The notes under the pieces are model-generated. The model saw only the letters and a list, made by a program, of their open reading frames with translations, was not told the origin of the DNA and did no database searches. 64,000 nucleotides of DNA from Acuticoccus sp. I52.16.1 (GTDB taxonomy: Bacteria > Pseudomonadota > Alphaproteobacteria > Rhizobiales > Amorphaceae), in the NCBI RefSeq assembly GCF_022865125.1, contig NZ_CP094828.1, forward strand, positions 4,085,219 through 4,149,218, read 5' to 3'. Made by a program: the position numbers and the translations under genes. Positions 1 to 64,000 of this stretch are shown here, one piece after another (position 1 is the stretch's first letter; each line of letters opens with the position of its first letter).

Positions 1-870
1 GGCGATATCCGCTCCGTCTACGACCGGCGCGCCGGTGCGATCGACTTCTTCGCCAACGAGTACCGCACCAACAACCGCATCGCCGGCTTCCGGAAGCCGT
101 ATGTGTCGTTGATCCATGGCGTGTGCATGGGGGGCGGCGTCGGCCTTTCGGCGCACGGGCCGTACCGCGTCGCCAACGAGACGCTGACCTTCGCGATGCC
201 CGAGACGGCGATCGGCCTCTTTCCGGACGTCGGCGCCACGCACCTGCTGTCTCGCATGGCGGACGAGGCGGGGATGTGGCTCGGCCTCACAGGCCACCGC
301 ATCAAGCGGGACCTCGCCGCGGACGTCGGCTACGTGACGCACCCGGTGGAGGGCTCGCTCGACGCCGCCCTGGACCGCGTCGCCCACGGGCGCGACCTCG
401 GCACGGCGTTGGACGAGCTGGTCGTCGAGATCGAGCCGATGCCGAAGGCGGACCGCAAGGTGATGGGCGAGGCGTTCGCCGCCGAGAGCGTCGTTGCGGT
501 GCTGGACCGGCTGGAGGCGGCGGAGAGCGAGTTCGCGGCGGCCGCGGCGGGCGAGATCCGGCAGCGTTCGCCCACGAGCCTCGCCATCACGTTCGAACAG
601 ATCCGCCGGGCGGCGAAGCTCGACCCGGCGGGGGTGCTGGAGATGGACTTCGCGATCGTCGGCCGCGTCCTCGACGGGCACGACCTCTACGAGGGGGTCC
701 GCGCGGTGCTGATCGACAAGGACCAGGCCCCCCAGTGGGACCCGGCGGACATCGAGAAGGTGGACCCGGCCGACATCGCGGCCCACTTCGTGACCGGCCC
801 GCACGGCACGCTGGGGCTGAAGGCGGGCGGTGGCGAGCGTCCCGACCAAGCGTCGTCGCATGCGTCCTGA
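1..870 (+). CDS. 3-hydroxyisobutyryl-CoA hydrolase-like crotonase, 5' truncated
   Basis: The reading frame is already open at base 1, so the N terminus lies outside the window; about 289 residues remain. It belongs to the crotonase superfamily. The visible stretch MGGGVGLSAHG followed by FAMPETAIGLFPDVGATH is typical of the hydrolase branch that removes CoA from 3-hydroxyisobutyryl-CoA in valine breakdown, rather than of simple enoyl-CoA hydratases. The C terminus also fits that branch, with aspartate-rich DPADIxxVDPADI elements. Its last 41 bases overlap the GTG start of the next gene, so the two may be translationally coupled. Some enoyl-CoA hydratases share the family, so the exact substrate is inferred. 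Confidence 0.85.
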   Translation, partial: GDIRSVYDRRAGAIDFFANEYRTNNRIAGFRKPYVSLIHGVCMGGGVGLSAHGPYRVANETLTFAMPETAIGLFPDVGATHLLSRMADEAGMWLGLTGHRIKRDLAADVGYVTHPVEGSLDAALDRVAHGRDLGTALDELVVEIEPMPKADRKVMGEAFAAESVVAVLDRLEAAESEFAAAAAGEIRQRSPTSLAITFEQIRRAAKLDPAGVLEMDFAIVGRVLDGHDLYEGVRAVLIDKDQAPQWDPADIEKVDPADIAAHFVTGPHGTLGLKAGGGERPDQASSHAS

Positions 871-1834
871 CGAACCGACGCCGCCGGACACCCCGCCCGA
901 GGGCGAGGCCAGGCCGAAAGCCGCGCGCGGGCTGATGCGCACGCGGTCCGCCGAGCCGCCGGCCGACGCCGCGCCGGCGGACGCCACGCCCGAGCCCCCG
1001 GCGCCGAGCGACACCGCGTCCGCCGACGCACAACAGGGCGGCGAGCCTCGCCGTGCGGCGCAGCGTGGCGACACGCCGGCGCGGCGGGAGGCTGCCGCGG
1101 CGGCACGGGCGACCGGCGCGGCCCGGCCCCCCCGGCCGACCGGCGAGGCGGCCAAGGCAGCGCCGGGCCAGCGCACCACCCTCGCGCTGCCGCCCCCCGC
1201 CGATCCGGCGAAGGCCCAGGCCCCCGCGCGCCCGACCAAGGGCGGCGGGGCGGATGCACCGGCCCGCGCGCAGCTTCCCGCCAAGGCGCAGCTGCCCGCC
1301 GGCACCGGCCAGGCCAAGCCCGCCCCCGCGAAACCCGGCGCGAAGGCGTCGCCCCGCGACGCCCGCCCGCCGCGCCGCACCGTCTCGCGCACGGCGCCGA
1401 TGTCGCTGGCGGCGATCCACGCGGCGATGGCCGGACACCAGGAGGGGCACGACCCGGTCCGCCTCGCCATCGACGTCGTCGTCAAGATCGCCTCGGTGGT
1501 GTGGCTGGCGGGGGCGGTGATCGTGTGGATCCGCCTTCTGGGCTATTCGGAGGACGCGCTCGTCGCCAGCTGGCACGAGCCGGGCGGGCCGTGGATCTCG
1601 ACCGCGATCGCCGCGGTGACGATGCCGGTGATCTCGGTGGGGCTCTGGCTGTCGGCCTCGTGGGGCGTCGTCTTGTGGTCCAGCGCGGTGCTGGCGGCGA
1701 TCATCTCCACCATCGTCAATCCCCAGGCGGTGCCCTTCGGCATGCTGGCGCTGGTCGCCAACGTCGCCGGACTGGCGCTGGCGTGCGGGCTCGCCGCCGT
1801 CAAAGGCTGGAGCCAGCGCAGCCGAAACCGCTGA
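830..1834 (+). CDS. Pro/Ala-rich protein with C-terminal membrane domain (DUF6163-like)
   Basis: A 334-residue product if the GTG at 830 is used; an in-frame ATG at 860 is an alternative. Residues 1 to about 200 are low-complexity, rich in Pro, Ala, Arg and Lys, and look disordered and cationic. The last 130 residues hold about three to four hydrophobic helices, for example IASVVWLAGAVIVWI and VISVGLWLSASWGVVLW. The C-terminal half resembles the DUF6163 membrane proteins that I recall being encoded beside ldtR in Rhizobiales, which fits the next gene. The long disordered front is larger than I expect for that family. Function is unknown; a cell-envelope role is suggested only by its neighbours. 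Confidence 0.65.
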   Translation: MASVPTKRRRMRPDEPTPPDTPPEGEARPKAARGLMRTRSAEPPADAAPADATPEPPAPSDTASADAQQGGEPRRAAQRGDTPARREAAAAARATGAARPPRPTGEAAKAAPGQRTTLALPPPADPAKAQAPARPTKGGGADAPARAQLPAKAQLPAGTGQAKPAPAKPGAKASPRDARPPRRTVSRTAPMSLAAIHAAMAGHQEGHDPVRLAIDVVVKIASVVWLAGAVIVWIRLLGYSEDALVASWHEPGGPWISTAIAAVTMPVISVGLWLSASWGVVLWSSAVLAAIISTIVNPQAVPFGMLALVANVAGLALACGLAAVKGWSQRSRNR

Positions 1835-2013
1835 GTGGCGGCGTCGGCGGGCGGTCCGGGGCGCCCAAATAGGGGCTGCGGCGCCTTGTGACGATAATAC
1901 CACGAGAATTGCGTTCACCTTTGGTTAACGCTGCGGCTTAAGGACCGCTTTAACGCCTCGCGCCAACCTCGCGGAAAAGCGCCCGAACGGGCCGATAACC
2001 AAGAGGCAGACCC

Positions 2014-2532
2014 ATGAACTTAGTGGTGCGGCAGACGGACTGTGACAGGGTGATGGATGCACCCGTCACCCCACGAGGAAACGATGCGTACGTGGAGGCG
2101 ATCCGGCTGATCGAACGCGCGCACCGCCGTTTCCTCGACGTGGTCAAGGACGAACTCGACCGGGTCGGCCGGGACGAGGTGAACAACGTGCAGGCGGTGC
2201 TCCTGCACAACCTGGGCGAGGAGGAGCTGACCCCCTCCGAGCTGAAGACGCGGGGCTACTATCTGGGCTCCAACGTCTCCTACAATCTCAAGAAGCTGAA
2301 CGAGCTGGGCTACCTGCAACAGCGCAAGTCCAACCGCGACCGGCGCACGGTGCGCATCTCCGTCACCGAGAAGGGCTCCGAGGTTGCCGCGCTGGTCGAC
2401 AACCTGATCAACCGGCACATGCAGTCGCTGGGGCCGATCGGCGGCGTCGAGGCCGAGCAGCTCGACCAGGCGACGCAGACACTGAAGCGGCTCGACCGGT
2501 TCTGGAAGGATCAGGTGCTCTACCGCCTCTGA
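2014..2532 (+). CDS. ldtR: LdtR-type MarR-family transcriptional regulator
   Basis: A 172-residue winged-helix regulator. The helix-turn-helix region reads ELKTRGYYLGSNVSYNLKKL and is followed by the wing YLQQRKSNRDRRTVRIS, the MarR arrangement. The protein matches the LdtR subgroup described from Liberibacter and rhizobia, which controls an L,D-transpeptidase gene and osmotic or cell-wall stress tolerance. That target type lies directly downstream at 2760, which supports the name. An AGAGG-type ribosome site sits just before the ATG. The 178-base leader is unusually AT-rich for this genome (around 1890-1950) and probably holds the promoter. A terminator follows, so ldtR and ldtP are probably separate transcripts. 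Confidence 0.88.
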   Translation: MNLVVRQTDCDRVMDAPVTPRGNDAYVEAIRLIERAHRRFLDVVKDELDRVGRDEVNNVQAVLLHNLGEEELTPSELKTRGYYLGSNVSYNLKKLNELGYLQQRKSNRDRRTVRISVTEKGSEVAALVDNLINRHMQSLGPIGGVEAEQLDQATQTLKRLDRFWKDQVLYRL

Positions 2533-2587
2533 CGGGGCGCGCGAGGGCGGGCGCGGTGCCGAACCGGCCGCGCGCCGCGGGACATCG

Positions 2588-2632
2588 AGAGGGCTCGCGG
2601 GGCGGTCGACGCCGGCGAGCCCTCTGCTTTTT
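2588..2632 (+). terminator. Intrinsic terminator after ldtR
   Basis: Perfect 11-base arms (AGAGGGCTCGC at 2588-2598 and its complement at 2615-2625) enclose a 16-base loop. GC and then a run of five T follow. It lies 56 bases after the ldtR stop and separates that gene from ldtP. Confidence 0.8.
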
Positions 2633-2759
2633 GCGCCGGGGCGGCGGCGGGCCGCGGGCTGAGACCGAGGGTCGCAGGCCTCCATCGCGCCGGAAAACGT
2701 TGTTCGTTCACCATTTGCGTGGTACCGCGACATCTGTTCCGTGAGTTTCGGGGGGTCGC

Positions 2760-4055
2760 GTGACTTCAATGGCACGTCGTTCGGTGTGCGCCCGATGGGG
2801 TGTATTTGGGCTCGGTCTGGCCGTGATGGCCTTTAGCGGAGCCGCATCGGCGCAGGACATCGGGCAGAGCCCGCTCGCCGCGCTCAGGGACTACAAGCAT
2901 CAGGCCGAATGGTCCGACCGGTTCGACGCGACGCTGCCGGAAGTGCGCGCCGTCAACTCGCTGTATCCGACCCTGTCGCCCGAGGCGCTGGGTCGCATGC
3001 AGATGGCGATCGAACAGTACCGCTCCATCGCCGCGTCCGGCGGATGGCCGACGGTCAACTCTCCCAAGCAGGCGCTGCAACTGGGCGCGCGGGACGGCAA
3101 CGTGCCGACGCTGCGCCAGCGGCTGATCATCACCGGCGACCTTCAGGAGCGCGGCGGCCGACAGGACGTCTACGATTCCTATGTCGCCGCCGCGGTGCGC
3201 CGCTTCCAGCTGCGCCACGGCCTGCCGGCGAGCGGTGTGCTCGACGCGCCGACGCTGATCGCGATGAACGTGCCGGTGCACGTGCGCCTGCGCCAGCTCG
3301 AGACCAACCTCGGCCGCATCCAGGAGCGCGGGCAGGGGCTGGGCGACCGCTATGTGCTGGTGAACATCCCCGCCGCCGAGATCGAGGCGGTGGAGAACGG
3401 GCGCGTGCGCTCGCGGCATACGGCGGTGGTCGGCAAGGTCGACCGGCCGAGCCCGATTCTCACTTCGCGCGTCCACGAGATCAACTTCAACCCGTACTGG
3501 ACCGTGCCGGTCTCCATCGTGCGGCGCGACCTGATCCCGAAGATGCAGAACGACCCGTCCTACCTCGCCAACCAGAAGATCCACATCTTCAAGTGGGGCG
3601 ACGAGACGCGCGAGTACGCCTACACCGAGATCGACTGGAACACCGACGAGGCGACCCAGTACATGTTCCGCCAGGAGCCGGGCGAGCTGAACTCGCTGGG
3701 CACGGTGAAGATCAACTTCCACAACCAGCACCAGGTCTACCTGCACGACACCCCGCAGAAGGGCCTCTTCGGCGAGGGGGCGCGGTTCCACTCCTCCGGC
3801 TGCGTGCGGGTCCAGAACGTGCGCGAGCTGATCACGTGGTTGCTGGCGCCGAACGGCTGGGACCGCCAGCAGGTCGACGCGGTGATCCGCAACGGCGAGC
3901 GGCTGGACGTGCCGGTCGACCTGAAGACGCCGATCCTGTTCGCCTACATCACCGCCTGGGTGAACGCGGACGGTGTGGTCCACTTCCGCGACGACATCTA
4001 CAACCGCGACGGCGCCGAGACGCTGGCCTACAGCGCCTCCAACACGGTGCGCTGA
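2760..4055 (+). CDS. ldtP: L,D-transpeptidase (YkuD family) with peptidoglycan-binding domain
   Basis: A 431-residue secreted enzyme. The N terminus carries a signal peptide ending ASA before QDIGQ. A peptidoglycan-binding fold (about residues 105-165, with DVYDSYVAAAVRRFQLRHGL) is followed by the YkuD catalytic domain. The catalytic motif is visible as HDTPQKGLFG...HSSGCVRV, in which the Cys forms the acyl-enzyme that makes 3-3 cross-links in peptidoglycan or links proteins to it. The GTG at 2760 has a G-rich ribosome site about six bases upstream; ATG 2769 is the alternative. Its position next to ldtR matches the LdtR-LdtP pair, so control by LdtR is likely. Confidence 0.88.
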   Translation: MTSMARRSVCARWGVFGLGLAVMAFSGAASAQDIGQSPLAALRDYKHQAEWSDRFDATLPEVRAVNSLYPTLSPEALGRMQMAIEQYRSIAASGGWPTVNSPKQALQLGARDGNVPTLRQRLIITGDLQERGGRQDVYDSYVAAAVRRFQLRHGLPASGVLDAPTLIAMNVPVHVRLRQLETNLGRIQERGQGLGDRYVLVNIPAAEIEAVENGRVRSRHTAVVGKVDRPSPILTSRVHEINFNPYWTVPVSIVRRDLIPKMQNDPSYLANQKIHIFKWGDETREYAYTEIDWNTDEATQYMFRQEPGELNSLGTVKINFHNQHQVYLHDTPQKGLFGEGARFHSSGCVRVQNVRELITWLLAPNGWDRQQVDAVIRNGERLDVPVDLKTPILFAYITAWVNADGVVHFRDDIYNRDGAETLAYSASNTVR

Positions 4056-4178
4056 TCGCGCCGAATGCGCCGATGCGCGCGAGACGGGACGCCCGCCGGC
4101 ACCGGGTCGGCCGCGTCCCGCCCGACCCGGGCCGACGCGAAGAGTGCGGCGATGTGACGAGCCCGGCGATGTGACATG

Positions 4179-4220
4179 GAAGCGAGGCGCACCGGCCGGT
4201 GCGCCTCGCTTCTTGCGTTT
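4179..4220 (+). terminator. Long perfect palindrome, probable terminator after ldtP
   Basis: Bases 4179-4212 form a perfect 34-base palindrome (17-base arms, beginning GAAGCGAGGCGCACC), followed by TTGCGTTT. The U-tract is interrupted, so termination is likely but may be partial. It could act in both directions. Confidence 0.65.
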
Positions 4221-4571
4221 GCGGCGCCTCTCAATGCCAGGCGCCAGAGATGCGAGGCGCCGGAAGAGCGGCGCCTCCGCTCTGCGCAAGGGGCCGAGGT
4301 CCTTGCGGCGCGTGCGGCGCAGGAACCGTGGGTCCGGCTCCCCCAGCGAGTGAAGGAGAGGGCGCAGTCGTGCCACGGCAGGGTGACGGCGGCGGCGACG
4401 CCAGCGGTGGCCGCGGCGGAGATCTGCAGCGCCCGTACCGCTCCGCGTCCGCCACCGCCGCGACGTCGGCGCGCCGCAGCGTCCCGCCGTAGGCGGCGAC
4501 GACCGGGCGCACCAGCGGGCGCTCCAGCCAGCGGGCGAGCGGGCCGCGCTTCAGCTCGGCGACGCGGTCAC
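4213..4571. other. Spacer before glyA; reverse-strand protein-like remnant
   Basis: No convincing gene was found on the forward strand. On the reverse strand, from about 4610 down to 4440, one frame reads like protein: [18 protein letters not shown], then [19 protein letters not shown] and ADAERYG. It then degenerates into Pro/Arg-rich low complexity. No ATG, GTG or TTG precedes the protein-like part. It may be a decayed gene end or chance in GC-rich DNA. Confidence 0.25.
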
Positions 4572-4599
4572 TCGAACGTTCGATGTCGTGATTTATATG
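4572..4599 (+). promoter_or_regulatory. Palindrome and -10-like box upstream of glyA
   Basis: A perfect 12-base palindrome, TCGAACGTTCGA (4572-4583), stands 10 bases before the AT-rich box TTTATAT (4592-4598), which resembles a -10 element. Together they lie about 135 bases upstream of glyA and are the only such signals in the leader. A regulator binding site overlapping the promoter is a reasonable reading. No good -35 hexamer was found. Confidence 0.4.
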
Positions 4600-4733
4600 C
4601 CGCCGCGGGCGAGGGGGGAGCGTTGCGCACCGTCGGCAGCGCCACTATGGTCCGCGCGCGCGTCACCACGCGGCGCATCTTCCGCGGCGACACGGCGTGC
4701 CGCCCGACAGTACCGAACATTGAGGAGGCGCGT

Positions 4734-6029
4734 ATGAGCCTACGCGAAGCCGCTGAGACCCGTTCTTTCTTCGACCAGGCGCTCAGCGAGACCGATCCCG
4801 AGATCGCCCGCGCAGTGGCGTTGGAACTGGAGCGCCAGCAGAACGAGATCGAGCTGATCGCGTCCGAGAACATCGCCTCCAAGGCGGTGCTCGAGGCGCA
4901 GGGCACGGTCCTGACGAACAAGTACGCAGAGGGTTATCCGGGCCGGCGCTACTACGGTGGCTGCCAGTTCGTGGACATCGCCGAGGAACTGGCGATCGAC
5001 CGGGTGAAGCGCCTGTTCGGCTGCGACTTCGCCAACGTGCAGGCCAACTCCGGCAGCCAGGCCAACCAGGCGGTGCTGCTGGCCTGCGCCAAGCCGGGTG
5101 ACACGCTGCTCGGCATGGGGCTCGACGCCGGCGGCCACCTCACCCACGGCGCCAAGGTCAACCTGTCCGGCAAGTGGTTCGACGCGGTCGCCTACGGGGT
5201 CGATCCGGCCACCGGCCTCATCGACTACGACCAGGTCGCGGCGCTCGCCGCCGAGCACAAGCCGAGCGTCATCATCGCCGGCGGCTCGGCCTACTCGCGC
5301 CTGATCGACTTCGCCAAGTTCCGCCAGATCGCCGACAGCGTGGGCGCGGTCTTCCACGTCGACATGGCGCACTTCGCCGGGCTCGTCGCGGGCGGGGTGA
5401 TCCCGAGCCCGTTCCCGCACGCCCACGTCGTCACGTCGACCACGCACAAGACGCTGCGCGGCCCGCGCGGCGGCATCGTCCTGACCAACGACGCGGACAT
5501 GGCCAAGAAGATCAACTCGGCGATCTTCCCCGGCCTCCAGGGCGGGCCGCTGATGCACGTGATCGCCGCCAAGGCGGTGGCCTTCCACGAGGCGCTGCAG
5601 CCGGCCTACAAGGCCTATGCGCATCAGGTGGTGGAGAACGCCAAGGCCTTCGCCGAGGCGCTGAAGGGCCACGGCTTCGAGGTCGTCTCCAACGGGACCG
5701 ACACGCACGTGATCCTCGTCGACCTGCGGCCCAAGCGGGTCACCGGCAAGGACGCGGAGAAGGGGCTCGGCCTGTCGTCGATCACCACCAACAAGAACGG
5801 CGTGCCGAACGATCCGCAGAAGCCGATGGTGACGTCCGGCATCCGCGTCGGCACCCCGGCGTGCACGACGCGCGGCTTCGGCGTGGCCGAGTTCCAGGAC
5901 GTGGCGCGGATGATCGCCGAGGTGGTCGACGCGATGGACCAGGGCGGCAACGTCGACGAGGCGGTGTCGAAGAGGGTGAAGGACGAAGCGCACGCGCTGA
6001 CCGCGCGCTTCCCGATCTACGCCGAGTAG
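4734..6029 (+). CDS. glyA: Serine hydroxymethyltransferase
   Basis: A 431-residue PLP enzyme that converts serine plus tetrahydrofolate to glycine plus 5,10-methylene-tetrahydrofolate, the main source of one-carbon units. Recognisable family blocks are [11 protein letters not shown] near the N terminus, [15 protein letters not shown], the PLP-lysine motif [15 protein letters not shown], and [16 protein letters not shown] near the C terminus. The frame is open far upstream, but ATG 4734 has a strong GAGGAGG site and gives the usual family length and N terminus. Only three bases separate its stop from nrdR, so the two are co-transcribed. Confidence 0.97.
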
Positions 6030-6032
6030 ACG

Positions 6033-6551
6033 GTGCGCTGCCCGTACTGCGGGGCCGACAACAGCCAGGTGAAGGAATCGCGACCCTCCGAGGAGGGGGC
6101 CGCGATCCGGCGCCGCCGCGCCTGCACGGTGTGCGGCGGCCGGTTCACCACGTTCGAGCGGGTGCAGTTGCGCGAGCTGACCGTGGCGAAGCGCTCCGGC
6201 AAGCGCGAGCCGTTCGACCGGGACAAGCTGGCCCGCTCCATCCAGATCGCGACGCGCAAGCGCTGCGTGGACGGGGACGTTCTCGAGCGGATGATTTCGG
6301 GGCTGGTGCGCCAGCTCGAAGCCGGCGGCGAGAGCGAGGTCACGGCGGCCGAGATCGGTGACCGGGTGATGGAGGCGCTGAAGGGGATCGACGATGTCGC
6401 TTACGTGCGGTTCGCGTCCGTCTACCGCAACTTCTCCGAGGCGCGCGACTTCGAGGCGTTCGTCACCGAGCTGGCACAGAATGTGGGCCAGGGCCGCGGC
6501 GCCGCCGGGGCGGACGAGCCGTCAGACCGGGGCGACCCCGAGGCTCCATAG
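6033..6551 (+). CDS. nrdR: Transcriptional repressor NrdR
   Basis: A 172-residue regulator of ribonucleotide reductase genes. The N-terminal zinc ribbon is clear: CPYC at residues 3-6 and CTVC about 28 residues later. An ATP-cone domain follows, from about residue 49 ([18 protein letters not shown]) to [13 protein letters not shown]. NrdR senses ATP/dATP and binds NrdR boxes at nrd promoters, none of which was seen here. It starts with GTG three bases after glyA. The last 30 bases overlap the end of the convergent gene on the other strand, and the final 20 residues are Gly/Ala-rich and probably disordered. Confidence 0.96.
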
Positions 6552-7070
6552 GAGCACATAGGCCGGGACGAGGGCGGCGGCGATGCGGGCGAGACCCCCC
6601 GGCTCGGCGAACGGGGAGGGCAGGCGCGGGACCGCCAGTGCGGCGCGATGAGCGCCGATGACGAGGACCAGCGCGACGACCATGTCGTCCACGCGGGACA
6701 GACCGCCGGCCGTGTCGGGCACGAGGTCCTGCGTGGTGGCGACGTAGAGGCAGGCGAGGACGAGCGCGACCGGTCCGCCGGCCACGCGCAGACCCTCGAG
6801 CACGAAGAGCCAGAAGAGGCTCGCCAGGCTCTCCAGCAGGTAGGCGAGCCAGACGAGGTGCGCGTCGAAGCGGACCGTCAGCACGAGGCTGACGGCGAGC
6901 AGGAGGCCGGCACGCGAGGCGAACTCGGTGTGCGCGGCGACGGCGGCGGCGTCCACGGCGGCATCCACGGCCGCCCAGGCGAGCGCCAGCGCGGCAGCCA
7001 GTGCCAGCGCGACGGCCCTGGTCCGTGTCAATGCGCCGGCGCGCTTTATGAAGATGGCCCAATCGGTCAC
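6522..7070 (-). CDS. Small multi-pass membrane protein with DUF1232-like motif
   Basis: A 182-residue protein that is hydrophobic almost throughout, with about five predicted helices. One segment, [22 protein letters not shown], resembles the DLIPD...G..DD core of DUF1232 (YkvA) proteins, but the similarity is weak and was judged by eye. It sits in reverse orientation between nrdR and ribD, genes that are usually adjacent in alphaproteobacteria, so it looks like an insertion into that block. Its 3' end overlaps the nrdR 3' end by 30 bases. An Arg-rich open frame on the same strand (6463-7062) is a shadow. Function unknown. Confidence 0.6.
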
Positions 7071-7093
7071 GGGATCAGTATGGTTTCGAGACC

Positions 7094-8278
7094 TTGCTGA
7101 TTGAAGATGGGATTATATTAAATTTGGAACTATTCGAGGCTCGAAACGGTCAGGATGACGACACCCACATGGCCGCGGCGCTATCCATTGGGCGACAAGG
7201 GAACGGCCGAACGGCGCCCAATCCATCCGTCGGCGCGGTCGTCGTAAAGGACGGGGCTGTCGTGGGGCTGGGGCGGACGGCGGACAGCGGGCGGCCGCAC
7301 GCGGAGGTGGTCGCGCTGGCGCAGGCGGGGGAGGCGGCGCGCGGCGCGACGCTCTACTGCACGCTGGAGCCCTGCTCGCACTTCGGCAAGAGCCCGCCTT
7401 GCGCGGACGCGGTGATCGCCGCCGGCATCGCCCGCGCGGTCGTCGCGATCGAGGATCCCAACCCGGACGTCGCCGGCCGCGGCACGCGGCGCATGCGGGA
7501 GGCGGGGATCGAGGTGTCGGTCGGGCTCGGTGCGGCGGCGGCGCGGCGCGACATGGCCGGACACCTGACGCGAATGCGCCTCGGCCGCCCGCACGTGACG
7601 TTGAAACTCGCGGTCTCGGCGGACGGCGGGATCGGGCGGCGCGGGTCGGGGCAGGTGGCGATCTCTGGGGCGGCCTCGCGCCGCAGGGTCCACCTGATGC
7701 GCGCCGAGCACGACGCGATCGGCATCGGCGTCGGCACGGTGCTGGCCGACGACCCGGCGCTGACGTGCCGCCTGCCGGGAATGGCCGCGCTCTCGCCGCA
7801 CCGCCTGGTGTTCGACACCGAGGCTCGCACGCCGCCGACCGCGGCGGTGTTCGCGGGGCCGGCAAAGGCGCTGGGCGGGGTGCGCGCAGGCACGGCGGCG
7901 GTGGCGGCGGCGGCGCCGACGATCCTGACGGCGGCCGACGCGGACGCGGTGCGCCTCGACGCGCTGCGGGCGGTGGGCGCTGCGGTCATGGCAGTGCCGC
8001 GCGGAGCGGGGGGGCGGCTCGACCTCGCGGCGGCGCTGGCGGCGCTCGGCGCCGCGGGGGTGACGACGCTTCTCGTCGAAGGCGGGGCCGTTCTCGCCGA
8101 GGCCCTGTGGGCGGCCGACCTCGTCGACGCGGCGGTCTGGATCGAGGGGCCGCGGGCGATCGGCGGTGCGCTGGTGCGTCCGTTCGGCGGAGAGGGCCGC
8201 GCGAGGCTTGCGGAACGGCTCGCCCTTTGCCACGTGTCTCGGGTCGGCGACGACCGATGGCTCCACTGGCAGCGATAA
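7094..8278 (+). CDS. ribD: Bifunctional riboflavin biosynthesis deaminase/reductase RibD
   Basis: Catalyses the second and third steps of riboflavin synthesis: deamination of the pyrimidinone from GTP, then reduction of the ribosyl side chain. The N-terminal zinc deaminase domain shows PHAEVVAL (about residues 64-71), then TLEPCSHFGKSPPC with the metal cysteines. The C-terminal half is the reductase (for example TLKLAVSADGGIG and LVEGGAVLAEALW). The start is uncertain. The conserved region already begins a few residues before ATG 7169, so a TTG at 7094 or 7124 is more likely. The first 60 bases are strikingly AT-rich. The TAA stop is immediately followed by the ribE ATG. Confidence 0.9.
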   Translation: MLIEDGIILNLELFEARNGQDDDTHMAAALSIGRQGNGRTAPNPSVGAVVVKDGAVVGLGRTADSGRPHAEVVALAQAGEAARGATLYCTLEPCSHFGKSPPCADAVIAAGIARAVVAIEDPNPDVAGRGTRRMREAGIEVSVGLGAAAARRDMAGHLTRMRLGRPHVTLKLAVSADGGIGRRGSGQVAISGAASRRRVHLMRAEHDAIGIGVGTVLADDPALTCRLPGMAALSPHRLVFDTEARTPPTAAVFAGPAKALGGVRAGTAAVAAAAPTILTAADADAVRLDALRAVGAAVMAVPRGAGGRLDLAAALAALGAAGVTTLLVEGGAVLAEALWAADLVDAAVWIEGPRAIGGALVRPFGGEGRARLAERLALCHVSRVGDDRWLHWQR

Positions 8279-8887
8279 ATGTTCACAGGCATCATAAGCG
8301 ACGTCGGCACCATCACCCGGCGCGAGGCGTTCGGCGACGGGGCGCGGCTTTCCATCGCCTCGTCCTACCCGGCCGACACCATTGCGATCGGCGCCTCGAT
8401 CGCCTGCGGCGGCTGCTGCCTGACGGTGACGACCCTGGCGGGCGGGGCGGACGGCGCGACCTTCAGCGTCGACGTGTCGGGCGAGACGATGGACAAGACC
8501 ACCATCGGCACCTGGAACGAGGGCGACCGCATCAACCTCGAGCGATCGCTCAAAGCGGGCGACGAACTGGGCGGCCACCTCGTCTCCGGCCATGTCGACG
8601 GGCGCGCCGAGATCGTCGAGCGGATCGAGGGGGAGGAGATGACCACCTTCCGCTTTGCGCCGCCGGCGGACCTGCTGTCGCTCATCGCCCACAAGGGCTC
8701 GGTGGCGCTGGACGGCACGTCGCTCACCACGAACGAGCCGGGGGACACCTTCTCGGTGGCGATGATCCCGCACACCCTGGCCGTGACCACCTGGGCCGAC
8801 CGTCAACCGGGCGATCTTGTCAACATTGAAGTCGACACGATTGCGCGGTACGTCGCCCGCCTTGTCGGCGCGCGGACAGCCGGCTGA
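8279..8887 (+). CDS. ribE: Riboflavin synthase, alpha chain
   Basis: A 202-residue enzyme that dismutates two molecules of 6,7-dimethyl-8-ribityllumazine to riboflavin. It has the expected tandem barrel repeats: the N-terminal MFTGIISDVG signature followed by IACGGCCLTV, and the second repeat beginning near GHLVSGHVDG with ALDGTSLTTN. It directly abuts ribD, so the two are certainly one operon; ribH follows after 69 bases. Length and start are normal. Confidence 0.96.
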   Translation: MFTGIISDVGTITRREAFGDGARLSIASSYPADTIAIGASIACGGCCLTVTTLAGGADGATFSVDVSGETMDKTTIGTWNEGDRINLERSLKAGDELGGHLVSGHVDGRAEIVERIEGEEMTTFRFAPPADLLSLIAHKGSVALDGTSLTTNEPGDTFSVAMIPHTLAVTTWADRQPGDLVNIEVDTIARYVARLVGARTAG

Positions 8888-8956
8888 TCCGATCAGCCCA
8901 CACCGCCGACCGACGAGGGCGACAGCCGCCACGCGGCGTTTCGAAGGACGACACCC

Positions 8957-9400
8957 ATGGCTTCACGCGCGCTCATCATCGAAGCCCGCTTCTACGACGA
9001 CATCGCGGACATGCTGCAGGCCGGCGCCAAGGCGGAGCTGGCCAAGCGCCGGTTCGAATCGGACGTGATCAGCGTGCCGGGGGTGCTGGAGATCGCCCCG
9101 GCGCTCTCCATGGCGCTCACCTCGGCCCGGCGGCGCGACCTGCCATACGCGCTGTTCGTGGTGCTGGGATGCGTGATCCGCGGCGAGACCTACCACTTCG
9201 AGATCGTCTCGAACGAGGGCAATCGCGCGGTGGTGGACCTGCAGGTGACCAACCGGCTGGCGCTGGGCAACGGGATTCTGACGGTGGAAACCTACGAGCA
9301 GGCGCTGGTGCGCGCGGACCCGAAGCAGAAGGACAAAGGCGGCGACGCGGCCGCCGCGGCCATCGCCCTCTACGACCTGCGCGAAGCGCTGAACCGATGA
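8957..9400 (+). CDS. ribH: 6,7-dimethyl-8-ribityllumazine synthase
   Basis: A 147-residue lumazine synthase, the penultimate riboflavin enzyme. Family landmarks are ALIIEARFYDDI at the N terminus, VPGVLEIAPAL, and the phosphate/active-site stretch GCVIRGETYHFEIVSNE with its catalytic His. TNRLALGNGILTVE follows. A GAAGGACG ribosome site precedes the ATG. The stop overlaps the nusB start as ATGA, a classic coupling in this gene order. Confidence 0.96.
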   Translation: MASRALIIEARFYDDIADMLQAGAKAELAKRRFESDVISVPGVLEIAPALSMALTSARRRDLPYALFVVLGCVIRGETYHFEIVSNEGNRAVVDLQVTNRLALGNGILTVETYEQALVRADPKQKDKGGDAAAAAIALYDLREALNR

Positions 9401-9882
9401 GGGCGCCGCGCAAGGACCACAAGCCCAAGCCCGCCAACAAGCGGGCGGTGGCGCGCCTCGCCGCGGTGCAGGCGCTCTATCAGATGGACGTGACCGGCGC
9501 CGGCGCGCGCGACATCGTCAAGGAATTCGAGCTTTTCCGGCTGAAGCAGGACCTCGACGGCGAGGAGCTGCGCGCCATCGACATGAACTGGTTCGACGGC
9601 ATCGTCTCGGGCGTCGTGGCGCACCAGCGCGAGGTCGACGGCGCGATCGACGAGGCGTTGAAGGAGGGGTGGCCGCTGCGGCGGATCGATCTGACCTTGC
9701 GTGCGCTGCTGCGGGCGGGGACATTCGAGCTGATGTATCGCGAGGATGTGCCCATGCGGGTGATCGTGTCGGAATATGTCGAGGTGGCGAAGGCCTTCTT
9801 CGGCGAGGACGAGCCGCGGCTCACCAACGGCGTCCTCGACGCGGTGGCGAAGAAGGTGCGCCCGGAGCCGATCGGTGGCTGA
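9397..9882 (+). CDS. nusB: Transcription antitermination factor NusB
   Basis: A 161-residue all-helical RNA-binding protein that works with S10 on boxA sequences in ribosomal RNA operons. The AVQALYQMDV segment near the N terminus and the C-terminal ISEYxEVAK-type helix (here IVSEYVEVAKAFFGEDEPR), followed by NGVLDAVAKK, are diagnostic. The Lys/Arg-rich first 15 residues are typical of alphaproteobacterial NusB. ATG 9397 overlaps the ribH stop. The frame is open further upstream, but that part is out-of-frame ribH. Confidence 0.95.
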   Translation: MRAPRKDHKPKPANKRAVARLAAVQALYQMDVTGAGARDIVKEFELFRLKQDLDGEELRAIDMNWFDGIVSGVVAHQREVDGAIDEALKEGWPLRRIDLTLRALLRAGTFELMYREDVPMRVIVSEYVEVAKAFFGEDEPRLTNGVLDAVAKKVRPEPIGG

Positions 9883-10765
9883 CACGCTGGGCGTCGTCGC
9901 GCTGGACACCGGCACGCTGACGATCTCGGCGGAGATTTCCGGCCCCACCGGCGGCCGGCCGATGATTCTGCTGCACGGCTGGCCGGACGACCCGCGCACC
10001 TGGGACGCCCTCCTGCCGGAGCTGCACGCCGCCGGCTACCGCACGATCGTGCCTTACCTTCGCGGCTTCGGGCCGACGGTGTTTCACCAGAGCGCGACCG
10101 TGTCGGGCGATCTCGAGGCGCTGGGGCAGGACGTCCTCGACCTGATGGACCGGCTGGGACTGGCCGAGGCGGTCGTGGTGGGGCACGACTGGGGGGCGCG
10201 GGCGGCCTATGTGGCCGCGCATGCGGCGCCGGAGCGGATCCGGGCGTGCGTGGCGATCTCGGTCGGCTGGGGCACCAACACGGCGGACCAGCCGCTGCCG
10301 CTGAACCAGGCGCAGGATTACTGGTATCACTGGTTCTTCGCCACACCCTACGGTGCGGCGCGGCTGCGCGAGGATCCGCGCGGGTTCGCCCGCTACATCT
10401 GGACCATCTGGATGCCGGACTTCCCCGCGGCGCTCGCCGGGTTCGAGGCGACGGCCGATGCGTTCGACAATCCCGCCTGGCCGGACGTCACCATCCACTC
10501 GTACGCGATGCGCTGGGGGAACGCGCCGGCGAACCCGCAATACGACGCGCTGCGGGCCGCGCAGCGGGCGGACCGCACGATCCGCGTGCCGACGCTGATG
10601 CTGCACGGCGGCGCCGACCCGGTCACGGCGGCGTGGACGTCCGAAGGCAAGGACGGCCTCTTCACCGGGCGCTACGAGCGGCACGTGCTCCCCGGCCTCA
10701 ACCATTTTCCGACGCGCGAGGCACCGGACGCCGTGGCGCGGCACATCCTCGCCTTCCTCGGCTGA
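9875..10765 (+). CDS. Alpha/beta hydrolase, epoxide-hydrolase-like
   Basis: A 296-residue alpha/beta-hydrolase. The oxyanion region HGWPDDPRTWD comes first. The nucleophile elbow is VGHDWGARAAY, so the nucleophile is Asp rather than Ser. That is the signature of epoxide hydrolases and haloalkane dehalogenases. Later come HGGADPVT (acid region) and LNHFPTREAP (catalytic His). The GTG at 9875 overlaps the nusB stop by eight bases. It sits inside the otherwise conserved ribH-nusB-thiL run, so it may be co-expressed by position only. The substrate cannot be inferred. Confidence 0.8.
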   Translation: MADTLGVVALDTGTLTISAEISGPTGGRPMILLHGWPDDPRTWDALLPELHAAGYRTIVPYLRGFGPTVFHQSATVSGDLEALGQDVLDLMDRLGLAEAVVVGHDWGARAAYVAAHAAPERIRACVAISVGWGTNTADQPLPLNQAQDYWYHWFFATPYGAARLREDPRGFARYIWTIWMPDFPAALAGFEATADAFDNPAWPDVTIHSYAMRWGNAPANPQYDALRAAQRADRTIRVPTLMLHGGADPVTAAWTSEGKDGLFTGRYERHVLPGLNHFPTREAPDAVARHILAFLG

Positions 10766-10771
10766 TCGCGG

Positions 10772-11743
10772 GTGGACGAGGACGCGCTGATCGCCACCGT
10801 GTTCGCGCCGCTGGCGACCGCGGCGGGCGCCGACCGGCTCGGCGACGACGCCGCCGCCTTCGAGGGCGGGGCGGGGGACATCGTCGTCACCTGCGACGCG
10901 CTGGCGGCCGGGGTGCACTTCTTCGCCGACGATCCGCCGGCGGCGATCGCGGCCAAGGCGCTGCGCGTCAACCTCTCCGATCTCGCCGCCAAGGGGGCCG
11001 AGCCGTTCGGCTACCTGCTGGCGCTGGCGCTTCCCGCCAGTTGCGGCGAAGCGTGGGCACGTGCGTTCGCCGGCGGCCTCGCGTCGGATCAGGCGCGTTA
11101 CGGCGTCTCGCTTCTGGGGGGCGACACCCTGCGCGCCTCGCCGGGGGGCGGGGCGACGATCACCGTCACCGCCTTCGGGCGCACGGGGGCCGGGGCGACG
11201 GTGCGCCGAAGGGCGGCGCGGCCGGGAGACGTGGTGGTCGTGACGGGGACGATCGGCGATGCCGCGCTCGGCCTGCAGGCGCGGATCGCCGAACCGTGGG
11301 CGATCGAGCCGCAGGACGCGGCCGCGCTGGACCGGGCCTATCTGTGGCCCGACCCGCCGGTCGCCGCGTGGCGTGCCGTGCGGGCGCATGCGGCGGCGGC
11401 GATGGACGTTTCCGACGGGCTCATCGGCGATCTCGCCAAGCTGTGCCGCGCGGCCGGTGTCGGAGCGCGGCTCGACCTCGGCGCGGTGCCGCTGTCGGCG
11501 GCGGCGCGGGCGGCGATCGCGGCGGACCCGGCGGCGTTCGACCGTGCGGTGACGGGGGGCGACGACTACCAGATCCTCGCCACGGTGCCCGGTGACAGGC
11601 TCGCCGCCTACCTCGCGGCCCTCGCCGAGGCGGGGGTCACGGCGACGGCGGTGGGCGAGATCGTCGCCGGCGAGACGCGGGTGGCGCTGACGCGCGAGGG
11701 GCGGTCGGCCGAGGTCCGCGACGGGCGCTTCCAACATTTCTGA
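10772..11743 (+). CDS. thiL: Thiamine-monophosphate kinase
   Basis: A 323-residue enzyme that phosphorylates thiamine monophosphate to the cofactor thiamine pyrophosphate. It shows the PurM/ThiL fold signatures: GDDAAAF near the N terminus for metal and ATP binding, VTCDALAAGVHF, VNLSDLAAKGAEP, LLGGDTLR, and MDVSDGLIGDL in the C-terminal half. It starts with GTG six bases after the hydrolase stop. The nusB-thiL association is common in proteobacteria. No thiamine riboswitch was seen near it. Confidence 0.94.
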   Translation: MDEDALIATVFAPLATAAGADRLGDDAAAFEGGAGDIVVTCDALAAGVHFFADDPPAAIAAKALRVNLSDLAAKGAEPFGYLLALALPASCGEAWARAFAGGLASDQARYGVSLLGGDTLRASPGGGATITVTAFGRTGAGATVRRRAARPGDVVVVTGTIGDAALGLQARIAEPWAIEPQDAAALDRAYLWPDPPVAAWRAVRAHAAAAMDVSDGLIGDLAKLCRAAGVGARLDLGAVPLSAAARAAIAADPAAFDRAVTGGDDYQILATVPGDRLAAYLAALAEAGVTATAVGEIVAGETRVALTREGRSAEVRDGRFQHF

Positions 11744-11841
11744 TCGCGCCCGTGTCGCGCCGTCGTCCGTTTCGGGCTGACAATCGGGGATCGCTTTTGT
11801 ATCAACGCCCGGTTGTTCACGGGATTGTTTAAAGGGCTCGT

Positions 11842-12522
11842 ATGCGTGAGATCACCATTGTCGGCTTCCCCAAGTGCGGGACGTCGGCACTGATCCGCCG
11901 CTTCGAGGAGGAGGAGGACGTTCACGTCATCCGCTCCGCCGGCGGTTCGGTGGACGCCAAATTTCCCGACCGCGCGAACCTGCCGCTCGACAAGATCATC
12001 GTTCACAAGTGCCCCTCCTACGTGCTGAAGCGGGAAGACCTCGAGCAGCTCAACGGGGAGATCGCGCCGGATGCGCAGATCGTCTTGTGCTTTCGCCGGC
12101 TGCCGCGGGTGCTCTTGTCCTGGCACAACATGCACCGGCGGATCGCGCGGACCGGGGCGCACTTGCAGCCGAACCACTTCGTCCACCGCGACCCGGAGTT
12201 CTGGGCCCATTGCTCGGTGGACGACTACTACCATCGCAGCGTCCACCGCTTCCGGATCGACATGTTCTTCGACCAGATGCTGCGCGTCTTCCCGGCCGAA
12301 CGGGTGACGGTGGTGGCGCAGGAGCGGATGGCACGCTCGGTCGCCAACGTCGTCAAGCTGTTGAAGGGTGAAGCGCCGGTGGAGGACGAGACCGAGATGC
12401 ACCGCGGCTACGCCGACAAGGCGCAGCTGCCGATCGAGCCGGCGGTGCTGGACGCGCTGGAGGAGAACTATCAGCGCTTCATGGCGCTGGTGGCGCAATC
12501 CAAGGTGCGTACTTTGGTCTGA
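11842..12522 (+). CDS. Sulfotransferase-like protein
   Basis: A 226-residue protein. The N-terminal VGFPKCGTSAL is the 5'-phosphosulfate-binding P-loop of PAPS-dependent sulfotransferases, and VLCFRRLPRVLLSWHNMHRR resembles their 3'-phosphate-binding segment (R-x-P...S). It is at the short end for the family and has no signal peptide, so it is presumably cytoplasmic. The acceptor is unknown; bacterial relatives modify polysaccharides, lipids or small molecules. A 98-base AT-richer leader containing TTGTTTAAA precedes the ATG, suggesting its own promoter. It is unrelated in role to its neighbours. Confidence 0.72.
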   Translation: MREITIVGFPKCGTSALIRRFEEEEDVHVIRSAGGSVDAKFPDRANLPLDKIIVHKCPSYVLKREDLEQLNGEIAPDAQIVLCFRRLPRVLLSWHNMHRRIARTGAHLQPNHFVHRDPEFWAHCSVDDYYHRSVHRFRIDMFFDQMLRVFPAERVTVVAQERMARSVANVVKLLKGEAPVEDETEMHRGYADKAQLPIEPAVLDALEENYQRFMALVAQSKVRTLV

Positions 12523-12642
12523 GGTGTTGCGCCGCGGCGGGCCGTTCCTTGCGAAATCGGGAACATCCAGGCTTGGCTCGGGCCCTCTTTCTTGCCAGCG
12601 TCGAGGCACCCGACTAGAACCCTCGATTGACGGAGGAACCCG

Positions 12643-12807
12643 ATGGCCAGTGAACCGACTTATTCCTTTGCGGACGAAAGCGGCAACCCGCCGCGCACCG
12701 ACTATCAGGATCACGTGCGCACCTACGAGGCGTTCGTTTCCCTGACAAAGTGGGGGATCGGCACCGTTGTGGTCATCTTGATCGCTATGGCCGTCTTCCT
12801 CCTATAA
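12643..12807 (+). CDS. aa3-type cytochrome c oxidase subunit IV
   Basis: A 54-residue single-helix protein, MASEPTYSFADE... then Y-x-DHVRTYEAFVSLTKWG, followed by a hydrophobic helix to the C terminus (GTVVVILIAMAVFLL). This matches the small bacterial subunit IV of aa3 oxidase. The D-H-x-x-TY-x-x-F motif before the helix is the family signature. It is preceded by GGAGGAAC, a good ribosome site. In many alphaproteobacteria the same small gene sits directly upstream of the transhydrogenase genes, as here, rather than with the other oxidase subunits. Confidence 0.88.
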   Translation: MASEPTYSFADESGNPPRTDYQDHVRTYEAFVSLTKWGIGTVVVILIAMAVFLL

Positions 12808-12847
12808 TACACGACGCGACACCTAAGTTCGCGACAGGAGGATACGC

Positions 12848-14017
12848 TTGAAGATCGCCGTTCCGGCCGAGGCCGAAGACACGCGCGTCGCTGCAACGCC
12901 CGACGTTGTGAAGCGCTACGTCAATGCCGGCGCCGAAGTTGCAATCGAGAGCGGGGCTGGCGCGGACTCGCGCGTGACCGACGAGGCGTACCGCGAGGCG
13001 GGCGCCACCATCGCCGACTCCGCCGAGGCCGCCGTCAGCGGGGCCGACATCATTCTGACCGTGCGGCGCCCGTCCGCGGCGGTGCTGGGCGCGGCCAAAC
13101 GCGGCGCCTTCCTGATCGGCGCGCTCGACCCCTACGGGGACGCGGACGGGATGAAGGCGATCGCCGACGCCGGCCTCGCCGCGGTGGCGATGGAGCTGAT
13201 GCCGCGCATCACCCGCGCGCAGTCCATGGACATTCTCTCCAGCCAGGCCAATCTCGCCGGCTACCAGGCGGTCATCGACGCCGCCTCGGTCTACGACCGG
13301 GCCATCCCGATGATGATGACTGCGGCGGGCACCGTCCCGGCGGCCAAGATCTTCGTGATGGGCGCGGGCGTGGCGGGCCTTCAGGCGATCGCCACGGCGC
13401 GGCGCCTGGGCGGCGCCGTCTCGGCGACCGACGTGCGGCCGGCCGCGAAGGAGCAGGTCGCCTCGCTGGGCGCCAAGTTCATCGCGGTGGAGAACGAAGA
13501 GTTCAAGGCGGCCGAGACGGCCGGCGGCTACGCCAAGGAGATGAGCGAGGACTACCGCCGGCAGCAGGCCGAGCTGGTCGCCGCGCACATCGCCAAGCAG
13601 GACATCGTCATCACGACCGCGCTCATCCCCGGCCGCCCGGCGCCGAAGCTGATCTCGGCGGCGATGGTGGCGTCGATGAACCCCGGCTCGGTGATCGTCG
13701 ACCTCGCGGTGGAGCGGGGCGGCAACGTCGAGGGGGCGGTTCCGGGCGACGTGGTCACGGTGGGTCCGACGACCATCATCGGCCACACCAACATGCAGGG
13801 CCGAATCGCGGCCTCGGCCTCGCTGCTCTACGCCAAGAACCTCTACACCTTCATCGACACCGTGCTTCTCGACAAGGAGAAGGCGTTCGCCCCGAAATGG
13901 GACGACGAGCTGATGACTGCGACGCTGCTGACGAAGGACGGGGGCCTGGTGCATCCGAAGTTCGGGGGGACGGCGCCGGCAACGGCGGCGCCTCAGGCTG
14001 CAAGCTCCGCGGGCTGA
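12848..14017 (+). CDS. pntAA: NAD(P) transhydrogenase subunit alpha part 1
   Basis: A 389-residue NAD(H)-binding component (domain I) of the proton-translocating transhydrogenase. The enzyme uses proton-motive force to drive hydride transfer from NADH to NADP+. The Rossmann motif is FVMGAGVAGLQAIATARRLG, and the family loop RQQAELVAAHIAKQDIVI precedes TTALIPGRPAP. The C-terminal tail is short and Ala-rich because the membrane part is encoded separately. It starts with TTG behind a GACAGGAGG ribosome site. The three-gene split is the Rhodospirillum-type arrangement. Confidence 0.95.
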   Translation: MKIAVPAEAEDTRVAATPDVVKRYVNAGAEVAIESGAGADSRVTDEAYREAGATIADSAEAAVSGADIILTVRRPSAAVLGAAKRGAFLIGALDPYGDADGMKAIADAGLAAVAMELMPRITRAQSMDILSSQANLAGYQAVIDAASVYDRAIPMMMTAAGTVPAAKIFVMGAGVAGLQAIATARRLGGAVSATDVRPAAKEQVASLGAKFIAVENEEFKAAETAGGYAKEMSEDYRRQQAELVAAHIAKQDIVITTALIPGRPAPKLISAAMVASMNPGSVIVDLAVERGGNVEGAVPGDVVTVGPTTIIGHTNMQGRIAASASLLYAKNLYTFIDTVLLDKEKAFAPKWDDELMTATLLTKDGGLVHPKFGGTAPATAAPQAASSAG

Positions 14018-14088
14018 CACCCACAGACCAACCAGAACAGCCGTGAGCCCCGGTCGGCCCGACCGGTGTGGCGAGCAGGGAAGAGCGA

Positions 14089-14610
14089 ATGAACGAGGAC
14101 AACGCCGAAGCCGCCTTGGAGGCGGCGCGCACCGCCGCCGAAGCTGCTGCGCGGTCCAGCGACGCGGCGCAGGCGGCGACGGTCGCGGCCGACGCGGCGA
14201 CGAAAGCGGCCGAGGCGTCGCACGCCGCGTCCGTCGCGGCGGAGGCCGCGGGCCATGCGGCGCAGCAGGCGGATGCGCTGGCGGTCGCCGCCAGCGCCGC
14301 CACCGCCGGGGCCATCGACCCGACGATCTTCCGCCTGGCGATCTTCGTGCTGGCGATCTTCGTCGGCTACTACGTGGTCTGGTCGGTGACGCCGGCGCTG
14401 CACACGCCGCTGATGAGCGTCACCAACGCGATCTCCTCGGTCATCGTCGTGGGCGCGCTGCTGGCCACCGGCGTCTCCTTCGCGGAGGCGGACGGGGCGT
14501 TGTGGGCCAAGGTGTTCGGCTTCATCGCGCTCATCCTGGCGTCGGTGAACATCTTCGGCGGCTTCCTCGTCACCCAGCGCATGCTGGCGATGTACAAGAA
14601 GAAGCGATGA
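14089..14610 (+). CDS. pntAB: NAD(P) transhydrogenase subunit alpha part 2
   Basis: The small membrane component. The C-terminal 90 residues hold three helices ([53 protein letters not shown]) ending in [11 protein letters not shown], the usual family end. About 70 residues before them are extremely Ala-rich with a coiled-coil-like rhythm, an N-terminal extension compared with compact homologues. ATG 14089, preceded by GGGAAGAGCGA, is preferred; a GTG at 14068 would add seven residues. Together with pntAA and pntB it forms the proton channel. Confidence 0.9.
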
Positions 14611-14791
14611 CGTCCCGCCTCTGGCGCGCGCGGGGTGGCCTGGCGGCCGCGATCGTGCGGCGCGCCGCCCCGTCCGGGCCTCACCGGTCCGGCGCGGCTC
14701 CCTTCGTTCGGCGTAGCGGGCCCCGCGCCCGCATCCACGCCGCCGCCGGCACCCATCGGCCTCACAACGACAAGAAGCGATTGGACGAGCA

Positions 14792-16198
14792 ATGAGCCCC
14801 AACATCGCCGCCATCCTGTATCTGATCTCCGGCGTCCTGTTCATTCTGGCACTGCGCGGTCTCTCGCACCCGACGTCGAGCCGCCAGGGCAACATGTTCG
14901 GCATGATCGGCATGGCGATCGCCATCCTGACGACGCTGATCGTCGCAGCGCCGGACGTGCTGGGCTGGGTGCTGATCCTGCTGGGCGTCGGCATCGGCGG
15001 TGGCATCGGCGCCGTGATGGCGCGGCGCATCCCCATGACCGCGATGCCGCAGCTCGTCGCCGCCTTCCACTCGCTGGTGGGTCTCGCGGCCGTCTTCGTG
15101 GCGGCGGGCGCGCTCTATGCGCCGGAGGCCTTCGGCATCGGCACGCCCTTCCACATCAAGACGCTGTCGCTGGTCGAGATGGCGATCGGCGCGGCGATCG
15201 GCGCGCTGACCTTCACCGGCTCGGTCATCGCCTTCGCCAAGCTGGACGGTCGCATGTCGGGCAAGCCGATCCTGCTTCCGGCGCGCCACCTCATCAACGC
15301 CGGCCTCGCGATCGTCCTGATCCTGCTGGTGGTGTGGTTCGTCGGCGCGGACGAGATGGTGCTGCAGCAGCGCTTCCTGTTCTGGCTCATCGTGCTGGCG
15401 GCGCTGGCGCTGGGCGGGCTCATCATCATCCCGATCGGCGGGGCTGACATGCCCGTCGTCGTGTCGATGCTGAACTCGTACTCGGGCTGGGCGGCGGCCG
15501 GCATCGGTTTCACGCTGGGCAACACCGCGCTCATCATCACCGGCGCGCTGGTCGGCTCCTCTGGCGCGATCCTGTCCTACATCATGTGCAAGGGCATGAA
15601 CCGCTCGTTCATCTCGGTCATCCTCGGCGGCTTCGGCGGCGAGACGGCCGGCCCCGCGGGCGACCTCGGCGACCGCACGGTCAAGCAGGGCTCGGCCGAA
15701 GACGCGGCCTACATGATGAAGAACGCCGGGTCGGTCATCATCGTGCCGGGTTACGGCATGGCGGTGGCGCAGGCCCAGCACGCTCTGCGCGAGATGGCCG
15801 ACGTCCTCAAGGAGGAGGGCATCTCCGTGAAGTACGCGATCCACCCGGTCGCGGGCCGCATGCCGGGGCACATGAACGTACTCCTGGCCGAGGCGCAGGT
15901 GCCCTACGAAGACGTCTTCGAGCTGGAGGACATCAACTCGGAGTTCGCGCAGACGGACGTCGCCTTCGTCATCGGCGCCAACGACGTGACGAACCCGGCG
16001 GCGCGCGACGACCCGTCCTCGCCGATCTACGGCATGCCGATCCTCGACGTCGACAAGTCGAAGACGGTGCTGTTCGTCAAGCGCTCGTTGGGCTCGGGTT
16101 ACGCCGGCATCGACAACACGTTGTTCTACAAGGACAACAACATGATGCTGTTCGGCGACGCCAAGAAGATGGTCGAAGAGATCGTCAAGGCGCTCTGA
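14792..16198 (+). CDS. pntB: NAD(P) transhydrogenase subunit beta
   Basis: A 468-residue subunit. Residues 1 to about 260 form multiple transmembrane helices of the proton path. The C-terminal domain III binds NADP(H) with VPGYGMAVAQAQH, then AIHPVAGRMPGHMNVLLAEA and VAFVIGANDVTNPAA. The C terminus, DNTLFYKDNNMMLFGDAKKM, is characteristic. A terminator follows 42 bases after the stop, closing the pnt operon. The 181 bases between pntAB and pntB hold no convincing gene. Confidence 0.97.
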   Translation: MSPNIAAILYLISGVLFILALRGLSHPTSSRQGNMFGMIGMAIAILTTLIVAAPDVLGWVLILLGVGIGGGIGAVMARRIPMTAMPQLVAAFHSLVGLAAVFVAAGALYAPEAFGIGTPFHIKTLSLVEMAIGAAIGALTFTGSVIAFAKLDGRMSGKPILLPARHLINAGLAIVLILLVVWFVGADEMVLQQRFLFWLIVLAALALGGLIIIPIGGADMPVVVSMLNSYSGWAAAGIGFTLGNTALIITGALVGSSGAILSYIMCKGMNRSFISVILGGFGGETAGPAGDLGDRTVKQGSAEDAAYMMKNAGSVIIVPGYGMAVAQAQHALREMADVLKEEGISVKYAIHPVAGRMPGHMNVLLAEAQVPYEDVFELEDINSEFAQTDVAFVIGANDVTNPAARDDPSSPIYGMPILDVDKSKTVLFVKRSLGSGYAGIDNTLFYKDNNMMLFGDAKKMVEEIVKAL

Positions 16199-16240
16199 CC
16201 GGCCGCGCCGCCCTCGACGGCCGGCACCCACCACCGCACC

Positions 16241-16270
16241 GAGGCGCCCCCGTGGCGCCTCTTTGCGTTT
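16241..16270 (+). terminator. Intrinsic terminator of the pnt operon
   Basis: Arms GAGGCGCC (16241-16248) and GGCGCCTC (16254-16261) enclose a five-base loop and are followed by TTTGCGTTT. It is placed just after pntB. Confidence 0.75.
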
Positions 16271-16478
16271 ACGCTCGCGCGGGGCGGTATATTTGGCGGT
16301 TCGTTACGTGCGCCGGACGCTATGTTCCCATGCCGTTATCTGACTATACCATGCGCGGAATATGGCACGCGAGGGACGGGCACGCTCGGGCCGCGGGTGC
16401 GACCGGTCGCCAGTGGCGGTTGCGGCCGCGGCCGGCCGAGGCGCGTCGCGTGGCGCCCCGAGGAAGCGAAGGATCGAT

Positions 16479-17450
16479 ATGCGCATTGTGGTGATCATAT
16501 GCCCGCCGGCGTTGCGGCAACGGCTGCCGGCGGCGATCGGGGAGGAGGTCGAAATCGTCACCCTTCCGGTCGAGGCGCGCAATTCCGACGTCTACGACAT
16601 CGAGTTCCGGCCGGACGACGTCGTCCTCTCGATGGATCTGACGCGGCCGGGCGGCAAGCTGCCGCGGGTGGCGCTGTTGCAGCTTCCCGGCGCCGGCACC
16701 GACCGGATCGACCTCGACGCGTTGGCGCCGGAGACGAGCGTGTGCAACGTCTTCGAGCATGAGATCCCGATCGCGGAGTTCGTGCTGGCGGCGATGCTCG
16801 AATGGGAGATCCGCATCGCCGATCTGAGGGCGATGTTCACCGCCGAGAGCTGGCCCGGCCTCAGCCGTGCGCGCGGCCTGCACGGGGAACTCTACGGCAA
16901 AACGCTGGGCGTCGTCGGCTTCGGGCGCATCGGCCGGGAGGCGGCCAAGCGGGCGGCCGCGTTCGGCATGACGGTGCTCGCCGTCGCGCGGCGCCCGGAC
17001 GGCGGTCCGGCCGACGAGGTGCACCCGACCGCGGCGCTCGCCGACGTGCTGCCGCGTTGCGACTACGTCCTCGACACGCTCCCCCTCGACGAGGCGACGC
17101 GCGGGATCTTCGACGGGCCGATGTTGGCGCGGATGAAGCCGACGGGGGTCATCATCAACGTCGGCCGCGGGCAGACGATCGACGAGGAGGCGCTGTTCAC
17201 GGCGCTGTCGCAGAAGACCATCGGCGGGGCGATCCTGGACGTGTGGTACCAGTACGCCCGCGACCCGAGCGAGACGCCGCCGCCCTCGCGGTTCGACTTC
17301 TTCTCGCTCGACAACGTGATCCTGACGCCGCACGCCTCGGCGGTGACGGGCAGCCTGTGGGACCGCCGGGCGGCGACGATCGCGGAGAATTTCCGGCGCT
17401 TGGAGAGGGGCGAGCCGCTTCTCAACGTGGTGCGCGCGGGAACCCGCTGA
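16479..17450 (+). CDS. D-isomer-specific 2-hydroxyacid dehydrogenase
   Basis: A 323-residue NAD(P)-dependent dehydrogenase. The nucleotide-binding loop is LGVVGFGRIGREAAKRAAAFG. Catalytic Arg lies in INVGRGQTIDEEAL and catalytic His in LTPHASAVTGS; the segment between them, ILDVWYQY, corresponds to the position of the catalytic Glu region but lacks the usual Phe-Glu. ATG 16479 with AAGGAT upstream gives a normal N terminus. The substrate is not predictable. It stands alone and converges with the chemoreceptor gene nine bases further on. Confidence 0.85.
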   Translation: MRIVVIICPPALRQRLPAAIGEEVEIVTLPVEARNSDVYDIEFRPDDVVLSMDLTRPGGKLPRVALLQLPGAGTDRIDLDALAPETSVCNVFEHEIPIAEFVLAAMLEWEIRIADLRAMFTAESWPGLSRARGLHGELYGKTLGVVGFGRIGREAAKRAAAFGMTVLAVARRPDGGPADEVHPTAALADVLPRCDYVLDTLPLDEATRGIFDGPMLARMKPTGVIINVGRGQTIDEEALFTALSQKTIGGAILDVWYQYARDPSETPPPSRFDFFSLDNVILTPHASAVTGSLWDRRAATIAENFRRLERGEPLLNVVRAGTR

Positions 17451-17459
17451 GGCGGCCCC

Positions 17460-18974
17460 TCAGTGGCGCGCGACGGTGTCGAGGAAGCGGCTGATCGTCG
17501 ACTGCAGTTCGTCCGACACGGCGGTGACTTTGCGGGCGGTGTTCTCCACCGTGACGGCCGTCTCGGCGTTGCCGACGACGGTGGTCTCCAGTTGCTCGAT
17601 CCCGGTGACGGCGCGCTGGACGCTGCCGCGCGCGGCGGCGAACGCGGCCTCCAGCTCCCGACTGGCGGCGGTCTGGTCGGCGAGGGCCTCGCTGATCGCA
17701 CCGGCGTCGACGTCGACCGCGCGGGCGAGATCGTCGATCTTGCCGATCTCTGCGATGGCGCGCCGGGTGGAACCGGCGATCGCGTCGATCTTGGCGACGA
17801 TGGTCTCGGTCGCCTTGGCGCTCTGCTCGGCGAGGCCTTTCACTTCGGTGGCGACGACGGCGAAGCCTTTGCCCGCCTCGCCGGCGCGCGCGGCCTCGAT
17901 GGTGGCGTTGAGGGCGAGGAGGTTGGTCTTCTCGGCGACGGCACGGATGACGGCGACGAGCTCGTTCATCTCGCGCGCGCCGTCGGCGAGGACGGTCACC
18001 GCCTCGGCGCTCTGGGCGGTCTGAGAGAGGACGTCGTCGGCGCGTGAGGCGGTGCCGCGGGCACGTTCCTCGATACGGGCGGCGATGCTCTCCAGTGACC
18101 GCAGCGCCGTGGCGGCACGGTCGGTCACCTCCAGCACCTCGCCGGCGGCGCCTTTGACGTCGCCGACCTTGGTGCGCCCGTCGTCGGCGCACCGGCTGAC
18201 GAGCTCGGCGGTGGTGACCATGGTTGAGGTCTCGTGGGTGACCGCATCGACCGAGCGGGCGGCGTCGGCGCGGAAGCCGCCGATCAGCTCGGCGACGATG
18301 GCCTGGCGGCGGCGTTCGGCCTCGTGCTCGGCCTCCATGGTGCGCTCGACGTCGCGGGCGCGCTCCTCGGCGCGGCGTTCGGCGGACGCGGCGTCGACGA
18401 TGAGGGGCTCCATCATCCGCGCGACCGGCAGCAGCACCCCCGCCTCCAGGATCACGATGAAGGCGTGCAGGAGGACGCGCACGGTGTCGGTCCCGTCGGG
18501 AAAGACGCAGTGGGGGCTGACGAAATTGAGGATGACGTGGTGGAGCGCGATCTCGGCGACGACGGTCGGGAAGATGCGCCAGTCGCACCAGCCGGCGAGG
18601 ATCGCCAGCACGGCGAAGACGTAGAGGTGCAGGTCGATCTGGTAGCGCGTACCGGCGGCGGCGGCGATGATGGCGCCGGTCATGACGATGGCGCACGTGG
18701 AGATCGTCTGCCGGGCGCGGGGGCCGACGCCGCCGGTGACGATGGCGAGATGCGCGCAGCCGGCCGCGGCGAAGGCGATCGCCGTCAACAGGATGGTGAA
18801 GGCGGGCGACTGCTGCGACAGGAGGGCGATGGCGATCGCCACCGGCACGTTGGCCCACAGGAAGGCGACCAGCGCGCGGCCGAACTTGCGCCGCACCGGC
18901 AGCAGCGGATCCGGCGCGGACGCGGGCTGCGCCGTGCCGCCGGGGTCGATCGGATCGTCGACGAGCTCGAGCAT
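17460..18974 (-). CDS. Methyl-accepting chemotaxis protein with integral-membrane sensor
   Basis: A 504-residue chemoreceptor if started at ATG 18974; the frame extends upstream to 19031. Residues up to about 200 hold around six helices with short loops, including a conserved-looking [18 protein letters not shown] region, and there is no large periplasmic domain. A coiled coil follows, then the signalling domain with its hairpin tip near [35 protein letters not shown], which contacts CheA and CheW. Such receptors are thought to sense signals within or near the membrane. The ligand is unknown and no che gene is nearby. Confidence 0.88.
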
Positions 18975-19093
18975 GTTGCGCCCCCGGCCTCCCTCTCGGG
19001 CGAAGCCGTGCCTTGGACGTACGTCCGGCACGGAGGGCGCACTCTAGGCGGTGCGGCTGGGCTCGGTCTTGAGCGCCGGGCGGGCCACGGGCG

Positions 19094-19429
19094 TCAGCGC
19101 ACGCGCGTCATGGTGAAGGGCTGGCCGACGGAGGGCGCGCAGGAGAGCTGGCGCGTGGTGATCAAGGTGCACTCGGCGGTGCGGGCCTCGTTGGCGGCGA
19201 TCGAGGTCCAGTTGAGGCGTAGGCCCGCGCCGGTGCGCACGTAGCGCCCGTCGGCGACGACGGTCTCGCCGGTGCCGGTGAGGCGCGAGGTGAAGGCGCC
19301 GTTCTGGAAGGTGGCGATGAAGACGCCGTCGTCGGAGCCCCAGTTTCCGTCGATGGAGGAACCGCCGCTGCCGGTGACACAGCCAGCCAGCGATACGGCG
19401 AGCCCGCAGACGATCATCATGGCGCGCAT
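19094..19429 (-). CDS. Omp10-like outer-membrane lipoprotein
   Basis: A 111-residue lipoprotein. The N terminus MRAMMIVCGLAVSLAGC is a signal peptide with lipobox LAGC, so Cys17 would be lipidated. The mature part, from IDGNWGSDDGVFIATFQNG to CTLITTRQLSCAPSVGQPFTMTR, parallels the Brucella Omp10 pattern I recall (GSW...G, C...QL-C, G-x-FxxTR), including two cysteines spaced to form a disulfide. An AAAGGAG site precedes the ATG. Omp10 homologues are surface-exposed proteins of Rhizobiales. The assignment rests on pattern similarity rather than a search. Confidence 0.7.
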   Translation of the reverse strand: MRAMMIVCGLAVSLAGCVTGSGGSSIDGNWGSDDGVFIATFQNGAFTSRLTGTGETVVADGRYVRTGAGLRLNWTSIAANEARTAECTLITTRQLSCAPSVGQPFTMTRVR

Positions 19430-19702
19430 GTTCGGCTCCTTTCGAAAAGGCTCGCGGCTTGATCCGTTGAGGATGGGCCGAGATTGCAGGGCACCCCGGA
19501 CACGCGCAACACGGCGCGCCGCCCTCTACGGTGGACGAATGCGCAATCGCGGCGGCTTGCGACGTCTATGCAACGTTCTTCGCGGCGGCCGGCACGAGCG
19601 GGGGCGGCGAATCGTGGTAACGGACGCGCGCGGGCGTGGGGCCGGCGTCAGCGGGAGGCGGAGCATGGGCAGACCGGAGCGTGAGGCGGGGCGGGCGCGG
19701 GG

Positions 19703-20161
19703 ATGAGCGAGATCACCTTTCGCGATGCGACGGCCGCCGACGTCGCCACCATCGTCGCCATGCTGGCCGACGATACGCTCGGCGCCGGCCGCGAGACGGT
19801 GAGCGATCCGCCGCTGCCGGCCTACCTCGCCGCGTTCGAGGCGATCGCGGCCAACCCGCTCGACCACCTCGTGGTGGCGGTGGTGGACGCACGCGTGGTG
19901 GGCTGCGCGCAACTCACGGTGCTGAGTGGGATGAGCCGCCGAGGCGCGCGGCGCGGCCTGATCGAGGGCGTGCGTGTGTCGAGTGCGGTGCGCAGCGGCG
20001 GTGTGGGGCAGGCGCTGATCGAGCGGCTGATCGAGCTGGCGCGGGCGGAGGGTTGCGGCATGGTCCAGCTCACGTCCGACATGTCGCGCACGCGGGCGCA
20101 CCGGTTCTACGAGCGGCTCGGTTTCAAGGGCTCGCACCTGGGCATGAAGATGGAGCTTTGA
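19703..20161 (+). CDS. GNAT-family N-acetyltransferase
   Basis: A 152-residue acetyltransferase. The acetyl-CoA-binding region appears as IEGVRVSSAVRSGGVGQALIERLIELAR, and the typical C-terminal motif RTRAHRFYERLGFKGSHLGMKM follows. The signature R/Q-x-x-G-x-G/A is slightly altered (RSGGVG). The substrate is unknown. It follows a 273-base stretch (19430-19702) without a credible gene. Confidence 0.82.
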   Translation: MSEITFRDATAADVATIVAMLADDTLGAGRETVSDPPLPAYLAAFEAIAANPLDHLVVAVVDARVVGCAQLTVLSGMSRRGARRGLIEGVRVSSAVRSGGVGQALIERLIELARAEGCGMVQLTSDMSRTRAHRFYERLGFKGSHLGMKMEL

Positions 20162-20287
20162 GGCGCGGCCGGGCCGTGGCCGCCGCACAGACGGCACGTC
20201 GGTTGGTTCGGGATGGACCGAACCCTGGCCAGGCGCTATCGCACTAGCACGGCCGGGATCACCCGCTGCCCGAACGGAGACCGACCC

Positions 20288-21160
20288 GTGCCTGGACCCC
20301 ATCCCGCGCCGCTCGACCCGCCGTCTCATATCGCCGACATGGCGACCCGTTTCCGCGCCCTCCACGAGGATTTTCTGGTGGTGCCGAACCCGTGGGACGC
20401 GGGCAGCGCCAAACTGGTGGCGGAGGCCGGCTTCCAGGCGGTCGCCAGCTCGTCGGCCGCCTGCGCTTGGGGGCTGGGCAAGGCGGACGGGGCGATCGGG
20501 CGCAAGACCGCGATCGCGCATGCCGCCATGCTGAGCGAGGCGTCGGGCCTGCCGGTCAACGGCGACTTCGAGAGCGGCTACGGCGAGACGCCGGCGGAGG
20601 TGGCCGAGACCATCGAGCGGGCGATCGACGCCGGCGTCGCGGGCTGCTCGATCGAGGACCTGTCGCAGGGACGGCCGGAGCCGCTGTACGACCGGCATAT
20701 GGCGTGCCGGCGGCTCGAGGCAGCGCGCGACGTGATCGAACGGGCGGGGAGCGATTTCGTGCTGGCCGGGCGCTGCGAGGCGCTGGCGCCGTTCGGCAAG
20801 GACGGCCTCGCCGAGGCGCTGGCGCGCGTGCCGCTCTACGTCGCCGCCGGGGCGCATGTGATCTACGTGCCGTTCTTGACCGAGGCGGTGGAGGTGGAGG
20901 CGGTGGTCGCCGCGTCGGACGTTCCGGTGAGCGTGATCGCGGGGCTCGGCGGGGTGAGCGACGATCTCGCCGCGCTGCGCACGATGGGGGTGCGGCGCAT
21001 CACGCTGGGCTCGGGGCTCTACAAGCTGGCGATGGCGGGTTTCCTCGGCGCGGTCGACGCGCTGGCGCAGGGCCGCGTCGCCGTGGCCGGGGGCACGCCG
21101 GGGGCGCGGTTCAACGGCGCGTTTGCAGCCCGGCGACATGGCCCGGCGGCTGGAGCGTAG
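20288..21160 (+). CDS. Isocitrate lyase/phosphoenolpyruvate mutase superfamily protein
   Basis: A 290-residue TIM-barrel protein from a GTG at 20288; ATG 20339 is possible and GTG has a GGAGA upstream. The family elements are VVPNPWDAGSAKLVAEAGF, VNGDFESGYGETP (metal-binding Asp and Glu), and SIEDLSQGRPEPLYD. The usual catalytic KKCGH/KTCGH Cys loop of true isocitrate lyase is not present. This places it with the uncharacterised or oxaloacetate/PEP-mutase-like members acting on a C-C or P-C bond. The substrate is unknown. Confidence 0.82.
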   Translation: MPGPHPAPLDPPSHIADMATRFRALHEDFLVVPNPWDAGSAKLVAEAGFQAVASSSAACAWGLGKADGAIGRKTAIAHAAMLSEASGLPVNGDFESGYGETPAEVAETIERAIDAGVAGCSIEDLSQGRPEPLYDRHMACRRLEAARDVIERAGSDFVLAGRCEALAPFGKDGLAEALARVPLYVAAGAHVIYVPFLTEAVEVEAVVAASDVPVSVIAGLGGVSDDLAALRTMGVRRITLGSGLYKLAMAGFLGAVDALAQGRVAVAGGTPGARFNGAFAARRHGPAAGA

Positions 21161-21171
21161 GCGGGGCGGCG

Positions 21172-21528
21172 GTGGACGAGGCGGACCTTCAGGATCTCTT
21201 CGCCCCGTTCGGGCCGGTGACGGTGAACCGGATGTTCGGCGGCAAGGGCGTGTGGGCCGACGGGGTGATGATCGCCCTGGTGGCGTACGGCGAACTCTAC
21301 ATGAAGACCGATGCCGCCAACGCGCCGATGTTCGAAGGCGAGGCGCCGTTCAGCTTCCGCCGCGGCGAGAAGACGATCACCACGAATCTCGTCAAGCTGC
21401 CGGCGGCCTGCTTCGACGATGCGGACATGCTGGTGCGCTACGCGGCGTCGTCGCTGGAGGCGGCACGGCGCAGCGCGGCGAAGAAGCCACCCCGGCGCGC
21501 GCGGCGTGGCGTGCGAAAGGAGAGGTGA
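21172..21528 (+). CDS. TfoX/Sxy N-terminal domain protein
   Basis: A 118-residue protein consisting of one TfoX N-terminal domain (LFAPFGPVTVNRMFGGKGVWADG..., then LYMKTDAANAPMF and Y-A-x-x-SLEAARRSA) and a basic tail. Full-length TfoX/Sxy regulates competence in gammaproteobacteria; the isolated N-terminal form is common in alphaproteobacteria and its role is unproven. It starts at GTG 21172, a few bases after the preceding gene, and is followed three bases later by an acetyltransferase. The short spacing suggests a three-gene unit. Confidence 0.82.
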   Translation: MDEADLQDLFAPFGPVTVNRMFGGKGVWADGVMIALVAYGELYMKTDAANAPMFEGEAPFSFRRGEKTITTNLVKLPAACFDDADMLVRYAASSLEAARRSAAKKPPRRARRGVRKER

Positions 21529-21531
21529 GGC

Positions 21532-22017
21532 ATGCGGATCCGTGCGGTGCGCGAGGCGGATGCGCCCGCGGTGTGGGCGATCATCGGCCCGATCATCCGC
21601 GGCGGCGCGGAATACGCGCTGGAGCGGGACATGAGCGAGGCGGACGCCATCGCCTACTGGTACGGCGCCGACCGTGAGACCTATGTCGCCGAGGTCGACG
21701 GCGAGGTGCTGGGCACCTACTACATCCGGCCCAACCAGCCGGGCGGGGGCAGGCACGTCGCCAACTGCGGCTACGCGGTGTCGTCGGCGGCGCGCGGGCG
21801 TGGGATCGCGCGGGCGATGTGCGCGCACTCGCTGGTGCGGGCGCGTGAGGCGGGCTACCGGGCGATGCAGTTCAACTTCGTGATCGCCACCAACACGCGG
21901 GCGATCGCACTGTGGGAGGGGATGGGGTTCGCCACGCTCGCCCGCCTGCCGGGCGCCTTCGTGCATCCCGCCGAGGGCGAGGTGGACGCGTTGGTGATGT
22001 ACCAGCGGCTCGACTGA
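21532..22017 (+). CDS. GNAT-family N-acetyltransferase
   Basis: A 161-residue acetyltransferase. Acetyl-CoA contacts are expected at CGYAVSSAARGRGIARAMCAHS, whose RGRGIA loop is the standard motif A. The segment FNFVIATNTRAIALWEGMGF is motif B. AGGTGAGGC precedes the ATG, three bases after the TfoX-like gene. The substrate is unknown; relatives acetylate amino-acid-like amines or protein N termini. Confidence 0.85.
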   Translation: MRIRAVREADAPAVWAIIGPIIRGGAEYALERDMSEADAIAYWYGADRETYVAEVDGEVLGTYYIRPNQPGGGRHVANCGYAVSSAARGRGIARAMCAHSLVRAREAGYRAMQFNFVIATNTRAIALWEGMGFATLARLPGAFVHPAEGEVDALVMYQRLD

Positions 22018-22068
22018 GGGGCACCCGCAGCGAGACGGGGCGCCGCGCCGGTGGGACCGGGACAGCGG

Positions 22069-22099
22069 GGCAGGCGCCGGGTGTCAGCCGGCGCCTGCC
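22069..22099. terminator. Stem-loop at the convergent end of cobN
   Basis: Perfect 12-base arms (GGCAGGCGCCGG at 22069-22080, complement at 22088-22099) enclose a seven-base loop that contains the cobN stop codon. There is no T-run on either side, so it may be a bidirectional or Rho-assisted end, or an mRNA-stabilising hairpin. Confidence 0.5.
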
Positions 22100-25000
22100 A
22101 GCGTGGCGGCGGCGGCGTTGCTGCGCGGGTGCCATAGGCCGCGGGTGATCGCTTCGGCGAGGCGGGCGTTGAGGTCCGCCCAGGCGGCGGGGTTGTTGGC
22201 CCGCATGAAGGCGGCGGCCGCCTCGTCGGCCACGAAGGCGGCATAGGCCGCGTCGAAGTGGTGGTCCTTGACCGCGCCGGTGGTAGCGGCGAAGGCGAAC
22301 ATGTAGTCCACCGTCGCGGCGATCTCGAACGCGCCCTTGTAGCCGTGGCGCATGACGCCGGCGATCCACTTCGGATTGGTGACGCGGCCGCGCACGACGC
22401 GGGCGATCTCTTCCTCCAGCGTGCGCACGACCGGGCGCTCGGGGCGCGAATGGTCGTTGTGGTAGACTGCGGGGCGCTCGCCGCGCGCGCGGTGGACGGC
22501 CGCGGTGAGGCCGCCTTCGAACTGGTAGTAGTCGTCCGAATCGAGGAGGTCGTGCTCGCGATTGTCCTGGTTGTGCAGGACCGCGTCGACGGTGCCCAGG
22601 CGCTCGGCGAGGGCGGTGCGGTCGGCGGTGCCTTGCGCACGCGCGCCGTACGCGTAACCACCCCAGACGGTGAACGCTTCGGCGAGGTCGTCGCGCGTGT
22701 TCCAGCCGCCTTCGTCGACCAGCGCTTGCAGCCCCGCCCCGTAGGCGCCGGGCTTGGCGCCGAAGATGCGGTGCCCGGCCGACAGCGCGGCCTCGGCCTC
22801 GGGCGTGCCGGCGGCGACGAGGGCGCGGCACTCGGCCCGCATGCGCGGGGCGATCGGGTTCTCGGCGGGGTCCTCCTCCAGGGCTCCGATGGCGCGGACG
22901 GCACGGTCGAAGAGGGCGATCTGGTCGGGGAAGGCATCGCGGAAGAAGCCGGAGATGCGCAGCGTGACGTCGATCCGCGGGCGGCCGAGGACGGCGAGCG
23001 GCGTGATCTCGTAGCCCGTCACGCGGCGGGAGGCGGGATCCCAGACCGGCTTGGCGCCGATGAGGGCCATGGCCTGGGCGATGTCGTCGCCGCCGGTGCG
23101 CATGTTGGCGGTGCCCCAGCAGGACAGCGCGATCGAAGTCGGCCAGTCGCCGTGGTCCTGTAGATGACGGGTCAGGACGAGTTCGGCGGAGCGGCGGCCG
23201 ATCTCCCAGGCGGCCGGGGTGGGCACGGCACGGGTGTCGACGGAGTAGAAGTTGCGGCCGGTGGGCAGAACGTCCGGGCGGCCGCGGCTGGGGGCGCCGG
23301 AGGGGCCGGGCGCGACGAAGCGGCCGGCGAGGGCGGCGAGCGTCGCGGCGATCTCGCGCGGGCCGCAGGCGTCGACCGCGGGTGCGAGGCGGGTGTTGAT
23401 TTCGTGCAGCACGGCGTGGGTGGCGGTCCACCCGGCGGGGGCGGGCTCGCCCTCGATGAGGCGGGCGGCGCGGGCTTCCAGGCGCTCGATCGTGTCGCCC
23501 TCGGTGCGCCAGGGGGCGTCGCCGGTGAGGGCGGCGGGGCGCGGGCCCGTCCAGGGGGCGGACATCGTGCTGTCCAGCGGGTCGAACCCTGTGCCGTCGG
23601 CGAGGCGAAGGTCCGCGGCGAGGGCGCGCAGGAGCGAGGCGTCCTGCGGGCGCTCGCCGCGCGGGGGGCGGGCGAGTGCGACGAGGAGGTCGGTCCGGAG
23701 GTGTCCTTCGGGGGAGCGGCCGAAGACGTGCAGGCCGTCGCGGATCTGGAGTTCCTTCAGCTCGCACAGCCAGGCGTCGAGCCGTTCGAGGGCGGCGTCC
23801 TGGGCGAGGCCGGCGAGACCGATATCCTCGGCGAGGCCGCTCGCCTCGGAAAGGTCCAGGATCTCGCGGGCGAGATGGCGGGTGCGGCGCGGGTCCCCGC
23901 CGGAGGCGTCGTAATATTCGTCGACCAGGGCCTCCAGGTCGCGCATGGGGCCGTGGCTCTCGGCGCGGGTGAGCGGCGGGGTCAGATGGTCGACGATGAC
24001 GGCCTGGGTGCGGCGCTTGGCCTGCGCCCCCTCGCCGGGGTCGTTGACGATGAAGGGATAGATGTGCGGCAGCGGACCGAAGACGGCCTCGGGGAAGCAG
24101 GCCGCGGACAGGGCGAGGGCCTTGCCGGGCAGCCATTCGAGGTTGCCGTGCTTGCCCATGTGGACGAGCGCGTGCGCCTCCCGCCGCAGCGCCGCGTAGA
24201 AGGCGACGTAGCCGTGCGGCGGGACGAGGTCCGGCGCGTGGTAGGTCTCCTTCGGGTCGATGTTGTAGCCGCGCGCGGGCTGGATGCCGATGAGGACGCT
24301 GCCGAGCCGCATCAGCGGCAGGGCGAAGGCCCCGCCGTGGAAGAAGGGGTCGGCGTCCGGCGCGCCCCAGCGGGCGGTGATGGCGTCGCGGGCGGGCCCG
24401 GGCAAGGCGGCGAAGGCGGCGTCGTAGTCGGCGCGGGCGAGGGTGACCTCGGGCCGATTGTGCGGGTTGGCGTTGGTGGGACCGGCCTGCAGGCGCTCCA
24501 CCAGGGCGTTGCCGTCGGCCGGGAGGTCGCCGGTGGCATAGCCCTCGGCCTGCATTGCCTGGAGGAGGGCGAGGGTGCCGGCGGGCGTGTCGAGCCCGAC
24601 GCCGTTGGCGATGCGGCCGTCGCGGTTGGGATAGTTGGCGAGGACGATGGCGACGCGGCGCTCGGCGGGTGCGGCCGGGATGGTGGCCCAGCGGCGCGCC
24701 AGCTCGGCGACGAAGCGCACGCGGTCGGGTTCGGGCTCGGAACGGACGATGTCGCACTCGGTGCGGGCATCCCAGCGGGCGGCGGCCTTGAAGGCGATGG
24801 CGCGGGTGACGATGCGGCCGTCGACCTCGGGCAGGGCGACGTTCATGGCGAGGTCGCGGGCGGTGAGGCCCTGGTCGGCCTCGGCCCAGGTATCGCGGGT
24901 GGAGCCGGAGAGGATCGCCTGCAAGACGGGAGCGCCGGGTTCGTCGAGCACGGTGCCGCTGACCCCGCCGGGGGTGCCGGCGGCGAAGGCGGTGGCGTTG

Positions 25001-25788
25001 AGGACGACGGCCGGGGCCACGGCGGCGAAGGTGGCGCGAACGACGTCCTGGCTGGTGGCGTCCTTGAGACTGGCGGCGAAGAGGGGGAGCGGGTTGAGAC
25101 CCTCGGCCCGCAGCGCCGCGGCGAGCGCGTCGACGGGGGCGGTCTGGCTGCCTTGGACGAGGGCGCGGTAGAAGGTGAGCGCGGCGACGGGGGCGCCGGA
25201 CCGCCAGGTGGCGGCGAGCTCGTCCAGCGTGGCGATGCCGGTGCCGGGGAGCCAGACGCCGGCGGCGGGGAGCGGCTCGGGCGGACCGGGGCGCGGCGCG
25301 TCGGCGAGGATGGCGGCGGCGCGGGCGAGGAAGCGGGACGCGTTCTGGGCGCCGCCTTCCACGAGGTCGTGCCACAGGGCCGCCGCGTCGCCCTCGTCCA
25401 GGGTGGAGAGGGCGGCAAGTTCAGGGTCGGGGCGGGCATCGCCCGGCAGCGCGGCGAAGAGGATGCCGTGACGGTGGGCGGCGGCGGCCAGCGCGTCGAG
25501 CCCGTAGGGGAAGTAGGAGCGCCCGCCGAGAACGCGGGCGACGATGAGGCGCGCATGGCGGCCGGTGCGCTCGACCCACTGGTCGACGCTCATCGGGTGG
25601 GCGAGGCGCATCTGGTTGACAAGGCGCACGGTGGGAGCGTCCACGGGGCGTGCGGCCTGCGCGGCGGCCAGCGCCGCGAGCTCGGTATCGGCCGCCGACA
25701 GGACGCAGATGTCGGCCGGGGCCTGGCCGAGGTCGATCGCCTCGCCCTCGTCCGCGATGGTGCCGCGTTGCGCGAGGAGGAGGTGCAT
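22084..25788 (-). CDS. cobN: Cobaltochelatase subunit CobN
   Basis: A 1234-residue large subunit of the aerobic ATP-dependent cobaltochelatase CobNST, which inserts cobalt into hydrogenobyrinic acid a,c-diamide. Typical blocks are YPNRDGRIANGVGLDTPAG, HGNLEWLPGKALALS, IYPFIVNDPGEGAQAKRR, VLPTGRNFYSVD, WGTANMRTGGDDIAQAMAL, and HNQDNREHDLLDSDDYYQF near the C terminus. The frame extends upstream, but ATG 25788 lies within the cobW stop as ATGA, which fixes the start. CobS and CobT are not in the window. Cobalt delivery or metal homeostasis is probably supplied by CobW. Confidence 0.95.
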   Translation of the reverse strand: MHLLLAQRGTIADEGEAIDLGQAPADICVLSAADTELAALAAAQAARPVDAPTVRLVNQMRLAHPMSVDQWVERTGRHARLIVARVLGGRSYFPYGLDALAAAAHRHGILFAALPGDARPDPELAALSTLDEGDAAALWHDLVEGGAQNASRFLARAAAILADAPRPGPPEPLPAAGVWLPGTGIATLDELAATWRSGAPVAALTFYRALVQGSQTAPVDALAAALRAEGLNPLPLFAASLKDATSQDVVRATFAAVAPAVVLNATAFAAGTPGGVSGTVLDEPGAPVLQAILSGSTRDTWAEADQGLTARDLAMNVALPEVDGRIVTRAIAFKAAARWDARTECDIVRSEPEPDRVRFVAELARRWATIPAAPAERRVAIVLANYPNRDGRIANGVGLDTPAGTLALLQAMQAEGYATGDLPADGNALVERLQAGPTNANPHNRPEVTLARADYDAAFAALPGPARDAITARWGAPDADPFFHGGAFALPLMRLGSVLIGIQPARGYNIDPKETYHAPDLVPPHGYVAFYAALRREAHALVHMGKHGNLEWLPGKALALSAACFPEAVFGPLPHIYPFIVNDPGEGAQAKRRTQAVIVDHLTPPLTRAESHGPMRDLEALVDEYYDASGGDPRRTRHLAREILDLSEASGLAEDIGLAGLAQDAALERLDAWLCELKELQIRDGLHVFGRSPEGHLRTDLLVALARPPRGERPQDASLLRALAADLRLADGTGFDPLDSTMSAPWTGPRPAALTGDAPWRTEGDTIERLEARAARLIEGEPAPAGWTATHAVLHEINTRLAPAVDACGPREIAATLAALAGRFVAPGPSGAPSRGRPDVLPTGRNFYSVDTRAVPTPAAWEIGRRSAELVLTRHLQDHGDWPTSIALSCWGTANMRTGGDDIAQAMALIGAKPVWDPASRRVTGYEITPLAVLGRPRIDVTLRISGFFRDAFPDQIALFDRAVRAIGALEEDPAENPIAPRMRAECRALVAAGTPEAEAALSAGHRIFGAKPGAYGAGLQALVDEGGWNTRDDLAEAFTVWGGYAYGARAQGTADRTALAERLGTVDAVLHNQDNREHDLLDSDDYYQFEGGLTAAVHRARGERPAVYHNDHSRPERPVVRTLEEEIARVVRGRVTNPKWIAGVMRHGYKGAFEIAATVDYMFAFAATTGAVKDHHFDAAYAAFVADEAAAAFMRANNPAAWADLNARLAEAITRGLWHPRSNAAAATLAGAG

Positions 25789-26846
25789 CAGGCCGGGAGC
25801 GTCGCCCCGGTGGCGGCGGCGATCTGCGCGCGGATGGCGCCTTCGTCGACCCCGCTCTGGGCGATGACGACGAGGCGCGTCGCCCGCTCGCCGGGCTGCC
25901 ACAGGCGATCGTACCCGGTCGAGATGCGCCGGCCGACGCCCTGGACGACGAGCCGCATCGGCTTGCCGGGGACATCGACGAAGCCCTTCAGGCGCAGGAT
26001 ATCGTGGCGGGCGACGAGGTCGGTCACGGCGGTGACGAAGGCGTCCGGATCGTCGACTGCGGCGGCCTCGACCACGAAGGAGGTGAAGTCGTCGTGATCG
26101 TGCTCCTCGCCGTCCGCGTGCTCCAGCTCGTGGTGCGACTTGCGGGTGGCGATCAGCGTCTCGGTTGCGGCGCCGAGGCCGAGGAGGACATGCGCCGGGA
26201 GGCGGCCTTCGGGGGAAACCACGTGGCGTGCGGTGCTCGCGGCGGTGACGGTGGCCTTCACGCCGTCGAGCGCGGCGCGGTCCAGCGTCTCGACCTTGTT
26301 GAGGACGACGAGGTCGGCGGCGCGGAGCTGATCCTCGAACAGTTCCTCGAGGGGGGAGTCGTGGTCGAGCGAGGGGTCGGCCTGGCGCTGCGCGTCGACG
26401 GCGGCGGGATCGTGGGCGAAGAGGCCGGCCGCCGTGGCGGCGGCGTCGACCACGGTGACGACCCCGTCGACCGTGACGCGCTCGGTGATGCCGGGCCAGT
26501 TGAACGCCTGCACGAGGGGCTGCGGCAGGGCGAGACCGGACGTCTCGATGACGATGTGGTCGGGCTGCTCGGCGCGGTCCAGGAGGGCCGTCATGGTGGG
26601 GACGAAGTCGTCGGCGACGGTGCAGCAGATGCAGCCGTTGGTCAGCTCGATGACGTCGTCTTCGGTGCAGGTCTCGATGCCGCAGCCCTTGAGCACCTCA
26701 CCGTCGACGCCCAGGTCGCCGAATTCGTTGATGATGAGGGCGATGCGGCGGCCGCCGGCGTTCTCCAGGAGGTGGCGGATGAGCGTGGTCTTTCCGGCGC
26801 CGAGGAAGCCGGTGATGACGGTCGCGGGGATCTTCGCGGTACGCAA
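25788..26846 (-). CDS. cobW: Cobalamin biosynthesis G3E GTPase CobW
   Basis: A 352-residue metallochaperone-type GTPase. It has Walker A GFLGAGKTTL, the G3E metal motif CICC (GCICCTV), ETSGLALP and the base-recognition NKVE. A His/Asp/Glu-rich stretch around residues 215-235 (HHELEHADGEEHDHDD) could buffer metal. CobW proteins are believed to deliver cobalt to CobN. The start codon is TTG, read as CAA on the top strand, with AGGAGACGACCC directly upstream. The surrounding CCAGGAGAC also resembles the tail of a B12 box. The stop overlaps the cobN start. Confidence 0.94.
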   Translation of the reverse strand: MRTAKIPATVITGFLGAGKTTLIRHLLENAGGRRIALIINEFGDLGVDGEVLKGCGIETCTEDDVIELTNGCICCTVADDFVPTMTALLDRAEQPDHIVIETSGLALPQPLVQAFNWPGITERVTVDGVVTVVDAAATAAGLFAHDPAAVDAQRQADPSLDHDSPLEELFEDQLRAADLVVLNKVETLDRAALDGVKATVTAASTARHVVSPEGRLPAHVLLGLGAATETLIATRKSHHELEHADGEEHDHDDFTSFVVEAAAVDDPDAFVTAVTDLVARHDILRLKGFVDVPGKPMRLVVQGVGRRISTGYDRLWQPGERATRLVVIAQSGVDEGAIRAQIAAATGATLPA

Positions 26847-26926
26847 GGGTCGTCTCCTGGTTGGTCTCTGTCCTATCCCACGGCTGCGGGCCGTTGGGAA
26901 GGCGACCGGCTGGCGCGGGGGAGGAG

Positions 26927-26963
26927 GGGCCGGCGCCGCGAAACGTCGGTGCGGCGCCGGCCC
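26927..26963 (-). terminator. GC-rich stem-loop between echA-like gene and cobW
   Basis: Thirteen-base perfect arms (GGGCCGGCGCCGC and complement) enclose an 11-base loop, 10 bases after the enoyl-CoA hydratase stop on the reverse strand. A C-rich rather than T-rich tract follows, so it may be a weak terminator or a structured cobW leader. Confidence 0.45.
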
Positions 26964-26972
26964 GTGTGCGGC

Positions 26973-27776
26973 TCAGCTCCCGGTGAAGTTGGGCTCGCGC
27001 TTCTCGCGCATGGCGGAGATCGCCTCCTTGTGGTCGGAGGTGGCGTGGGCGAGGGCCTGCTTGGCGGCCGAGAGCTCCAACAGGGTCGCCAGGCTGACCT
27101 GGCCGGCCTCGCGCAGGAGACGCTTGGTCATGCGCACGACGTGCGGCGGGTTGACGGCGATGCGCCGGGCCAGCGACTGCGCCGCCCCGGTGAGGGCGTC
27201 CCCCGGCACGACGCGCGAGACGAGGCCGCAGGCGAGTGCCTCCTGCGCGCTGATCGGGTCGCCGGTGAGCGCCATCTCGCACGCCTTGGAGAAGCCGACG
27301 ACGCGCGGTAGCAGCCAGGCCCCGCCGTCCCCCGGCACGATGCCGACCTTGACGAAGCTCTCGGCGAAGCGGGCGTTCTCTGAGCAGATGCGCAGGTCGC
27401 ACATCAAGGCGAGGTCGCAGCCGGCACCGATGGCCGGGCCGTTGACGGCGGCGACGACCGGCACCTCGAGCGCCTCCATCACCAGCGGAATCCGCTGGAT
27501 GCCGGCGCGGTAGTTGCGCCGCGTCTGGGCGGGGAGATCGTCGGCGAGGCCGCCGGGCTGATCCATCGTCTTGAGGTTACCGCCCGACGAGAAGGCCGGG
27601 CCGGCACCCGTCAGGATGACGACGCGGGTGGCGATGTCCTTGTCCGCCTCTTCGAGCCGTTCGATCAGCGCGTCGATGAGATCGAGGTCGGAGATGGCGT
27701 TGCGCGTGTCGGGACGGTTCAGCGTGATCGTGGCGATCCCATCATCGTTGCGTTCGAAAAGGACCGGTGGGGTCAC
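26973..27776 (-). CDS. Enoyl-CoA hydratase/isomerase family protein
   Basis: A 267-residue crotonase. The oxyanion-hole segments are FSSGGNLKTM and AAVNGPAIGAGCDLALMCDLR, and AESFVKVGIVPGDGGAWLLPR carries the usual catalytic-Glu region shifted to a Gly/Asp pattern, so a simple hydratase reaction is not assured. It starts at GTG behind GGAGGAAA. It is divergent from the racemase-like gene at 27964, and the two may serve the same branched acyl-CoA pathway. It precedes cobW on the same strand but is functionally unrelated. Confidence 0.88.
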   Translation of the reverse strand: MTPPVLFERNDDGIATITLNRPDTRNAISDLDLIDALIERLEEADKDIATRVVILTGAGPAFSSGGNLKTMDQPGGLADDLPAQTRRNYRAGIQRIPLVMEALEVPVVAAVNGPAIGAGCDLALMCDLRICSENARFAESFVKVGIVPGDGGAWLLPRVVGFSKACEMALTGDPISAQEALACGLVSRVVPGDALTGAAQSLARRIAVNPPHVVRMTKRLLREAGQVSLATLLELSAAKQALAHATSDHKEAISAMREKREPNFTGS

Positions 27777-27963
27777 GGGCGGTTTCCTCCATTATGACGT
27801 CGATTTGATCCGAGGCGGTACAGCAGAGCGGGCCCGATGGCGATCCCTGCGCGCGCCGTCGTGCCGGCCACTTGCACCGGCGATGCAAAACGCGTCGGGT
27901 GAGCGAGATGGTGCTGGGGGAGATCATGCGGCAAGCCGGGTGGTGCGGTCGAGGGGGGCGGCG

Positions 27964-29070
27964 ATGACAGGGCCGCTCGCCGGGGTGAAGGTGGTGGAAT
28001 TCGCGGCGATCGGGCCGGTGCCGCTGGCGGGCATGCTGCTGGCGGACCTCGGAGCGGACGTGGTGCGCGTCGAGCGGGCGGGGGTCGAGCGGCTGGACCC
28101 GGACGACATCGCCGCGCGCGGGCGGCGCTTCGTGAGCCTCGACCTGAAGGATCCGGCCGGGGTCGACGCGGCGTTGCGGTTGCTGGCGGCGACCGACGTC
28201 CTGATGGAGGGCTTCCGGCCGGGAGTGATGGAGCGGTTGGGGTTGGGGCCGGATGTGGTGGCGGCACGCAACCGGCGTCTGGTGTACGGGCGCATGACGG
28301 GCTGGGGGCAGGACGGGCCGCTGGCGCAGTCGGTCGGGCACGACATCAACTATATCGCGTTGACCGGAGCGCTGGCGGCGATCGGGCCGGCCGAGGCGCC
28401 GGTGCCGCCGCTGAACCTGGTGGGCGACTATGCCGGCGGCACGATGTACCTGGTGATGGGGATCCTGGCGGCGCTGGTGGAGCGCGACAGGTCGGGCCGC
28501 GGACAGGTGATCGACTGCGCCATGTGCGACAGCGTGCCGGGATTGCTGACGCTGTTCCACACGATGGCGCGCAAGGGCGTCTTGGACGAGGCGCGCCAGG
28601 CGAACATGCTGGACGGAGGCGCGCATTTTTACGGCACTTACGCGTGCGCCGACGGGCTGTTCCTGTCGGTCGGGGCGATCGAGCCGCAGTTCTATCGCGC
28701 GTTGCGGCGGCTGGCGGGGTTCGAGGACGATGCCTTCGACGCGCAGTGGGACAAGGCGGCGTGGCCGGAATTGCGGGCGCGGATGGCGGCGGCCTTCCGG
28801 TCCAGGCCGCGGGCGGAATGGTGTGCGCTGCTGGAGGGGACGGATGCCTGCGTCGCCCCGGTGCTGACGATGAGCGAGGCGCCGCGGCACCCGCACATGG
28901 CCGCGCGCGGGGCGTTCGTGGAGCGGGACGGGAAGATCGAGGCGGCGCCCGCGCCGCGGTTCTCGCGCACGGCGCCGACGTTGCCGCCGCGCCCGCCGGC
29001 GGCGCCCGACGCGGTGGACGCGGTGCTCGCCGGTTGGGCGGCGGACCCGCCGGCGGCGACGGACGATTAG
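27964..29070 (+). CDS. CaiB/BaiF CoA-transferase family, alpha-methylacyl-CoA racemase-like
   Basis: A 368-residue family III CoA-transferase fold protein. GHDINYIALTGAL and PLNLVGDYAGGTMYLVMGI carry the His and Asp that act as acid/base in alpha-methylacyl-CoA racemases. SPF-type CoA contacts and VYGRMTGWGQDGPLA are also typical. The reaction would invert the 2-methyl branch of acyl-CoA esters. It is divergently arranged with an enoyl-CoA hydratase gene, consistent with branched-chain lipid or sterol side-chain breakdown. A transferase activity remains possible. Confidence 0.85.
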   Translation: MTGPLAGVKVVEFAAIGPVPLAGMLLADLGADVVRVERAGVERLDPDDIAARGRRFVSLDLKDPAGVDAALRLLAATDVLMEGFRPGVMERLGLGPDVVAARNRRLVYGRMTGWGQDGPLAQSVGHDINYIALTGALAAIGPAEAPVPPLNLVGDYAGGTMYLVMGILAALVERDRSGRGQVIDCAMCDSVPGLLTLFHTMARKGVLDEARQANMLDGGAHFYGTYACADGLFLSVGAIEPQFYRALRRLAGFEDDAFDAQWDKAAWPELRARMAAAFRSRPRAEWCALLEGTDACVAPVLTMSEAPRHPHMAARGAFVERDGKIEAAPAPRFSRTAPTLPPRPPAAPDAVDAVLAGWAADPPAATDD

Positions 29071-29248
29071 CGGCTGCGCCCGGCGCTCCAGGAGCGGCGC
29101 CGCAGGCCCGGACGCGGCGGCCCCGGCGGCGTTTCGCTTCGATCGCCAGTAATTTGCTTTCGCTGCGATGGAACGGAAGGAGGCCGCCAGACCTATCTTT
29201 TCAGGGTGGTTTCACCTAGTTAGCGTCGCGAACAGGGAAGAGCGCTTC

Positions 29249-31024
29249 ATGTGTGGCATCTGCGGCGAGGTGCGGTTTGACGGTGCGGCGGCTTCGGTCC
29301 CGGCCGTGGTCAAGATGGCGGACGCGATGGCACCGCGCGGGCCGGACGGGGCGGGCATTCTGGCTCGCGATCGGTTCGCCTTCGGCCATCGCCGGCTGAC
29401 GATCATCGACCTTTCGGTCCGCTCGTCACAACCGATGACGGACCCGGAGCTGGGCCTGTCGATCGTCTTCAACGGCTGCATCTACAATTATCCGGAACTT
29501 CGGCAGGAGCTGGAGGGGAAGGGCTATCGCTTCTTCTCCTCGGGCGACACGGAGGTGATCCTCAAGGCCTACCATGCCTGGGGCATCGACTGCGTGAAGC
29601 GCTTCCACGGCATGTTCGCGTTCGTGATCCACGAGCGGGAGTCGAACCGTGTGGTGATGGGGCGCGACCGCTTCGGGATCAAGCCGTTCTATTATGCCGA
29701 GGGGCCGAAGTGGATCCGCTTCGCCTCCTCGCTGCAGGCGATTCTGGCGGCGGGGGAGGTCGACACCGCGATCGATCCGGTGGCGCTCAACCACTACATG
29801 TCGTTCCATGCCGTGGTGCCGCCGCCGCGCACGATCCTGGCGGGTGTGCGCAAGCTGCCGCCGGCGACGGTGCGGGTGTACGAGCCGAACGGGGAATCGA
29901 AGGACACCGTCTACTGGCGCGTCTCCTACGATCGGACGGCCGACGACCTGAAGGTGACGGCCGAAGAGTGGCGCGACCGGGTGATGGCGGCGCTGAAGCT
30001 GGCGGTCGACCGGCGCATGGTGGCGGACGTCCCGGTGGGGGTTCTGCTGTCGGGCGGGGTCGACTCTTCGGTCATCGTGGCGCTGCTGGCGCAGGCCGGG
30101 CAGAAAGACCTGAAGACTTTCTCGATCGGCTTCGAGGACGCGCACGGCGAGGTCGGCAACGAGTTCGAATTCTCCGACATCATCGCCGAGAAGTTCGGCA
30201 CCGACCATCACCGCATCCACGTGCCGTCGGCGGAGATGCTGGAGAACCTGCCGTTCGCGGTGAACGCGATGCCGGAGCCGATGGTGTCGTACGACAATAT
30301 CGGCTTCTTCCTCCTGTCGCGGGAGGTGGCCAAGCAGATCAAGGTGGTGCAGTCCGGCCAGGGGGCGGACGAGATCTTCGGCGGCTATCACTGGTACCCG
30401 CCGATGGCCTCGGCCAACGACCCGCTGGCGGCCTACTCGAAGGCTTTCTTCGACCGCGACTATGCGCGGATGAAGGGCGAGATCGCCTCGCCCTACCTCG
30501 CCGACCACGACGCAGCCCTCGACTTCGTGCGCGAGCAGTTCGCCATTCCGGGCGCGGACGATCCGGTCGACAAGGCGCTGCGGATCGATTCGACGGTCAT
30601 GCTCGTTGACGATCCGGTGAAGCGGGTCGACGCGATGACGATGGCGTGGGGTCTGGAAGCGCGGGTGCCGTTCCTCGACCACGAGCTGTGCGAGCTGGCG
30701 GCACGCATCCCGCCGGATCACAAGTTGAAGGAGGGCGGCAAGGGGGTCCTCAAGGATGTGGCGCGGCAGCTCGTCCCGCACGAGATCATCGATCGCAAGA
30801 AGGGGTACTTCCCCGTCCCGGCGCTGAAATACATTTCGGGGCCGGTCAAAGACATGGTCGAGGACGTGCTCGGCGCCTCGGCCGCCAAAACACGTGGGTT
30901 GTTCAACCAGTCATATTTGGACAAGCTGCTTGCAGATCCGCCGGCCCACATTACGCCGCTTCGTGGCTCGGAACTCTGGCAGGTTGCGCTCCTGGAGATG
31001 TGGTTGCAGTCCCATCGGATCTGA
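29249..31024 (+). CDS. asnO: N-acetylglutaminylglutamine amidotransferase (asparagine-synthase-like)
   Basis: A 591-residue glutamine-dependent amidotransferase. Cys2 (MCGICGE) is the glutaminase nucleophile. RGPDGAG, NGCIYNYPELR and GDTEVIL complete the N-terminal domain. The synthetase domain has the PP-loop LLSGGVDSSVI and GQGADEIFGGY. Followed directly by ngg and an M42 peptidase, it forms the locus that makes N-acetylglutaminylglutamine amide, a dipeptide osmolyte of rhizobia and marine proteobacteria; this enzyme adds the terminal amide. ATG 29249 is fixed by the need for Cys at position 2. AGGGAAGAG is the ribosome site. Confidence 0.93.
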   Translation: MCGICGEVRFDGAAASVPAVVKMADAMAPRGPDGAGILARDRFAFGHRRLTIIDLSVRSSQPMTDPELGLSIVFNGCIYNYPELRQELEGKGYRFFSSGDTEVILKAYHAWGIDCVKRFHGMFAFVIHERESNRVVMGRDRFGIKPFYYAEGPKWIRFASSLQAILAAGEVDTAIDPVALNHYMSFHAVVPPPRTILAGVRKLPPATVRVYEPNGESKDTVYWRVSYDRTADDLKVTAEEWRDRVMAALKLAVDRRMVADVPVGVLLSGGVDSSVIVALLAQAGQKDLKTFSIGFEDAHGEVGNEFEFSDIIAEKFGTDHHRIHVPSAEMLENLPFAVNAMPEPMVSYDNIGFFLLSREVAKQIKVVQSGQGADEIFGGYHWYPPMASANDPLAAYSKAFFDRDYARMKGEIASPYLADHDAALDFVREQFAIPGADDPVDKALRIDSTVMLVDDPVKRVDAMTMAWGLEARVPFLDHELCELAARIPPDHKLKEGGKGVLKDVARQLVPHEIIDRKKGYFPVPALKYISGPVKDMVEDVLGASAAKTRGLFNQSYLDKLLADPPAHITPLRGSELWQVALLEMWLQSHRI

Positions 31025-31032
31025 GGGTTTGA

Positions 31033-32796
31033 ATGTCCGAAGTTGCTGAGGTGGTGACAGGTCGCGACGATACAGAGGCAACCTCCCCGCGGACCGCGGA
31101 GACGACCAACGTCTCGCTGGACTGCGGATGGGGGACTCTGCACTTCGCAGACACCTATGAGTCGGCGACGGTCCTGGCCGGTGCCATGCGCGACGAGGGC
31201 CCCGGGCGGCGGGACATCGCGTTCTACGTCGAAGAGCCGCACGTGATGCTGTCGGCGGCACCGCTGGAGTTGTTCCTCGACCCCAGCCACGCCTTCCGCC
31301 TGCCGCTGGCGAACTACCAGCCGACCGACCGCAGGCCGGAGGGGTATATCGTTCGCCGGCTGGCCAACGAGGAAGACGCCGAGGCGGTCAACCGCATCTA
31401 TTCCGCGCGTGGAATGGTGCCGGTGCGACCCGACTTCTTCTGGCGCCGGCGGGACTCGCGCGCGTTCACCTACCTGGTGGCGGAGGACGAGGTGACCGGG
31501 TCGATCATCGGCACGGTGACGGGGATCGACCATGCGCGCGCCTTCGGCGACAAGCGTCAGGGCACCTCGCTGTGGTGTCTTGCGGTGGATCCGCAGACGC
31601 GGTGCTCCGGGGTCGGCGAAGCGCTGGTGCGGCGTCTGGCCGAGATCTTCCAGGAGCGCGGCTGCTCGACGCTCGATCTTTCGGTACTGCACGACAACGA
31701 GTTGGCGATCCAGCTCTACGAGAAGCTCGGCTTCGAGCGGTTGAACGTCTATACGATCAAGCGCAAGAATCCGATCAACGAGCGGCTTTTCGCCGGGCCG
31801 GCGCCGGAGGTGGACCTGAACCCGTACGCGCGCATCATCGTGGAAGAGGCGCGGCGCCGCGGGATCGACGTCGAGCTGATCTCCGAGGAGCACGGCTATT
31901 TCCGGCTGACCTATGGCGGCCGTTCGATCAAGTGCCGCGAGTCGCTGTCGGAGATGACGAGCGCGGTGGCGATGTCGATCTGCGACGACAAGTCGGTGAC
32001 GCGGGCGATCGTCTCGGCCGCGGGGATCGACGTTCCGGACGAGATCGAGGCGGCGAGCGCGGACGACGTGCGCACGATGTTCGAGCGGCACGAGAAGCTT
32101 GTGATCAAGCCGGCGCGGGGCGAGCAGGGTCGCGGCATCGCCGTCGGTCTCACTCGGGACGACGACATCGACGCCGCGTTCAAGCGCGCGCAGGAGGTGT
32201 GCGAGCGCGTCCTCGTCGAGGAGTTCTGCGAGGGGGACGACCTGCGCCTCGTCGTGATCGACCATCGCGTGGTGGCGGCGGCGGTGCGGCGTGCGGCGCG
32301 CATCTTCGGCGACGGGCACTCGACGACGCGCGAGCTGATCGCCAAGCAGAGCCGGCGGCGTGCGGCGGCGACGGGGGGCGAAGCGTCGATCCCGATGGAC
32401 GGCGAGACCGAGCGCTGCCTGCGCCTGGAGGGCCTGACGTGGGACGACGTCCCGGAGGAGGGGCGTGAGATCCAGGTACGCCGGACGGCGAACCTCCACA
32501 CCGGCGGGACGATCCACGACGTGACCGACCACGTGCATCCGACCCTCGTGGACGCTGCGGTGAAGGTCTCGCGCGCGGTGGATATTCCTGTGGTCGGCGT
32601 CGATCTCCTGGTGCCATCCCACCTCGGGGCGAAGTACAAGTTCATCGAGGCGAACGAGCGTCCGGGGCTGGCCAACCACGAGCCGCAGCCGACCGCCGAG
32701 CGTTTCATCGACCTGCTGTTCCCGCAGTCCATTCCACATGCGGCGCGGCAGGCATCGCGCAATCCGTCCGACACGGGGGAACAGTGTCCCGCCTGA
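31033..32796 (+). CDS. ngg: N-acetylglutaminylglutamine synthetase (GNAT plus ATP-grasp)
   Basis: A 587-residue two-domain enzyme. After a variable N terminus, residues of about 110-250 form a GNAT acetyltransferase (LWCLAVDPQTRCSGVGEALVRRL). About 270-570 form an ATP-grasp ligase (KLVIKPARGEQGRGIAVGL, EEFCEGDDLRLVVID, KFIEANERPGL). The pair acetylates one glutamine and joins it to another, giving the dipeptide that AsnO amidates. The ATG follows the asnO stop by eight bases, and the 3' end overlaps the peptidase start by 13 bases. Osmotic induction is expected from the pathway but no regulator site was recognised. Confidence 0.93.
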   Translation: MSEVAEVVTGRDDTEATSPRTAETTNVSLDCGWGTLHFADTYESATVLAGAMRDEGPGRRDIAFYVEEPHVMLSAAPLELFLDPSHAFRLPLANYQPTDRRPEGYIVRRLANEEDAEAVNRIYSARGMVPVRPDFFWRRRDSRAFTYLVAEDEVTGSIIGTVTGIDHARAFGDKRQGTSLWCLAVDPQTRCSGVGEALVRRLAEIFQERGCSTLDLSVLHDNELAIQLYEKLGFERLNVYTIKRKNPINERLFAGPAPEVDLNPYARIIVEEARRRGIDVELISEEHGYFRLTYGGRSIKCRESLSEMTSAVAMSICDDKSVTRAIVSAAGIDVPDEIEAASADDVRTMFERHEKLVIKPARGEQGRGIAVGLTRDDDIDAAFKRAQEVCERVLVEEFCEGDDLRLVVIDHRVVAAAVRRAARIFGDGHSTTRELIAKQSRRRAAATGGEASIPMDGETERCLRLEGLTWDDVPEEGREIQVRRTANLHTGGTIHDVTDHVHPTLVDAAVKVSRAVDIPVVGVDLLVPSHLGAKYKFIEANERPGLANHEPQPTAERFIDLLFPQSIPHAARQASRNPSDTGEQCPA

Positions 32797-33935
32797 CGAT
32801 CGACACCGTCTACCTGAAAGATACGCTCGCGGAGCTTCTCTCGATCGCGTCGCCCACGGGGTATACCGATACCATCGTGCGCGCGGCGGTCGGCGAGCTG
32901 CGGCGGCTCGGGCTGGAGATGGAGATCACCCGCCGCGGGGCGATCCGCGCGCGCCTGCCGGGCAAGAGCCCACTCGGGGCGCGGGCGATGATCGCCCACC
33001 TCGACACGCTGGGCGCACAGGTGAAGATGCTGAAGCCCAACGGGCGGCTGGAGCTGGTGCCGGTGGGCAACTGGTCGGCCCGCTTCGCGGAGGGCGCGCG
33101 CACGACGATCTTTACCGACAAGGGGGCCTACCGCGGCACGATCCTGCCGCTTAAGGCGTCCGGCCACACGTTCAACGAGGAAGTCGACACGCAGCCGGTC
33201 TCCTGGAGCAACGTGGAGCTGCGCGTCGACGCGATCATCAAGGACAACTACGACCTCGAGCGGCTGGGGTTCGCGGTGGGCGACCTCATCGCCATCGACC
33301 CGTCGCCGGAGTTCACCGACAACGACTTCATCGTGTCACGCCATCTCGACGACAAGGCGGGGGTGGCGCTGCTGTTCGCGACGATGGAGGCGCTGGTGCG
33401 GGCCGAGGCCGAGCTGCCGGTGGACCTGTTCTTCATCTTCTCGATCGCCGAGGAGATCGGCATTGGCGGCGCATCGGTGCTGACGGACGACATCGCCTCC
33501 CTGATCACCATCGACAACGGGACGACCGCGCCGGGGCAGAACTCGAGCGAGTTCGGCGTGACGATCGGCATGGCGGACCAGGCGGGGCCGTTCGACTGGC
33601 ATTTGACGCAGAAGCTGGTGAAGCTCTGCGAAGAAAATGACATCCGTTATCAGAAGGATATATTCAAATATTATCGGTCGGATTCGGCCGCCGCGCTGGA
33701 GGCGGGATATGACGTCCGCACCGCGCTCGTGACGTTCGGTGTCGATGCATCTCATGGTTATGAACGGATCCACATGCACGCGCTCCGCTCCATCGCCGAA
33801 CTTTTGACGGCGTATGCGGTGAGCCCGGTGGAGATCGGTCGCGATCGTGAGATGATGGGCTCCATCGCTGGTTTCCCGACACAGCCGATGGAAGATGCCG
33901 ACGTGTTTCCCCGTCCCGTAAAGCCGCAGGTCTAG
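32784..33935 (+). CDS. NAGGN-system M42-family metallopeptidase
   Basis: A 383-residue co-catalytic zinc peptidase. Ligand motifs visible are AHLDT, SRHLDDKAGVALLFA with the bridging Asp, AEEIGIGGAS with the catalytic Glu, and the C-terminal DASHGYERIHMHAL His. This third member is consistently found with asnO and ngg, and may hydrolyse the osmolyte when stress ends, though its role is not established to my knowledge. The GTG start lies inside the end of ngg. Bases around 33630-33680 are far more AT-rich than the rest of the gene, although the protein remains family-like there. Confidence 0.88.
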   Translation: MSRLTIDTVYLKDTLAELLSIASPTGYTDTIVRAAVGELRRLGLEMEITRRGAIRARLPGKSPLGARAMIAHLDTLGAQVKMLKPNGRLELVPVGNWSARFAEGARTTIFTDKGAYRGTILPLKASGHTFNEEVDTQPVSWSNVELRVDAIIKDNYDLERLGFAVGDLIAIDPSPEFTDNDFIVSRHLDDKAGVALLFATMEALVRAEAELPVDLFFIFSIAEEIGIGGASVLTDDIASLITIDNGTTAPGQNSSEFGVTIGMADQAGPFDWHLTQKLVKLCEENDIRYQKDIFKYYRSDSAAALEAGYDVRTALVTFGVDASHGYERIHMHALRSIAELLTAYAVSPVEIGRDREMMGSIAGFPTQPMEDADVFPRPVKPQV

Positions 33936-35182
33936 TGGAGACGATAACGACAACCGACGCGCTCGCCGCACTGTGCGAGCGCCTTTCGTCGGCGCCCTTC
34001 GTGACGGTCGACACGGAGTTTCTCCGTGAGACGACGTTCTGGCCGAAGCTGTGCCTGGTGCAGATTGCCTCGATGGACGAGGCGGCGCTGATCGATCCGC
34101 TGGCGGATGGGATCTCGCTGGAACCCTTGTTCAAGCTCCTCGGCGACGAGAGCGTGATGAAGGTGTTCCATGCCGCGCGACAGGACGTGGAGATCTTCCA
34201 CCACCTGTCCGGTCAGGTGCCCAAGCCGCTGTTCGACACGCAGGTCGCCGCGATGGTGTGCGGCTTCGGCGACTCGGTCGCCTACGACCAGATCGTGCAA
34301 CGGGTGACGGGCGAGATCGTGGACAAGTCGAGCCGGTTCACGGACTGGTCGGCGCGGCCGCTGAGCGAGGCGCAGCTGGCCTATGCGCTGGCGGACGTGA
34401 CGCATCTGCGGCTCGTCTACATCCACCTGCGCGACACGCTGGCGGAGAAGTCGCGCACGGACTGGGTGTCGGAGGAGATGGCGCTGCTCGCCTCGCCCGA
34501 GACCTACGACCTGAAGCCGGAGGACGCGTGGAAGCGGCTCAAGGCGCGAGCACGTCAGCCGGTGGAGCTGGCGGTACTGCAGGAGCTGGCGGCGCTGCGC
34601 GAGCGTGAGGCGCGCGAGCGCGACGTGCCGCGCAACCGGGTGATGAAGGACGACGCGATCTACGAGCTGGCGTTGCAACGGCCGCGCTCGGCTGCGGCGA
34701 TGGGCAAGCTGCGCGCAGTGCCGAAGGGGTTCGAGCGCTCGCGGCTGGGGCAGGCGACGATGGCGGTGATCGAGGAGGTGATGGCGCGGCCGGCCGACAC
34801 GCTCCCGACGCTGCCGAAGCGCAAGCCCAGCATCGAGGGCGCCAGCTCGGCGGTCGAGCTGATGAAAGTGCTCCTGAAGCTGTCGGCGGAGGCGCACGGG
34901 GTCGCACCGAAGGTGCTGGCCACCGTGGACGATCTGGAGGCGATCGTCGCCGGGCAGGACGCCCCGGCGCTGTCGGGCTGGCGGCGTCAGGTGTTCGGCG
35001 AGGCGGCGTTGCAGTTGCGCGCGGGCGAGATCGGCATCGCATTCGACGGGCGCAAGCTGAAGACGATCGACTGCGAGCGGCCCGTGAACCCGGTTCCGGC
35101 CGGGGCGGGCGGGCGCGGGCGGCGCCGGCGCAAGCGCGCGGAGGACACGGATCCGGACGATACCGTCGGCGTCAGCGAGTAG
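33935..35182 (+). CDS. rnd: Ribonuclease D
   Basis: A 415-residue 3'-5' exoribonuclease involved in tRNA end trimming. The DEDDy catalytic residues are seen in VDTEFLRE, HAARQDVEIF, and Y-A-L-A-DVTHL. Two HRDC-like helical regions follow (about residues 210-290 and 300-380). The C terminus is a basic RGRRRRKRAE tail followed by acidic residues. The GTG start shares a base with the stop of the M42 peptidase gene, so rnd is translated as part of the osmolyte operon even though its function is unrelated. Confidence 0.94.
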   Translation: METITTTDALAALCERLSSAPFVTVDTEFLRETTFWPKLCLVQIASMDEAALIDPLADGISLEPLFKLLGDESVMKVFHAARQDVEIFHHLSGQVPKPLFDTQVAAMVCGFGDSVAYDQIVQRVTGEIVDKSSRFTDWSARPLSEAQLAYALADVTHLRLVYIHLRDTLAEKSRTDWVSEEMALLASPETYDLKPEDAWKRLKARARQPVELAVLQELAALREREARERDVPRNRVMKDDAIYELALQRPRSAAAMGKLRAVPKGFERSRLGQATMAVIEEVMARPADTLPTLPKRKPSIEGASSAVELMKVLLKLSAEAHGVAPKVLATVDDLEAIVAGQDAPALSGWRRQVFGEAALQLRAGEIGIAFDGRKLKTIDCERPVNPVPAGAGGRGRRRRKRAEDTDPDDTVGVSE

Positions 35183-35191
35183 CACGGGGCG

Positions 35192-35219
35192 AAAAGGCGC
35201 CCCTCCGCGGGGAGGGGCG
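35192..35219 (-). terminator. Terminator of gpt at the rnd/gpt junction
   Basis: Nine-base arms CGCCCCTCC (35198-35206) and GGAGGGGCG (35211-35219) enclose a four-base loop. On the reverse strand the hairpin is followed by CCTTTTCG, so it serves gpt better than rnd. Confidence 0.6.
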
Positions 35220-35227
35220 GGCGCGGC

Positions 35228-35725
35228 TCAGATCGGGCCGCGGATCGGCGGCTGAAACGAGTAGCCGAGGTCCCAGGGGAAGTAGATCCAGGTGTCCTGG
35301 CTGACTTCGGTGACGAAGGTGTCGACCTGGGGCCGGCCGCTCGGCTTGGCGTAGACGGTTGCCACGTGGACGTTGGGCAGCTTCTCGCGCACGAGCTTGG
35401 CGGTCTTGCCGGTGTCCACCAGGTCGTCGACGATCAGGATCTTCTTGGGGTCCATGTCGGTGACGTTGCTGGCGACGTCCTTCAGGACGTCCAGCGTCTC
35501 GAGCTGCTTGAACTCGCCGTAGGAGACGATGCAGATCGTGTCGATGATACGCACGCCCAGCTCGCGGGCGACGATGGCGCTCGGGACGAGGCCGCCGCGG
35601 GTGATGCAGACGATCGCCTCGAACGGGCCGTGCCCGTTCAGCCGCCACGCGAGGGCGCGACAGTCGCGATGGAACTGGTCCCAAGAGACCGGAAAGGCTT
35701 TTTCGGGAAGCTTTTGGTCAGTCAT
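35228..35725 (-). CDS. gpt: Xanthine phosphoribosyltransferase
   Basis: A 165-residue purine-salvage enzyme that joins PRPP to xanthine or guanine. The PRPP-binding motif [16 protein letters not shown] is intact, [18 protein letters not shown] precedes it, and [15 protein letters not shown] matches the C-terminal purine-binding loop of Gpt. Length and start are standard. It is convergent with rnd. The gene upstream on the same strand is the DUF5330 protein, 42 bases away. Confidence 0.93.
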
Positions 35726-35767
35726 GATGTCGCGTCGCCCCGAGCGGGCCCTTTGTCAAGTACCATG

Positions 35768-36178
35768 CTAATTGCCGTGGCCGGCGAAGGCGGCCTTGCG
35801 GGCCTGGGCCGTGGCGGCGGCCGATGTCGCGGTGGGTTCGGCTGGCGGCTGGCCGATGGTGAACGGAATGGCCTGGACCTTCTTCGGGCCCTCGTTGACG
35901 GCGGTCTGCCGGGCCGGGCTGAGGGCGCGGTCCGAGGCGGTCAGCGCGCTGGGATCGGTGGCCGAGCCGATGCTGCCGATCAGCGAGAAGAGCGCTTGCC
36001 GGGTTTGCTGGACGAAGCGTGCGCCGTCGTCGCAGGCTTCGGGGCGGCGGTCGCAGAAGCTCATGACATCCGCGGTGGCCGCGCGGATCACACCGCTGAC
36101 CGGTGAGTTCGGCGCGATCATCGGCAGACCGGCGATCACCAGGATCCCGAGGAGGATGAGCTTGAAGATCAGCTTCAT
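35768..36178 (-). CDS. DUF5330-like small secreted or membrane-anchored protein
   Basis: A 136-residue protein. The first 25 residues are a hydrophobic leader (MKLIFKLILLGILVIAGLP). A short region A-A-T-A-DVMSFCDRRPEACDDG follows, with the two cysteines and acidic turn typical of the DUF5330 family of Hyphomicrobiales. The C-terminal third is Pro/Ala/Thr-rich and probably disordered. A much longer open frame on this strand (to 37195) is a shadow of forward-strand genes. Function is unknown. It is divergent from the peptidoglycan-binding protein at 36356, which may hint at an envelope role. Confidence 0.75.
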   Translation of the reverse strand: MKLIFKLILLGILVIAGLPMIAPNSPVSGVIRAATADVMSFCDRRPEACDDGARFVQQTRQALFSLIGSIGSATDPSALTASDRALSPARQTAVNEGPKKVQAIPFTIGQPPAEPTATSAAATAQARKAAFAGHGN

Positions 36179-36355
36179 GATCTGGCTCCGAGGTTCGTAC
36201 TGTGGCGCGGATGGTACGCGGTGCGGGTAACAGCGCGGTTCGCAGCGTTGCGCGGATTGTGCGGTCCTCGGTGAGGGGAAGTTTAACATCCTTTTCATCG
36301 GTTTGGCCGAGGGTCTTGTCCGAGGAGGACCACGACCCTGGCTATTCGCGATCAC

Positions 36356-37030
36356 ATGGACCGGTTGCCCTTGGGCGAGATGGTGGACGCCGCGCTGGTG
36401 TACGGCCGGCGTGTGCGGCGACGGATTGCGCGCCGCAAGGGCGGGGCGGTGGTCGCGCTGGGGTTCGTGGTGACCGGCGCTCTGGTCGGCGGCAACGCGT
36501 TGTGGGAGCAGGATGGGATGCATCCGGCGCCACTGTGGGGCCATGCCGAGGAGACCGCGTTTGCCGCGCACAACGGCGCGGAGGCGCAGGAGATCGCGGG
36601 CAAGGGTGACGTGCGGGCGGTCGTCGCGCCGGCGTCGGAGACCTCGCAGATGGTGCGGGCGGTGCAGGAACAGCTGCAGCGGCTCGACATGTACGACGGG
36701 GCGGCGTCCGGGGTGATGGACGAAGTCACGATGCGGGCGATCGAGGCGTACGAGCGCGAAAACGGGTTGCCGGTGACCGGCGAGCCCAGCGTGGGGCTGC
36801 TGGCGGCGCTGAGCGCGGGGACGCCGGGGCCGGTCGCGGCGCCGCGTGCGGCGATGGGCACGCTGGAGATGCAGCGGCGGCTGAACGCGGCGGGCTATGG
36901 CCCGCTGGCCGAGGACGGAGTGATGGGGCCGCAGACGCAGCGCGCGCTCGATGCGTTCGCCGCGGACCAGGGGCTGGCCGGGGCCGGATCGGCGGACGTG
37001 CTGCGCGCGCTTGCAACACGCGGCGCCTAG
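36356..37030 (+). CDS. Membrane-anchored protein with two peptidoglycan-binding repeats
   Basis: A 224-residue protein. A basic N terminus (RRVRRRIARRKG) is followed by one helix (AVVALGFVVTGALVGG), giving an inner-membrane anchor with the rest outside. Two PG_binding_1 repeats follow: about residues 100-150 (VQEQLQRLDMYDGAASGVMDEVTMRAIEAYE) and 165-220 (MQRRLNAAGYGPLAEDGVMGPQTQRALDAF). No catalytic domain is present. ATG 36356 lacks a nearby ribosome site. An in-frame CTG at 36338 lies nine bases after AGGAGG and would add six residues, so the true start may be upstream. Confidence 0.78.
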   Translation: MDRLPLGEMVDAALVYGRRVRRRIARRKGGAVVALGFVVTGALVGGNALWEQDGMHPAPLWGHAEETAFAAHNGAEAQEIAGKGDVRAVVAPASETSQMVRAVQEQLQRLDMYDGAASGVMDEVTMRAIEAYERENGLPVTGEPSVGLLAALSAGTPGPVAAPRAAMGTLEMQRRLNAAGYGPLAEDGVMGPQTQRALDAFAADQGLAGAGSADVLRALATRGA

Positions 37031-37045
37031 CGCCACTTCCATTCG

Positions 37046-37390
37046 ATGATGTTTCCCGATGGAACGACACCGCGGCTGCGTGCCGGGGTGTGGGTCGACG
37101 CCTATATTCGCCGCTGCCGGGCGGCCGGCGCCTTCGTGTCGATCTCGCGGCGCGGGGACGACAGCGCCGGTGCGGTCTTCATCGAGTGCCTCCATGCCGA
37201 TGGGGCCGACCTCTACGGGCCCCGGATGCGGGACGACGGGGGGCGGGCGTTCGAACGTGTGCTGGCGGCGGTTCCCGGGTTCGAGGTGGCGGAGCGGATC
37301 GAGCGGGAGGCGCGGTTCGACGGCGACCTATGGTTGGTGACGGTCGAGGACCGGGGCGGCCGCGTATTTCTGATGGATGACGAGACGTGA
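37046..37390 (+). CDS. DUF1491 family protein
   Basis: A 114-residue protein matching DUF1491, a small alphaproteobacterial family: [21 protein letters not shown], then [16 protein letters not shown], and a C-terminal [14 protein letters not shown]. Function is unknown. It lies 15 bases after the peptidoglycan-binding gene, and its stop overlaps the start of the YcgN-like gene, so the three form a unit. ATG 37046 is followed at once by a second ATG at 37049; either could be used. Confidence 0.82.
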
Positions 37391-37860
37391 GTGAGCCTTT
37401 CTGGCGGACGACGACCTTGGAGGAGATGTCGCCGGCGCAGTGGGAGTCGTTGTGCGACGGCTGCGGGCGGTGCTGCCTCAACAAGCTGGAGGACTGGGAC
37501 ACGGGCGAAATCGCGTGGACCGATGTCGCCTGCACGCTGCTGGACCATGGGACGTGCCGGTGCCGCAGTTACGTCAATCGCCAGGAGATCGTGCCCGATT
37601 GTGTGCAGCTGACGCCGGAAGAGGTGCGGAAGCTGACGTGGCTGCCGCCGACCTGCGCGTATCGGCTGGTGGCGGAGGGGCGCGATCTGTTCTGGTGGCA
37701 CCCGCTGGTGTCGGGCTCGGCCGACACGGTGCATACGGCGGGAATCTCGGTGCGGGGGCGGGTCGTGAGCGAGGACGACGTTCCGGTCGAGCGATATGAA
37801 GAGCACCTTGTAGATTGGCCTGAAGAAATTTGTGGTGGTGTTGATGAAACTAGAGGTTGA
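37387..37860 (+). CDS. YcgN-family cysteine-cluster protein
   Basis: A 157-residue protein of the UPF0260/YcgN family. Eight cysteines occur in the expected spacing: CDGCGRCC near residue 23, then [16 protein letters not shown] and TCAYRL. Such clusters are thought to bind zinc or an Fe-S centre, but the function is unproven. The GTG start overlaps the preceding gene. The last 60 bases are noticeably AT-richer than the gene body. The stop codon forms part of a TTGACA promoter-like hexamer for the GTA cluster. Confidence 0.87.
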
Positions 37861-37885
37861 CACCGTCACGCTCTTCCCGTAGACA
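37857..37885 (+). promoter_or_regulatory. Candidate sigma-70-type promoter of the GTA cluster
   Basis: TTGACA (37857-37862), a 17-base spacer and TAGACA (37880-37885). The -35 is perfect, the -10 is partial. It is the last promoter-like sequence before the GTA structural genes and overlaps the stop of the YcgN-like gene. The leader up to 38060 is 175 bases long and contains a terminator-like hairpin. Confidence 0.4.
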
Positions 37886-37977
37886 TTGGGTACTGTCGCA
37901 GAGTTGGCTTTGGGCTTCGGCCCGGATGTCCGCGCAATGGGTTCTGGCTGCGACGGGTTGTGTGAGTTGTGCCTTGA

Positions 37978-38010
37978 GGCGCGTCGCGGGCAGGCGGCGC
38001 GCCTTTTTTC
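37978..38010 (+). terminator. Terminator-like hairpin in the GTA leader
   Basis: GGCGCGTCGC pairs with GCGGCGCGCC (one G-U) across a six-base loop, 37978-38003, followed by six T and CTTG. It stands 50 bases before the first GTA start codon and downstream of the candidate promoter, which is where an attenuator would be. Confidence 0.65.
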
Positions 38011-38059
38011 TTGCGCCGGCCACGGCCGGCGCGGAGGGGCGCCGAGTTGGAGAGTTCTG

Positions 38060-38374
38060 ATGACCGAATTGGCGTTGGGCGGCCGTGGGCGGCGCGCGGG
38101 CCTGGTGGAGCGGATGTTCGAGGCGTTTTCTCGCCAGCTCCACGAGGTCGAGCAGCGGATTGCCGCGGGCGGGGCTGAGATCATCAAGGAGCACAAGACG
38201 CTCGGTGATCTCGCCAAGACGATGGAGACGCTGCTGTCGCTCGACCGGAAAGTGGCGGGCGACGGGGACGACGGGTCGGTGGATCTGGAGCGGCTCCGCA
38301 AGGATTTGGTCGAGCGGTTGGCGCGGTTCGCGCCGGTGCGGCGCAAGGCCGTGACGCCGACGGTCGTCGAATGA
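38060..38374 (+). CDS. GTA small terminase-like protein (g1 position)
   Basis: A 104-residue protein. The central part (LVERMFEAFSRQLHEVEQRI to LGDLAKTMETLLSLDRKV) is helical and charged, suited to oligomerisation, and a basic C terminus follows. Position and size match GTA g1, the small terminase of RcGTA, which has lost cos/pac specificity in true GTAs. ATG 38060 follows TTGGAGAG; the open frame upstream is not protein-like. The stop overlaps the large terminase start as ATGA. The assignment depends mainly on position. Confidence 0.7.
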   Translation: MTELALGGRGRRAGLVERMFEAFSRQLHEVEQRIAAGGAEIIKEHKTLGDLAKTMETLLSLDRKVAGDGDDGSVDLERLRKDLVERLARFAPVRRKAVTPTVVE

Positions 38375-39747
38375 CGGCCGCGGCGGTGGGAGGCGGCGCC
38401 GGCGTGGGCGCCGCCGACGTGCGGGAGGCCTTGAAGGCCTGCCTCGGGACCGAAGGCGGGCTGAGGGCGTTTCTCGCCGATTTGCCGGCGGCGCTGGCGG
38501 AGGGGCTGCTGGGCGACTGGGCCGTCTGGGCTCGGCGCGAGCAGATGCCGCCGCGCGGAGATTGGACGACCTGGCTCATTCTGGGCGGCCGCGGCGCGGG
38601 GAAGACGCGGGCCGGGGCGGAATGGGTTCGCGGCATGGTCGCCGGGCGCGCACCGTTCGCGGGGCAGCCGGCGGGGCGGATCGCGCTGGTGGGCGAGACG
38701 TTCGCCGATGCGCGCGAGGTGATGGTGGAGGGCGTGTCCGGGATCCTGGCGATCTCGCCGCGGCGCGAGCGGCCGGTGTGGCAGCCCTCGCGGCGGCGGC
38801 TGGAGTGGGCCAACGGGGCGGTGGCGCAGCTCTTCTCGGCGGCGGATCCGGAGAGCCTGCGCGGGCCTCAGTTCGACGCGGCGTGGGCCGACGAGCTGGC
38901 GAAGTGGCCGCAGGCGGAGGCGACCTGGGACATGCTGCAGTTCGGGCTGCGGCTGGGGGATCGGCCGCGGCAGGTGGTGACGACGACGCCGCGCTCGGTG
39001 CCGCTGTTGAAGCAGCTCATGGGCGACAAGCGCACGAAGATGACGCGCATGTCGACCGCGGACAACCGGGGCAACCTGGCGCCCGGTTTCTTGAAGGCGG
39101 TGGTGGACCGATACAAGGGGACCCGGTTGGGGCGGCAGGAGCTCGACGGCGAGCTGGTGGAGGATCGGGACGACGCGCTGTGGCGCCGCGCGCAGATCCA
39201 CCGCGACCGCGTCGCGCTGAAGCCGGAGATCGTGCGGGTGGTGGTCGCGGTGGACCCGCCGGCGACGAGCCACTCCAAGTCGGACGCGTGCGGGATCGTC
39301 GCCGTGGGGCTGGGCACCGACGGCCGCGCCTATGTGCTGGCGGATCGGACCATGTACCGGGCTTCGCCGCAAGCGTGGGCGGAGCGGGCGGTGGCGCTGT
39401 ACCACGCCCTGGAGGCCGACCGGCTGGTGGTCGAGGTGAACCAGGGGGGCGAGATGGTCGCCGCCGTGGTGGCACAGGTGGATCCGGCCGTGCCGGTGAC
39501 GCCTGTGCGGGCGACGCGAGGCAAATGGCTGCGGGCCGAGCCCGTGGCACAGCTCTACGAGCAGGGGCGCGTCAGCCACGTCGGCGTGCTGCCGGAGCTG
39601 GAGGACCAGATGTGCAACTTCGTTCCGGCGGGGACGTCCGAAGGGGCGTCGCCGGACCGGATCGACGCGCTGGTGTGGGCGCTGACGGCGCTGATGCTGA
39701 CGGCGGAGGCGAAGACGTCCGTGCCGCGGGTGCGGCGTTTCGGGTGA
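38371..39747 (+). CDS. GTA/phage large terminase subunit
   Basis: A 458-residue DNA-packaging motor. The ATPase Walker A is LGGRGAGKTRAGAEW, Walker B is in AAWADELAKW, and the coupling motif VVTTTPRS follows. The C-terminal nuclease domain shows VVAVDPPATSHSKSDACGI with the metal Asp, VEVNQGGEM and SPDRIDALVWALT with the final Asp. All catalytic residues appear intact, so packaging should work. It overlaps the g1 stop by four bases. A terminator-like hairpin separates it from the portal gene. Confidence 0.95.
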   Translation: MTAAAVGGGAGVGAADVREALKACLGTEGGLRAFLADLPAALAEGLLGDWAVWARREQMPPRGDWTTWLILGGRGAGKTRAGAEWVRGMVAGRAPFAGQPAGRIALVGETFADAREVMVEGVSGILAISPRRERPVWQPSRRRLEWANGAVAQLFSAADPESLRGPQFDAAWADELAKWPQAEATWDMLQFGLRLGDRPRQVVTTTPRSVPLLKQLMGDKRTKMTRMSTADNRGNLAPGFLKAVVDRYKGTRLGRQELDGELVEDRDDALWRRAQIHRDRVALKPEIVRVVVAVDPPATSHSKSDACGIVAVGLGTDGRAYVLADRTMYRASPQAWAERAVALYHALEADRLVVEVNQGGEMVAAVVAQVDPAVPVTPVRATRGKWLRAEPVAQLYEQGRVSHVGVLPELEDQMCNFVPAGTSEGASPDRIDALVWALTALMLTAEAKTSVPRVRRFG

Positions 39748-39778
39748 GGCTTCGGCCGCAACGATGAACGAGACCGAG

Positions 39779-39807
39779 GGGCTCCCAGTGGGGGCCCTTT
39801 TCTTTTT
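39779..39807 (+). terminator. Terminator-like hairpin between large terminase and portal
   Basis: GGGCTCCC and GGGGGCCC (39779-39797, one G-U pair) enclose a three-base loop, followed by TTTTCTTTTTG. It ends about 19 bases before the portal ATG. Confidence 0.7.
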
Positions 39808-39825
39808 GTCCCGGAAGGGGGTGCG

Positions 39826-40998
39826 ATGGGCATCTTTGGCAAACGCGAGACCAAGGCTTCGCGCGTGGGACGGCTGATGAGCGTGGAAGCGCTCGGCCGT
39901 CCGGTTTGGACGCCGCGCGACTATGCGTCGTTGGCGCAGGAGGGGTTTGCGAAGAACCCGGTCGTATTCCGGTCGGTCCGCATGATCGCGGAGGCGGCGG
40001 CCTCGGCGCCGTGGCTGCTCTACGAAGGCGAGCGCGAGATCGAGGCGCATCCTTTCCTGGACATGCTGCGGCGGCCGAACCCGGCGCAGTCGGGCGTGTC
40101 GCTGATGGAGACGGTCTACGGGCACCTGATGGTGGCGGGGAACGCGTACCTGGAGGTGGTCTCGCTGGACGGCGTGCCGCGCGAGCTGTTCGCGCTGCGG
40201 CCGGACCGGATGAAGGTGGTGGCGGGGCCCGACGGGTGGCCGCAGGCGTTCGAATATGCGGTGGCGGGGCGCACGGTGCGGTTCGCGCAGGAGGGCGACG
40301 TGCCGCCGGTGCTGCACCTGTCGCTGTTCCATCCGCTCAACGACCACTACGGGTTCGCGCCGATCGAGGCGGCGCAGATCTCGCTCGACATCCACAACGC
40401 GTCGGGGGCGTGGTCGAAGGCGCTGCTGGACAATGCGGCGCGGCCGTCGGGCGCGCTGGTCTACAACGGCGAGGGGCCGCTCAACGACGAGCAGTTCGAG
40501 CGGCTGAAGACCGAGCTGGAGGAGGGCTACACCGGCGCGCGCAATGCGGGGCGGCCGCTGCTCCTGGAAGGCGGGCTCGACTGGAAGACGATGGCGATGT
40601 CGCCCCGCGACATGGACTTCATCGAAGCGAAGAACCAGGCAGCGCGCGAGATCGCGCTGGCGTTCGGCGTGCCGCCGATGCTGCTGGGCATTCCGGGCGA
40701 CAATACCTACGCCAACTATCGCGAGGCCAACCGCGCGTTCTGGCGCCAGACGGTGCTGCCGCTGGTGAACCGGACGGTGCAGGCGATGGGGAACTGGCTC
40801 GGCCTCGCCTACGGCCCGGACCTCAGGCTGGCGTTCGATCCGGACGGGGTCGAGGCGCTCTCGGTCGAGCGCGACGCGCTGTGGGACCGGGTGGCGGCGT
40901 CGGACTTCCTGACGCGGGACGAGAAGCGCGCGGCCGTCGGCTACGGGATCGACGGCCACGGGGACACGGGGGACGGCGGTGATGCCGGGCCCGACTGA
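39826..40998 (+). CDS. HK97-type phage portal protein (GTA g3)
   Basis: A 390-residue dodecameric portal through which DNA enters the head. Typical landmarks are FAKNPVVFRSVRMIAEAAASAPW, HPFLDMLRRPNP, LMVAGNAYLE, SGALVYNGEGPLNDEQFERLK and AFGVPPMLLGIPGDNTYANYREANRAFW. It is full length. The ATG is 19 bases downstream of the preceding hairpin, with GGAAGGGGG as the ribosome site. The TGA overlaps the next start. Confidence 0.95.
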   Translation: MGIFGKRETKASRVGRLMSVEALGRPVWTPRDYASLAQEGFAKNPVVFRSVRMIAEAAASAPWLLYEGEREIEAHPFLDMLRRPNPAQSGVSLMETVYGHLMVAGNAYLEVVSLDGVPRELFALRPDRMKVVAGPDGWPQAFEYAVAGRTVRFAQEGDVPPVLHLSLFHPLNDHYGFAPIEAAQISLDIHNASGAWSKALLDNAARPSGALVYNGEGPLNDEQFERLKTELEEGYTGARNAGRPLLLEGGLDWKTMAMSPRDMDFIEAKNQAAREIALAFGVPPMLLGIPGDNTYANYREANRAFWRQTVLPLVNRTVQAMGNWLGLAYGPDLRLAFDPDGVEALSVERDALWDRVAASDFLTRDEKRAAVGYGIDGHGDTGDGGDAGPD

Positions 40999-41183
40999 TG
41001 GACCCGGTGACGCAGAACGTGATGGAGCGAGGTGACCTGGCGCACCTCGCTCTTTTTCTTTGGGCGTCTGCGTCCTCGGGGTTGCTGGCGTGGACGATGC
41101 GGGAGCTGGCCCGCTCGAACCGCCGCTTCTCGGAGTTCGTGAACGCGGTCGCGAAGCTCAATCAGATGTTTGGACAGGCCTGA
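40998..41183 (+). CDS. Small GTA head protein (g3.5-like) with one membrane-like helix
   Basis: A 61-residue protein with DLAHLALFLWASASSGLLAW as a hydrophobic segment, then a charged helix MRELARSNRRFSEFVNAVAKL. It occupies the position of rcc01685 (g3.5), a small protein reported to act in GTA head formation. The ATG overlaps the portal stop; ATG 41022 is an alternative. Codons 10-19 lie within a perfect terminator-like hairpin (41025-41052), so either the protein tolerates this RNA structure or translation is regulated by it. Confidence 0.65.
   Translation: MDPVTQNVMERGDLAHLALFLWASASSGLLAWTMRELARSNRRFSEFVNAVAKLNQMFGQA
41025..41061 (+). terminator. Terminator-like hairpin inside the g3.5-like gene
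   Basis: Perfect ten-base arms GAGCGAGGTG (41025-41034) and CACCTCGCTC (41043-41052) enclose an eight-base loop, followed by TTTTTCTTT. It is the cleanest intrinsic terminator shape in the cluster, yet it lies within a coding region and within a long co-directional gene run. Confidence 0.75.
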
Positions 41184-41362
41184 TGGTGGGATGGGTTCGC
41201 CGTGCCGCGCAGCCGCTCGTGCGGCTGACGACGGTGCAGAAGATCGAGCACGAGGCGGTGTTCGACGCGTTCGCGGGGATCGTGCAGCGGGCGGCGCTCG
41301 AGGAGCGGGTGCGGCGTGAGCCGCGGGTGATCAGCTTCCGGCAGAAGCGGGGCGTGTTGTGA
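41183..41362 (+). CDS. Small basic hypothetical protein in the GTA head module
   Basis: A 59-residue protein, MVGWVRRAAQPLVRLTTVQ..., with a helical middle (EHEAVFDAFAGIVQRAALEER) and a basic end. The ATG overlaps the previous stop and its own stop overlaps the start of the protease gene, so it is embedded in a chain of overlapping genes. That is the main evidence that it is real. No family was recognised. Confidence 0.5.
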   Translation: MVGWVRRAAQPLVRLTTVQKIEHEAVFDAFAGIVQRAALEERVRREPRVISFRQKRGVL

Positions 41363-41937
41363 GCGCGCCGCGGCTGGGCGCGGCGCCGGAGCGCAAGTAC
41401 GCCGCGGCGCTCGCCTCGGTGGACGCGGACGGGCGCTTCTGCGGCTACGCCTCGCTGTTCGGACGGATGGATCTGGGCGGCGACGTGGTCATGCCGGGAG
41501 CGTTCGCGCGGACATTGCGGCTGCGCGGCGCCGGCGGCGTGCGGATGCTGCTGGAGCACGATCCGGGCGCGCCGATCGGGGTGTGGCTGACGCTGGAGGA
41601 GGACCGCCGCGGCCTGTGGGTCGAGGGACGGATCGTGGGCACTCCCGGCGCGGCGCGGGCCGGCGCGCGGATGGCGGCCGGCGAGCTGGACGGGCTCTCC
41701 ATCGGGTTTCGCACGGTGCGTGCGGATGAGGATCGGCTGGCGCGAGTGCGCCGGCTGACTGAGATCGATCTCTGGGAGGTGTCGGTGGTGCATTCACCGA
41801 TGCTGCCGGAGGCGAGGGCGCGGGCGGCGGGAGCCTGCCGTGCCGATGCTGGGGGCATCGCTCCCGAGGCTGCCGTGGACGCGGGGCTGGTCGCCTTGCT
41901 GCGTCGGGAAACGGCCATTCTTCGTCAAACGAGGTAG
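41359..41937 (+). CDS. HK97-type prohead protease (GTA g4)
   Basis: A 192-residue serine protease that cleaves the capsid N terminus after assembly. The N-terminal half has the prohead-protease fold, with GYASLFGRMDLGGDVVMPGAFART, then LLEHDPGAPIGVW carrying the catalytic His, and GELDGLSIGFRTV carrying the catalytic Ser. A linker after residue 160 is Ala-rich. It starts with GTG overlapping the upstream gene and ends directly before the capsid ATG. Confidence 0.93.
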   Translation: MSAPRLGAAPERKYAAALASVDADGRFCGYASLFGRMDLGGDVVMPGAFARTLRLRGAGGVRMLLEHDPGAPIGVWLTLEEDRRGLWVEGRIVGTPGAARAGARMAAGELDGLSIGFRTVRADEDRLARVRRLTEIDLWEVSVVHSPMLPEARARAAGACRADAGGIAPEAAVDAGLVALLRRETAILRQTR

Positions 41938-43155
41938 ATGATGGACAACGAGATGGGTGCGCCCGAGACCAAGGCCGAGCTGAACGACGCGTTCGGTGAA
42001 TTCATGGGGGCCTTCGAGGTCTTCCGTGAGACCAACGACCGTCGACTCGCGGAGCTGGAGAAGAAGGGCGCTGATGCGCTGACCGTCGAGAAACTGTCGC
42101 GTGTCGAGGCGGCGCTCGACTCGCAGCAGCGCCGGATGGACGAGATGGTGCTGCGCGGTGCCCGCCCCTCGCTGATGGGTGGTGCGCCGGTCGCGGTCAA
42201 CGAGACCAAGAGCGCCTTCAATGCCTTCGTGCGCTCCGGCGACGAGCAGGCGATGCGTCAGCTCGAGACGAAGGCGATGACGTCGGACGGCGGACTGGCC
42301 ATGCCGATCGAGGTCGAGGCCGAGGTGATGCGTCGGCTGGGGCAGATCTCGCCGATCCGCTCGATCGCGACGGTCCGCACGATCTCCGCGACGAGCTTCC
42401 GCAAGGCGGTTCCGAACGGCTTGACCGGGGCGTGGGCGAGCGAGTCGGCGGCGCGTTCGGCCGACACGGCCACGCTGAAGGCGCTGAACTTCCCGACGAT
42501 GGAGCTCTATGCGATGCCGGCTGCGTCGTCGGTGCTGATCGACGATGCGGCGGTGGACGTCGAGGCCTGGCTGGCGGACGAGATCGAGATGGTCTTCGCC
42601 GAGCAGGAGACCAAGGCGTTCGTCATCGGTGACGGCACGACCATGCCCAAGGGCATCGTCAGCTACGCCGGCACGTCCGAGGACGGCGATCTGGACAACG
42701 AGACGCTGGGCATCGTGAAGACCGGCAACAACGGCGGCTTCCCGACGGTGGCGCCGAGCGACGCGCTGGTGGACCTCGTGTACTCGCTGAAGGCGAGCTA
42801 CCGGCAGAACGCGCACTTCGTGATGAACCGCAGCACGCAGGCGCACATCCGCAAGCTGAAGGATGGCGAGGGCGAGTATCTGTGGAGCCCGCCCTCGGTT
42901 CCGGGTGGCCGTGCCGGGCTGATGAGCTTCCCGATCGTGGAAGCGGAGGACATGCCCGACTTCACGACGACCGGCGCCAACGCGATCGCGTTCGGCGATT
43001 TCCGTCGCGGTTATCTGATCGTCGATCGTCAGGGCATCAAGGTGCTGCGCGATCCGTACTCTGCGAAGCCGAACGTGCTGTTCTACACGACGAAGCGTGT
43101 GGGTGGCGGCGTGCAGGACTTCGACGCGATCAAGCTGCTGCAGTTCGCCGCCTGA
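41938..43155 (+). CDS. HK97-type major capsid protein (GTA g5)
   Basis: A 405-residue capsid precursor. Residues 1 to about 105 form the charged delta domain with a coiled coil (ETNDRRLAELEKKGADAL), removed by the prohead protease. The HK97 fold follows: GGLAMPIEVEAEVMRRL, a long helix (VDVEAWLADEIEMVFAEQETKAFVIGDG) and the P-domain strands near FHFVMNRST-like text and PFGDFRRGYLIVDR. ATG 41938 is followed by a second ATG. A strong hairpin with six T follows 41 bases after the stop. Confidence 0.95.
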   Translation: MMDNEMGAPETKAELNDAFGEFMGAFEVFRETNDRRLAELEKKGADALTVEKLSRVEAALDSQQRRMDEMVLRGARPSLMGGAPVAVNETKSAFNAFVRSGDEQAMRQLETKAMTSDGGLAMPIEVEAEVMRRLGQISPIRSIATVRTISATSFRKAVPNGLTGAWASESAARSADTATLKALNFPTMELYAMPAASSVLIDDAAVDVEAWLADEIEMVFAEQETKAFVIGDGTTMPKGIVSYAGTSEDGDLDNETLGIVKTGNNGGFPTVAPSDALVDLVYSLKASYRQNAHFVMNRSTQAHIRKLKDGEGEYLWSPPSVPGGRAGLMSFPIVEAEDMPDFTTTGANAIAFGDFRRGYLIVDRQGIKVLRDPYSAKPNVLFYTTKRVGGGVQDFDAIKLLQFAA

Positions 43156-43195
43156 GTTCATGCGTGGTGGCGGTCGCCTTCGGGCGGCGGGGGGC

Positions 43196-43230
43196 GGGCC
43201 AGGAGGTTTTCTGGCCCCCTTTTTTGTTTG
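43196..43230 (+). terminator. Terminator-like hairpin after the capsid gene
   Basis: GGGCCAG (43196-43202) and CTGGCCC (43211-43217) enclose an eight-base loop, then CC and six T, then GTTTG. It sits 65 bases before the next start codon. As it follows the capsid gene, it could set the usual excess of capsid over tail proteins. Confidence 0.72.
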
Positions 43231-43294
43231 ATCCACGCGCTCTTCGGGCCGCCGGCAGGCGGCCCAGGATGCGCGGCAATTCTTGGGTGGAACG

Positions 43295-43867
43295 ATGGTG
43301 GCGATCCTGGTGACACCGCCGCAGGCCGAGCCTGTGACGCGTGAGGAAGCGAAGCTGCATGCCCGCATCGACGGCACGGCCGAGGATGCGAAGGTGGATG
43401 CGCTGATCACGGCGGCGCGGCTCGACGTGGAGAGCCGGACCGGGCGGGTTCTGGTGACGCAGGGATGGCGGATCGTGCGCGATGGGCCGCCTGCGGGCGG
43501 GATCGTGCGGCTGGCGCCGGGGCCGGTGCAGAGCGTCGACACGGTGACGGTCTATGGCGCGGACGGGGCGGCCGAGGTCGTCCCCGCGGGCGACTATCTG
43601 GTGGATGTGGCGAGCACACCGGGGCGGCTGAAGCTGTCGTCCGGGCGGTTCTGGGGGGCGCGGGCGCTCAACGGGCTCGAGATCGACATGACGTGCGGTT
43701 ACGGCGACCCGGCGGACGTGCCCGCGTCGTTGAAGCAAGCCGTGCTGATGCTGGTCTCCTACTGGTACGAACAGCGCGAGGCGGCCTCGGTGGGGGCGGT
43801 GCCGGCGCATGTGGCGTCCGGTGTGACGGCTCTGACGGCGCCTTATCGCATGCCGAGGCTGGCGTGA
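43295..43867 (+). CDS. Head-tail connector protein (GTA g6)
   Basis: A 190-residue connector of the gp6/gp15 type. The N terminus reads VTPPQAEPVTREEAKLHARID, then a helical region VDALITAARLDVESRTGRVLVTQGW that is diagnostic of phage gp6-like adaptors. The C terminus includes LKQAVLMLVSYWYEQREAAS. It binds the portal from below. ATG 43295 is chosen because the family starts just before LVTPP; the frame is open to 43283. Its stop overlaps g7. Confidence 0.9.
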   Translation: MVAILVTPPQAEPVTREEAKLHARIDGTAEDAKVDALITAARLDVESRTGRVLVTQGWRIVRDGPPAGGIVRLAPGPVQSVDTVTVYGADGAAEVVPAGDYLVDVASTPGRLKLSSGRFWGARALNGLEIDMTCGYGDPADVPASLKQAVLMLVSYWYEQREAASVGAVPAHVASGVTALTAPYRMPRLA

Positions 43868-44190
43868 CGCCGGGGGCGGGCGAACTGCGGCATCGCCTGG
43901 TGCTGGAGGTCGCGAGCGAGGCGGCCGACGGCGCCGGCGGGGCGACGCGGACGTGGACGCCGGTGGAGAGCGTTTTTGCGCAGGTCGAGCCGCGGCGGCG
44001 CCGGGAAAGCGTGGAAGACGGGCGGCACGTCGGGCTGGTGACGCACCGGGTGACCGTGCGGCGCAACGGCAGCGTGGCGCGAGGCGCGCGCTTCGTGGAG
44101 GGCGCCACGCGCTACCGGGTGCTGGCGGTCGAGGACGCCGACCCGCAGCGGCGCTTCCTGGAATGCCTCTGCGAGGAGGAGCAGGGATGA
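43864..44190 (+). CDS. Head-tail adaptor protein (GTA g7)
   Basis: A 108-residue beta-rich protein of the SPP1 gp16-like stopper class: G-ELRHRLVLEVASEAADGAGG, WTPVESVFAQVEPR, then VTHRVTVRRNGSV. It caps the connector after packaging. The GTG start overlaps the g6 stop and the stop overlaps the g8 start as ATGA. The forward frame upstream of 43864 is out-of-frame g6. Confidence 0.87.
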   Translation: MTPGAGELRHRLVLEVASEAADGAGGATRTWTPVESVFAQVEPRRRRESVEDGRHVGLVTHRVTVRRNGSVARGARFVEGATRYRVLAVEDADPQRRFLECLCEEEQG

Positions 44191-44591
44191 GCGATGCGCG
44201 GCATGCTCTCATGGCCGAGATCTATCGGGTGCTTTTGGCGGACGGGACGCTGGCGGCCCAGCTGGCCGGGCAAGGCGTGTTCGACGGGGTGCCGCAGGGG
44301 GCGGCGCATCCGTTCGTTTCGATCGGTGAGGTGCGCTCGGGCGCCCTGGATGCGGACGCGGTGCCGACGATGGAACACCGGGTCGAGCTCATCGTGAACA
44401 CACGCAGCGGGCGACGCGAGGCGTCGGAGATCGCCGACCGGGTGCGAGCGGTGCTGGAGGACGCGGCGATGGCGCCCGAGGGGCACCGCCTGGTGTCGCT
44501 CGGGCACCGGGACACGGATGTGACTTCGAGCCGTGATGGACGGGCGTTTCGGGCGCGGATGCGGTTCCGCGCACTGACGGAAGCGAACTGA
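44187..44591 (+). CDS. DUF3168 tail-completion protein (GTA g8)
   Basis: A 134-residue protein matching DUF3168: LMAEIYRVLLADGTLAAQL, VFDGVPQGAAHPFVSIGEV, HRVELIVNTRSGRREASEIADRV, and HRDTDVTSSRDGRAFRARMRF. Members connect the head adaptor to the tail tube. It is fully embedded in the chain of overlapping genes. Confidence 0.9.
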   Translation: MSDARHALMAEIYRVLLADGTLAAQLAGQGVFDGVPQGAAHPFVSIGEVRSGALDADAVPTMEHRVELIVNTRSGRREASEIADRVRAVLEDAAMAPEGHRLVSLGHRDTDVTSSRDGRAFRARMRFRALTEAN

Positions 44592-44602
44592 AGGAGGGCG
44601 CC

Positions 44603-45016
44603 GTGGGTGCGCAGAAGGGCAAAGACCTTCTCTTGAAGGTCGACGAGACGGGGGCCGGCTCGTTCGTGACGGTGGCGGGTCTTCGCTCCAAGCGGATCTC
44701 GTTCGGTGCGGAAGCGGTGGACGTGACCGACCAGGAGTCGGCGGGGCAGTGGCGCGAGCTGCTGGACGGCGCGGGGATGCGCCGGGCGAACCTCGCAGGA
44801 TCGGGGATTTTCAAGGACGCCTCGTCCGACACAGTGGTGCGAACGATCTTCTTCAACGGCTCGGTGCGGGACTGGCAGGTGATCGTGCCGGATTTCGGAA
44901 CCGTGGAGGGGCCGTTCCAGGTCACGGCGCTGGAATATGGCGGCAACCACGATGGCGAGATCGTCTACGAGATCGCCATGGAGTCGGCCGGGCAGCTGAC
45001 CTTTACTGCGGACTGA
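44603..45016 (+). CDS. Major tail tube protein, TP901-1 family (GTA g9)
   Basis: A 137-residue tube subunit: GKDLLLKVDETGAGSFVTVAG, SFGAEAVDVTDQESAGQWREL, then SGIFKDASSDTVVRTIFF. The order and spacing match the TP901-1-type major tail proteins. It starts with GTG behind GGAGGGCG. It is expected to be among the most abundant products of the cluster, and has no hairpin of its own. Confidence 0.93.
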   Translation: MGAQKGKDLLLKVDETGAGSFVTVAGLRSKRISFGAEAVDVTDQESAGQWRELLDGAGMRRANLAGSGIFKDASSDTVVRTIFFNGSVRDWQVIVPDFGTVEGPFQVTALEYGGNHDGEIVYEIAMESAGQLTFTAD

Positions 45017-45027
45017 TGGGGGAAGGC

Positions 45028-45360
45028 ATGGCCAATCGCTATCGCGGTGAGGTCGAGGCGGTTCTGGACGGACGGCATTGGACGCTGTGCCTGACGCTGG
45101 GCGCGTTGGCGGAGCTGGAGCGGGTGTTCCAGTGCGCGGACATGGCGGCGCTGGTGGATCGGTTCGCGGCGGGCAAGCTCTCGGCGTGGGACGCGATCCG
45201 GATCATCGGGGCGGGGCTCCGCGGGGCGGGGCACGCGATCGACGACGACCAGGTGTCACGGATGACGGCGGACGGGGGCGCGGCGGGGTTCGCGACCATC
45301 GTGACGGAGCTTCTGACGGCGACGTTCGGGGGCGGTGCGGAGGTGGCCGACCCTTCTTGA
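45028..45360 (+). CDS. GTA g10 protein (tail assembly chaperone-type)
   Basis: A 110-residue protein with the N-terminal beta-strand pair NRYRGEVEAVLDGRHWTLCLTLGALAELER, then helices. It matches the gene transfer agent family protein at the g10 position, a tail tube assembly chaperone. ATG 45028 has GGGGGAAGG just upstream and is preferred over ATG 45016. The last A of the stop is also the first base of the next ATG. Confidence 0.87.
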   Translation: MANRYRGEVEAVLDGRHWTLCLTLGALAELERVFQCADMAALVDRFAAGKLSAWDAIRIIGAGLRGAGHAIDDDQVSRMTADGGAAGFATIVTELLTATFGGGAEVADPS

Positions 45361-45560
45361 TGTCGGCCGCGCCCCGAGAGGTGCGGCCGTTTCCCTGGCG
45401 CGATCTGATGGCGCTGTTTATCGGCGAGCGGCGCATGGCGCCGGCCGATTTCTGGGCGCTGACCCTTCCTGAAATCGAGGCTGTGCTCGGCCCTTGCGTG
45501 CCCGTTGGGACGCGCCGGGGGGATTTGGCACGGCTGATGGAGCGTTTTCCCGATGGCTGA
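45360..45560 (+). CDS. Small tail-assembly protein (GTA g10.1, rcc01693-like)
   Basis: A 66-residue protein: VRPFPWRDLMALFIGERRMAPADFWALT, then LPEIEAVLGPC. The W-R-x-L and the P-x-x-FW-x-LT-x-PE pattern is that of phage tail-assembly chaperone partners (GpGT-like second product). In many phages the two chaperone genes are joined by a frameshift; here they simply overlap by one base. The stop lies inside the start of the tape-measure gene. Confidence 0.82.
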   Translation: MSAAPREVRPFPWRDLMALFIGERRMAPADFWALTLPEIEAVLGPCVPVGTRRGDLARLMERFPDG

Positions 45561-46131
45561 CAGCAGCGAACCATTCGGCAACCCCTCAGAGCTCGCCGAG
45601 GAGCTGGCGGACACGCTGGAAATCTCGGCGAGCCGGTTCTCTAGCGTGATCGCGACGGGAATGAGGAAGGCGATCGCGGACGGCTACACGCTGGATCGCG
45701 TGCTGCGCCAGGCGGCGCTGTCGATCTCCAACTCGGCGCTGCGGGCGGGGCTGCGGCCGCTGTCCAACCTGGTCGGGCAGGGGGCGAACGCGGTCTTCGG
45801 CGGGCTCGGCTCGGCGCTGGGCGGCGGGATCGCCGGCGTGGCGACGGGGGTGATGCCGTTCGCCAAGGGTGGCGTGATCGGCTCGCCGACGGCGTTCGGG
45901 ATGTCGGGCGGGCGCGTCGGCCTCATGGGCGAGGCGGGCCGCGAGGCGGTGCTGCCGCTGGCGCGTGGCTCCGACGGGCGGCTGGGCGTCGCGATGGAGG
46001 GGGCGTCCGGCGGCGGGGCGACCATCAACGTGTCGATCGCGACGCCGGATGCGGAGTCGTTTCAGCGCTCCGAGGCGCAGGTGACGGCGATGCTGGCGCG
46101 CGCGGTGGCGCGTGGCCGTCGCGGGCTTTGA
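45553..46131 (+). CDS. Short tail tape-measure protein (GTA g11)
   Basis: A 192-residue protein. It begins with a charged helix and ends with the segment FAKGGVIGSPTAFGMSGGRVGLMGEAGREAVLPLARG, typical of the tape-measure C terminus. A Gly/Ala-rich region (GQGANAVFGGLGSALGGGIAGVATG) lies in the middle. Phage tape measures usually exceed 600 residues; this length would correspond to a very short tail, as RcGTA has. The start overlaps g10.1 by eight bases. Confidence 0.9.
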   Translation: MADSSEPFGNPSELAEELADTLEISASRFSSVIATGMRKAIADGYTLDRVLRQAALSISNSALRAGLRPLSNLVGQGANAVFGGLGSALGGGIAGVATGVMPFAKGGVIGSPTAFGMSGGRVGLMGEAGREAVLPLARGSDGRLGVAMEGASGGGATINVSIATPDAESFQRSEAQVTAMLARAVARGRRGL

Positions 46132-46148
46132 GCAGGGGGCTTTGAGCC

Positions 46149-46784
46149 ATGGACGGCTTTCATGACGTGAGATTCCCGCTCGCCGTGGCGTTTGGGGCGA
46201 CGGGTGGACCGGAGCGGCGCACGGAGATCGTGACGCTGGGCTCGGGTCGAGAGGAGCGCAATCAGCGCTGGTCCATGAGTAGGCGTCGGTATGATGCCGG
46301 TACAGGAGTAAGACATCGTGATGACCTTCAAGCAGTTGTTGACTTTTTTGAAGAGCGTCGAGGCCGCCTCTACGGCTTTCGTTACCGTGATCCACTCGAC
46401 CACAAAAGTTGTGCGCCGACTGACTCACCGTCTCAAGCGGACCAACTACTTGGGGTTGGTGACGGCACTCAGGTCTCGTTTCAGCTGATCAAGCGCTACG
46501 GCGACACATTCGCACCCTACGACCGGCCGATCGTGCTGCCGGTCGACGGCACGGTGCTGGTGTCGGTCGCAGGGGTGGCGATGGTCGAGGGGAGCGATTT
46601 TTCCCTCGACCAAGGCGTCGTGACGTTCGAGCCGGGATCGGTGCCGCAGGTGGGCGAGGCCGTTCGTGCCGGTTTCCAGTTCGACGTGCCGGTCCGGTTC
46701 GACACGGATCGTCTCGAGGTGAGCCTGTCCCGCTTCGAGGCGGGGACGATCCCGACCATTCCGATTGTGGAGATTGCGCCGTGA
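46149..46784 (+). CDS. DUF2460 distal tail protein (GTA g12)
   Basis: A 211-residue distal tail ring protein: FHDVRFPLAVAFGATGGPER, then RRYDAGTGVRHRDDLQAVVDFFEERRGRLYGFRYRD and VRFDTDRLEVSLSRFEAGTIP at the end, the DUF2460 pattern. Bases 46261-46440 are about 54 percent GC by hand count, well below the flanking sequence, while the protein remains family-like. This suggests a replaced internal segment. Its stop overlaps the g13 start. Confidence 0.92.
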   Translation: MDGFHDVRFPLAVAFGATGGPERRTEIVTLGSGREERNQRWSMSRRRYDAGTGVRHRDDLQAVVDFFEERRGRLYGFRYRDPLDHKSCAPTDSPSQADQLLGVGDGTQVSFQLIKRYGDTFAPYDRPIVLPVDGTVLVSVAGVAMVEGSDFSLDQGVVTFEPGSVPQVGEAVRAGFQFDVPVRFDTDRLEVSLSRFEAGTIPTIPIVEIAP

Positions 46785-47629
46785 GGGACATTCCGAGCGC
46801 CCTACAGGCGCATCTCGAGGGGAGCGCGGTGACGGTGTGCCGGTGCTGGCAGATCGCGCGCACAGACGGGACGGTCATGGGGTTTACCGACCATGATGCG
46901 GCGGTGACGTTCGATGGCGTGACGCACTCTGCCATGTCGGGGCTCGCCTCGTCTGGCGACGTGGTCCGGGCGGGCCTGGGTGTCGGCGGGCTGGAAGTGG
47001 CGGGCGCGCTGTCTGCCGCGGGGCTCGACGCGGTGGAACTGGCGAGCGGCAAGTACGACTTTGCGAAGCTGACCGTGTGGTTGGTGAACTGGGCCGAGGT
47101 CTCCGAACGGGTGGTGCTGCGAAACGGCACTCTCGGCGAAGTGACGCGGGCGGACGGGGCCTTCCGAGCCGAGGTGCGTGGCCCGGCCCAGGCGCTGGAG
47201 ACGGTGCGGGGGCGTGTCTTCACCAAGGGCTGCGATGCCGATCTCGGCGACGCGCGGTGCGGTGTGGACCTGTCGGCACTGGCTCGGGCGGCGACGGTGG
47301 TGGCGGTCGACGGGGCGCGGCTGACGTTGAGCGGGATCGGGGACCTGGCGGACGGGTACCTGGCCAACGGCATCGCGCGGATGACGAGTGGCGCCGACAC
47401 GGGCAGCCGGGCGGCGATCGTGCGGCATTCTGCGGCCGGCGACGCGGTGGTGCAGTTGCGCACGGCGTTCGTGTCGGTCGAGGTCGGCGATGGGGTCGAT
47501 GTGACGCCGGGGTGCGACAAGCGGTTCGGGACGTGCATCGAGACGTTCGCCAACGGGGTGAATTTTCAGGGGTTCCCGCACATTCCGGGGAACGACCGGG
47601 CGTTGACCTATGCACGGGGCTCGTCGTGA
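46781..47629 (+). CDS. DUF2163/phage BR0599-like baseplate hub protein (GTA g13)
   Basis: A 282-residue protein with an N-terminal DUF2163 domain (GFTDHDAAVTFDGVTH) and a C-terminal BR0599-type domain. Four cysteines, at residues 151, 160, 245 and 252 (FTKGC, ARCGVD, GCDKRF, GTC), are spaced to bind a metal or Fe-S centre, followed by FANGVNFQGFPHIPG. I recall an Fe-S cluster in the RcGTA hub structure, which these residues would fit. It overlaps both neighbours. Confidence 0.9.
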   Translation: MRDIPSALQAHLEGSAVTVCRCWQIARTDGTVMGFTDHDAAVTFDGVTHSAMSGLASSGDVVRAGLGVGGLEVAGALSAAGLDAVELASGKYDFAKLTVWLVNWAEVSERVVLRNGTLGEVTRADGAFRAEVRGPAQALETVRGRVFTKGCDADLGDARCGVDLSALARAATVVAVDGARLTLSGIGDLADGYLANGIARMTSGADTGSRAAIVRHSAAGDAVVQLRTAFVSVEVGDGVDVTPGCDKRFGTCIETFANGVNFQGFPHIPGNDRALTYARGSS

Positions 47630-48054
47630 CGCGCGGCGAGATCGTGACGGCGGCGCGGGCTTGGGTGGGGACGCCCTACCGGCACCAGGCGTCGCTGCGG
47701 AGTGTGGGGTGCGACTGCCTGGGGTTGGTGCGTGGTGTCTGGCGCGAGCTGTTCGGCGCCGAGCCGGAGCTGGCACCGCCTTATGCGCCGGACTGGGCGG
47801 AAGCCGCCGGGCGCGAGACGCTGATGGACGCGGCGGAGCGGCATTTTGCGCGATGCGATGCGATCCGGGCCGGGACGCTGCTGGTGTTTCGTTGGAAGGC
47901 GGGGACGCCGGCCAAGCATGTCGGCATCGCGGTGGGGCCCACGCGGTTCGTGCATGCCTATGACGCTGCGGGGCGTGCTGTGGAGGGGGCCCTGGTGCCG
48001 GCGTGGCGGCGGCGCCTGGCGGGGACGTTCGATTTTCCGGGGGTGACGGACTGA
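47626..48054 (+). CDS. NlpC/P60-type tail-associated peptidase (GTA g14)
   Basis: A 142-residue cell-wall peptidase. The catalytic Cys lies in SVGCDCLGLVRGVWREL, the His in AKHVGIAVG, and a third polar residue in FVHAYD. Such enzymes sit in the baseplate and cut recipient peptidoglycan during DNA entry. The GTG start overlaps the g13 stop. It is full length, with the catalytic dyad intact, so the particle should be able to penetrate a cell wall. Confidence 0.92.
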   Translation: MTRGEIVTAARAWVGTPYRHQASLRSVGCDCLGLVRGVWRELFGAEPELAPPYAPDWAEAAGRETLMDAAERHFARCDAIRAGTLLVFRWKAGTPAKHVGIAVGPTRFVHAYDAAGRAVEGALVPAWRRRLAGTFDFPGVTD

Positions 48055-48055
48055 T

Positions 48056-51000
48056 ATGGCAACGCTTGTTCTTCAGGCGGCCGGGCAGGCCGTCGGTGGT
48101 TTGCTGGGCCCGGTGGGGGCGATCGCGGGCCGCGCGGCGGGTGCGCTCGCCGGCAACATGATCGACCACCGGATCTTCGGCGACAACTCGACCCGCTCGG
48201 TGGGGCGGATCGACGACGTGTCGGTGCAGACGGCGTCCGAGGGCAACCCGATACCCAAGGTCTACGGCCGGATGCGGCTCGCGGGGACGGTGATCTGGGC
48301 GACGGATTTCGAGGAACATACACGCACCTCCGCCGTGGGCGGAAAGGGTGGCGGGCCGAAGGTTCGCGAGTATTCGTACACCGCCAACTTCGCGGTCGGG
48401 ATCTGTGAGGGGCCGATCGCACGGGTCGGGCGGATCTGGGCCGACGGCGAGCCGATGGACCTCGCGGGGGTGGACTACGAGGTCTACACCGGGCGCGACG
48501 ATCAGGAGGCCGACCCGCTGATCGAGGCCGTCGAGGGAACGGCGCCGGCCTATCGCGGGCTGGCCTATGTGGTGTTCAAGGGATTGCCGATCGGGCCGTT
48601 CGGGAACCGCCTGCCGCAGCTGACCTTCGAGGTGCTGCGGCCGATCGGGCAGCTCGAACGGGATGTGCGGGCGGTGACGATCATCCCCGGCTCGACCGAG
48701 TTCGGCTATCACCCTGACCTGGTTCGGTTGCAGGTCGGCCCCGGGGAGATGCTGGCCGACAACCGTCACATCGGCGTGGCGGCGACGGATTTCACGGCGT
48801 CCCTGGACGAGTTGACGGCGGTGTGCCCGAACCTGGAGCGCGTGGCGCTGGTGGTGGCGTGGTTCGGCACGGATCTGCGCGCGGGCGAGTGCGCGCTGAA
48901 GCCGCGGGTGGAACGGCGGGAGCCGGAGACCGTGCCGGCTTGGAGCGTCTCCACGCTGACGCGCGACACGGCGGAAGTCGTGTCGGCGGACGCGGGGCGG
49001 CCGAACTACGGCGGATCGCCTTCGGATGCTTCGGTGTTCGCGGCGATCCAGGCGCTGAAGGCGCGGGGGCTGAAGGTCGTCTTCTACCCGTTCGTGCTGA
49101 TGGACGTGCCGCCCGGAAACGGGCTGCCGGACCCGTACCTCGGGGAAGAGCAGGCGCCCTTCCCGTGGAGGGGGCGGATCACCGTTTCGCCGGCGCCGGG
49201 GGAGGCGGGATCGCCTGACGGGACGGCGGCCGCAGATGCGGCGGTGGCGACGTTCGTCGGAACCGCGGCTGTCGGCGACTTCGGCGGGGCGGGGGCGGAT
49301 GTCTCCTATGGTGGGCCGGAAGAGTGGTCGTTCCGGCGGATGATGCTGCACTATGCGCGGCTGACGGCGCAGGCGGGGGGCGTCGACGCGTTCCTCGTCG
49401 GGTCGGAGTTGCCGGGGCTGACGACGATCCGGGGGATCGGCGGCTACCCGTTCGTCGACGCGCTGGTGACGCTGATCGACGATGTGCGCAGCATCGTCGG
49501 CGGAGACACCCAGATTTCGTATGCGGCGGACTGGACGGAGTATTTCGGGCACTCCGATGGAGCCGACCTGACGTTTCATCTCGATCCGGTCTGGGCGAGC
49601 GCGAATGTCGACTTCATCGGGATCGACAATTACTGGCCGCTGTCGGACTGGCGGGATGGCACACACCTCGACGAGGCGGTCGCGGGATCGGTGTACGACC
49701 CGGACTATTTGGCCGGCAATGTGGCTGGCGGCGAGGGGTACGACTGGTACTATCAGGCCGGCGACCGCGCTGCGCAGGTGCGCAGCCCGATCCAGGACCT
49801 CGGGTACGGGAAGCCCTGGGTCTATCGCTACAAGGATCTCGCCGGGTGGTGGGCGAACCAGCACTACGACCGCATCGGCGGGGTGGAGGTGGCCGCGCCA
49901 ACGGCGTGGGTGCCGCAATCCAAACCGGTGTGGTTCACGGAGCTGGGGTGCCCGGCGATCGACCGCGGGTCGAACCAGCCGAACGTGTTCTTCGATCCGA
50001 AGAGCTCCGAATCGAAGTTGCCGTATTATTCCAGCGGTCGGCGAGACGACGGGATCCAGCGCGCGCATCTGCGAGCATTCTACGACGTCTACGAGGCGGG
50101 CGGGGCGCCGGATCCGACCGTCAATCCCGTATCGAGCGTCTATGGCGGGCGGATGGTGGACGCGTCGACGATCCACATCTGGACCTGGGACGCGCGGCCT
50201 TGGCCGATGTTTCCGCACCTGCTGGACCTGTGGTCCGACGGGACCAACTGGGAGCGCGGGCATTGGTTGAACGGACGGCTTGGCGGCGTGCCGGTGGACG
50301 CTTTGCTGGCGAGCCTGTTCGAGGACTGGGGGCTCGAGGCGCCGGACGTGACGGCGGTACCGACGGTGCTGGACGGGTTCATCGTATCGGGTCCGAGCAG
50401 TCTGCGCTCCGTGGTGGAGCCGTTGCTGGATGCCGTGTCGGCGGTTGCCGCGGACACCGGGACGGCGATCAGGGTGGTCGGCCCGGCGCGTTCACCGGCG
50501 ATGGCGGTGGGCGAGGACGACCTCGTCGAGGTCGACGGGCGGACGCCGCTGGTGGTGGAGACGCGAGACGATCCAGGCGGACTGCCGGTCGAGATGCGGC
50601 TTCGCTACTTCGACAGCGGACGGGATTTCCAGATCGCGAGTGCGCGATATCGGCCGCAGGCAGGCTCTGCGCGCCAGGTCGAGACGATTTCACTGTCGGC
50701 GAGTTTGAACGACGCGCTGGCAACGGAACTGGCGGAGCTGGCGCTGGCGGTGCGGTGGTCTGGGCGGACGACCGTGCGCTTTGCGTTGCCGCAGTCGCGG
50801 CTGGCACTGGCGCCGGGGGACATCGTGACGCTCAGCCTCGATGGGACGACGCGTGAGGTTCTCGTCGAGGAGATCGAGGATCTGGGGCATCGGCTGGTGA
50901 CGGGGCGCTCGCTCGACCGGGCCGCGCTGGCGGTGACGCCGGTGCGAGCCACGTTCGATGCACCCGGCGTTCCGGTGACGCTTTCGCCGCCAGCCACCTT

Positions 51001-51931
51001 CGGAATGAACCTTCCGCTGGTGGATCGAGCGGTGCCGGAGCACGTCCCCTGGATCGCATGCTACGCGAGACCATTTCCGGAGCAGATGGGTGTGTGGCAG
51101 CAGGTGCCGGGCGGTTCCTTCCAGTTGATCCGAACGGTCGCCAAACCGGCGTCCATGGGGGTCACGGCGAGCGAGTTGGCGCCGGGGCCGGCACACCGTT
51201 GGCATCGTGGCGGATCGGTTGATGTCCGGCTCTTCAATGCGGCGGCATCCTCGGCGCCGGAGATGGACGTCCTCAGCGGAGCGAATGCCTTGGCGATCGA
51301 GGCGTCGGAGGGTCTCTGGGAGGTCGTCCAGTATCGCGATGCGGTGTTGATCGGGGACGGGGTCTACCGGCTTTCCGTCCTGCTCCGAGGCCAACTGGGG
51401 ACCGAGGACGCGGCGGCGACACATATCGCGGCCGGGGCTCGGGTCGTGATGCTCGATCGGTCGCTGGCTTCGCTGCCCGTTGACATCGACGAGGTGGGGC
51501 TACTCCGAAATTACCGGGTGGGGCCGCTGGCCGAAGGGATCGGTGGACCCAATACGACGGAATTCACCTTCACCGCGACGGGGCGGGGGATGCTCCCCTT
51601 CGCACCGGCGCATGGACGGGCGCGGCGGGAGAGCGACGGTGCGCTGACGCTTTCCTGGGTGCGACGGACCCGCGTCGGCGGTGATCGGTGGGGGGCGGGG
51701 GACGTGCCGTTGGGGGAAAGCGCCGAATCTTATCGGCTCGAAATTCTCGACGGCGAGACGGTCGTGCGCACCGTGACGACCTCGGCGCCGACGTTCTCGT
51801 ATGCGCTGGCCGATCAGACGGCCGACTTCGGAGGCGCGCCGGATCCGGTGTCGTTCCGTGTGGGGCAGTATTCGCCGGGCTTCGCGCTCGGCACGCTTTA
51901 TGAGGTGACCGTCGATGTCCAACAGTCTTAA
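48056..51931 (+). CDS. Large baseplate/tail-tip protein with TIM-barrel domain (GTA g15)
   Basis: A 1291-residue 'megatron'-type protein. The N terminus is Gly/Ala-rich (AAGQAVGGLLGPVGAIAG), a possible membrane-penetrating segment. Next comes a hub region with IPKVYGRMRLAGTVIW. Residues of about 430-740 are the GTA TIM-barrel-like domain (MMLHYARLTAQAGGVDAFLVG, VDFIGIDNYWPLSDWRDG). A phage tail_3-type domain follows to about 950, then beta-rich repeats. It probably crosses the outer membrane and helps DNA delivery. The last 17 bases overlap the fibre gene. Confidence 0.94.
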   Translation: MATLVLQAAGQAVGGLLGPVGAIAGRAAGALAGNMIDHRIFGDNSTRSVGRIDDVSVQTASEGNPIPKVYGRMRLAGTVIWATDFEEHTRTSAVGGKGGGPKVREYSYTANFAVGICEGPIARVGRIWADGEPMDLAGVDYEVYTGRDDQEADPLIEAVEGTAPAYRGLAYVVFKGLPIGPFGNRLPQLTFEVLRPIGQLERDVRAVTIIPGSTEFGYHPDLVRLQVGPGEMLADNRHIGVAATDFTASLDELTAVCPNLERVALVVAWFGTDLRAGECALKPRVERREPETVPAWSVSTLTRDTAEVVSADAGRPNYGGSPSDASVFAAIQALKARGLKVVFYPFVLMDVPPGNGLPDPYLGEEQAPFPWRGRITVSPAPGEAGSPDGTAAADAAVATFVGTAAVGDFGGAGADVSYGGPEEWSFRRMMLHYARLTAQAGGVDAFLVGSELPGLTTIRGIGGYPFVDALVTLIDDVRSIVGGDTQISYAADWTEYFGHSDGADLTFHLDPVWASANVDFIGIDNYWPLSDWRDGTHLDEAVAGSVYDPDYLAGNVAGGEGYDWYYQAGDRAAQVRSPIQDLGYGKPWVYRYKDLAGWWANQHYDRIGGVEVAAPTAWVPQSKPVWFTELGCPAIDRGSNQPNVFFDPKSSESKLPYYSSGRRDDGIQRAHLRAFYDVYEAGGAPDPTVNPVSSVYGGRMVDASTIHIWTWDARPWPMFPHLLDLWSDGTNWERGHWLNGRLGGVPVDALLASLFEDWGLEAPDVTAVPTVLDGFIVSGPSSLRSVVEPLLDAVSAVAADTGTAIRVVGPARSPAMAVGEDDLVEVDGRTPLVVETRDDPGGLPVEMRLRYFDSGRDFQIASARYRPQAGSARQVETISLSASLNDALATELAELALAVRWSGRTTVRFALPQSRLALAPGDIVTLSLDGTTREVLVEEIEDLGHRLVTGRSLDRAALAVTPVRATFDAPGVPVTLSPPATFGMNLPLVDRAVPEHVPWIACYARPFPEQMGVWQQVPGGSFQLIRTVAKPASMGVTASELAPGPAHRWHRGGSVDVRLFNAAASSAPEMDVLSGANALAIEASEGLWEVVQYRDAVLIGDGVYRLSVLLRGQLGTEDAAATHIAAGARVVMLDRSLASLPVDIDEVGLLRNYRVGPLAEGIGGPNTTEFTFTATGRGMLPFAPAHGRARRESDGALTLSWVRRTRVGGDRWGAGDVPLGESAESYRLEILDGETVVRTVTTSAPTFSYALADQTADFGGAPDPVSFRVGQYSPGFALGTLYEVTVDVQQS

Positions 51932-53387
51932 TCTCGAACTGCCGTACTTGGAGGAAGCGCAGGCGCAGAAGCACGTCACAGTCAACGATGCGCTGACGCG
52001 GCTGGACTCGCTGGTCCAGCTCACGGTGATCGACCGTGACCTGGCGGCACCGCCGGGCGCGCCTGCCGAGGGCGACCGGTACATCGTCGCCGCGAGCGCG
52101 ACGGGAGCGTGGGCGGGGCACGAGGCGGATGTGGCGGCCTTCGTCGACGGGGCGTGGGCCTTTTTCGCGCCGCGCGAGGGCTGGCTGGCCTATGTGCAGG
52201 ATGAAGACGGCCTGACCGTCTTTGACGGCGCTGGCTGGGATGCGCTGGGCGGCGCACTGGCCGCGCATTCGACGTCGAAGCTTGGGATCAACACGAGCGC
52301 CAGCGATACCAACAAGCTGGCTGTCAGCTCGTCCTATGCGTTGTTCTCACCGGCCGTCGGAGCGGGGGACGTCCGCATCGTCGCGACGAAGGATGCGGCG
52401 GGAGACGTCGTCTCGCATCTCTTTCAGACCAACTATTCGGGCCGGGCGGAATTCGGGCTGATCGGCAGCGACGACTTCTCGCTCAAGGTCAGCGCCGACG
52501 GCTCGGCCTTCTCGCAGGCGTTCGCGGTGGACCGGACGACGGCGACGGTGTCGTTCGACAACGCGATCGATGCCGATGGAGCGGGCGTGACGCTCGGCGC
52601 CGATGGTGTGAGCTGGGCTAGCGGGCTTTCGATTTCGCTGGGTGCGGCGGGCGAGGCCGGATCGGTGGCGGTGGGCGCGTCGGCGCTGGTGGCGGCGACG
52701 ACCGGGACGGACAACAGCGCGCTGGGCGCTTCGGCGTTGGGAGCGGTGACGACGGGGTCCGAGAATGTCGCGATCGGCGGAAACGCCGGGGGGGCGCTGA
52801 CGATCGCCTCGGGCGCGACCTTCGTGGGCTTTGGGGCTGGTGCGGCGCTGACGGGCGCCGACAACTCGGCCCTTGGACGGGATGCGTTCGTCGGCGCGCC
52901 GGCGGCGGTGACGAACTGCGCGGCGGTGGGCGCCGCGGCCACCGTCACGGGCAGCAACCAAGTGCAACTCGGCGACAGCGCGACGACGACCTACGCCTAT
53001 GGCGCGGTGCAGAACCGGTCGGATGCGCGCGACAAGACGGACGTGCGCGACACGGCGTTGGGACTGGCGTTCGTGCGGGCGCTGCGGCCGGTCGATTTCC
53101 GCTGGGACTACCGGGAGGATTACCGAGGACCGGCAGGCACGGTCCGCGACGGGTCGAAGACGCGTTCGCGCTACCATCATGGGTTCATCGCACAGGATGT
53201 GGAGGCGCTGATCGGCGCGACCGGTGTCGATTTCGGCGGGTTTCAGGACCACGCGATCGGGGGTGGCAGGGACGTGAAGTCACTCGGATACACCGAGTTC
53301 GTCGCGCCATTGGTGAAGGCGGTTCAGGAGCTGAGCGCGGAAGTGGACGCGCTTCGGGCGCGGCTCGAGGCGGCGCCGACGGGGTGA
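51915..53387 (+). CDS. DUF2793 tail fibre with YadA-like repeats and S74 chaperone domain
   Basis: A 490-residue fibre. Residues 1-110 are DUF2793 (LELPYLEEAQAQKHVTVNDAL), which attaches to the baseplate. About residues 255-350 contain repeats of the N-SALG-x-x-A type (DNSALGASALGAVTTG, DNSALGRDAF) found in trimeric beta-roll adhesins. Residues 368-490 are an intramolecular chaperone of endosialidase type (SDARDKTDVRD, LRPVDFRWDY, HGFIAQDVEAL, YTEFVAPLVKAVQEL), which trimerises the fibre and cuts itself off N-terminal to the Ser. It is likely the receptor-contacting fibre. Confidence 0.88.
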   Translation: MSNSLNLELPYLEEAQAQKHVTVNDALTRLDSLVQLTVIDRDLAAPPGAPAEGDRYIVAASATGAWAGHEADVAAFVDGAWAFFAPREGWLAYVQDEDGLTVFDGAGWDALGGALAAHSTSKLGINTSASDTNKLAVSSSYALFSPAVGAGDVRIVATKDAAGDVVSHLFQTNYSGRAEFGLIGSDDFSLKVSADGSAFSQAFAVDRTTATVSFDNAIDADGAGVTLGADGVSWASGLSISLGAAGEAGSVAVGASALVAATTGTDNSALGASALGAVTTGSENVAIGGNAGGALTIASGATFVGFGAGAALTGADNSALGRDAFVGAPAAVTNCAAVGAAATVTGSNQVQLGDSATTTYAYGAVQNRSDARDKTDVRDTALGLAFVRALRPVDFRWDYREDYRGPAGTVRDGSKTRSRYHHGFIAQDVEALIGATGVDFGGFQDHAIGGGRDVKSLGYTEFVAPLVKAVQELSAEVDALRARLEAAPTG

Positions 53388-53431
53388 GGGGAGTGCGTCC
53401 CGAGGGGACGCGAGGGATCCAAGTGGAAACC

Positions 53432-53467
53432 AAGCACTCGTGCGGCGCGCGGGTGCTTTTTTCTTTG
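53432..53467 (+). terminator. Terminator-like hairpin between fibre and lysin genes
   Basis: AAGCACTCG (53432-53440) and CGGGTGCTT (53450-53458, one G-U pair) enclose a nine-base loop, then six T, C, TTTG. The lysin ATG is 28 bases beyond. Confidence 0.7.
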
Positions 53468-53494
53468 TAGTACTCATGTGTAGGGGGTCACACG

Positions 53495-54445
53495 ATGCAG
53501 GATCGTGTTCCGTGGCTCGATTATCTCAGCAACCATGTTGGACTGAAGGAGGTTCCGGGGGCGCAGCACAACCCGCTGATCGTCGAGTGGGGCAAGCAGT
53601 CGGGGATCGACTGGTGGAACAACGACGAGGACGCCTGGTGTGCGGTCGCGGTGAACGGGGCACTGGTGAACTCGGGCTATCCGTCGACGCGTTCGGCGCT
53701 GGCGCGGTCGTTCACGCGCTATGGCACGCGCCTGTCGTCGCCTGTGCGCGGGGCGATCGTGGTGTTTCCGCGGGGATCCAATCCGCTCTACGGGCACGTC
53801 GGCATCGTGGAGAGCGTGCGGGCGGACGGGACGATCGTCATCATCAACGGCAATTCGGGCAATGCGGTGCGGCGCTCCGTGTTTCGCACCTCCTCGATCC
53901 TGCCGGACGGGATCCGCTGGCCTCCGGGCGCGGTGGCGCCGTCGGAGAGCGGGCCGGTTGCGGTGGATGTTCCGCTCGGCGCGCGCGTGCTGCAGTTCGG
54001 CAGCCGCGGCGAGGACGTCGAGGCGCTCCAGCGCGACATGAACGTGTTGAACTATCAGCTCACCGTGGACGGGGTCTTCGGTGGGCGCACGCGCGATGCG
54101 GTCATGCGCTTCGAGCAGCGGCGCGGGCTCAAGGGCGACGGAATCGCCGATCCGGCGATGTTGGCGGCACTGACGGCAGCCGTCGATGCGCGAACCAAGC
54201 AGGATGATCGTCGCAAGACGGCGGAGAAGGCGGCTGCGCCGATCGCCGGCGCTGGCGCCGCCGTCACGGTCGGCGCCGCGGCAACGTCGACGGTCGACAT
54301 GGCCAGCGATGTGAGCGCGGTGGACGGCGGGACCATGATCGGCATGGCGGCCATCGCCGTCGCGGTCGCGTTGGTCGCGGCGATCCTCCTGTGGCGCTAC
54401 TCCATCCGCCGGGCCGAAGGGCCCATTCTCGACGAGGCGGTCTGA
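53495..54445 (+). CDS. CHAP-like lysin with peptidoglycan-binding repeat and C-terminal membrane anchor
   Basis: A 316-residue protein of the TIGR02594 type. The catalytic domain has DAWCAVAVNGAL with Cys (about residue 49), GHVGIVESV with His, and INGNSGNAV. A PG_binding_1 domain covers about 163-230 (FGSRGEDVEALQRDMNVL, DGVFGGRTRDAVMRFEQRRGL). After an Ala-rich linker, one helix (GMAAIAVAVALVAAILLW) and a short basic tail RYSIRRAEG end the protein. There is no signal peptide. It may release GTA particles or digest recipient walls; no separate holin was found. Confidence 0.82.
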   Translation: MQDRVPWLDYLSNHVGLKEVPGAQHNPLIVEWGKQSGIDWWNNDEDAWCAVAVNGALVNSGYPSTRSALARSFTRYGTRLSSPVRGAIVVFPRGSNPLYGHVGIVESVRADGTIVIINGNSGNAVRRSVFRTSSILPDGIRWPPGAVAPSESGPVAVDVPLGARVLQFGSRGEDVEALQRDMNVLNYQLTVDGVFGGRTRDAVMRFEQRRGLKGDGIADPAMLAALTAAVDARTKQDDRRKTAEKAAAPIAGAGAAVTVGAAATSTVDMASDVSAVDGGTMIGMAAIAVAVALVAAILLWRYSIRRAEGPILDEAV

Positions 54446-54491
54446 CCGCGCGCGGCTGGCGGATCGAAGCTGGCTGCGCAATCCGTGACTT

Positions 54492-54637
54492 GCCCGCCTC
54501 CGGTTAGCCCGGGGGCGGGCCTCGAGCGCTTTGAGCTGCGGTGCAGCCGGGTATCTGCGCGGCGAACAATGTTCGCTGGCCGCCGGGCCGCGCCGCGCCG
54601 AGCCGGCGCTCGTCGTGTGTCACCGCCCCTTGGTGAC
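54492..54637 (+). other. Structured leader of the tailspike gene
   Basis: The 225 bases before the tailspike hold no gene but contain three symmetric elements. One is a 12-base stem at 54492-54520 (GCCCGCCTCCGG arm, five-base loop, no T-run). The second is a 15-base palindrome GCGAACAATGTTCGC at 54562-54576. The third is a six-base stem GTCACC/GGTGAC at 54619-54637, just upstream of the start codon. Together they suggest a separate promoter-operator or mRNA control for the tailspike. Confidence 0.4.
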
Positions 54638-54670
54638 GTTCGCAACCTTTCCAAGCATTGGAGATAAACG

Positions 54671-57202
54671 ATGGTCGGTTTAGGCCTTGGCCCGATCCGG
54701 GGGGCGCCGTTCAGCCCGGCGGCCGCCAGCCGTGATGTGGCGCAATCGAACCACATCCCGGCAGACGTGAAGCTCATGTACCTGAAGGGCTATGCTGCGG
54801 AAGCCGATGGCGGGGCGCACTCCGTCAAGCGCGTCGCCAGCGAGCCTTCGCACGCGGGCAAGGTCCGTACCGCGGACCGCTACCTGCCCGATGGCTCGGT
54901 GAACCAGGCCAACGGCGGTTGGTGGGAGATGGCCGAGCCGATGCCGACGCCGGAGATGTTCGGCGCGATCGGCGATGGCGTCGCCGACGATACCGCCGCC
55001 ATCACCAACTGGCTGAACTATGGCGGCGGACGCACCGACGATGGCAGCAAGGTCTATCTCTTCGACCCGGTGCTGCTGACGACGCCGGTCTCGGTGATCT
55101 GCGCGCGGGGAACGACGTTCAAGCTGCGCTCCGGCTGGTCGACCTGGCTGGGCGAAGCGGGTCATATCGAGGTGCGCGCCGACTTCCGGTGGTCGGGCGG
55201 GCGCTTCGACGGTTCGCGAACCGATACCGATGTGATGGCGGGACTGCTCGACATCCTCGGGACGAGCTCGGCCGATGAGGTGCTGAACCAGTACAAGGCG
55301 GCGATCTTCGTGCGCGTCGGCAGCGAGGATATCGACGTCGACCTGCGCGATATCGAGGTGGTGGATCACGTCAACCTGGCGATCTACTGCAAGGGTACGA
55401 CCACCGGCGCGGTGACGGGCACGATCGACGATATTCGCTCCGAGCGATGCGGTTTGGGCTATCGCTTCGACCGGTGCCGCGATCTCTATATCGGCTCGAT
55501 CGGGGCGCGGGATGTCGACAATCGCCAGGCGGGCGACAACGACGTGTTCTTCCCGTCCTTCTTCCACGTCGTGCACATGCTGCGCTCGACCAACTGCCCG
55601 GTGCGCAGCATCGACATCGAAAACGTGACGGGCCGCGCGGGCCGTCACGGCACCTCGTCGGCGTTCATGAACGGCATCACCTGGGTCGGCAACGTGCGTT
55701 GCCCGATCCACTATGCGGGGGTTCATCGCATGGGGGCGGCGGCGGGGCAGCCGTCGGATTATGGCGGGCAGAACGTGCGTGAGACGGTGTCCATGCTCGG
55801 CGTGTCGTGGATCTCCAACGACAGCGCGACGCGGTTCGACGAATTCTCGTTCTTCGGCACGGCGACCCAGGGCATCGAAGTCATCACCGACTTCGACATC
55901 AGCTTCGGGCGGATGCTGCTGTGGTCGGACGGTGGGCGGCAGAACGTGCTCTCGGGCAGTTCTGCCGTGAATGCGCATGGCGATGCGCGGCCGCCCGAGA
56001 ACGTGGGCAACGGGCGTCACAAACGCACCAGCCGTATCACCTTCTCCGAACTCATCATCCGCGGTCAGTGGCACTACGGGATCTGGGCCCGCAAGAACGT
56101 TATCGAGGTGGGCGTCTGCTCGATCCGGGAGTGTCGCGCCGACCCGATCTTGCTCGACAACGACGGGCAGATCGAGTTCGAGGGCAGCGAAGAACCGCAG
56201 CGGCCTTCGGTCATCGTGCACGATGCCGACATCGCCTACTGCGGCGGCCAGGTGCGGGTGGTGAACGGCGAACGGCTGGAGATCCACTCCGGGCGCGTGT
56301 CGGACAACTGTCAGCGCTCGGGCTACGACGATCCGACCCTCGCCGGATCCGCCTTCACCCGGACACACGGCGTGGCGTACGACGGGTCGGACACGAACTC
56401 GGACGCGGTCGAACGCATCTACGTCAGCCCGGACGTGCAGACCAAGCCGCTGTCGAAGGCGGTGAACGCGTCGACCGGGATCTCGTTCATGCCCGGCCTT
56501 CCGGTGCGGGGGTCGGACGAAACGGTGCCGGAGCTCGACCTCTACTATGGTTTCATCACCGCGACCGAGCCCTCGGAAATCCATCTCGGCCAGAAGCTGG
56601 TGCTGAAGGATTTGAATGGGTCGACGGACATCACCGTTTGGCCTGTGTACAGCTCCGGTGACGTCTTCATGGTCGAGGTGGACGACGCGCAGAAAGCCAT
56701 CTCGTGGAGTGCGAGCGGGCACGTGTCCAGCCTCTCCGGTAGCTGGGACCACGTCCTGGACGCCAATCAGGTCGACGGCACCGGCGGCGATCTCTCCGAC
56801 GATCTCGACGGCCCCGCTTATATCAGCACGCCCTATGGTGTTCTGCGCTTCCAGAACATCCGCAACGAGAATTCGTTCTACATCGATCAGTCGAGCGAAT
56901 GGGGAACGGACCCGGTCTACACCGTGTCGCAGTCGTTCTCCGGTGCGACGCTTCAGGTGATCGACACCGGCTACACCTATGCGCTCAGCCAGACGTCGGA
57001 TTACTCGGTGAAGCACGCGAACGTCGTCGCGCCGTCGGCCGGCATCGTGAGCCTCAGCAGCTACACCAAGGCGCAACTTCCGGCGCCGACCGGTCATCCG
57101 GGGAACGTGGTCTACGTGTCGGACGAGGCGGGCGGCTCCGTGCTGGCGTTCTCGGACGGATCGAACTGGCGCCGCGTGACCGACCGCGCCGTCGTCACCT
57201 GA
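54671..57202 (+). CDS. Beta-helix tailspike (pectate-lyase-like fold)
   Basis: An 843-residue protein. After about 90 residues, probably particle-binding, comes PEMFGAIGDGVADDTAAITNWL, the standard entry to phage tailspike beta-helices. A long run of short beta-strand turns follows (about 110-560), rich in Asp, Asn and Gly, and then a beta-rich C-terminal part. The last 60 residues (SLSSYTKAQLPAPTGHPGNVVYVSDEAGG) form a small domain seen at the end of other phage structural proteins. Such proteins bind and often cleave surface polysaccharide. No catalytic residues were identified. GC content is lower than in the neighbouring core genes. Confidence 0.78.
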   Translation: MVGLGLGPIRGAPFSPAAASRDVAQSNHIPADVKLMYLKGYAAEADGGAHSVKRVASEPSHAGKVRTADRYLPDGSVNQANGGWWEMAEPMPTPEMFGAIGDGVADDTAAITNWLNYGGGRTDDGSKVYLFDPVLLTTPVSVICARGTTFKLRSGWSTWLGEAGHIEVRADFRWSGGRFDGSRTDTDVMAGLLDILGTSSADEVLNQYKAAIFVRVGSEDIDVDLRDIEVVDHVNLAIYCKGTTTGAVTGTIDDIRSERCGLGYRFDRCRDLYIGSIGARDVDNRQAGDNDVFFPSFFHVVHMLRSTNCPVRSIDIENVTGRAGRHGTSSAFMNGITWVGNVRCPIHYAGVHRMGAAAGQPSDYGGQNVRETVSMLGVSWISNDSATRFDEFSFFGTATQGIEVITDFDISFGRMLLWSDGGRQNVLSGSSAVNAHGDARPPENVGNGRHKRTSRITFSELIIRGQWHYGIWARKNVIEVGVCSIRECRADPILLDNDGQIEFEGSEEPQRPSVIVHDADIAYCGGQVRVVNGERLEIHSGRVSDNCQRSGYDDPTLAGSAFTRTHGVAYDGSDTNSDAVERIYVSPDVQTKPLSKAVNASTGISFMPGLPVRGSDETVPELDLYYGFITATEPSEIHLGQKLVLKDLNGSTDITVWPVYSSGDVFMVEVDDAQKAISWSASGHVSSLSGSWDHVLDANQVDGTGGDLSDDLDGPAYISTPYGVLRFQNIRNENSFYIDQSSEWGTDPVYTVSQSFSGATLQVIDTGYTYALSQTSDYSVKHANVVAPSAGIVSLSSYTKAQLPAPTGHPGNVVYVSDEAGGSVLAFSDGSNWRRVTDRAVVT

Positions 57203-57217
57203 CTCAACGAGACGTGA

Positions 57218-57253
57218 AGAGCCGGCCGGGGGATCCCCGGCCGGCTCTTTTTT
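57218..57253 (+). terminator. Strong intrinsic terminator closing the GTA cluster
   Basis: Perfect 14-base arms (AGAGCCGGCCGGGG at 57218-57231 and complement at 57235-57248) with a three-base loop, followed by a run of T to 57253. It separates the cluster from the convergent methyltransferase gene. Confidence 0.92.
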
Positions 57254-57274
57254 GCGTTTGCCGCCGTGTGCCGC

Positions 57275-57964
57275 TCAGGCCGGTTTGCGCAGCACCGCGA
57301 CGGCGTTTTCACGGTCGGCGCGAAAGGAACCGTCCGCGGCGGAGAGGCGGTCGTAGGTGGTGCGTGTCGCTGTCACCATGTCCGGGGTCAGCGGGCGCCA
57401 CAGCGTCGGCATGTGCATCATGCGGCGCTCGAAGTCGGCGAAATCGACGAAGGCGACGGGCGACAGGAAGGTGAACGCTTGCACGGGCTCCAACACCCGG
57501 CAGCGCGCGAGGGCGGCCTGCGCCTCGGCCCGAACCTGCGCCTCGTCGTGGAAGTTGCGCATGATCTCGTCGAACGGGCCGCGAGCGACGGGCTCGGACA
57601 CGTAGAGCATGCCGCCCGGCACCAGCACGCGGGCGATCTCCTCGAGCGCCTTGTCCATCGCCGGCACCGGCACATGGTGCAGTGACTTCATCATCAAGAC
57701 CACGTCCACGCTGGCATCCTGCGCCGGCAGCGCCTCGGCCGAACCGGCGCGGAAGTGGACGCCGGGCGTGTCGGTGCTCGACGGCAGGGCGTCGGCAAGG
57801 TCGATCCCCGTGGCCTCCGCCGCGGCGGCTTTCTCGACGAGGGCGTGCGTCAACGTACCCCCGCCGCAGCCGACATCGAGCACCCGCGCCCCGTCGAGCG
57901 GGATCAGGCGGGCGATCAGCGTCAGTTCGTCGGCGACGATCTCGGGCGGGTTCGTGGGAGTCAT
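57275..57964 (-). CDS. Class I SAM-dependent methyltransferase
   Basis: A 229-residue methyltransferase. SAM-binding motif I is VLDVGCGGGTLTHAL, the acidic loop ATGIDLAD follows, and VDVVLMMKSLHHVPV is the post-II segment of UbiE/type-11 enzymes. VLVPGGMLYVSEP is motif III. The substrate is unknown. Its stop faces the GTA terminator, and the upstream CitE-like gene on the same strand is four bases away, so the two are co-transcribed. Confidence 0.87.
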   Translation of the reverse strand: MTPTNPPEIVADELTLIARLIPLDGARVLDVGCGGGTLTHALVEKAAAAEATGIDLADALPSSTDTPGVHFRAGSAEALPAQDASVDVVLMMKSLHHVPVPAMDKALEEIARVLVPGGMLYVSEPVARGPFDEIMRNFHDEAQVRAEAQAALARCRVLEPVQAFTFLSPVAFVDFADFERRMMHMPTLWRPLTPDMVTATRTTYDRLSAADGSFRADRENAVAVLRKPA

Positions 57965-57968
57965 CGGG

Positions 57969-58769
57969 TCAGCCCTCCGTCACGGCCGCGATGAGGCGCC
58001 GTGCCCGCTCCACCACCGGCCGATCGATCATCCGCCCGTCCAATTGGACGGCGCCGACCCCCGCCGCTTCCGCTGCGGCGACGATGGCTCGGGCGTGTTC
58101 CTGTTCGGCCGCATCCGGCGCGAGCCCTTCGTGGACGCCCGCGACCTGCCGCGGATGGATGCACAGCTTCCCCCCAAAACCCAACCGGCGCGCGTTGCGG
58201 ACCTCGGTCGCGAGTTGCTGCGGGTCGTCGAGCGACAGCGTCACCCCGTCCACCGGCGGTGCGATTCGCGCAGCCGCCGAAGCGACCGCGATCTGGCACC
58301 GCGCGAAGTCGAACGCGGTCGCGTCGTCGCCGATGCCGACGTCGTTCTGATAGTCCACCGACCCGAACGCCAGCTGAAGAACGTTCGCCACCTTGGCGAT
58401 CGCCCGCGCTTCGAGGAGGCCCTCGGCCGTCTCGATCAACGGGACGAGCGCGCGGCCGGCCGGCAACGCGGCGCCGATCTGCGCCAGGGTCGCCGCATCT
58501 TCCGCCTTCGGGACCATCACCACCATGACATTCGCGTGCCCGGCGAGGGCGAGGTCGTCCTGATGCCAGGGCGTGCCCGCCGCATTGATGCGCAGGGCCG
58601 CGCGCCCCCCGCCGTCGAGCCATTCGGCGACCGCCTTGCGCGCGCCGGCCTTGCCTTCCGGCAGGACCGCGTCTTCGAGGTCGAGGATGACCACGTCCGC
58701 CCCCGAGGCGACCGCCTTGTCGAACCGCTCTGGGCGGTCGCCAGGTACGAAGAGATAGCTGCGGTACAT
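57969..58769 (-). CDS. CitE/HpcH-HpaI family CoA-ester lyase
   Basis: A 266-residue TIM-barrel lyase: RSYLFVPGDRPERFDKAVAS, VVILDLEDAVLPEGKAGAR with the metal Glu and Asp, LVPLIETAEGLLEA, LAFGSVDYQNDVGI, and GFGGKLCIHPRQV. Related enzymes split or hydrolyse malyl-, citramalyl- or methylmalyl-CoA. The ATG at 58769 gives a family-length protein; a longer frame to 58967 would add an unlikely Arg/His-rich extension. It is divergent from the toxin-antitoxin operon. Confidence 0.87.
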   Translation of the reverse strand: MYRSYLFVPGDRPERFDKAVASGADVVILDLEDAVLPEGKAGARKAVAEWLDGGGRAALRINAAGTPWHQDDLALAGHANVMVVMVPKAEDAATLAQIGAALPAGRALVPLIETAEGLLEARAIAKVANVLQLAFGSVDYQNDVGIGDDATAFDFARCQIAVASAAARIAPPVDGVTLSLDDPQQLATEVRNARRLGFGGKLCIHPRQVAGVHEGLAPDAAEQEHARAIVAAAEAAGVGAVQLDGRMIDRPVVERARRLIAAVTEG

Positions 58770-58940
58770 CACGGGTCGTCCTTCGATGTGGTTTCGTGCC
58801 GGCGCGGCGGTGCGACGATGGGCATGACGGTTCGTCGCCGATTCGCCGCTTGCGGCAGCCGACACCAAGCCTTCCCGCATTTGCGCCTGAAGTCCATGCG
58901 CGGGCTCCGTTTCGGCTTCGGTGGGTTCAGAACCAGCCTC

Positions 58941-58980
58941 GTCATATGGACTTGAAATTCGGGTCATATGGACCTATTCT
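58941..58980 (+). promoter_or_regulatory. Toxin-antitoxin promoter with duplicated operator
   Basis: A promoter reads TTGAAA (58952-58957), a 17-base spacer, and TATTCT (58975-58980). The sequence GTCATATGGAC occurs twice, at 58941-58951 and 58963-58973, exactly 22 bases apart. One copy abuts the -35 and the other fills the spacer. This is the layout expected for autorepression by the antitoxin or the toxin-antitoxin complex. Confidence 0.65.
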
Positions 58981-59003
58981 CGGTCCCAGGAGGAGGGACA
59001 GCC

Positions 59004-59393
59004 ATGGTCCATGCCATTCAGGAGCGGCCTGCGGTCGACGCCCAGGCGGTCGGGTTGAAGGCGTTCGGCAGGATTGCCGACATCTGGGCCTTGAGCGGTC
59101 GTGAGGCCGCCGACCTGGCGGATATGTCCGAATCGACCTGGAAGCGCGCCAAGAAGCCCACCTTCGCGGGCGAGTTGACCCGTGACCAGTTGCTCCGGCT
59201 CAGTGCGATCGTCGGCGTCTACAAATCGCTGGAGCTGTATTTCGACGCCCCATTGTCTCACACGTGGGTCAAGCACGCGAACCGCGGCCCGCTGTTCGAC
59301 GGCGAGCGTCCCATCGACGCCATGATCGCCGGAGGTCTGCCGAAGATCCTGCGGGTCCGCACCTATGTCGACGCGCTGCGGGGCGGCGCTTGA
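59004..59393 (+). CDS. Xre/MbcA/ParS-type antitoxin (DUF2384)
   Basis: A 129-residue antitoxin. The N-terminal part (LKAFGRIADIWALSGREAADLADMSESTWKRA) is the degenerate HTH of this family. The C-terminal 55 residues are the toxin-binding domain (GPLFDGERPIDAMIAGGLPKIL...VRTYVDALRGG). ATG 59004 follows GGAGGAGGGACA; an upstream ATG at 58968 is less likely because it lies inside the promoter. The stop overlaps the toxin TTG. It probably neutralises the RES toxin and represses the operon. Confidence 0.88.
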   Translation: MVHAIQERPAVDAQAVGLKAFGRIADIWALSGREAADLADMSESTWKRAKKPTFAGELTRDQLLRLSAIVGVYKSLELYFDAPLSHTWVKHANRGPLFDGERPIDAMIAGGLPKILRVRTYVDALRGGA

Positions 59394-60082
59394 AGCTGAC
59401 CGAGATCAACGACCGCGGGCTCGTCCGCCTCATCTCGGAGACCCACCACAAGCCTCCCGTCCTGCGCGGCCTCGTCGACAGCGACGAGGAGGCCGCCGTC
59501 CTCGCCGAGCTGGAGGGCCTCACCAGCGCGCGGCTGATCGCCGAGCGGGAAGGGAGCGTCGCACTGGACCGCCGCGAGCTGGTCTTCGCCCGGCGCGCCA
59601 ACGATCTGAAGGTCTACGGGCAGACCCACATCAACGCCGCCTTCATCTACACGCGCCCCACCGGCAACCGCTTCAACGGTCCCGAGCGCGGCGCCTGGTA
59701 CTGCAGCTACGACGTGCTCACCTCGGCGGAGGAGGTCGGCTATCACCGCACGCGCGAGCTGGGATACGTCGGCATCTACCAGGGCGAAGCCCGCTACGTC
59801 GAAATCCTGGCCGACTTCATCGGCACCTTTCCCGATCTCGCCGGCGCGGCGGACGATCCCGCGCTCGACCCCGATCCCGACGTCGGCTACGCGGCCGGCC
59901 AGGCCCTGGCGCTCACGCTGCGGCGCCAGGGGCACCGGGGGATGCTCTATCCCTCGGTCCGCCGCACCGGCGGTCGCTGCCTCGTCGCCTTCGACCCCGG
60001 CATCATCCAGAATGTCCGCCCGGGGTCGAGCTGGCGCCTCGTCTGGAACGGCACGCCAGACTATACGATTGAGGGGCTCTGA
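59390..60082 (+). CDS. RES-domain toxin
   Basis: A 230-residue toxin. The RES fold is marked by GNRFNGPERGAWYCSYDVLTSAEEV, with conserved Arg and the Glu of the second helix, and MLYPSVRRTGGRCLVAFDP with the conserved Ser. Characterised relatives consume NAD+ (MbcT, Photorhabdus Res) or ADP-ribosylate a host enzyme (ParT). It starts at TTG, overlapping the antitoxin stop by four bases, so it is translated less efficiently than the antitoxin. The conserved residues appear intact, so the toxin should be active. Confidence 0.88.
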   Translation: MKLTEINDRGLVRLISETHHKPPVLRGLVDSDEEAAVLAELEGLTSARLIAEREGSVALDRRELVFARRANDLKVYGQTHINAAFIYTRPTGNRFNGPERGAWYCSYDVLTSAEEVGYHRTRELGYVGIYQGEARYVEILADFIGTFPDLAGAADDPALDPDPDVGYAAGQALALTLRRQGHRGMLYPSVRRTGGRCLVAFDPGIIQNVRPGSSWRLVWNGTPDYTIEGL

Positions 60083-60116
60083 CCGATATCCTCTCGTATT
60101 CACATAGGCGCACGCT

Positions 60117-61049
60117 ATGAATTTCGCGCAGATCCGCGCCTTCTACTACGTCTTTCGCGAGGGGGGCGTCGGGCGAGCGGCGCACATGCTCAACGTCTCA
60201 CAGCCGACGATCTCGCAGCATCTGAAGGCGCTCGAGACGGAATCGGATGTCCACCTGTTCGAGCGGCGCGGGCGCGGGCTGGCGTTGACGGCCGACGGGG
60301 CACAGGTCTTCGCGGCGGTGGAGCGGCTGATGCGCGCGGCGGCCGAAGTGGAAGACGCGCTCGCCCACGAGGGCACGCTCGACGGGGGCAACCTGCGTGT
60401 GGTGTCGGATTCTCCGCCCCTTGCAGTGCGCCTCCTCAAGCGGTTTCGAGACCGTCACCGCAACGTCGCCGTCGCGATCACCGTCGCCTCCAAGGCCACC
60501 ATCATGTCGCAGTTGGAGGAGGGGGAGGCGGACGTCGGCATCACCGTCGAGCCGACCCTCGGTGCCGATTTCATCGGCCTGCCGTTGCAGAGCGAGGGGC
60601 TGTCGCTGTGCGTGTGGCGTGATCATCCGCTGACGCGCATGCGCCATGTCGGCGTCGGGGTCCTGGCGTCGGAGGTGCTGCTGCTGCGTGAGGCGAGTTC
60701 GCGCACACGCAGCCTGCTGGAGCAGGCGATGGCGCGCCTCGGCGTCAGTCCGCACGAGGTGGTCGAGATCGGCGATCGGGAAGCGCTGCGCGAGGCGGTG
60801 GCCGCCAAGATCGGAGTCACGGCGTTCGCGATGTCGGAGTGCCCGCCCGACCCGCGGCTGCGCTACCTGCCGATCCACCAGCCGGAGTCCGGGCTCGTGC
60901 TGCACGAGCATCTCGTCTTCCGCAAGCGCATCCGGGCGCGGCCGGAGGTGGCCGCCTTCATCGAGATCGCGCGTGAGTACGGCACCGTCGCCGCCGCCGA
61001 TGAGGCCCGCCCCGCGCCCCGGCGCCGCCCGCTTGCCCCCACCGGCTGA
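60117..61049 (+). CDS. LysR-family transcriptional regulator
   Basis: A 310-residue regulator. The helix-turn-helix is GVGRAAHMLNVSQPTISQHLKALE near residues 16-39, followed by the linker helix and a two-lobed substrate-binding domain (about 90-290) with GEADVGITVEP. Its C terminus has a proline-rich tail. It begins 35 bases after the toxin stop but is probably an independent unit. LysR proteins usually control a divergent neighbour, and none is present, so the target is unknown. Confidence 0.88.
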   Translation: MNFAQIRAFYYVFREGGVGRAAHMLNVSQPTISQHLKALETESDVHLFERRGRGLALTADGAQVFAAVERLMRAAAEVEDALAHEGTLDGGNLRVVSDSPPLAVRLLKRFRDRHRNVAVAITVASKATIMSQLEEGEADVGITVEPTLGADFIGLPLQSEGLSLCVWRDHPLTRMRHVGVGVLASEVLLLREASSRTRSLLEQAMARLGVSPHEVVEIGDREALREAVAAKIGVTAFAMSECPPDPRLRYLPIHQPESGLVLHEHLVFRKRIRARPEVAAFIEIAREYGTVAAADEARPAPRRRPLAPTG

Positions 61050-61175
61050 CGGGCGCGATCCGCGCAAGGGGCGCACCCACGCCGGCAGGGCGGCGAACGG
61101 GCGATGAGTGCTGCATCCCGGCGCGAATGATGCGATGTTCGCCCGGCTCCCTCCGTCGCCTACCCAGTCAGTTGC

Positions 61176-63662
61176 ATGGACATTATTCTCGTTACCGCAG
61201 TCATTGCGTCGCTGTTCCTCGTGATCGGGGCGGCCGAGCCGCTCGCGGCCCGTCTGCGGCTCCCCTACACGGTGATCCTCGCCGGCCTCGGCATTCTCAT
61301 CGCGTTGGCGGCTACGTTCTTCCTGCGCACCGAGCTGACGGACGCGCTGAATCCGATCGCGACCGCGATTCTCGACTTTCCAATACGCTCCAATGTCTTC
61401 CTCTACGTCTTCCTGCCGACGTTGTTGTTCCAGGCCATGCTCGGCGTGAACGTGCGGCGGATGCTGGACGACTGGGTGCCGATCCTGGTGCTCGCCGTCG
61501 TCGCCGTGGTCGTCGCGACGCTCTCGGTCGGCTACGGCCTCTATCTCACCGGCGCGCTGCCGTTGGCGGCCTGCCTGCTCATCGGCTCCATCGTCTCCAC
61601 CACCGACCCGTCGGCGGTGGTCTCGATCTTCCGGTCGATCTCCGCGCCGCAGCGGCTGGCACGCATCATCGAGGGTGAGAGTCTCCTGAACGATGCCGCG
61701 GCGATCGCGCTGTTCGGCCTCTTCATGGGCTTCGTCATGATGGGGATCCCCAACCCGTCCCTCTTGAGCGCGCTCGGCCAGTTCCCGGTGCTCATCCTCG
61801 GCGGCGCGGCGACCGGGCTCGTCCTGGCGCGTCTCGCGGTGTCTGTGATGGCGATGTTCGCGCGCTACGAGCTGGCGTTGATCTCCATCTCCGCCGCGCT
61901 GCCCTACATCGCCTACATCGTCGCCGAGCAGAGCATCGGCGCGTCGGGCGTCATCGCCGTCGTCGCCGCGGGATTGACGCTGAACCTCACCGCTCCCGGG
62001 CGGCTGCCGCCGGCTGCCTGGGCCAACATGCGCGAGGTCTGGAGCCTCCTGGCGCACTGGGCCGGCGCGCTCATCTTCATCCTCGCCGCGCTCCTCATTC
62101 CCCGCCTCCTCGAGGGCTTGCGGGTCGACGACCTTGCCCTCGTCGGGGTGGTGGTCGTCGCGGCCGTCGCGGCGCGGGCGGTGATCCTCTTCGGCCTGCT
62201 GCCGCTCCTGTCGCGGCTGAAGGTCTCACCCGTCGTCGAGCGGCCCTACCGCGCGGCGATCCTGTGGGGGGGCCTGCGCGGGGCGGTCACGCTGGCGCTG
62301 GCGCTCGCCGTCACCGAGAGCATCCGCGTGCCGATGGAGACCAAGCGCGTGGTCGGCATCCTGGCGACCGGGTTCGTCCTCTTCACCCTCATCGTGCAGG
62401 GGACGACGCTGCGCTGGGTGATCGGCCGCCTCGGCCTCGACCGCCTGTCGCCGCTCGACGAGGCACTCTCCAAGCAGGTCGTCGCCGTCGCGTTGCAGAG
62501 CGTGCGCGAGGACGTCTCGCGCTCCACCGAGAACTACGAGCTGACGCAGACCATCGTGCGTTCCGAGGCCAAGCGCTTCGCCGAGCGGCTCGATCGGGCG
62601 GTGAAGGCGGCGGAGGACCACGAGCACCTGCTCGACCGCGACCGGATCACGCTGGGGCTGATCGCCGTCGCCGCCGCCGAGCGGGACACCATCATCGCCC
62701 GCATGCGCGAGCGGATGATCTCGGCGCGTCTCGCCGAGACGCTGCTGCGCGAGGCCGACCGGCTGATCGAGGCGGCGCGCGGCGGGCGCTCCCTCTACGA
62801 GCACACCGCGCGCGAGAGCCTCGCCTACGGCCGCTCCTTCCAGATGGCGGCGAATCTGCAGAGCCGGCTGGGCATCGCCGCCCCGCTCGGGCGCATGACG
62901 GCGGACCGGTTCGAGGCGCTCCTGTCACGCCGCCTCATCCTGCGCGACCTCGACGGGTTCATCGACGGGCGCATCCGCCGCATCCACGGTCGCCGCGTGG
63001 CCGACCTGCTGCACGACCTGGTCGCCCGCCGGGTGGACAACCTGGAGACCGCGCTCGACGGCCTGCGCCTGCAATATCCGGGCTATGCCGAGGAGATGGA
63101 GCGCCGCTTCATCCGTCGCACCGCGTTGCGCCTCGAGGAGCGCGAGTACACCGCGATGCGCGACGACGGGCTCATCGGCGCCGAGCTGCACACCTCGCTG
63201 ATGCAGGGGCTGACCGCCCGCCGGTCCGCCGCCGAGCGCCGCCCCAAGCTCGATCTGCTGCTGCAGCGGGCCGAGCTGGTGCAGCAGTTCCCCCTGTTCG
63301 CCGACCTCGACGAGCCGACCCGCCGGCGATTGGGGCAGAACCTCGTCACTCACTACGCCAACACCGGCGAGGTGATCATCGCCAGGGACACGGTGGCCAA
63401 GAGCGTCTACTTCATCGCCTCGGGCGCGGTGGAGATGGAGCGGGCGGGGCAGACCTGGCGGCTCGGGCGCGGCGAAATGTTCGGCCAATTGTCGATCCTG
63501 GAGCAGCGCCCGCTGCGCGCCGAGACCCGCTCGATCACGCTCTCGACCCTCCTGGTGCTGGACGAGACGCGTTTCCGCCGCCTGCTGGCCCGCAGCCCCA
63601 CCATTCGCGAGACCGTGAAGGAGAGCGCCGTGCGTCGCGGCGAGGCGCTGACCAGCCTCTGA
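61176..63662 (+). CDS. CPA1-type cation:proton antiporter with cyclic-nucleotide-binding domain
   Basis: An 828-residue transporter. About 12 helices (residues 1 to about 415) include STTDPSAVVSIFRSI, IEGESLLNDAAAIALF (the ion-binding Asp) and AILWGGLRGAVTLALAL, all typical of the Na+/H+ exchanger family. A long charged helical region (about 420-690) follows, then a cNMP-binding fold (FPLFADLDEPTRRRLGQNLV, SGAVEMERAGQ, GEMFGQLSIL, RAETRSITLSTLLVLDE). The phosphate-binding R-A position reads PLRAETR, so nucleotide binding is plausible. It would exchange Na+ or K+ for protons, gated by a cyclic nucleotide. Confidence 0.9.
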   Translation: MDIILVTAVIASLFLVIGAAEPLAARLRLPYTVILAGLGILIALAATFFLRTELTDALNPIATAILDFPIRSNVFLYVFLPTLLFQAMLGVNVRRMLDDWVPILVLAVVAVVVATLSVGYGLYLTGALPLAACLLIGSIVSTTDPSAVVSIFRSISAPQRLARIIEGESLLNDAAAIALFGLFMGFVMMGIPNPSLLSALGQFPVLILGGAATGLVLARLAVSVMAMFARYELALISISAALPYIAYIVAEQSIGASGVIAVVAAGLTLNLTAPGRLPPAAWANMREVWSLLAHWAGALIFILAALLIPRLLEGLRVDDLALVGVVVVAAVAARAVILFGLLPLLSRLKVSPVVERPYRAAILWGGLRGAVTLALALAVTESIRVPMETKRVVGILATGFVLFTLIVQGTTLRWVIGRLGLDRLSPLDEALSKQVVAVALQSVREDVSRSTENYELTQTIVRSEAKRFAERLDRAVKAAEDHEHLLDRDRITLGLIAVAAAERDTIIARMRERMISARLAETLLREADRLIEAARGGRSLYEHTARESLAYGRSFQMAANLQSRLGIAAPLGRMTADRFEALLSRRLILRDLDGFIDGRIRRIHGRRVADLLHDLVARRVDNLETALDGLRLQYPGYAEEMERRFIRRTALRLEEREYTAMRDDGLIGAELHTSLMQGLTARRSAAERRPKLDLLLQRAELVQQFPLFADLDEPTRRRLGQNLVTHYANTGEVIIARDTVAKSVYFIASGAVEMERAGQTWRLGRGEMFGQLSILEQRPLRAETRSITLSTLLVLDETRFRRLLARSPTIRETVKESAVRRGEALTSL

Positions 63663-63700
63663 CGCCCCCGCGCGCTCGCGCCGCCCCGGCGGCGCCGCAA

Positions 63701-64000
63701 TCAGCTGGAGGCGCGGGCGGCCTTGAAGGCGCGGATGCGCTCGGCGAGCGACGGCTCTTCGCCCGGCTTGCCCGTCGGTGCGGTGCCGGCCATCGTGATG
63801 AACTTCTCCGCCAGGGTGCGCAGCTCCTCACGCAGGGCCGCCACCTCGTCCGGGCTTGCCGCGCCCGCCGACTTCAGCGCCGCGTTCTCGGCCCGCAGCG
63901 CTTCGACGTCGCGGCGCAGCGCGGCCAACTCGCCGCCGTCGGGCGTGGCGTTGGCGGCCGCGTCCATGTCGCGGCGCATCGCCTCCAGCTCGCTCAGCAG
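63701..64000 (-). CDS. Coiled-coil protein, 5' truncated by the window end
   Basis: On the reverse strand the frame stays open from the window edge to the stop at 63701-63703. It gives a heptad-rich segment (LLSELEAMRRDMDAAANA, ELAALRRDVEALRAENAAL, DEVAALREELRTLAEKF) and then a basic helix LAERIRAFKAARASS. An ATG at 63979 exists, but the coiled coil already continues above it, so the true start is probably beyond base 64000. No family was recognised. Its 3' end is 38 bases from the antiporter stop, in convergent orientation. Confidence 0.6.
   Translation of the reverse strand: MLSELEAMRRDMDAAANATPDGGELAALRRDVEALRAENAALKSAGAASPDEVAALREELRTLAEKFITMAGTAPTGKPGEEPSLAERIRAFKAARASS

Follow-up and report, generated by a model that had tools for sequence, protein, structure and literature searches.

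The gene transfer agent (GTA) cluster of Acuticoccus sp. I52.16.1 is punctuated by six hairpin/T-run elements, one at its end and five further upstream. These five internal hairpins are, in the reading that we consider likely, intrinsic terminators along one GTA transcription unit, which would be passed by antitermination of the GafZ type. The arrangement would be best read as a version of the known GafZ antitermination system with several stops.

The window, i.e., the whole analysed stretch of 64,000 nucleotides (G000:C1:4085219-4149218), belongs to a genome of 5.5 Mb. Based on Pfam and NCBIfam matches, it carries what is predicted to be an RcGTA-type structural cluster on the + strand, extending from g1 to a fibre-like gene (38060..57202). 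The predicted products comprise terminase, portal, prohead protease, capsid, head-tail connector, tail tube, a DUF2460 protein, hub, NlpC/P60 and a GTA_TIM/Rcc01698 protein. The RcGTA-type genes are followed by those of a DUF2793 protein, a CHAP/PG_binding protein and a large protein without a Pfam match. Upstream of the cluster, gene 37387-37860 points in the same direction and its stop codon touches the GTA promoter, while at the other end a convergent methyltransferase gene faces the end-of-cluster terminator (57219..57261).

A G+C-rich stem followed by a T-run is present at all six sites, each on the + strand. We scored them by d, which combines the hairpin energy with the d'Aubenton-Carafa tail score. 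The putative leader terminator between promoter and g1 (hairpin 37978-38003, T-run to 38012; d = 63) is part of the 5' leader; 57 bp separate it from the g1 start codon (ATG at 38060). It is followed by the terminase/portal terminator (hairpin 39779-39797, T-run to 39807; d = 56) and by a terminator-like hairpin within a small ORF of 61 codons, 40998-41183 (hairpin 41025-41052, to 41061; d = 42), which is the weakest of the set. The post-capsid terminator (hairpin 43192-43220 with core 43196-43217, T-run to 43229; d = 45) has 75 bp between the end of its hairpin and the ATG at 43295. The fifth element is located before the CHAP/PG_binding lysin-like gene (hairpin 53434-53456, to 53467; d = 53). 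The sixth (hairpin 57219-57247, to 57261; d = 80, z -7.9) is the strongest and represents an ordinary operon end; its dG of -30.5 kcal/mol compares with -14.8 to -21.7 for the internal hairpins. The preliminary description had placed the hairpins near start codons or inside a gene. The positions given above for the leader, 41025 and post-capsid hairpins correct this description.

That the six elements are real, as first described, was borne out by two scans. A consensus terminator search of 37600-57500 on both strands returned 13 terminator-like sites, among which the six have the longest stems; since 8.9 sites of any quality are expected by chance in this search, only the quality of the six is unusual. 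The second scan, based on d, covered both strands of the whole window and found d > 40 at seven sites, six of them in the cluster and the seventh at 4182. Among 100 dinucleotide shuffles of the cluster, sites with d >= 40 averaged 0.01 per shuffle. As a background from the same genome, 20 stretches of 20 kb were scanned on both strands (800 kb-strand) and yielded six sites with d >= 40, at most one per 20 kb-strand. For the 19.4 kb of the cluster this corresponds to 0.15 expected sites, compared to six observed (Poisson P ~1e-8; 5e-7 for five sites). The six-site observation is confirmed and is not a product of chance. Judged by folding energy alone, not all of the sites stand out (z of short stretches, by position: -2.5, -1.6, -3.1, -1.7, -3.8 and -7.9); the case is made by stem, T-tract and conservation together.

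The unit is preceded by a predicted GTA promoter at 37857..37903 (+ strand), which can be aligned in relatives. It is composed of a -35 element TTGACA (37857-37862), a degenerate palindrome (37861-37873), a -10-like TAGACA (37880-37885) and a GTCGCAGAG block (37895-37903). In the leaders of the genus, a shared TTGACA touches the stop codon of the preceding gene; this block is also found ahead of clusters in other genera. We described it by a 66-bp matrix of fixed spacing, consisting of an A+T-rich stretch, TTGACA, CAGCGT-n-ACGCTG, a TAGGGT-like -10 and a GTCG block. This matrix replaced a short promoter pattern with two mismatches, which turned out to be useless (499 + 519 matches). Of the 98 loci, 46 score above 16 bits with it; among 60 antisense control stretches the highest score is -7.1. 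The locus scores are partly given by construction, because the matrix was refined on the same loci. The window promoter scores 58.7 bits, compared to 5.4 for the next best site in the window and 4.3 for the best one in 800 kb-strand of its own genome. The palindrome between -35 and -10, with the consensus CAGCGT-n-ACGCTG over the loci, is degenerate in the window (CACCGT-C-ACGCTC), where four of six positions pair. Upstream of clusters without a matrix match, a search for a Caulobacter-type element gave no clear candidate. Counted from the estimated transcription start, the leader hairpin begins after 12-454 nt across the loci and after 82 nt in the window.

There is little or no room for a new promoter past the hairpins, and read-through thus seems to be required. 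Between the hairpin ends at 38003, 39797 and 43220 and the respective next start codon, the dinucleotide TA is absent, which leaves no usual -10. The stretch after 53456 has TAGTAC and TAGGGG and might contain a weak promoter. TANNNT is absent from all four hairpin-to-start stretches, a test that the GTA promoter's own TAGACA would fail as well. Likewise, a sigma-70 scan of 37600-57500 reported no promoter and also missed the GTA promoter, making it a weak control.

Within the genus, the window genome and its relatives G001-G007 (eight genomes) were compared junction by junction. The leader hairpin, downstream of the conserved GTA promoter and ahead of the first gene, occurs in all eight members (d ~39 to 67), as does the post-capsid hairpin (d 25 to 70; seven at d >= 30), and the terminase/portal hairpin occurs in seven. 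By this comparison, the hairpins at 41025 and 53434 are less conserved than these three, reaching d >= 30 in three and four of the eight members, respectively; the G001 sequence ends before the latter site. Stems were indexed from their base, unaligned. Stem pairs changed on both sides amount to 7/7 in the leader, 6/7 at the post-capsid and 5/6 at the pre-CHAP site, and to 2/6 at the terminase/portal and 2/8 at the in-gene site. When the 3' arm was swapped for that of another species, pairing was 52, 60, 61, 81 and 92% (leader, post-capsid, pre-CHAP, terminase/portal, in-gene), where the within-species value is 100% by construction. Stem sequences change yet stay paired, an indication, short of a formal test, of compensatory change. 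The preliminary description had proposed stem conservation among close relatives as a check of its idea; on the genus set, this check did not refute the idea.

Additional selection on the 41025 hairpin was considered separately and is left uncertain. Synonymous identity is 189/316 over codons 10-21 of its ORF and 476/987 over the other codons (permutation P 0.025). This level is, however, reached by 838 of 2891 12-codon windows in nine other GTA genes. The codons at this hairpin are also rare, with only 4 of 3742 windows equally rare (average, eight species). However, G006, which is without the in-gene hairpin, has the rarest codons at that place, and rarity is consequently no pointer to the hairpin.

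The survey beyond the genus is based on 98 loci, namely 37 of the 48 capsid-matching relatives, 31 class genomes (32 used of 51 with a capsid match, counting G000), a second G201 copy, 26 of 33 further loci and three prophages. The prophages and the first G201 copy, which has two matched genes and three sense hairpins, were set aside before the junction counts; L034-L036 (copies of G002-G004) were left out, and L038, L046, L049 and L064 were not used either. Gaps > 1500 bp are excluded from the junction counts, and loci within one genus are not independent of each other.

Outside the genus, the leader contains a sense hairpin with d >= 30 in 17 of 39 loci that have a recognised promoter and a terminase match. 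At the same threshold, sense hairpins were found in 7/65 terminase/portal, 6/69 portal/protease, 1/79 protease/capsid and 18/74 post-capsid junctions. The antisense counts for these five positions over all loci are 0/47, 1/73, 0/77, 0/87 and 0/82, the last one contrasting with 25/82 in sense orientation. Leader and post-capsid junction are the most widespread sites. There are 6 hairpins in 654 cases at the nine tail junctions from g6 to g15 and 6 in 1168 within 14 core genes; two more sites occur at long g14/g15 gaps (> 1500 bp). At many tail junctions genes overlap and leave no space for a hairpin; part of the contrast between head and tail therefore only reflects where gaps are. Among 76 clusters spanning terminase to g15, 47 have one or more sense terminators in the leader or inside the cluster and 29 have none; an antisense one is present in four (Fisher P 2e-14, nominal since the rows are related). 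Leaders with a recognised promoter tend to hold either a clear terminator or none. At d >= 20 and over a longer stretch, 29 of 47 have a sense and one of 47 an antisense hairpin, and leaders without a terminator behind outside-genus promoters number 18/39 at d of about >= 20 and 22/39 at d >= 30. In each of the three prophage controls with related capsids, a single sense hairpin reaches d >= 30, in every case ahead of the portal match; three loci are too few for a claim.

A candidate for the read-through factor is encoded about 640 kb from the cluster, in a gafY-gafZ-sufE locus composed of a Bac_DnaA_C gene, a DUF6456 gene and SufE. The Bac_DnaA_C (gafY-like) ORF lies directly upstream of the DUF6456 ORF and overlaps it by 4 bp; SufE is next. 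The GafZ-like protein matches PF20057 (DUF6456) with E 5.7e-44 in the genome and 6.9e-44 for the protein; a comparison with solved structures gave no sequence match. According to PMC9638019, DUF6456 is the annotation of gafA homologues, and the gafY-gafZ-sufE arrangement is reported for such homologues in Hyphomicrobiales. In our loci, a GafY-like match adjoins DUF6456 in 26 of 40 cases. DUF6456 and GTA capsid co-occur in both the class and the order sample: strong DUF6456 matches were identified in 26 of 51 class genomes with the capsid (E <= 1e-60) and in 11 of 238 without. In the sample of relatives (61 with the own genome), 45 of the 48 genomes that have the capsid show such a match, as do 7 of the 13 that lack it. 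Terminators themselves were related to DUF6456 in 58 clusters without reaching significance (32/51 with it, 2/7 without; P 0.11), and G069 has three terminators and no DUF6456 match.

According to the mechanism we propose, polymerase would start at the conserved promoter (approximately 37857-37892). In its unmodified form it would stop mainly at the leader terminator, and what leaks through would be stopped at the later ones, such that structural and lysin-like genes stay off. Once GafY and GafZ are made, GafZ (DUF6456) would load at the promoter element between -35 and -10, travel with the polymerase and carry it past the stops. Some polymerase may still be lost at each stop, which would give a stepwise fall in expression; as a by-product of the post-capsid stop, capsid mRNA may exceed tail mRNA. 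Termination in cells, binding of GafZ in this organism, read-through and dosage are what we infer. Production of the particles probably depends on a dedicated read-through factor. Among the explanations offered in the preliminary description, such a factor is the best supported one, given the leader hairpin past the promoter, the lack of promoter room, the gafYZ locus and the precedent of Caulobacter GafZ (PMC11150451). A wider proposal is put forward more tentatively and may well not hold: Hyphomicrobiales GTA clusters would carry a terminator series passed by one promoter-loaded antiterminator, with the leader as on/off lock and the later stops, above all the post-capsid one, turning the processivity of the GafZ-polymerase complex into head-to-tail stoichiometry. 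The array would be actively kept, its sequence renewed and its place held across genera.

The hairpins could instead be leaky, attenuating transcription only in part and thereby adjusting gene dosage (chiefly capsid over tail) without any dedicated read-through factor. The post-capsid site being, with the leader, the most widespread one and the internal hairpins being weaker than the final one would fit this role. Moreover, the one phage terminator of T7 is situated directly after capsid gene 10, with genes 11-12 reached only by read-through (PMC5592923), and for the post-capsid hairpin a comparable function is possible. The leader hairpin, however, would affect all genes alike and stays unexplained, and the pre-portal hairpin acts in the wrong direction, as it would lower capsid relative to terminase, which is encoded upstream of it. 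With gafYZ present and an antiterminator precedent known, we regard attenuation as an unlikely account of the series.

A role other than termination, in which the hairpins control RNA stability or translation, or the leader hairpin only ends the upstream gene, appears improbable to us. It would agree with the position of most hairpins shortly before a start codon (median 37 bp at capsid/g6), with the orientation of gene 37387-37860 and its stop codon at the promoter, and with the lack of an Rfam family match for the hairpins at gathering thresholds. Yet T-tracts are kept along with the stems, though stability or translation roles need none; the sites are on the sense strand; and the leader hairpin between predicted promoter and g1 must be passed anyway. 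As an added role, the latter may also end the upstream transcript. Very improbable, finally, is the suggestion that the hairpins mark borders of separately acquired modules or morons, each with its own terminator. Some junctions (L050, G008, G009, L040) do contain inserted DNA in which a hairpin lies shortly ahead of the following gene. Capsid/g6 hairpins (d >= 20), however, occupy 23 of 51 short gaps compared to 8 of 36 gaps > 200 bp, the same junctions are reused across genera, and the leader hairpin would again be unexplained.

Cells that produce GTAs are reported to lyse in the end, which makes it important how production is kept off and switched on. In Caulobacter, a GTA has been shown to be under antitermination control (PMC11150451). 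With a conserved promoter signature and terminators recurring at the same junctions in many genera, a multi-stop form of this control is suggested for much of another order. Bartonella BaGTA is reportedly under antitermination too, to go by the title of Korotaev et al. (eLife 2025). Among the literature matches listed, with most subscription papers and all preprints outside the scope, neither terminators nor this promoter motif were found for GTAs of Hyphomicrobiales, and a literature search for Acuticoccus together with gene transfer agents found no paper. Terminators and promoter signature can serve as a sequence marker for GTA clusters still holding their control elements, and the exact sites are provided for transcript-end mapping and reporter work.

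The Q system of phage lambda has a terminator, tR', in its leader. Both there and in the reading proposed here, a factor is loaded at the promoter, a terminator follows soon after the start, and a late operon is expressed by read-through; unlike lambda, the window cluster contains several internal stops. Caulobacter GafZ is reported to have neither sequence nor structural similarity to Q (PMC11150451). With T7, the window shares a terminator directly after the capsid gene (Tphi after gene 10), the downstream genes being expressed by read-through. T7 differs in having a phage polymerase, several promoters and one terminator, and the excerpts of PMC5592923 mention no antiterminator. RcGTA of Rhodobacter is a related cluster whose GafA corresponds to GafZ in its C-terminal part and binds the -10/-35 region (PMC9638019, PMC6363796); GafA is a single protein, as opposed to the gafY-gafZ pair of the window genome. 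A text match for 'terminat' in the available parts of these two papers found no RcGTA terminators, and antitermination in RcGTA is only suggested (PMC11150451).

According to PMC11150451, CcGTA of Caulobacter is activated by GafY with IHF, and GafZ acts by antitermination past terGTA. GafZ accompanies polymerase and Nus proteins and requires a palindrome in the -10/-35 spacer; it passes both terGTA and E. coli rrnB T1. The latter matters here, since rrnB T1 is an ordinary intrinsic terminator like those predicted in the window. Both systems have in common the GTA cluster, the gafY-gafZ pair, an element between -35 and -10, whose palindrome is degenerate in the window, and, as predicted from sequence here, a terminator early in the unit. 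In contrast, the single terminator of CcGTA follows the first gene and is built from three 150-bp direct repeats (PMC11150451), whereas the window has several ordinary hairpin/T-run terminators, the first in the leader and others before the portal gene and after the capsid gene. As three 150-bp direct repeats of the terGTA type are absent from the window cluster, we file it as a variant of the GafZ system, in which the antitermination proven for CcGTA would act on a series of stops.

Among the Acuticoccus GTA genes examined, synonymous conservation is highest in approximately 12 final codons of the protease gene (window 41890-41943), directly upstream of the capsid start, where identity reaches up to 0.88. 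This 3' end also makes use of rare codons and contains the almost invariant TTCTTCGTCAAACGAGGT; it possibly acts as a translation enhancer for capsid. As to the capsid genes of the draft genomes, the match is divided over two frames in G009, and that of G006, a member of the genus, includes one TAG. Both the frame split and the TAG may reflect either decay or sequencing errors.

A small ORF (40998-41183) is located between the portal and protease genes. It has no match in Pfam or NCBIfam, and its motif RGDLAHLALFLWA is retained in most clusters of the order where the ORF was found.

At the GTA promoter, a GTCG block (37895-37903) follows the -10 element at fixed spacing on its 3' side and recurs in other genera. 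Given the estimated start site, the block falls within the first transcribed bases, and it could serve as a pause or loading element. Further downstream, a second G+C-rich inverted repeat (38013-38032) lies immediately 3' of the T-run of the leader terminator.

The cluster of G069 (locus L177) carries three predicted terminators in the sense of the GTA genes, each with a terminator score d of at least 30, and no match to DUF6456, the family of the published Caulobacter GTA antiterminator GafZ, was obtained in this genome. Its terminators may be served by a diverged GafZ or by another factor, or the cluster may be silent.
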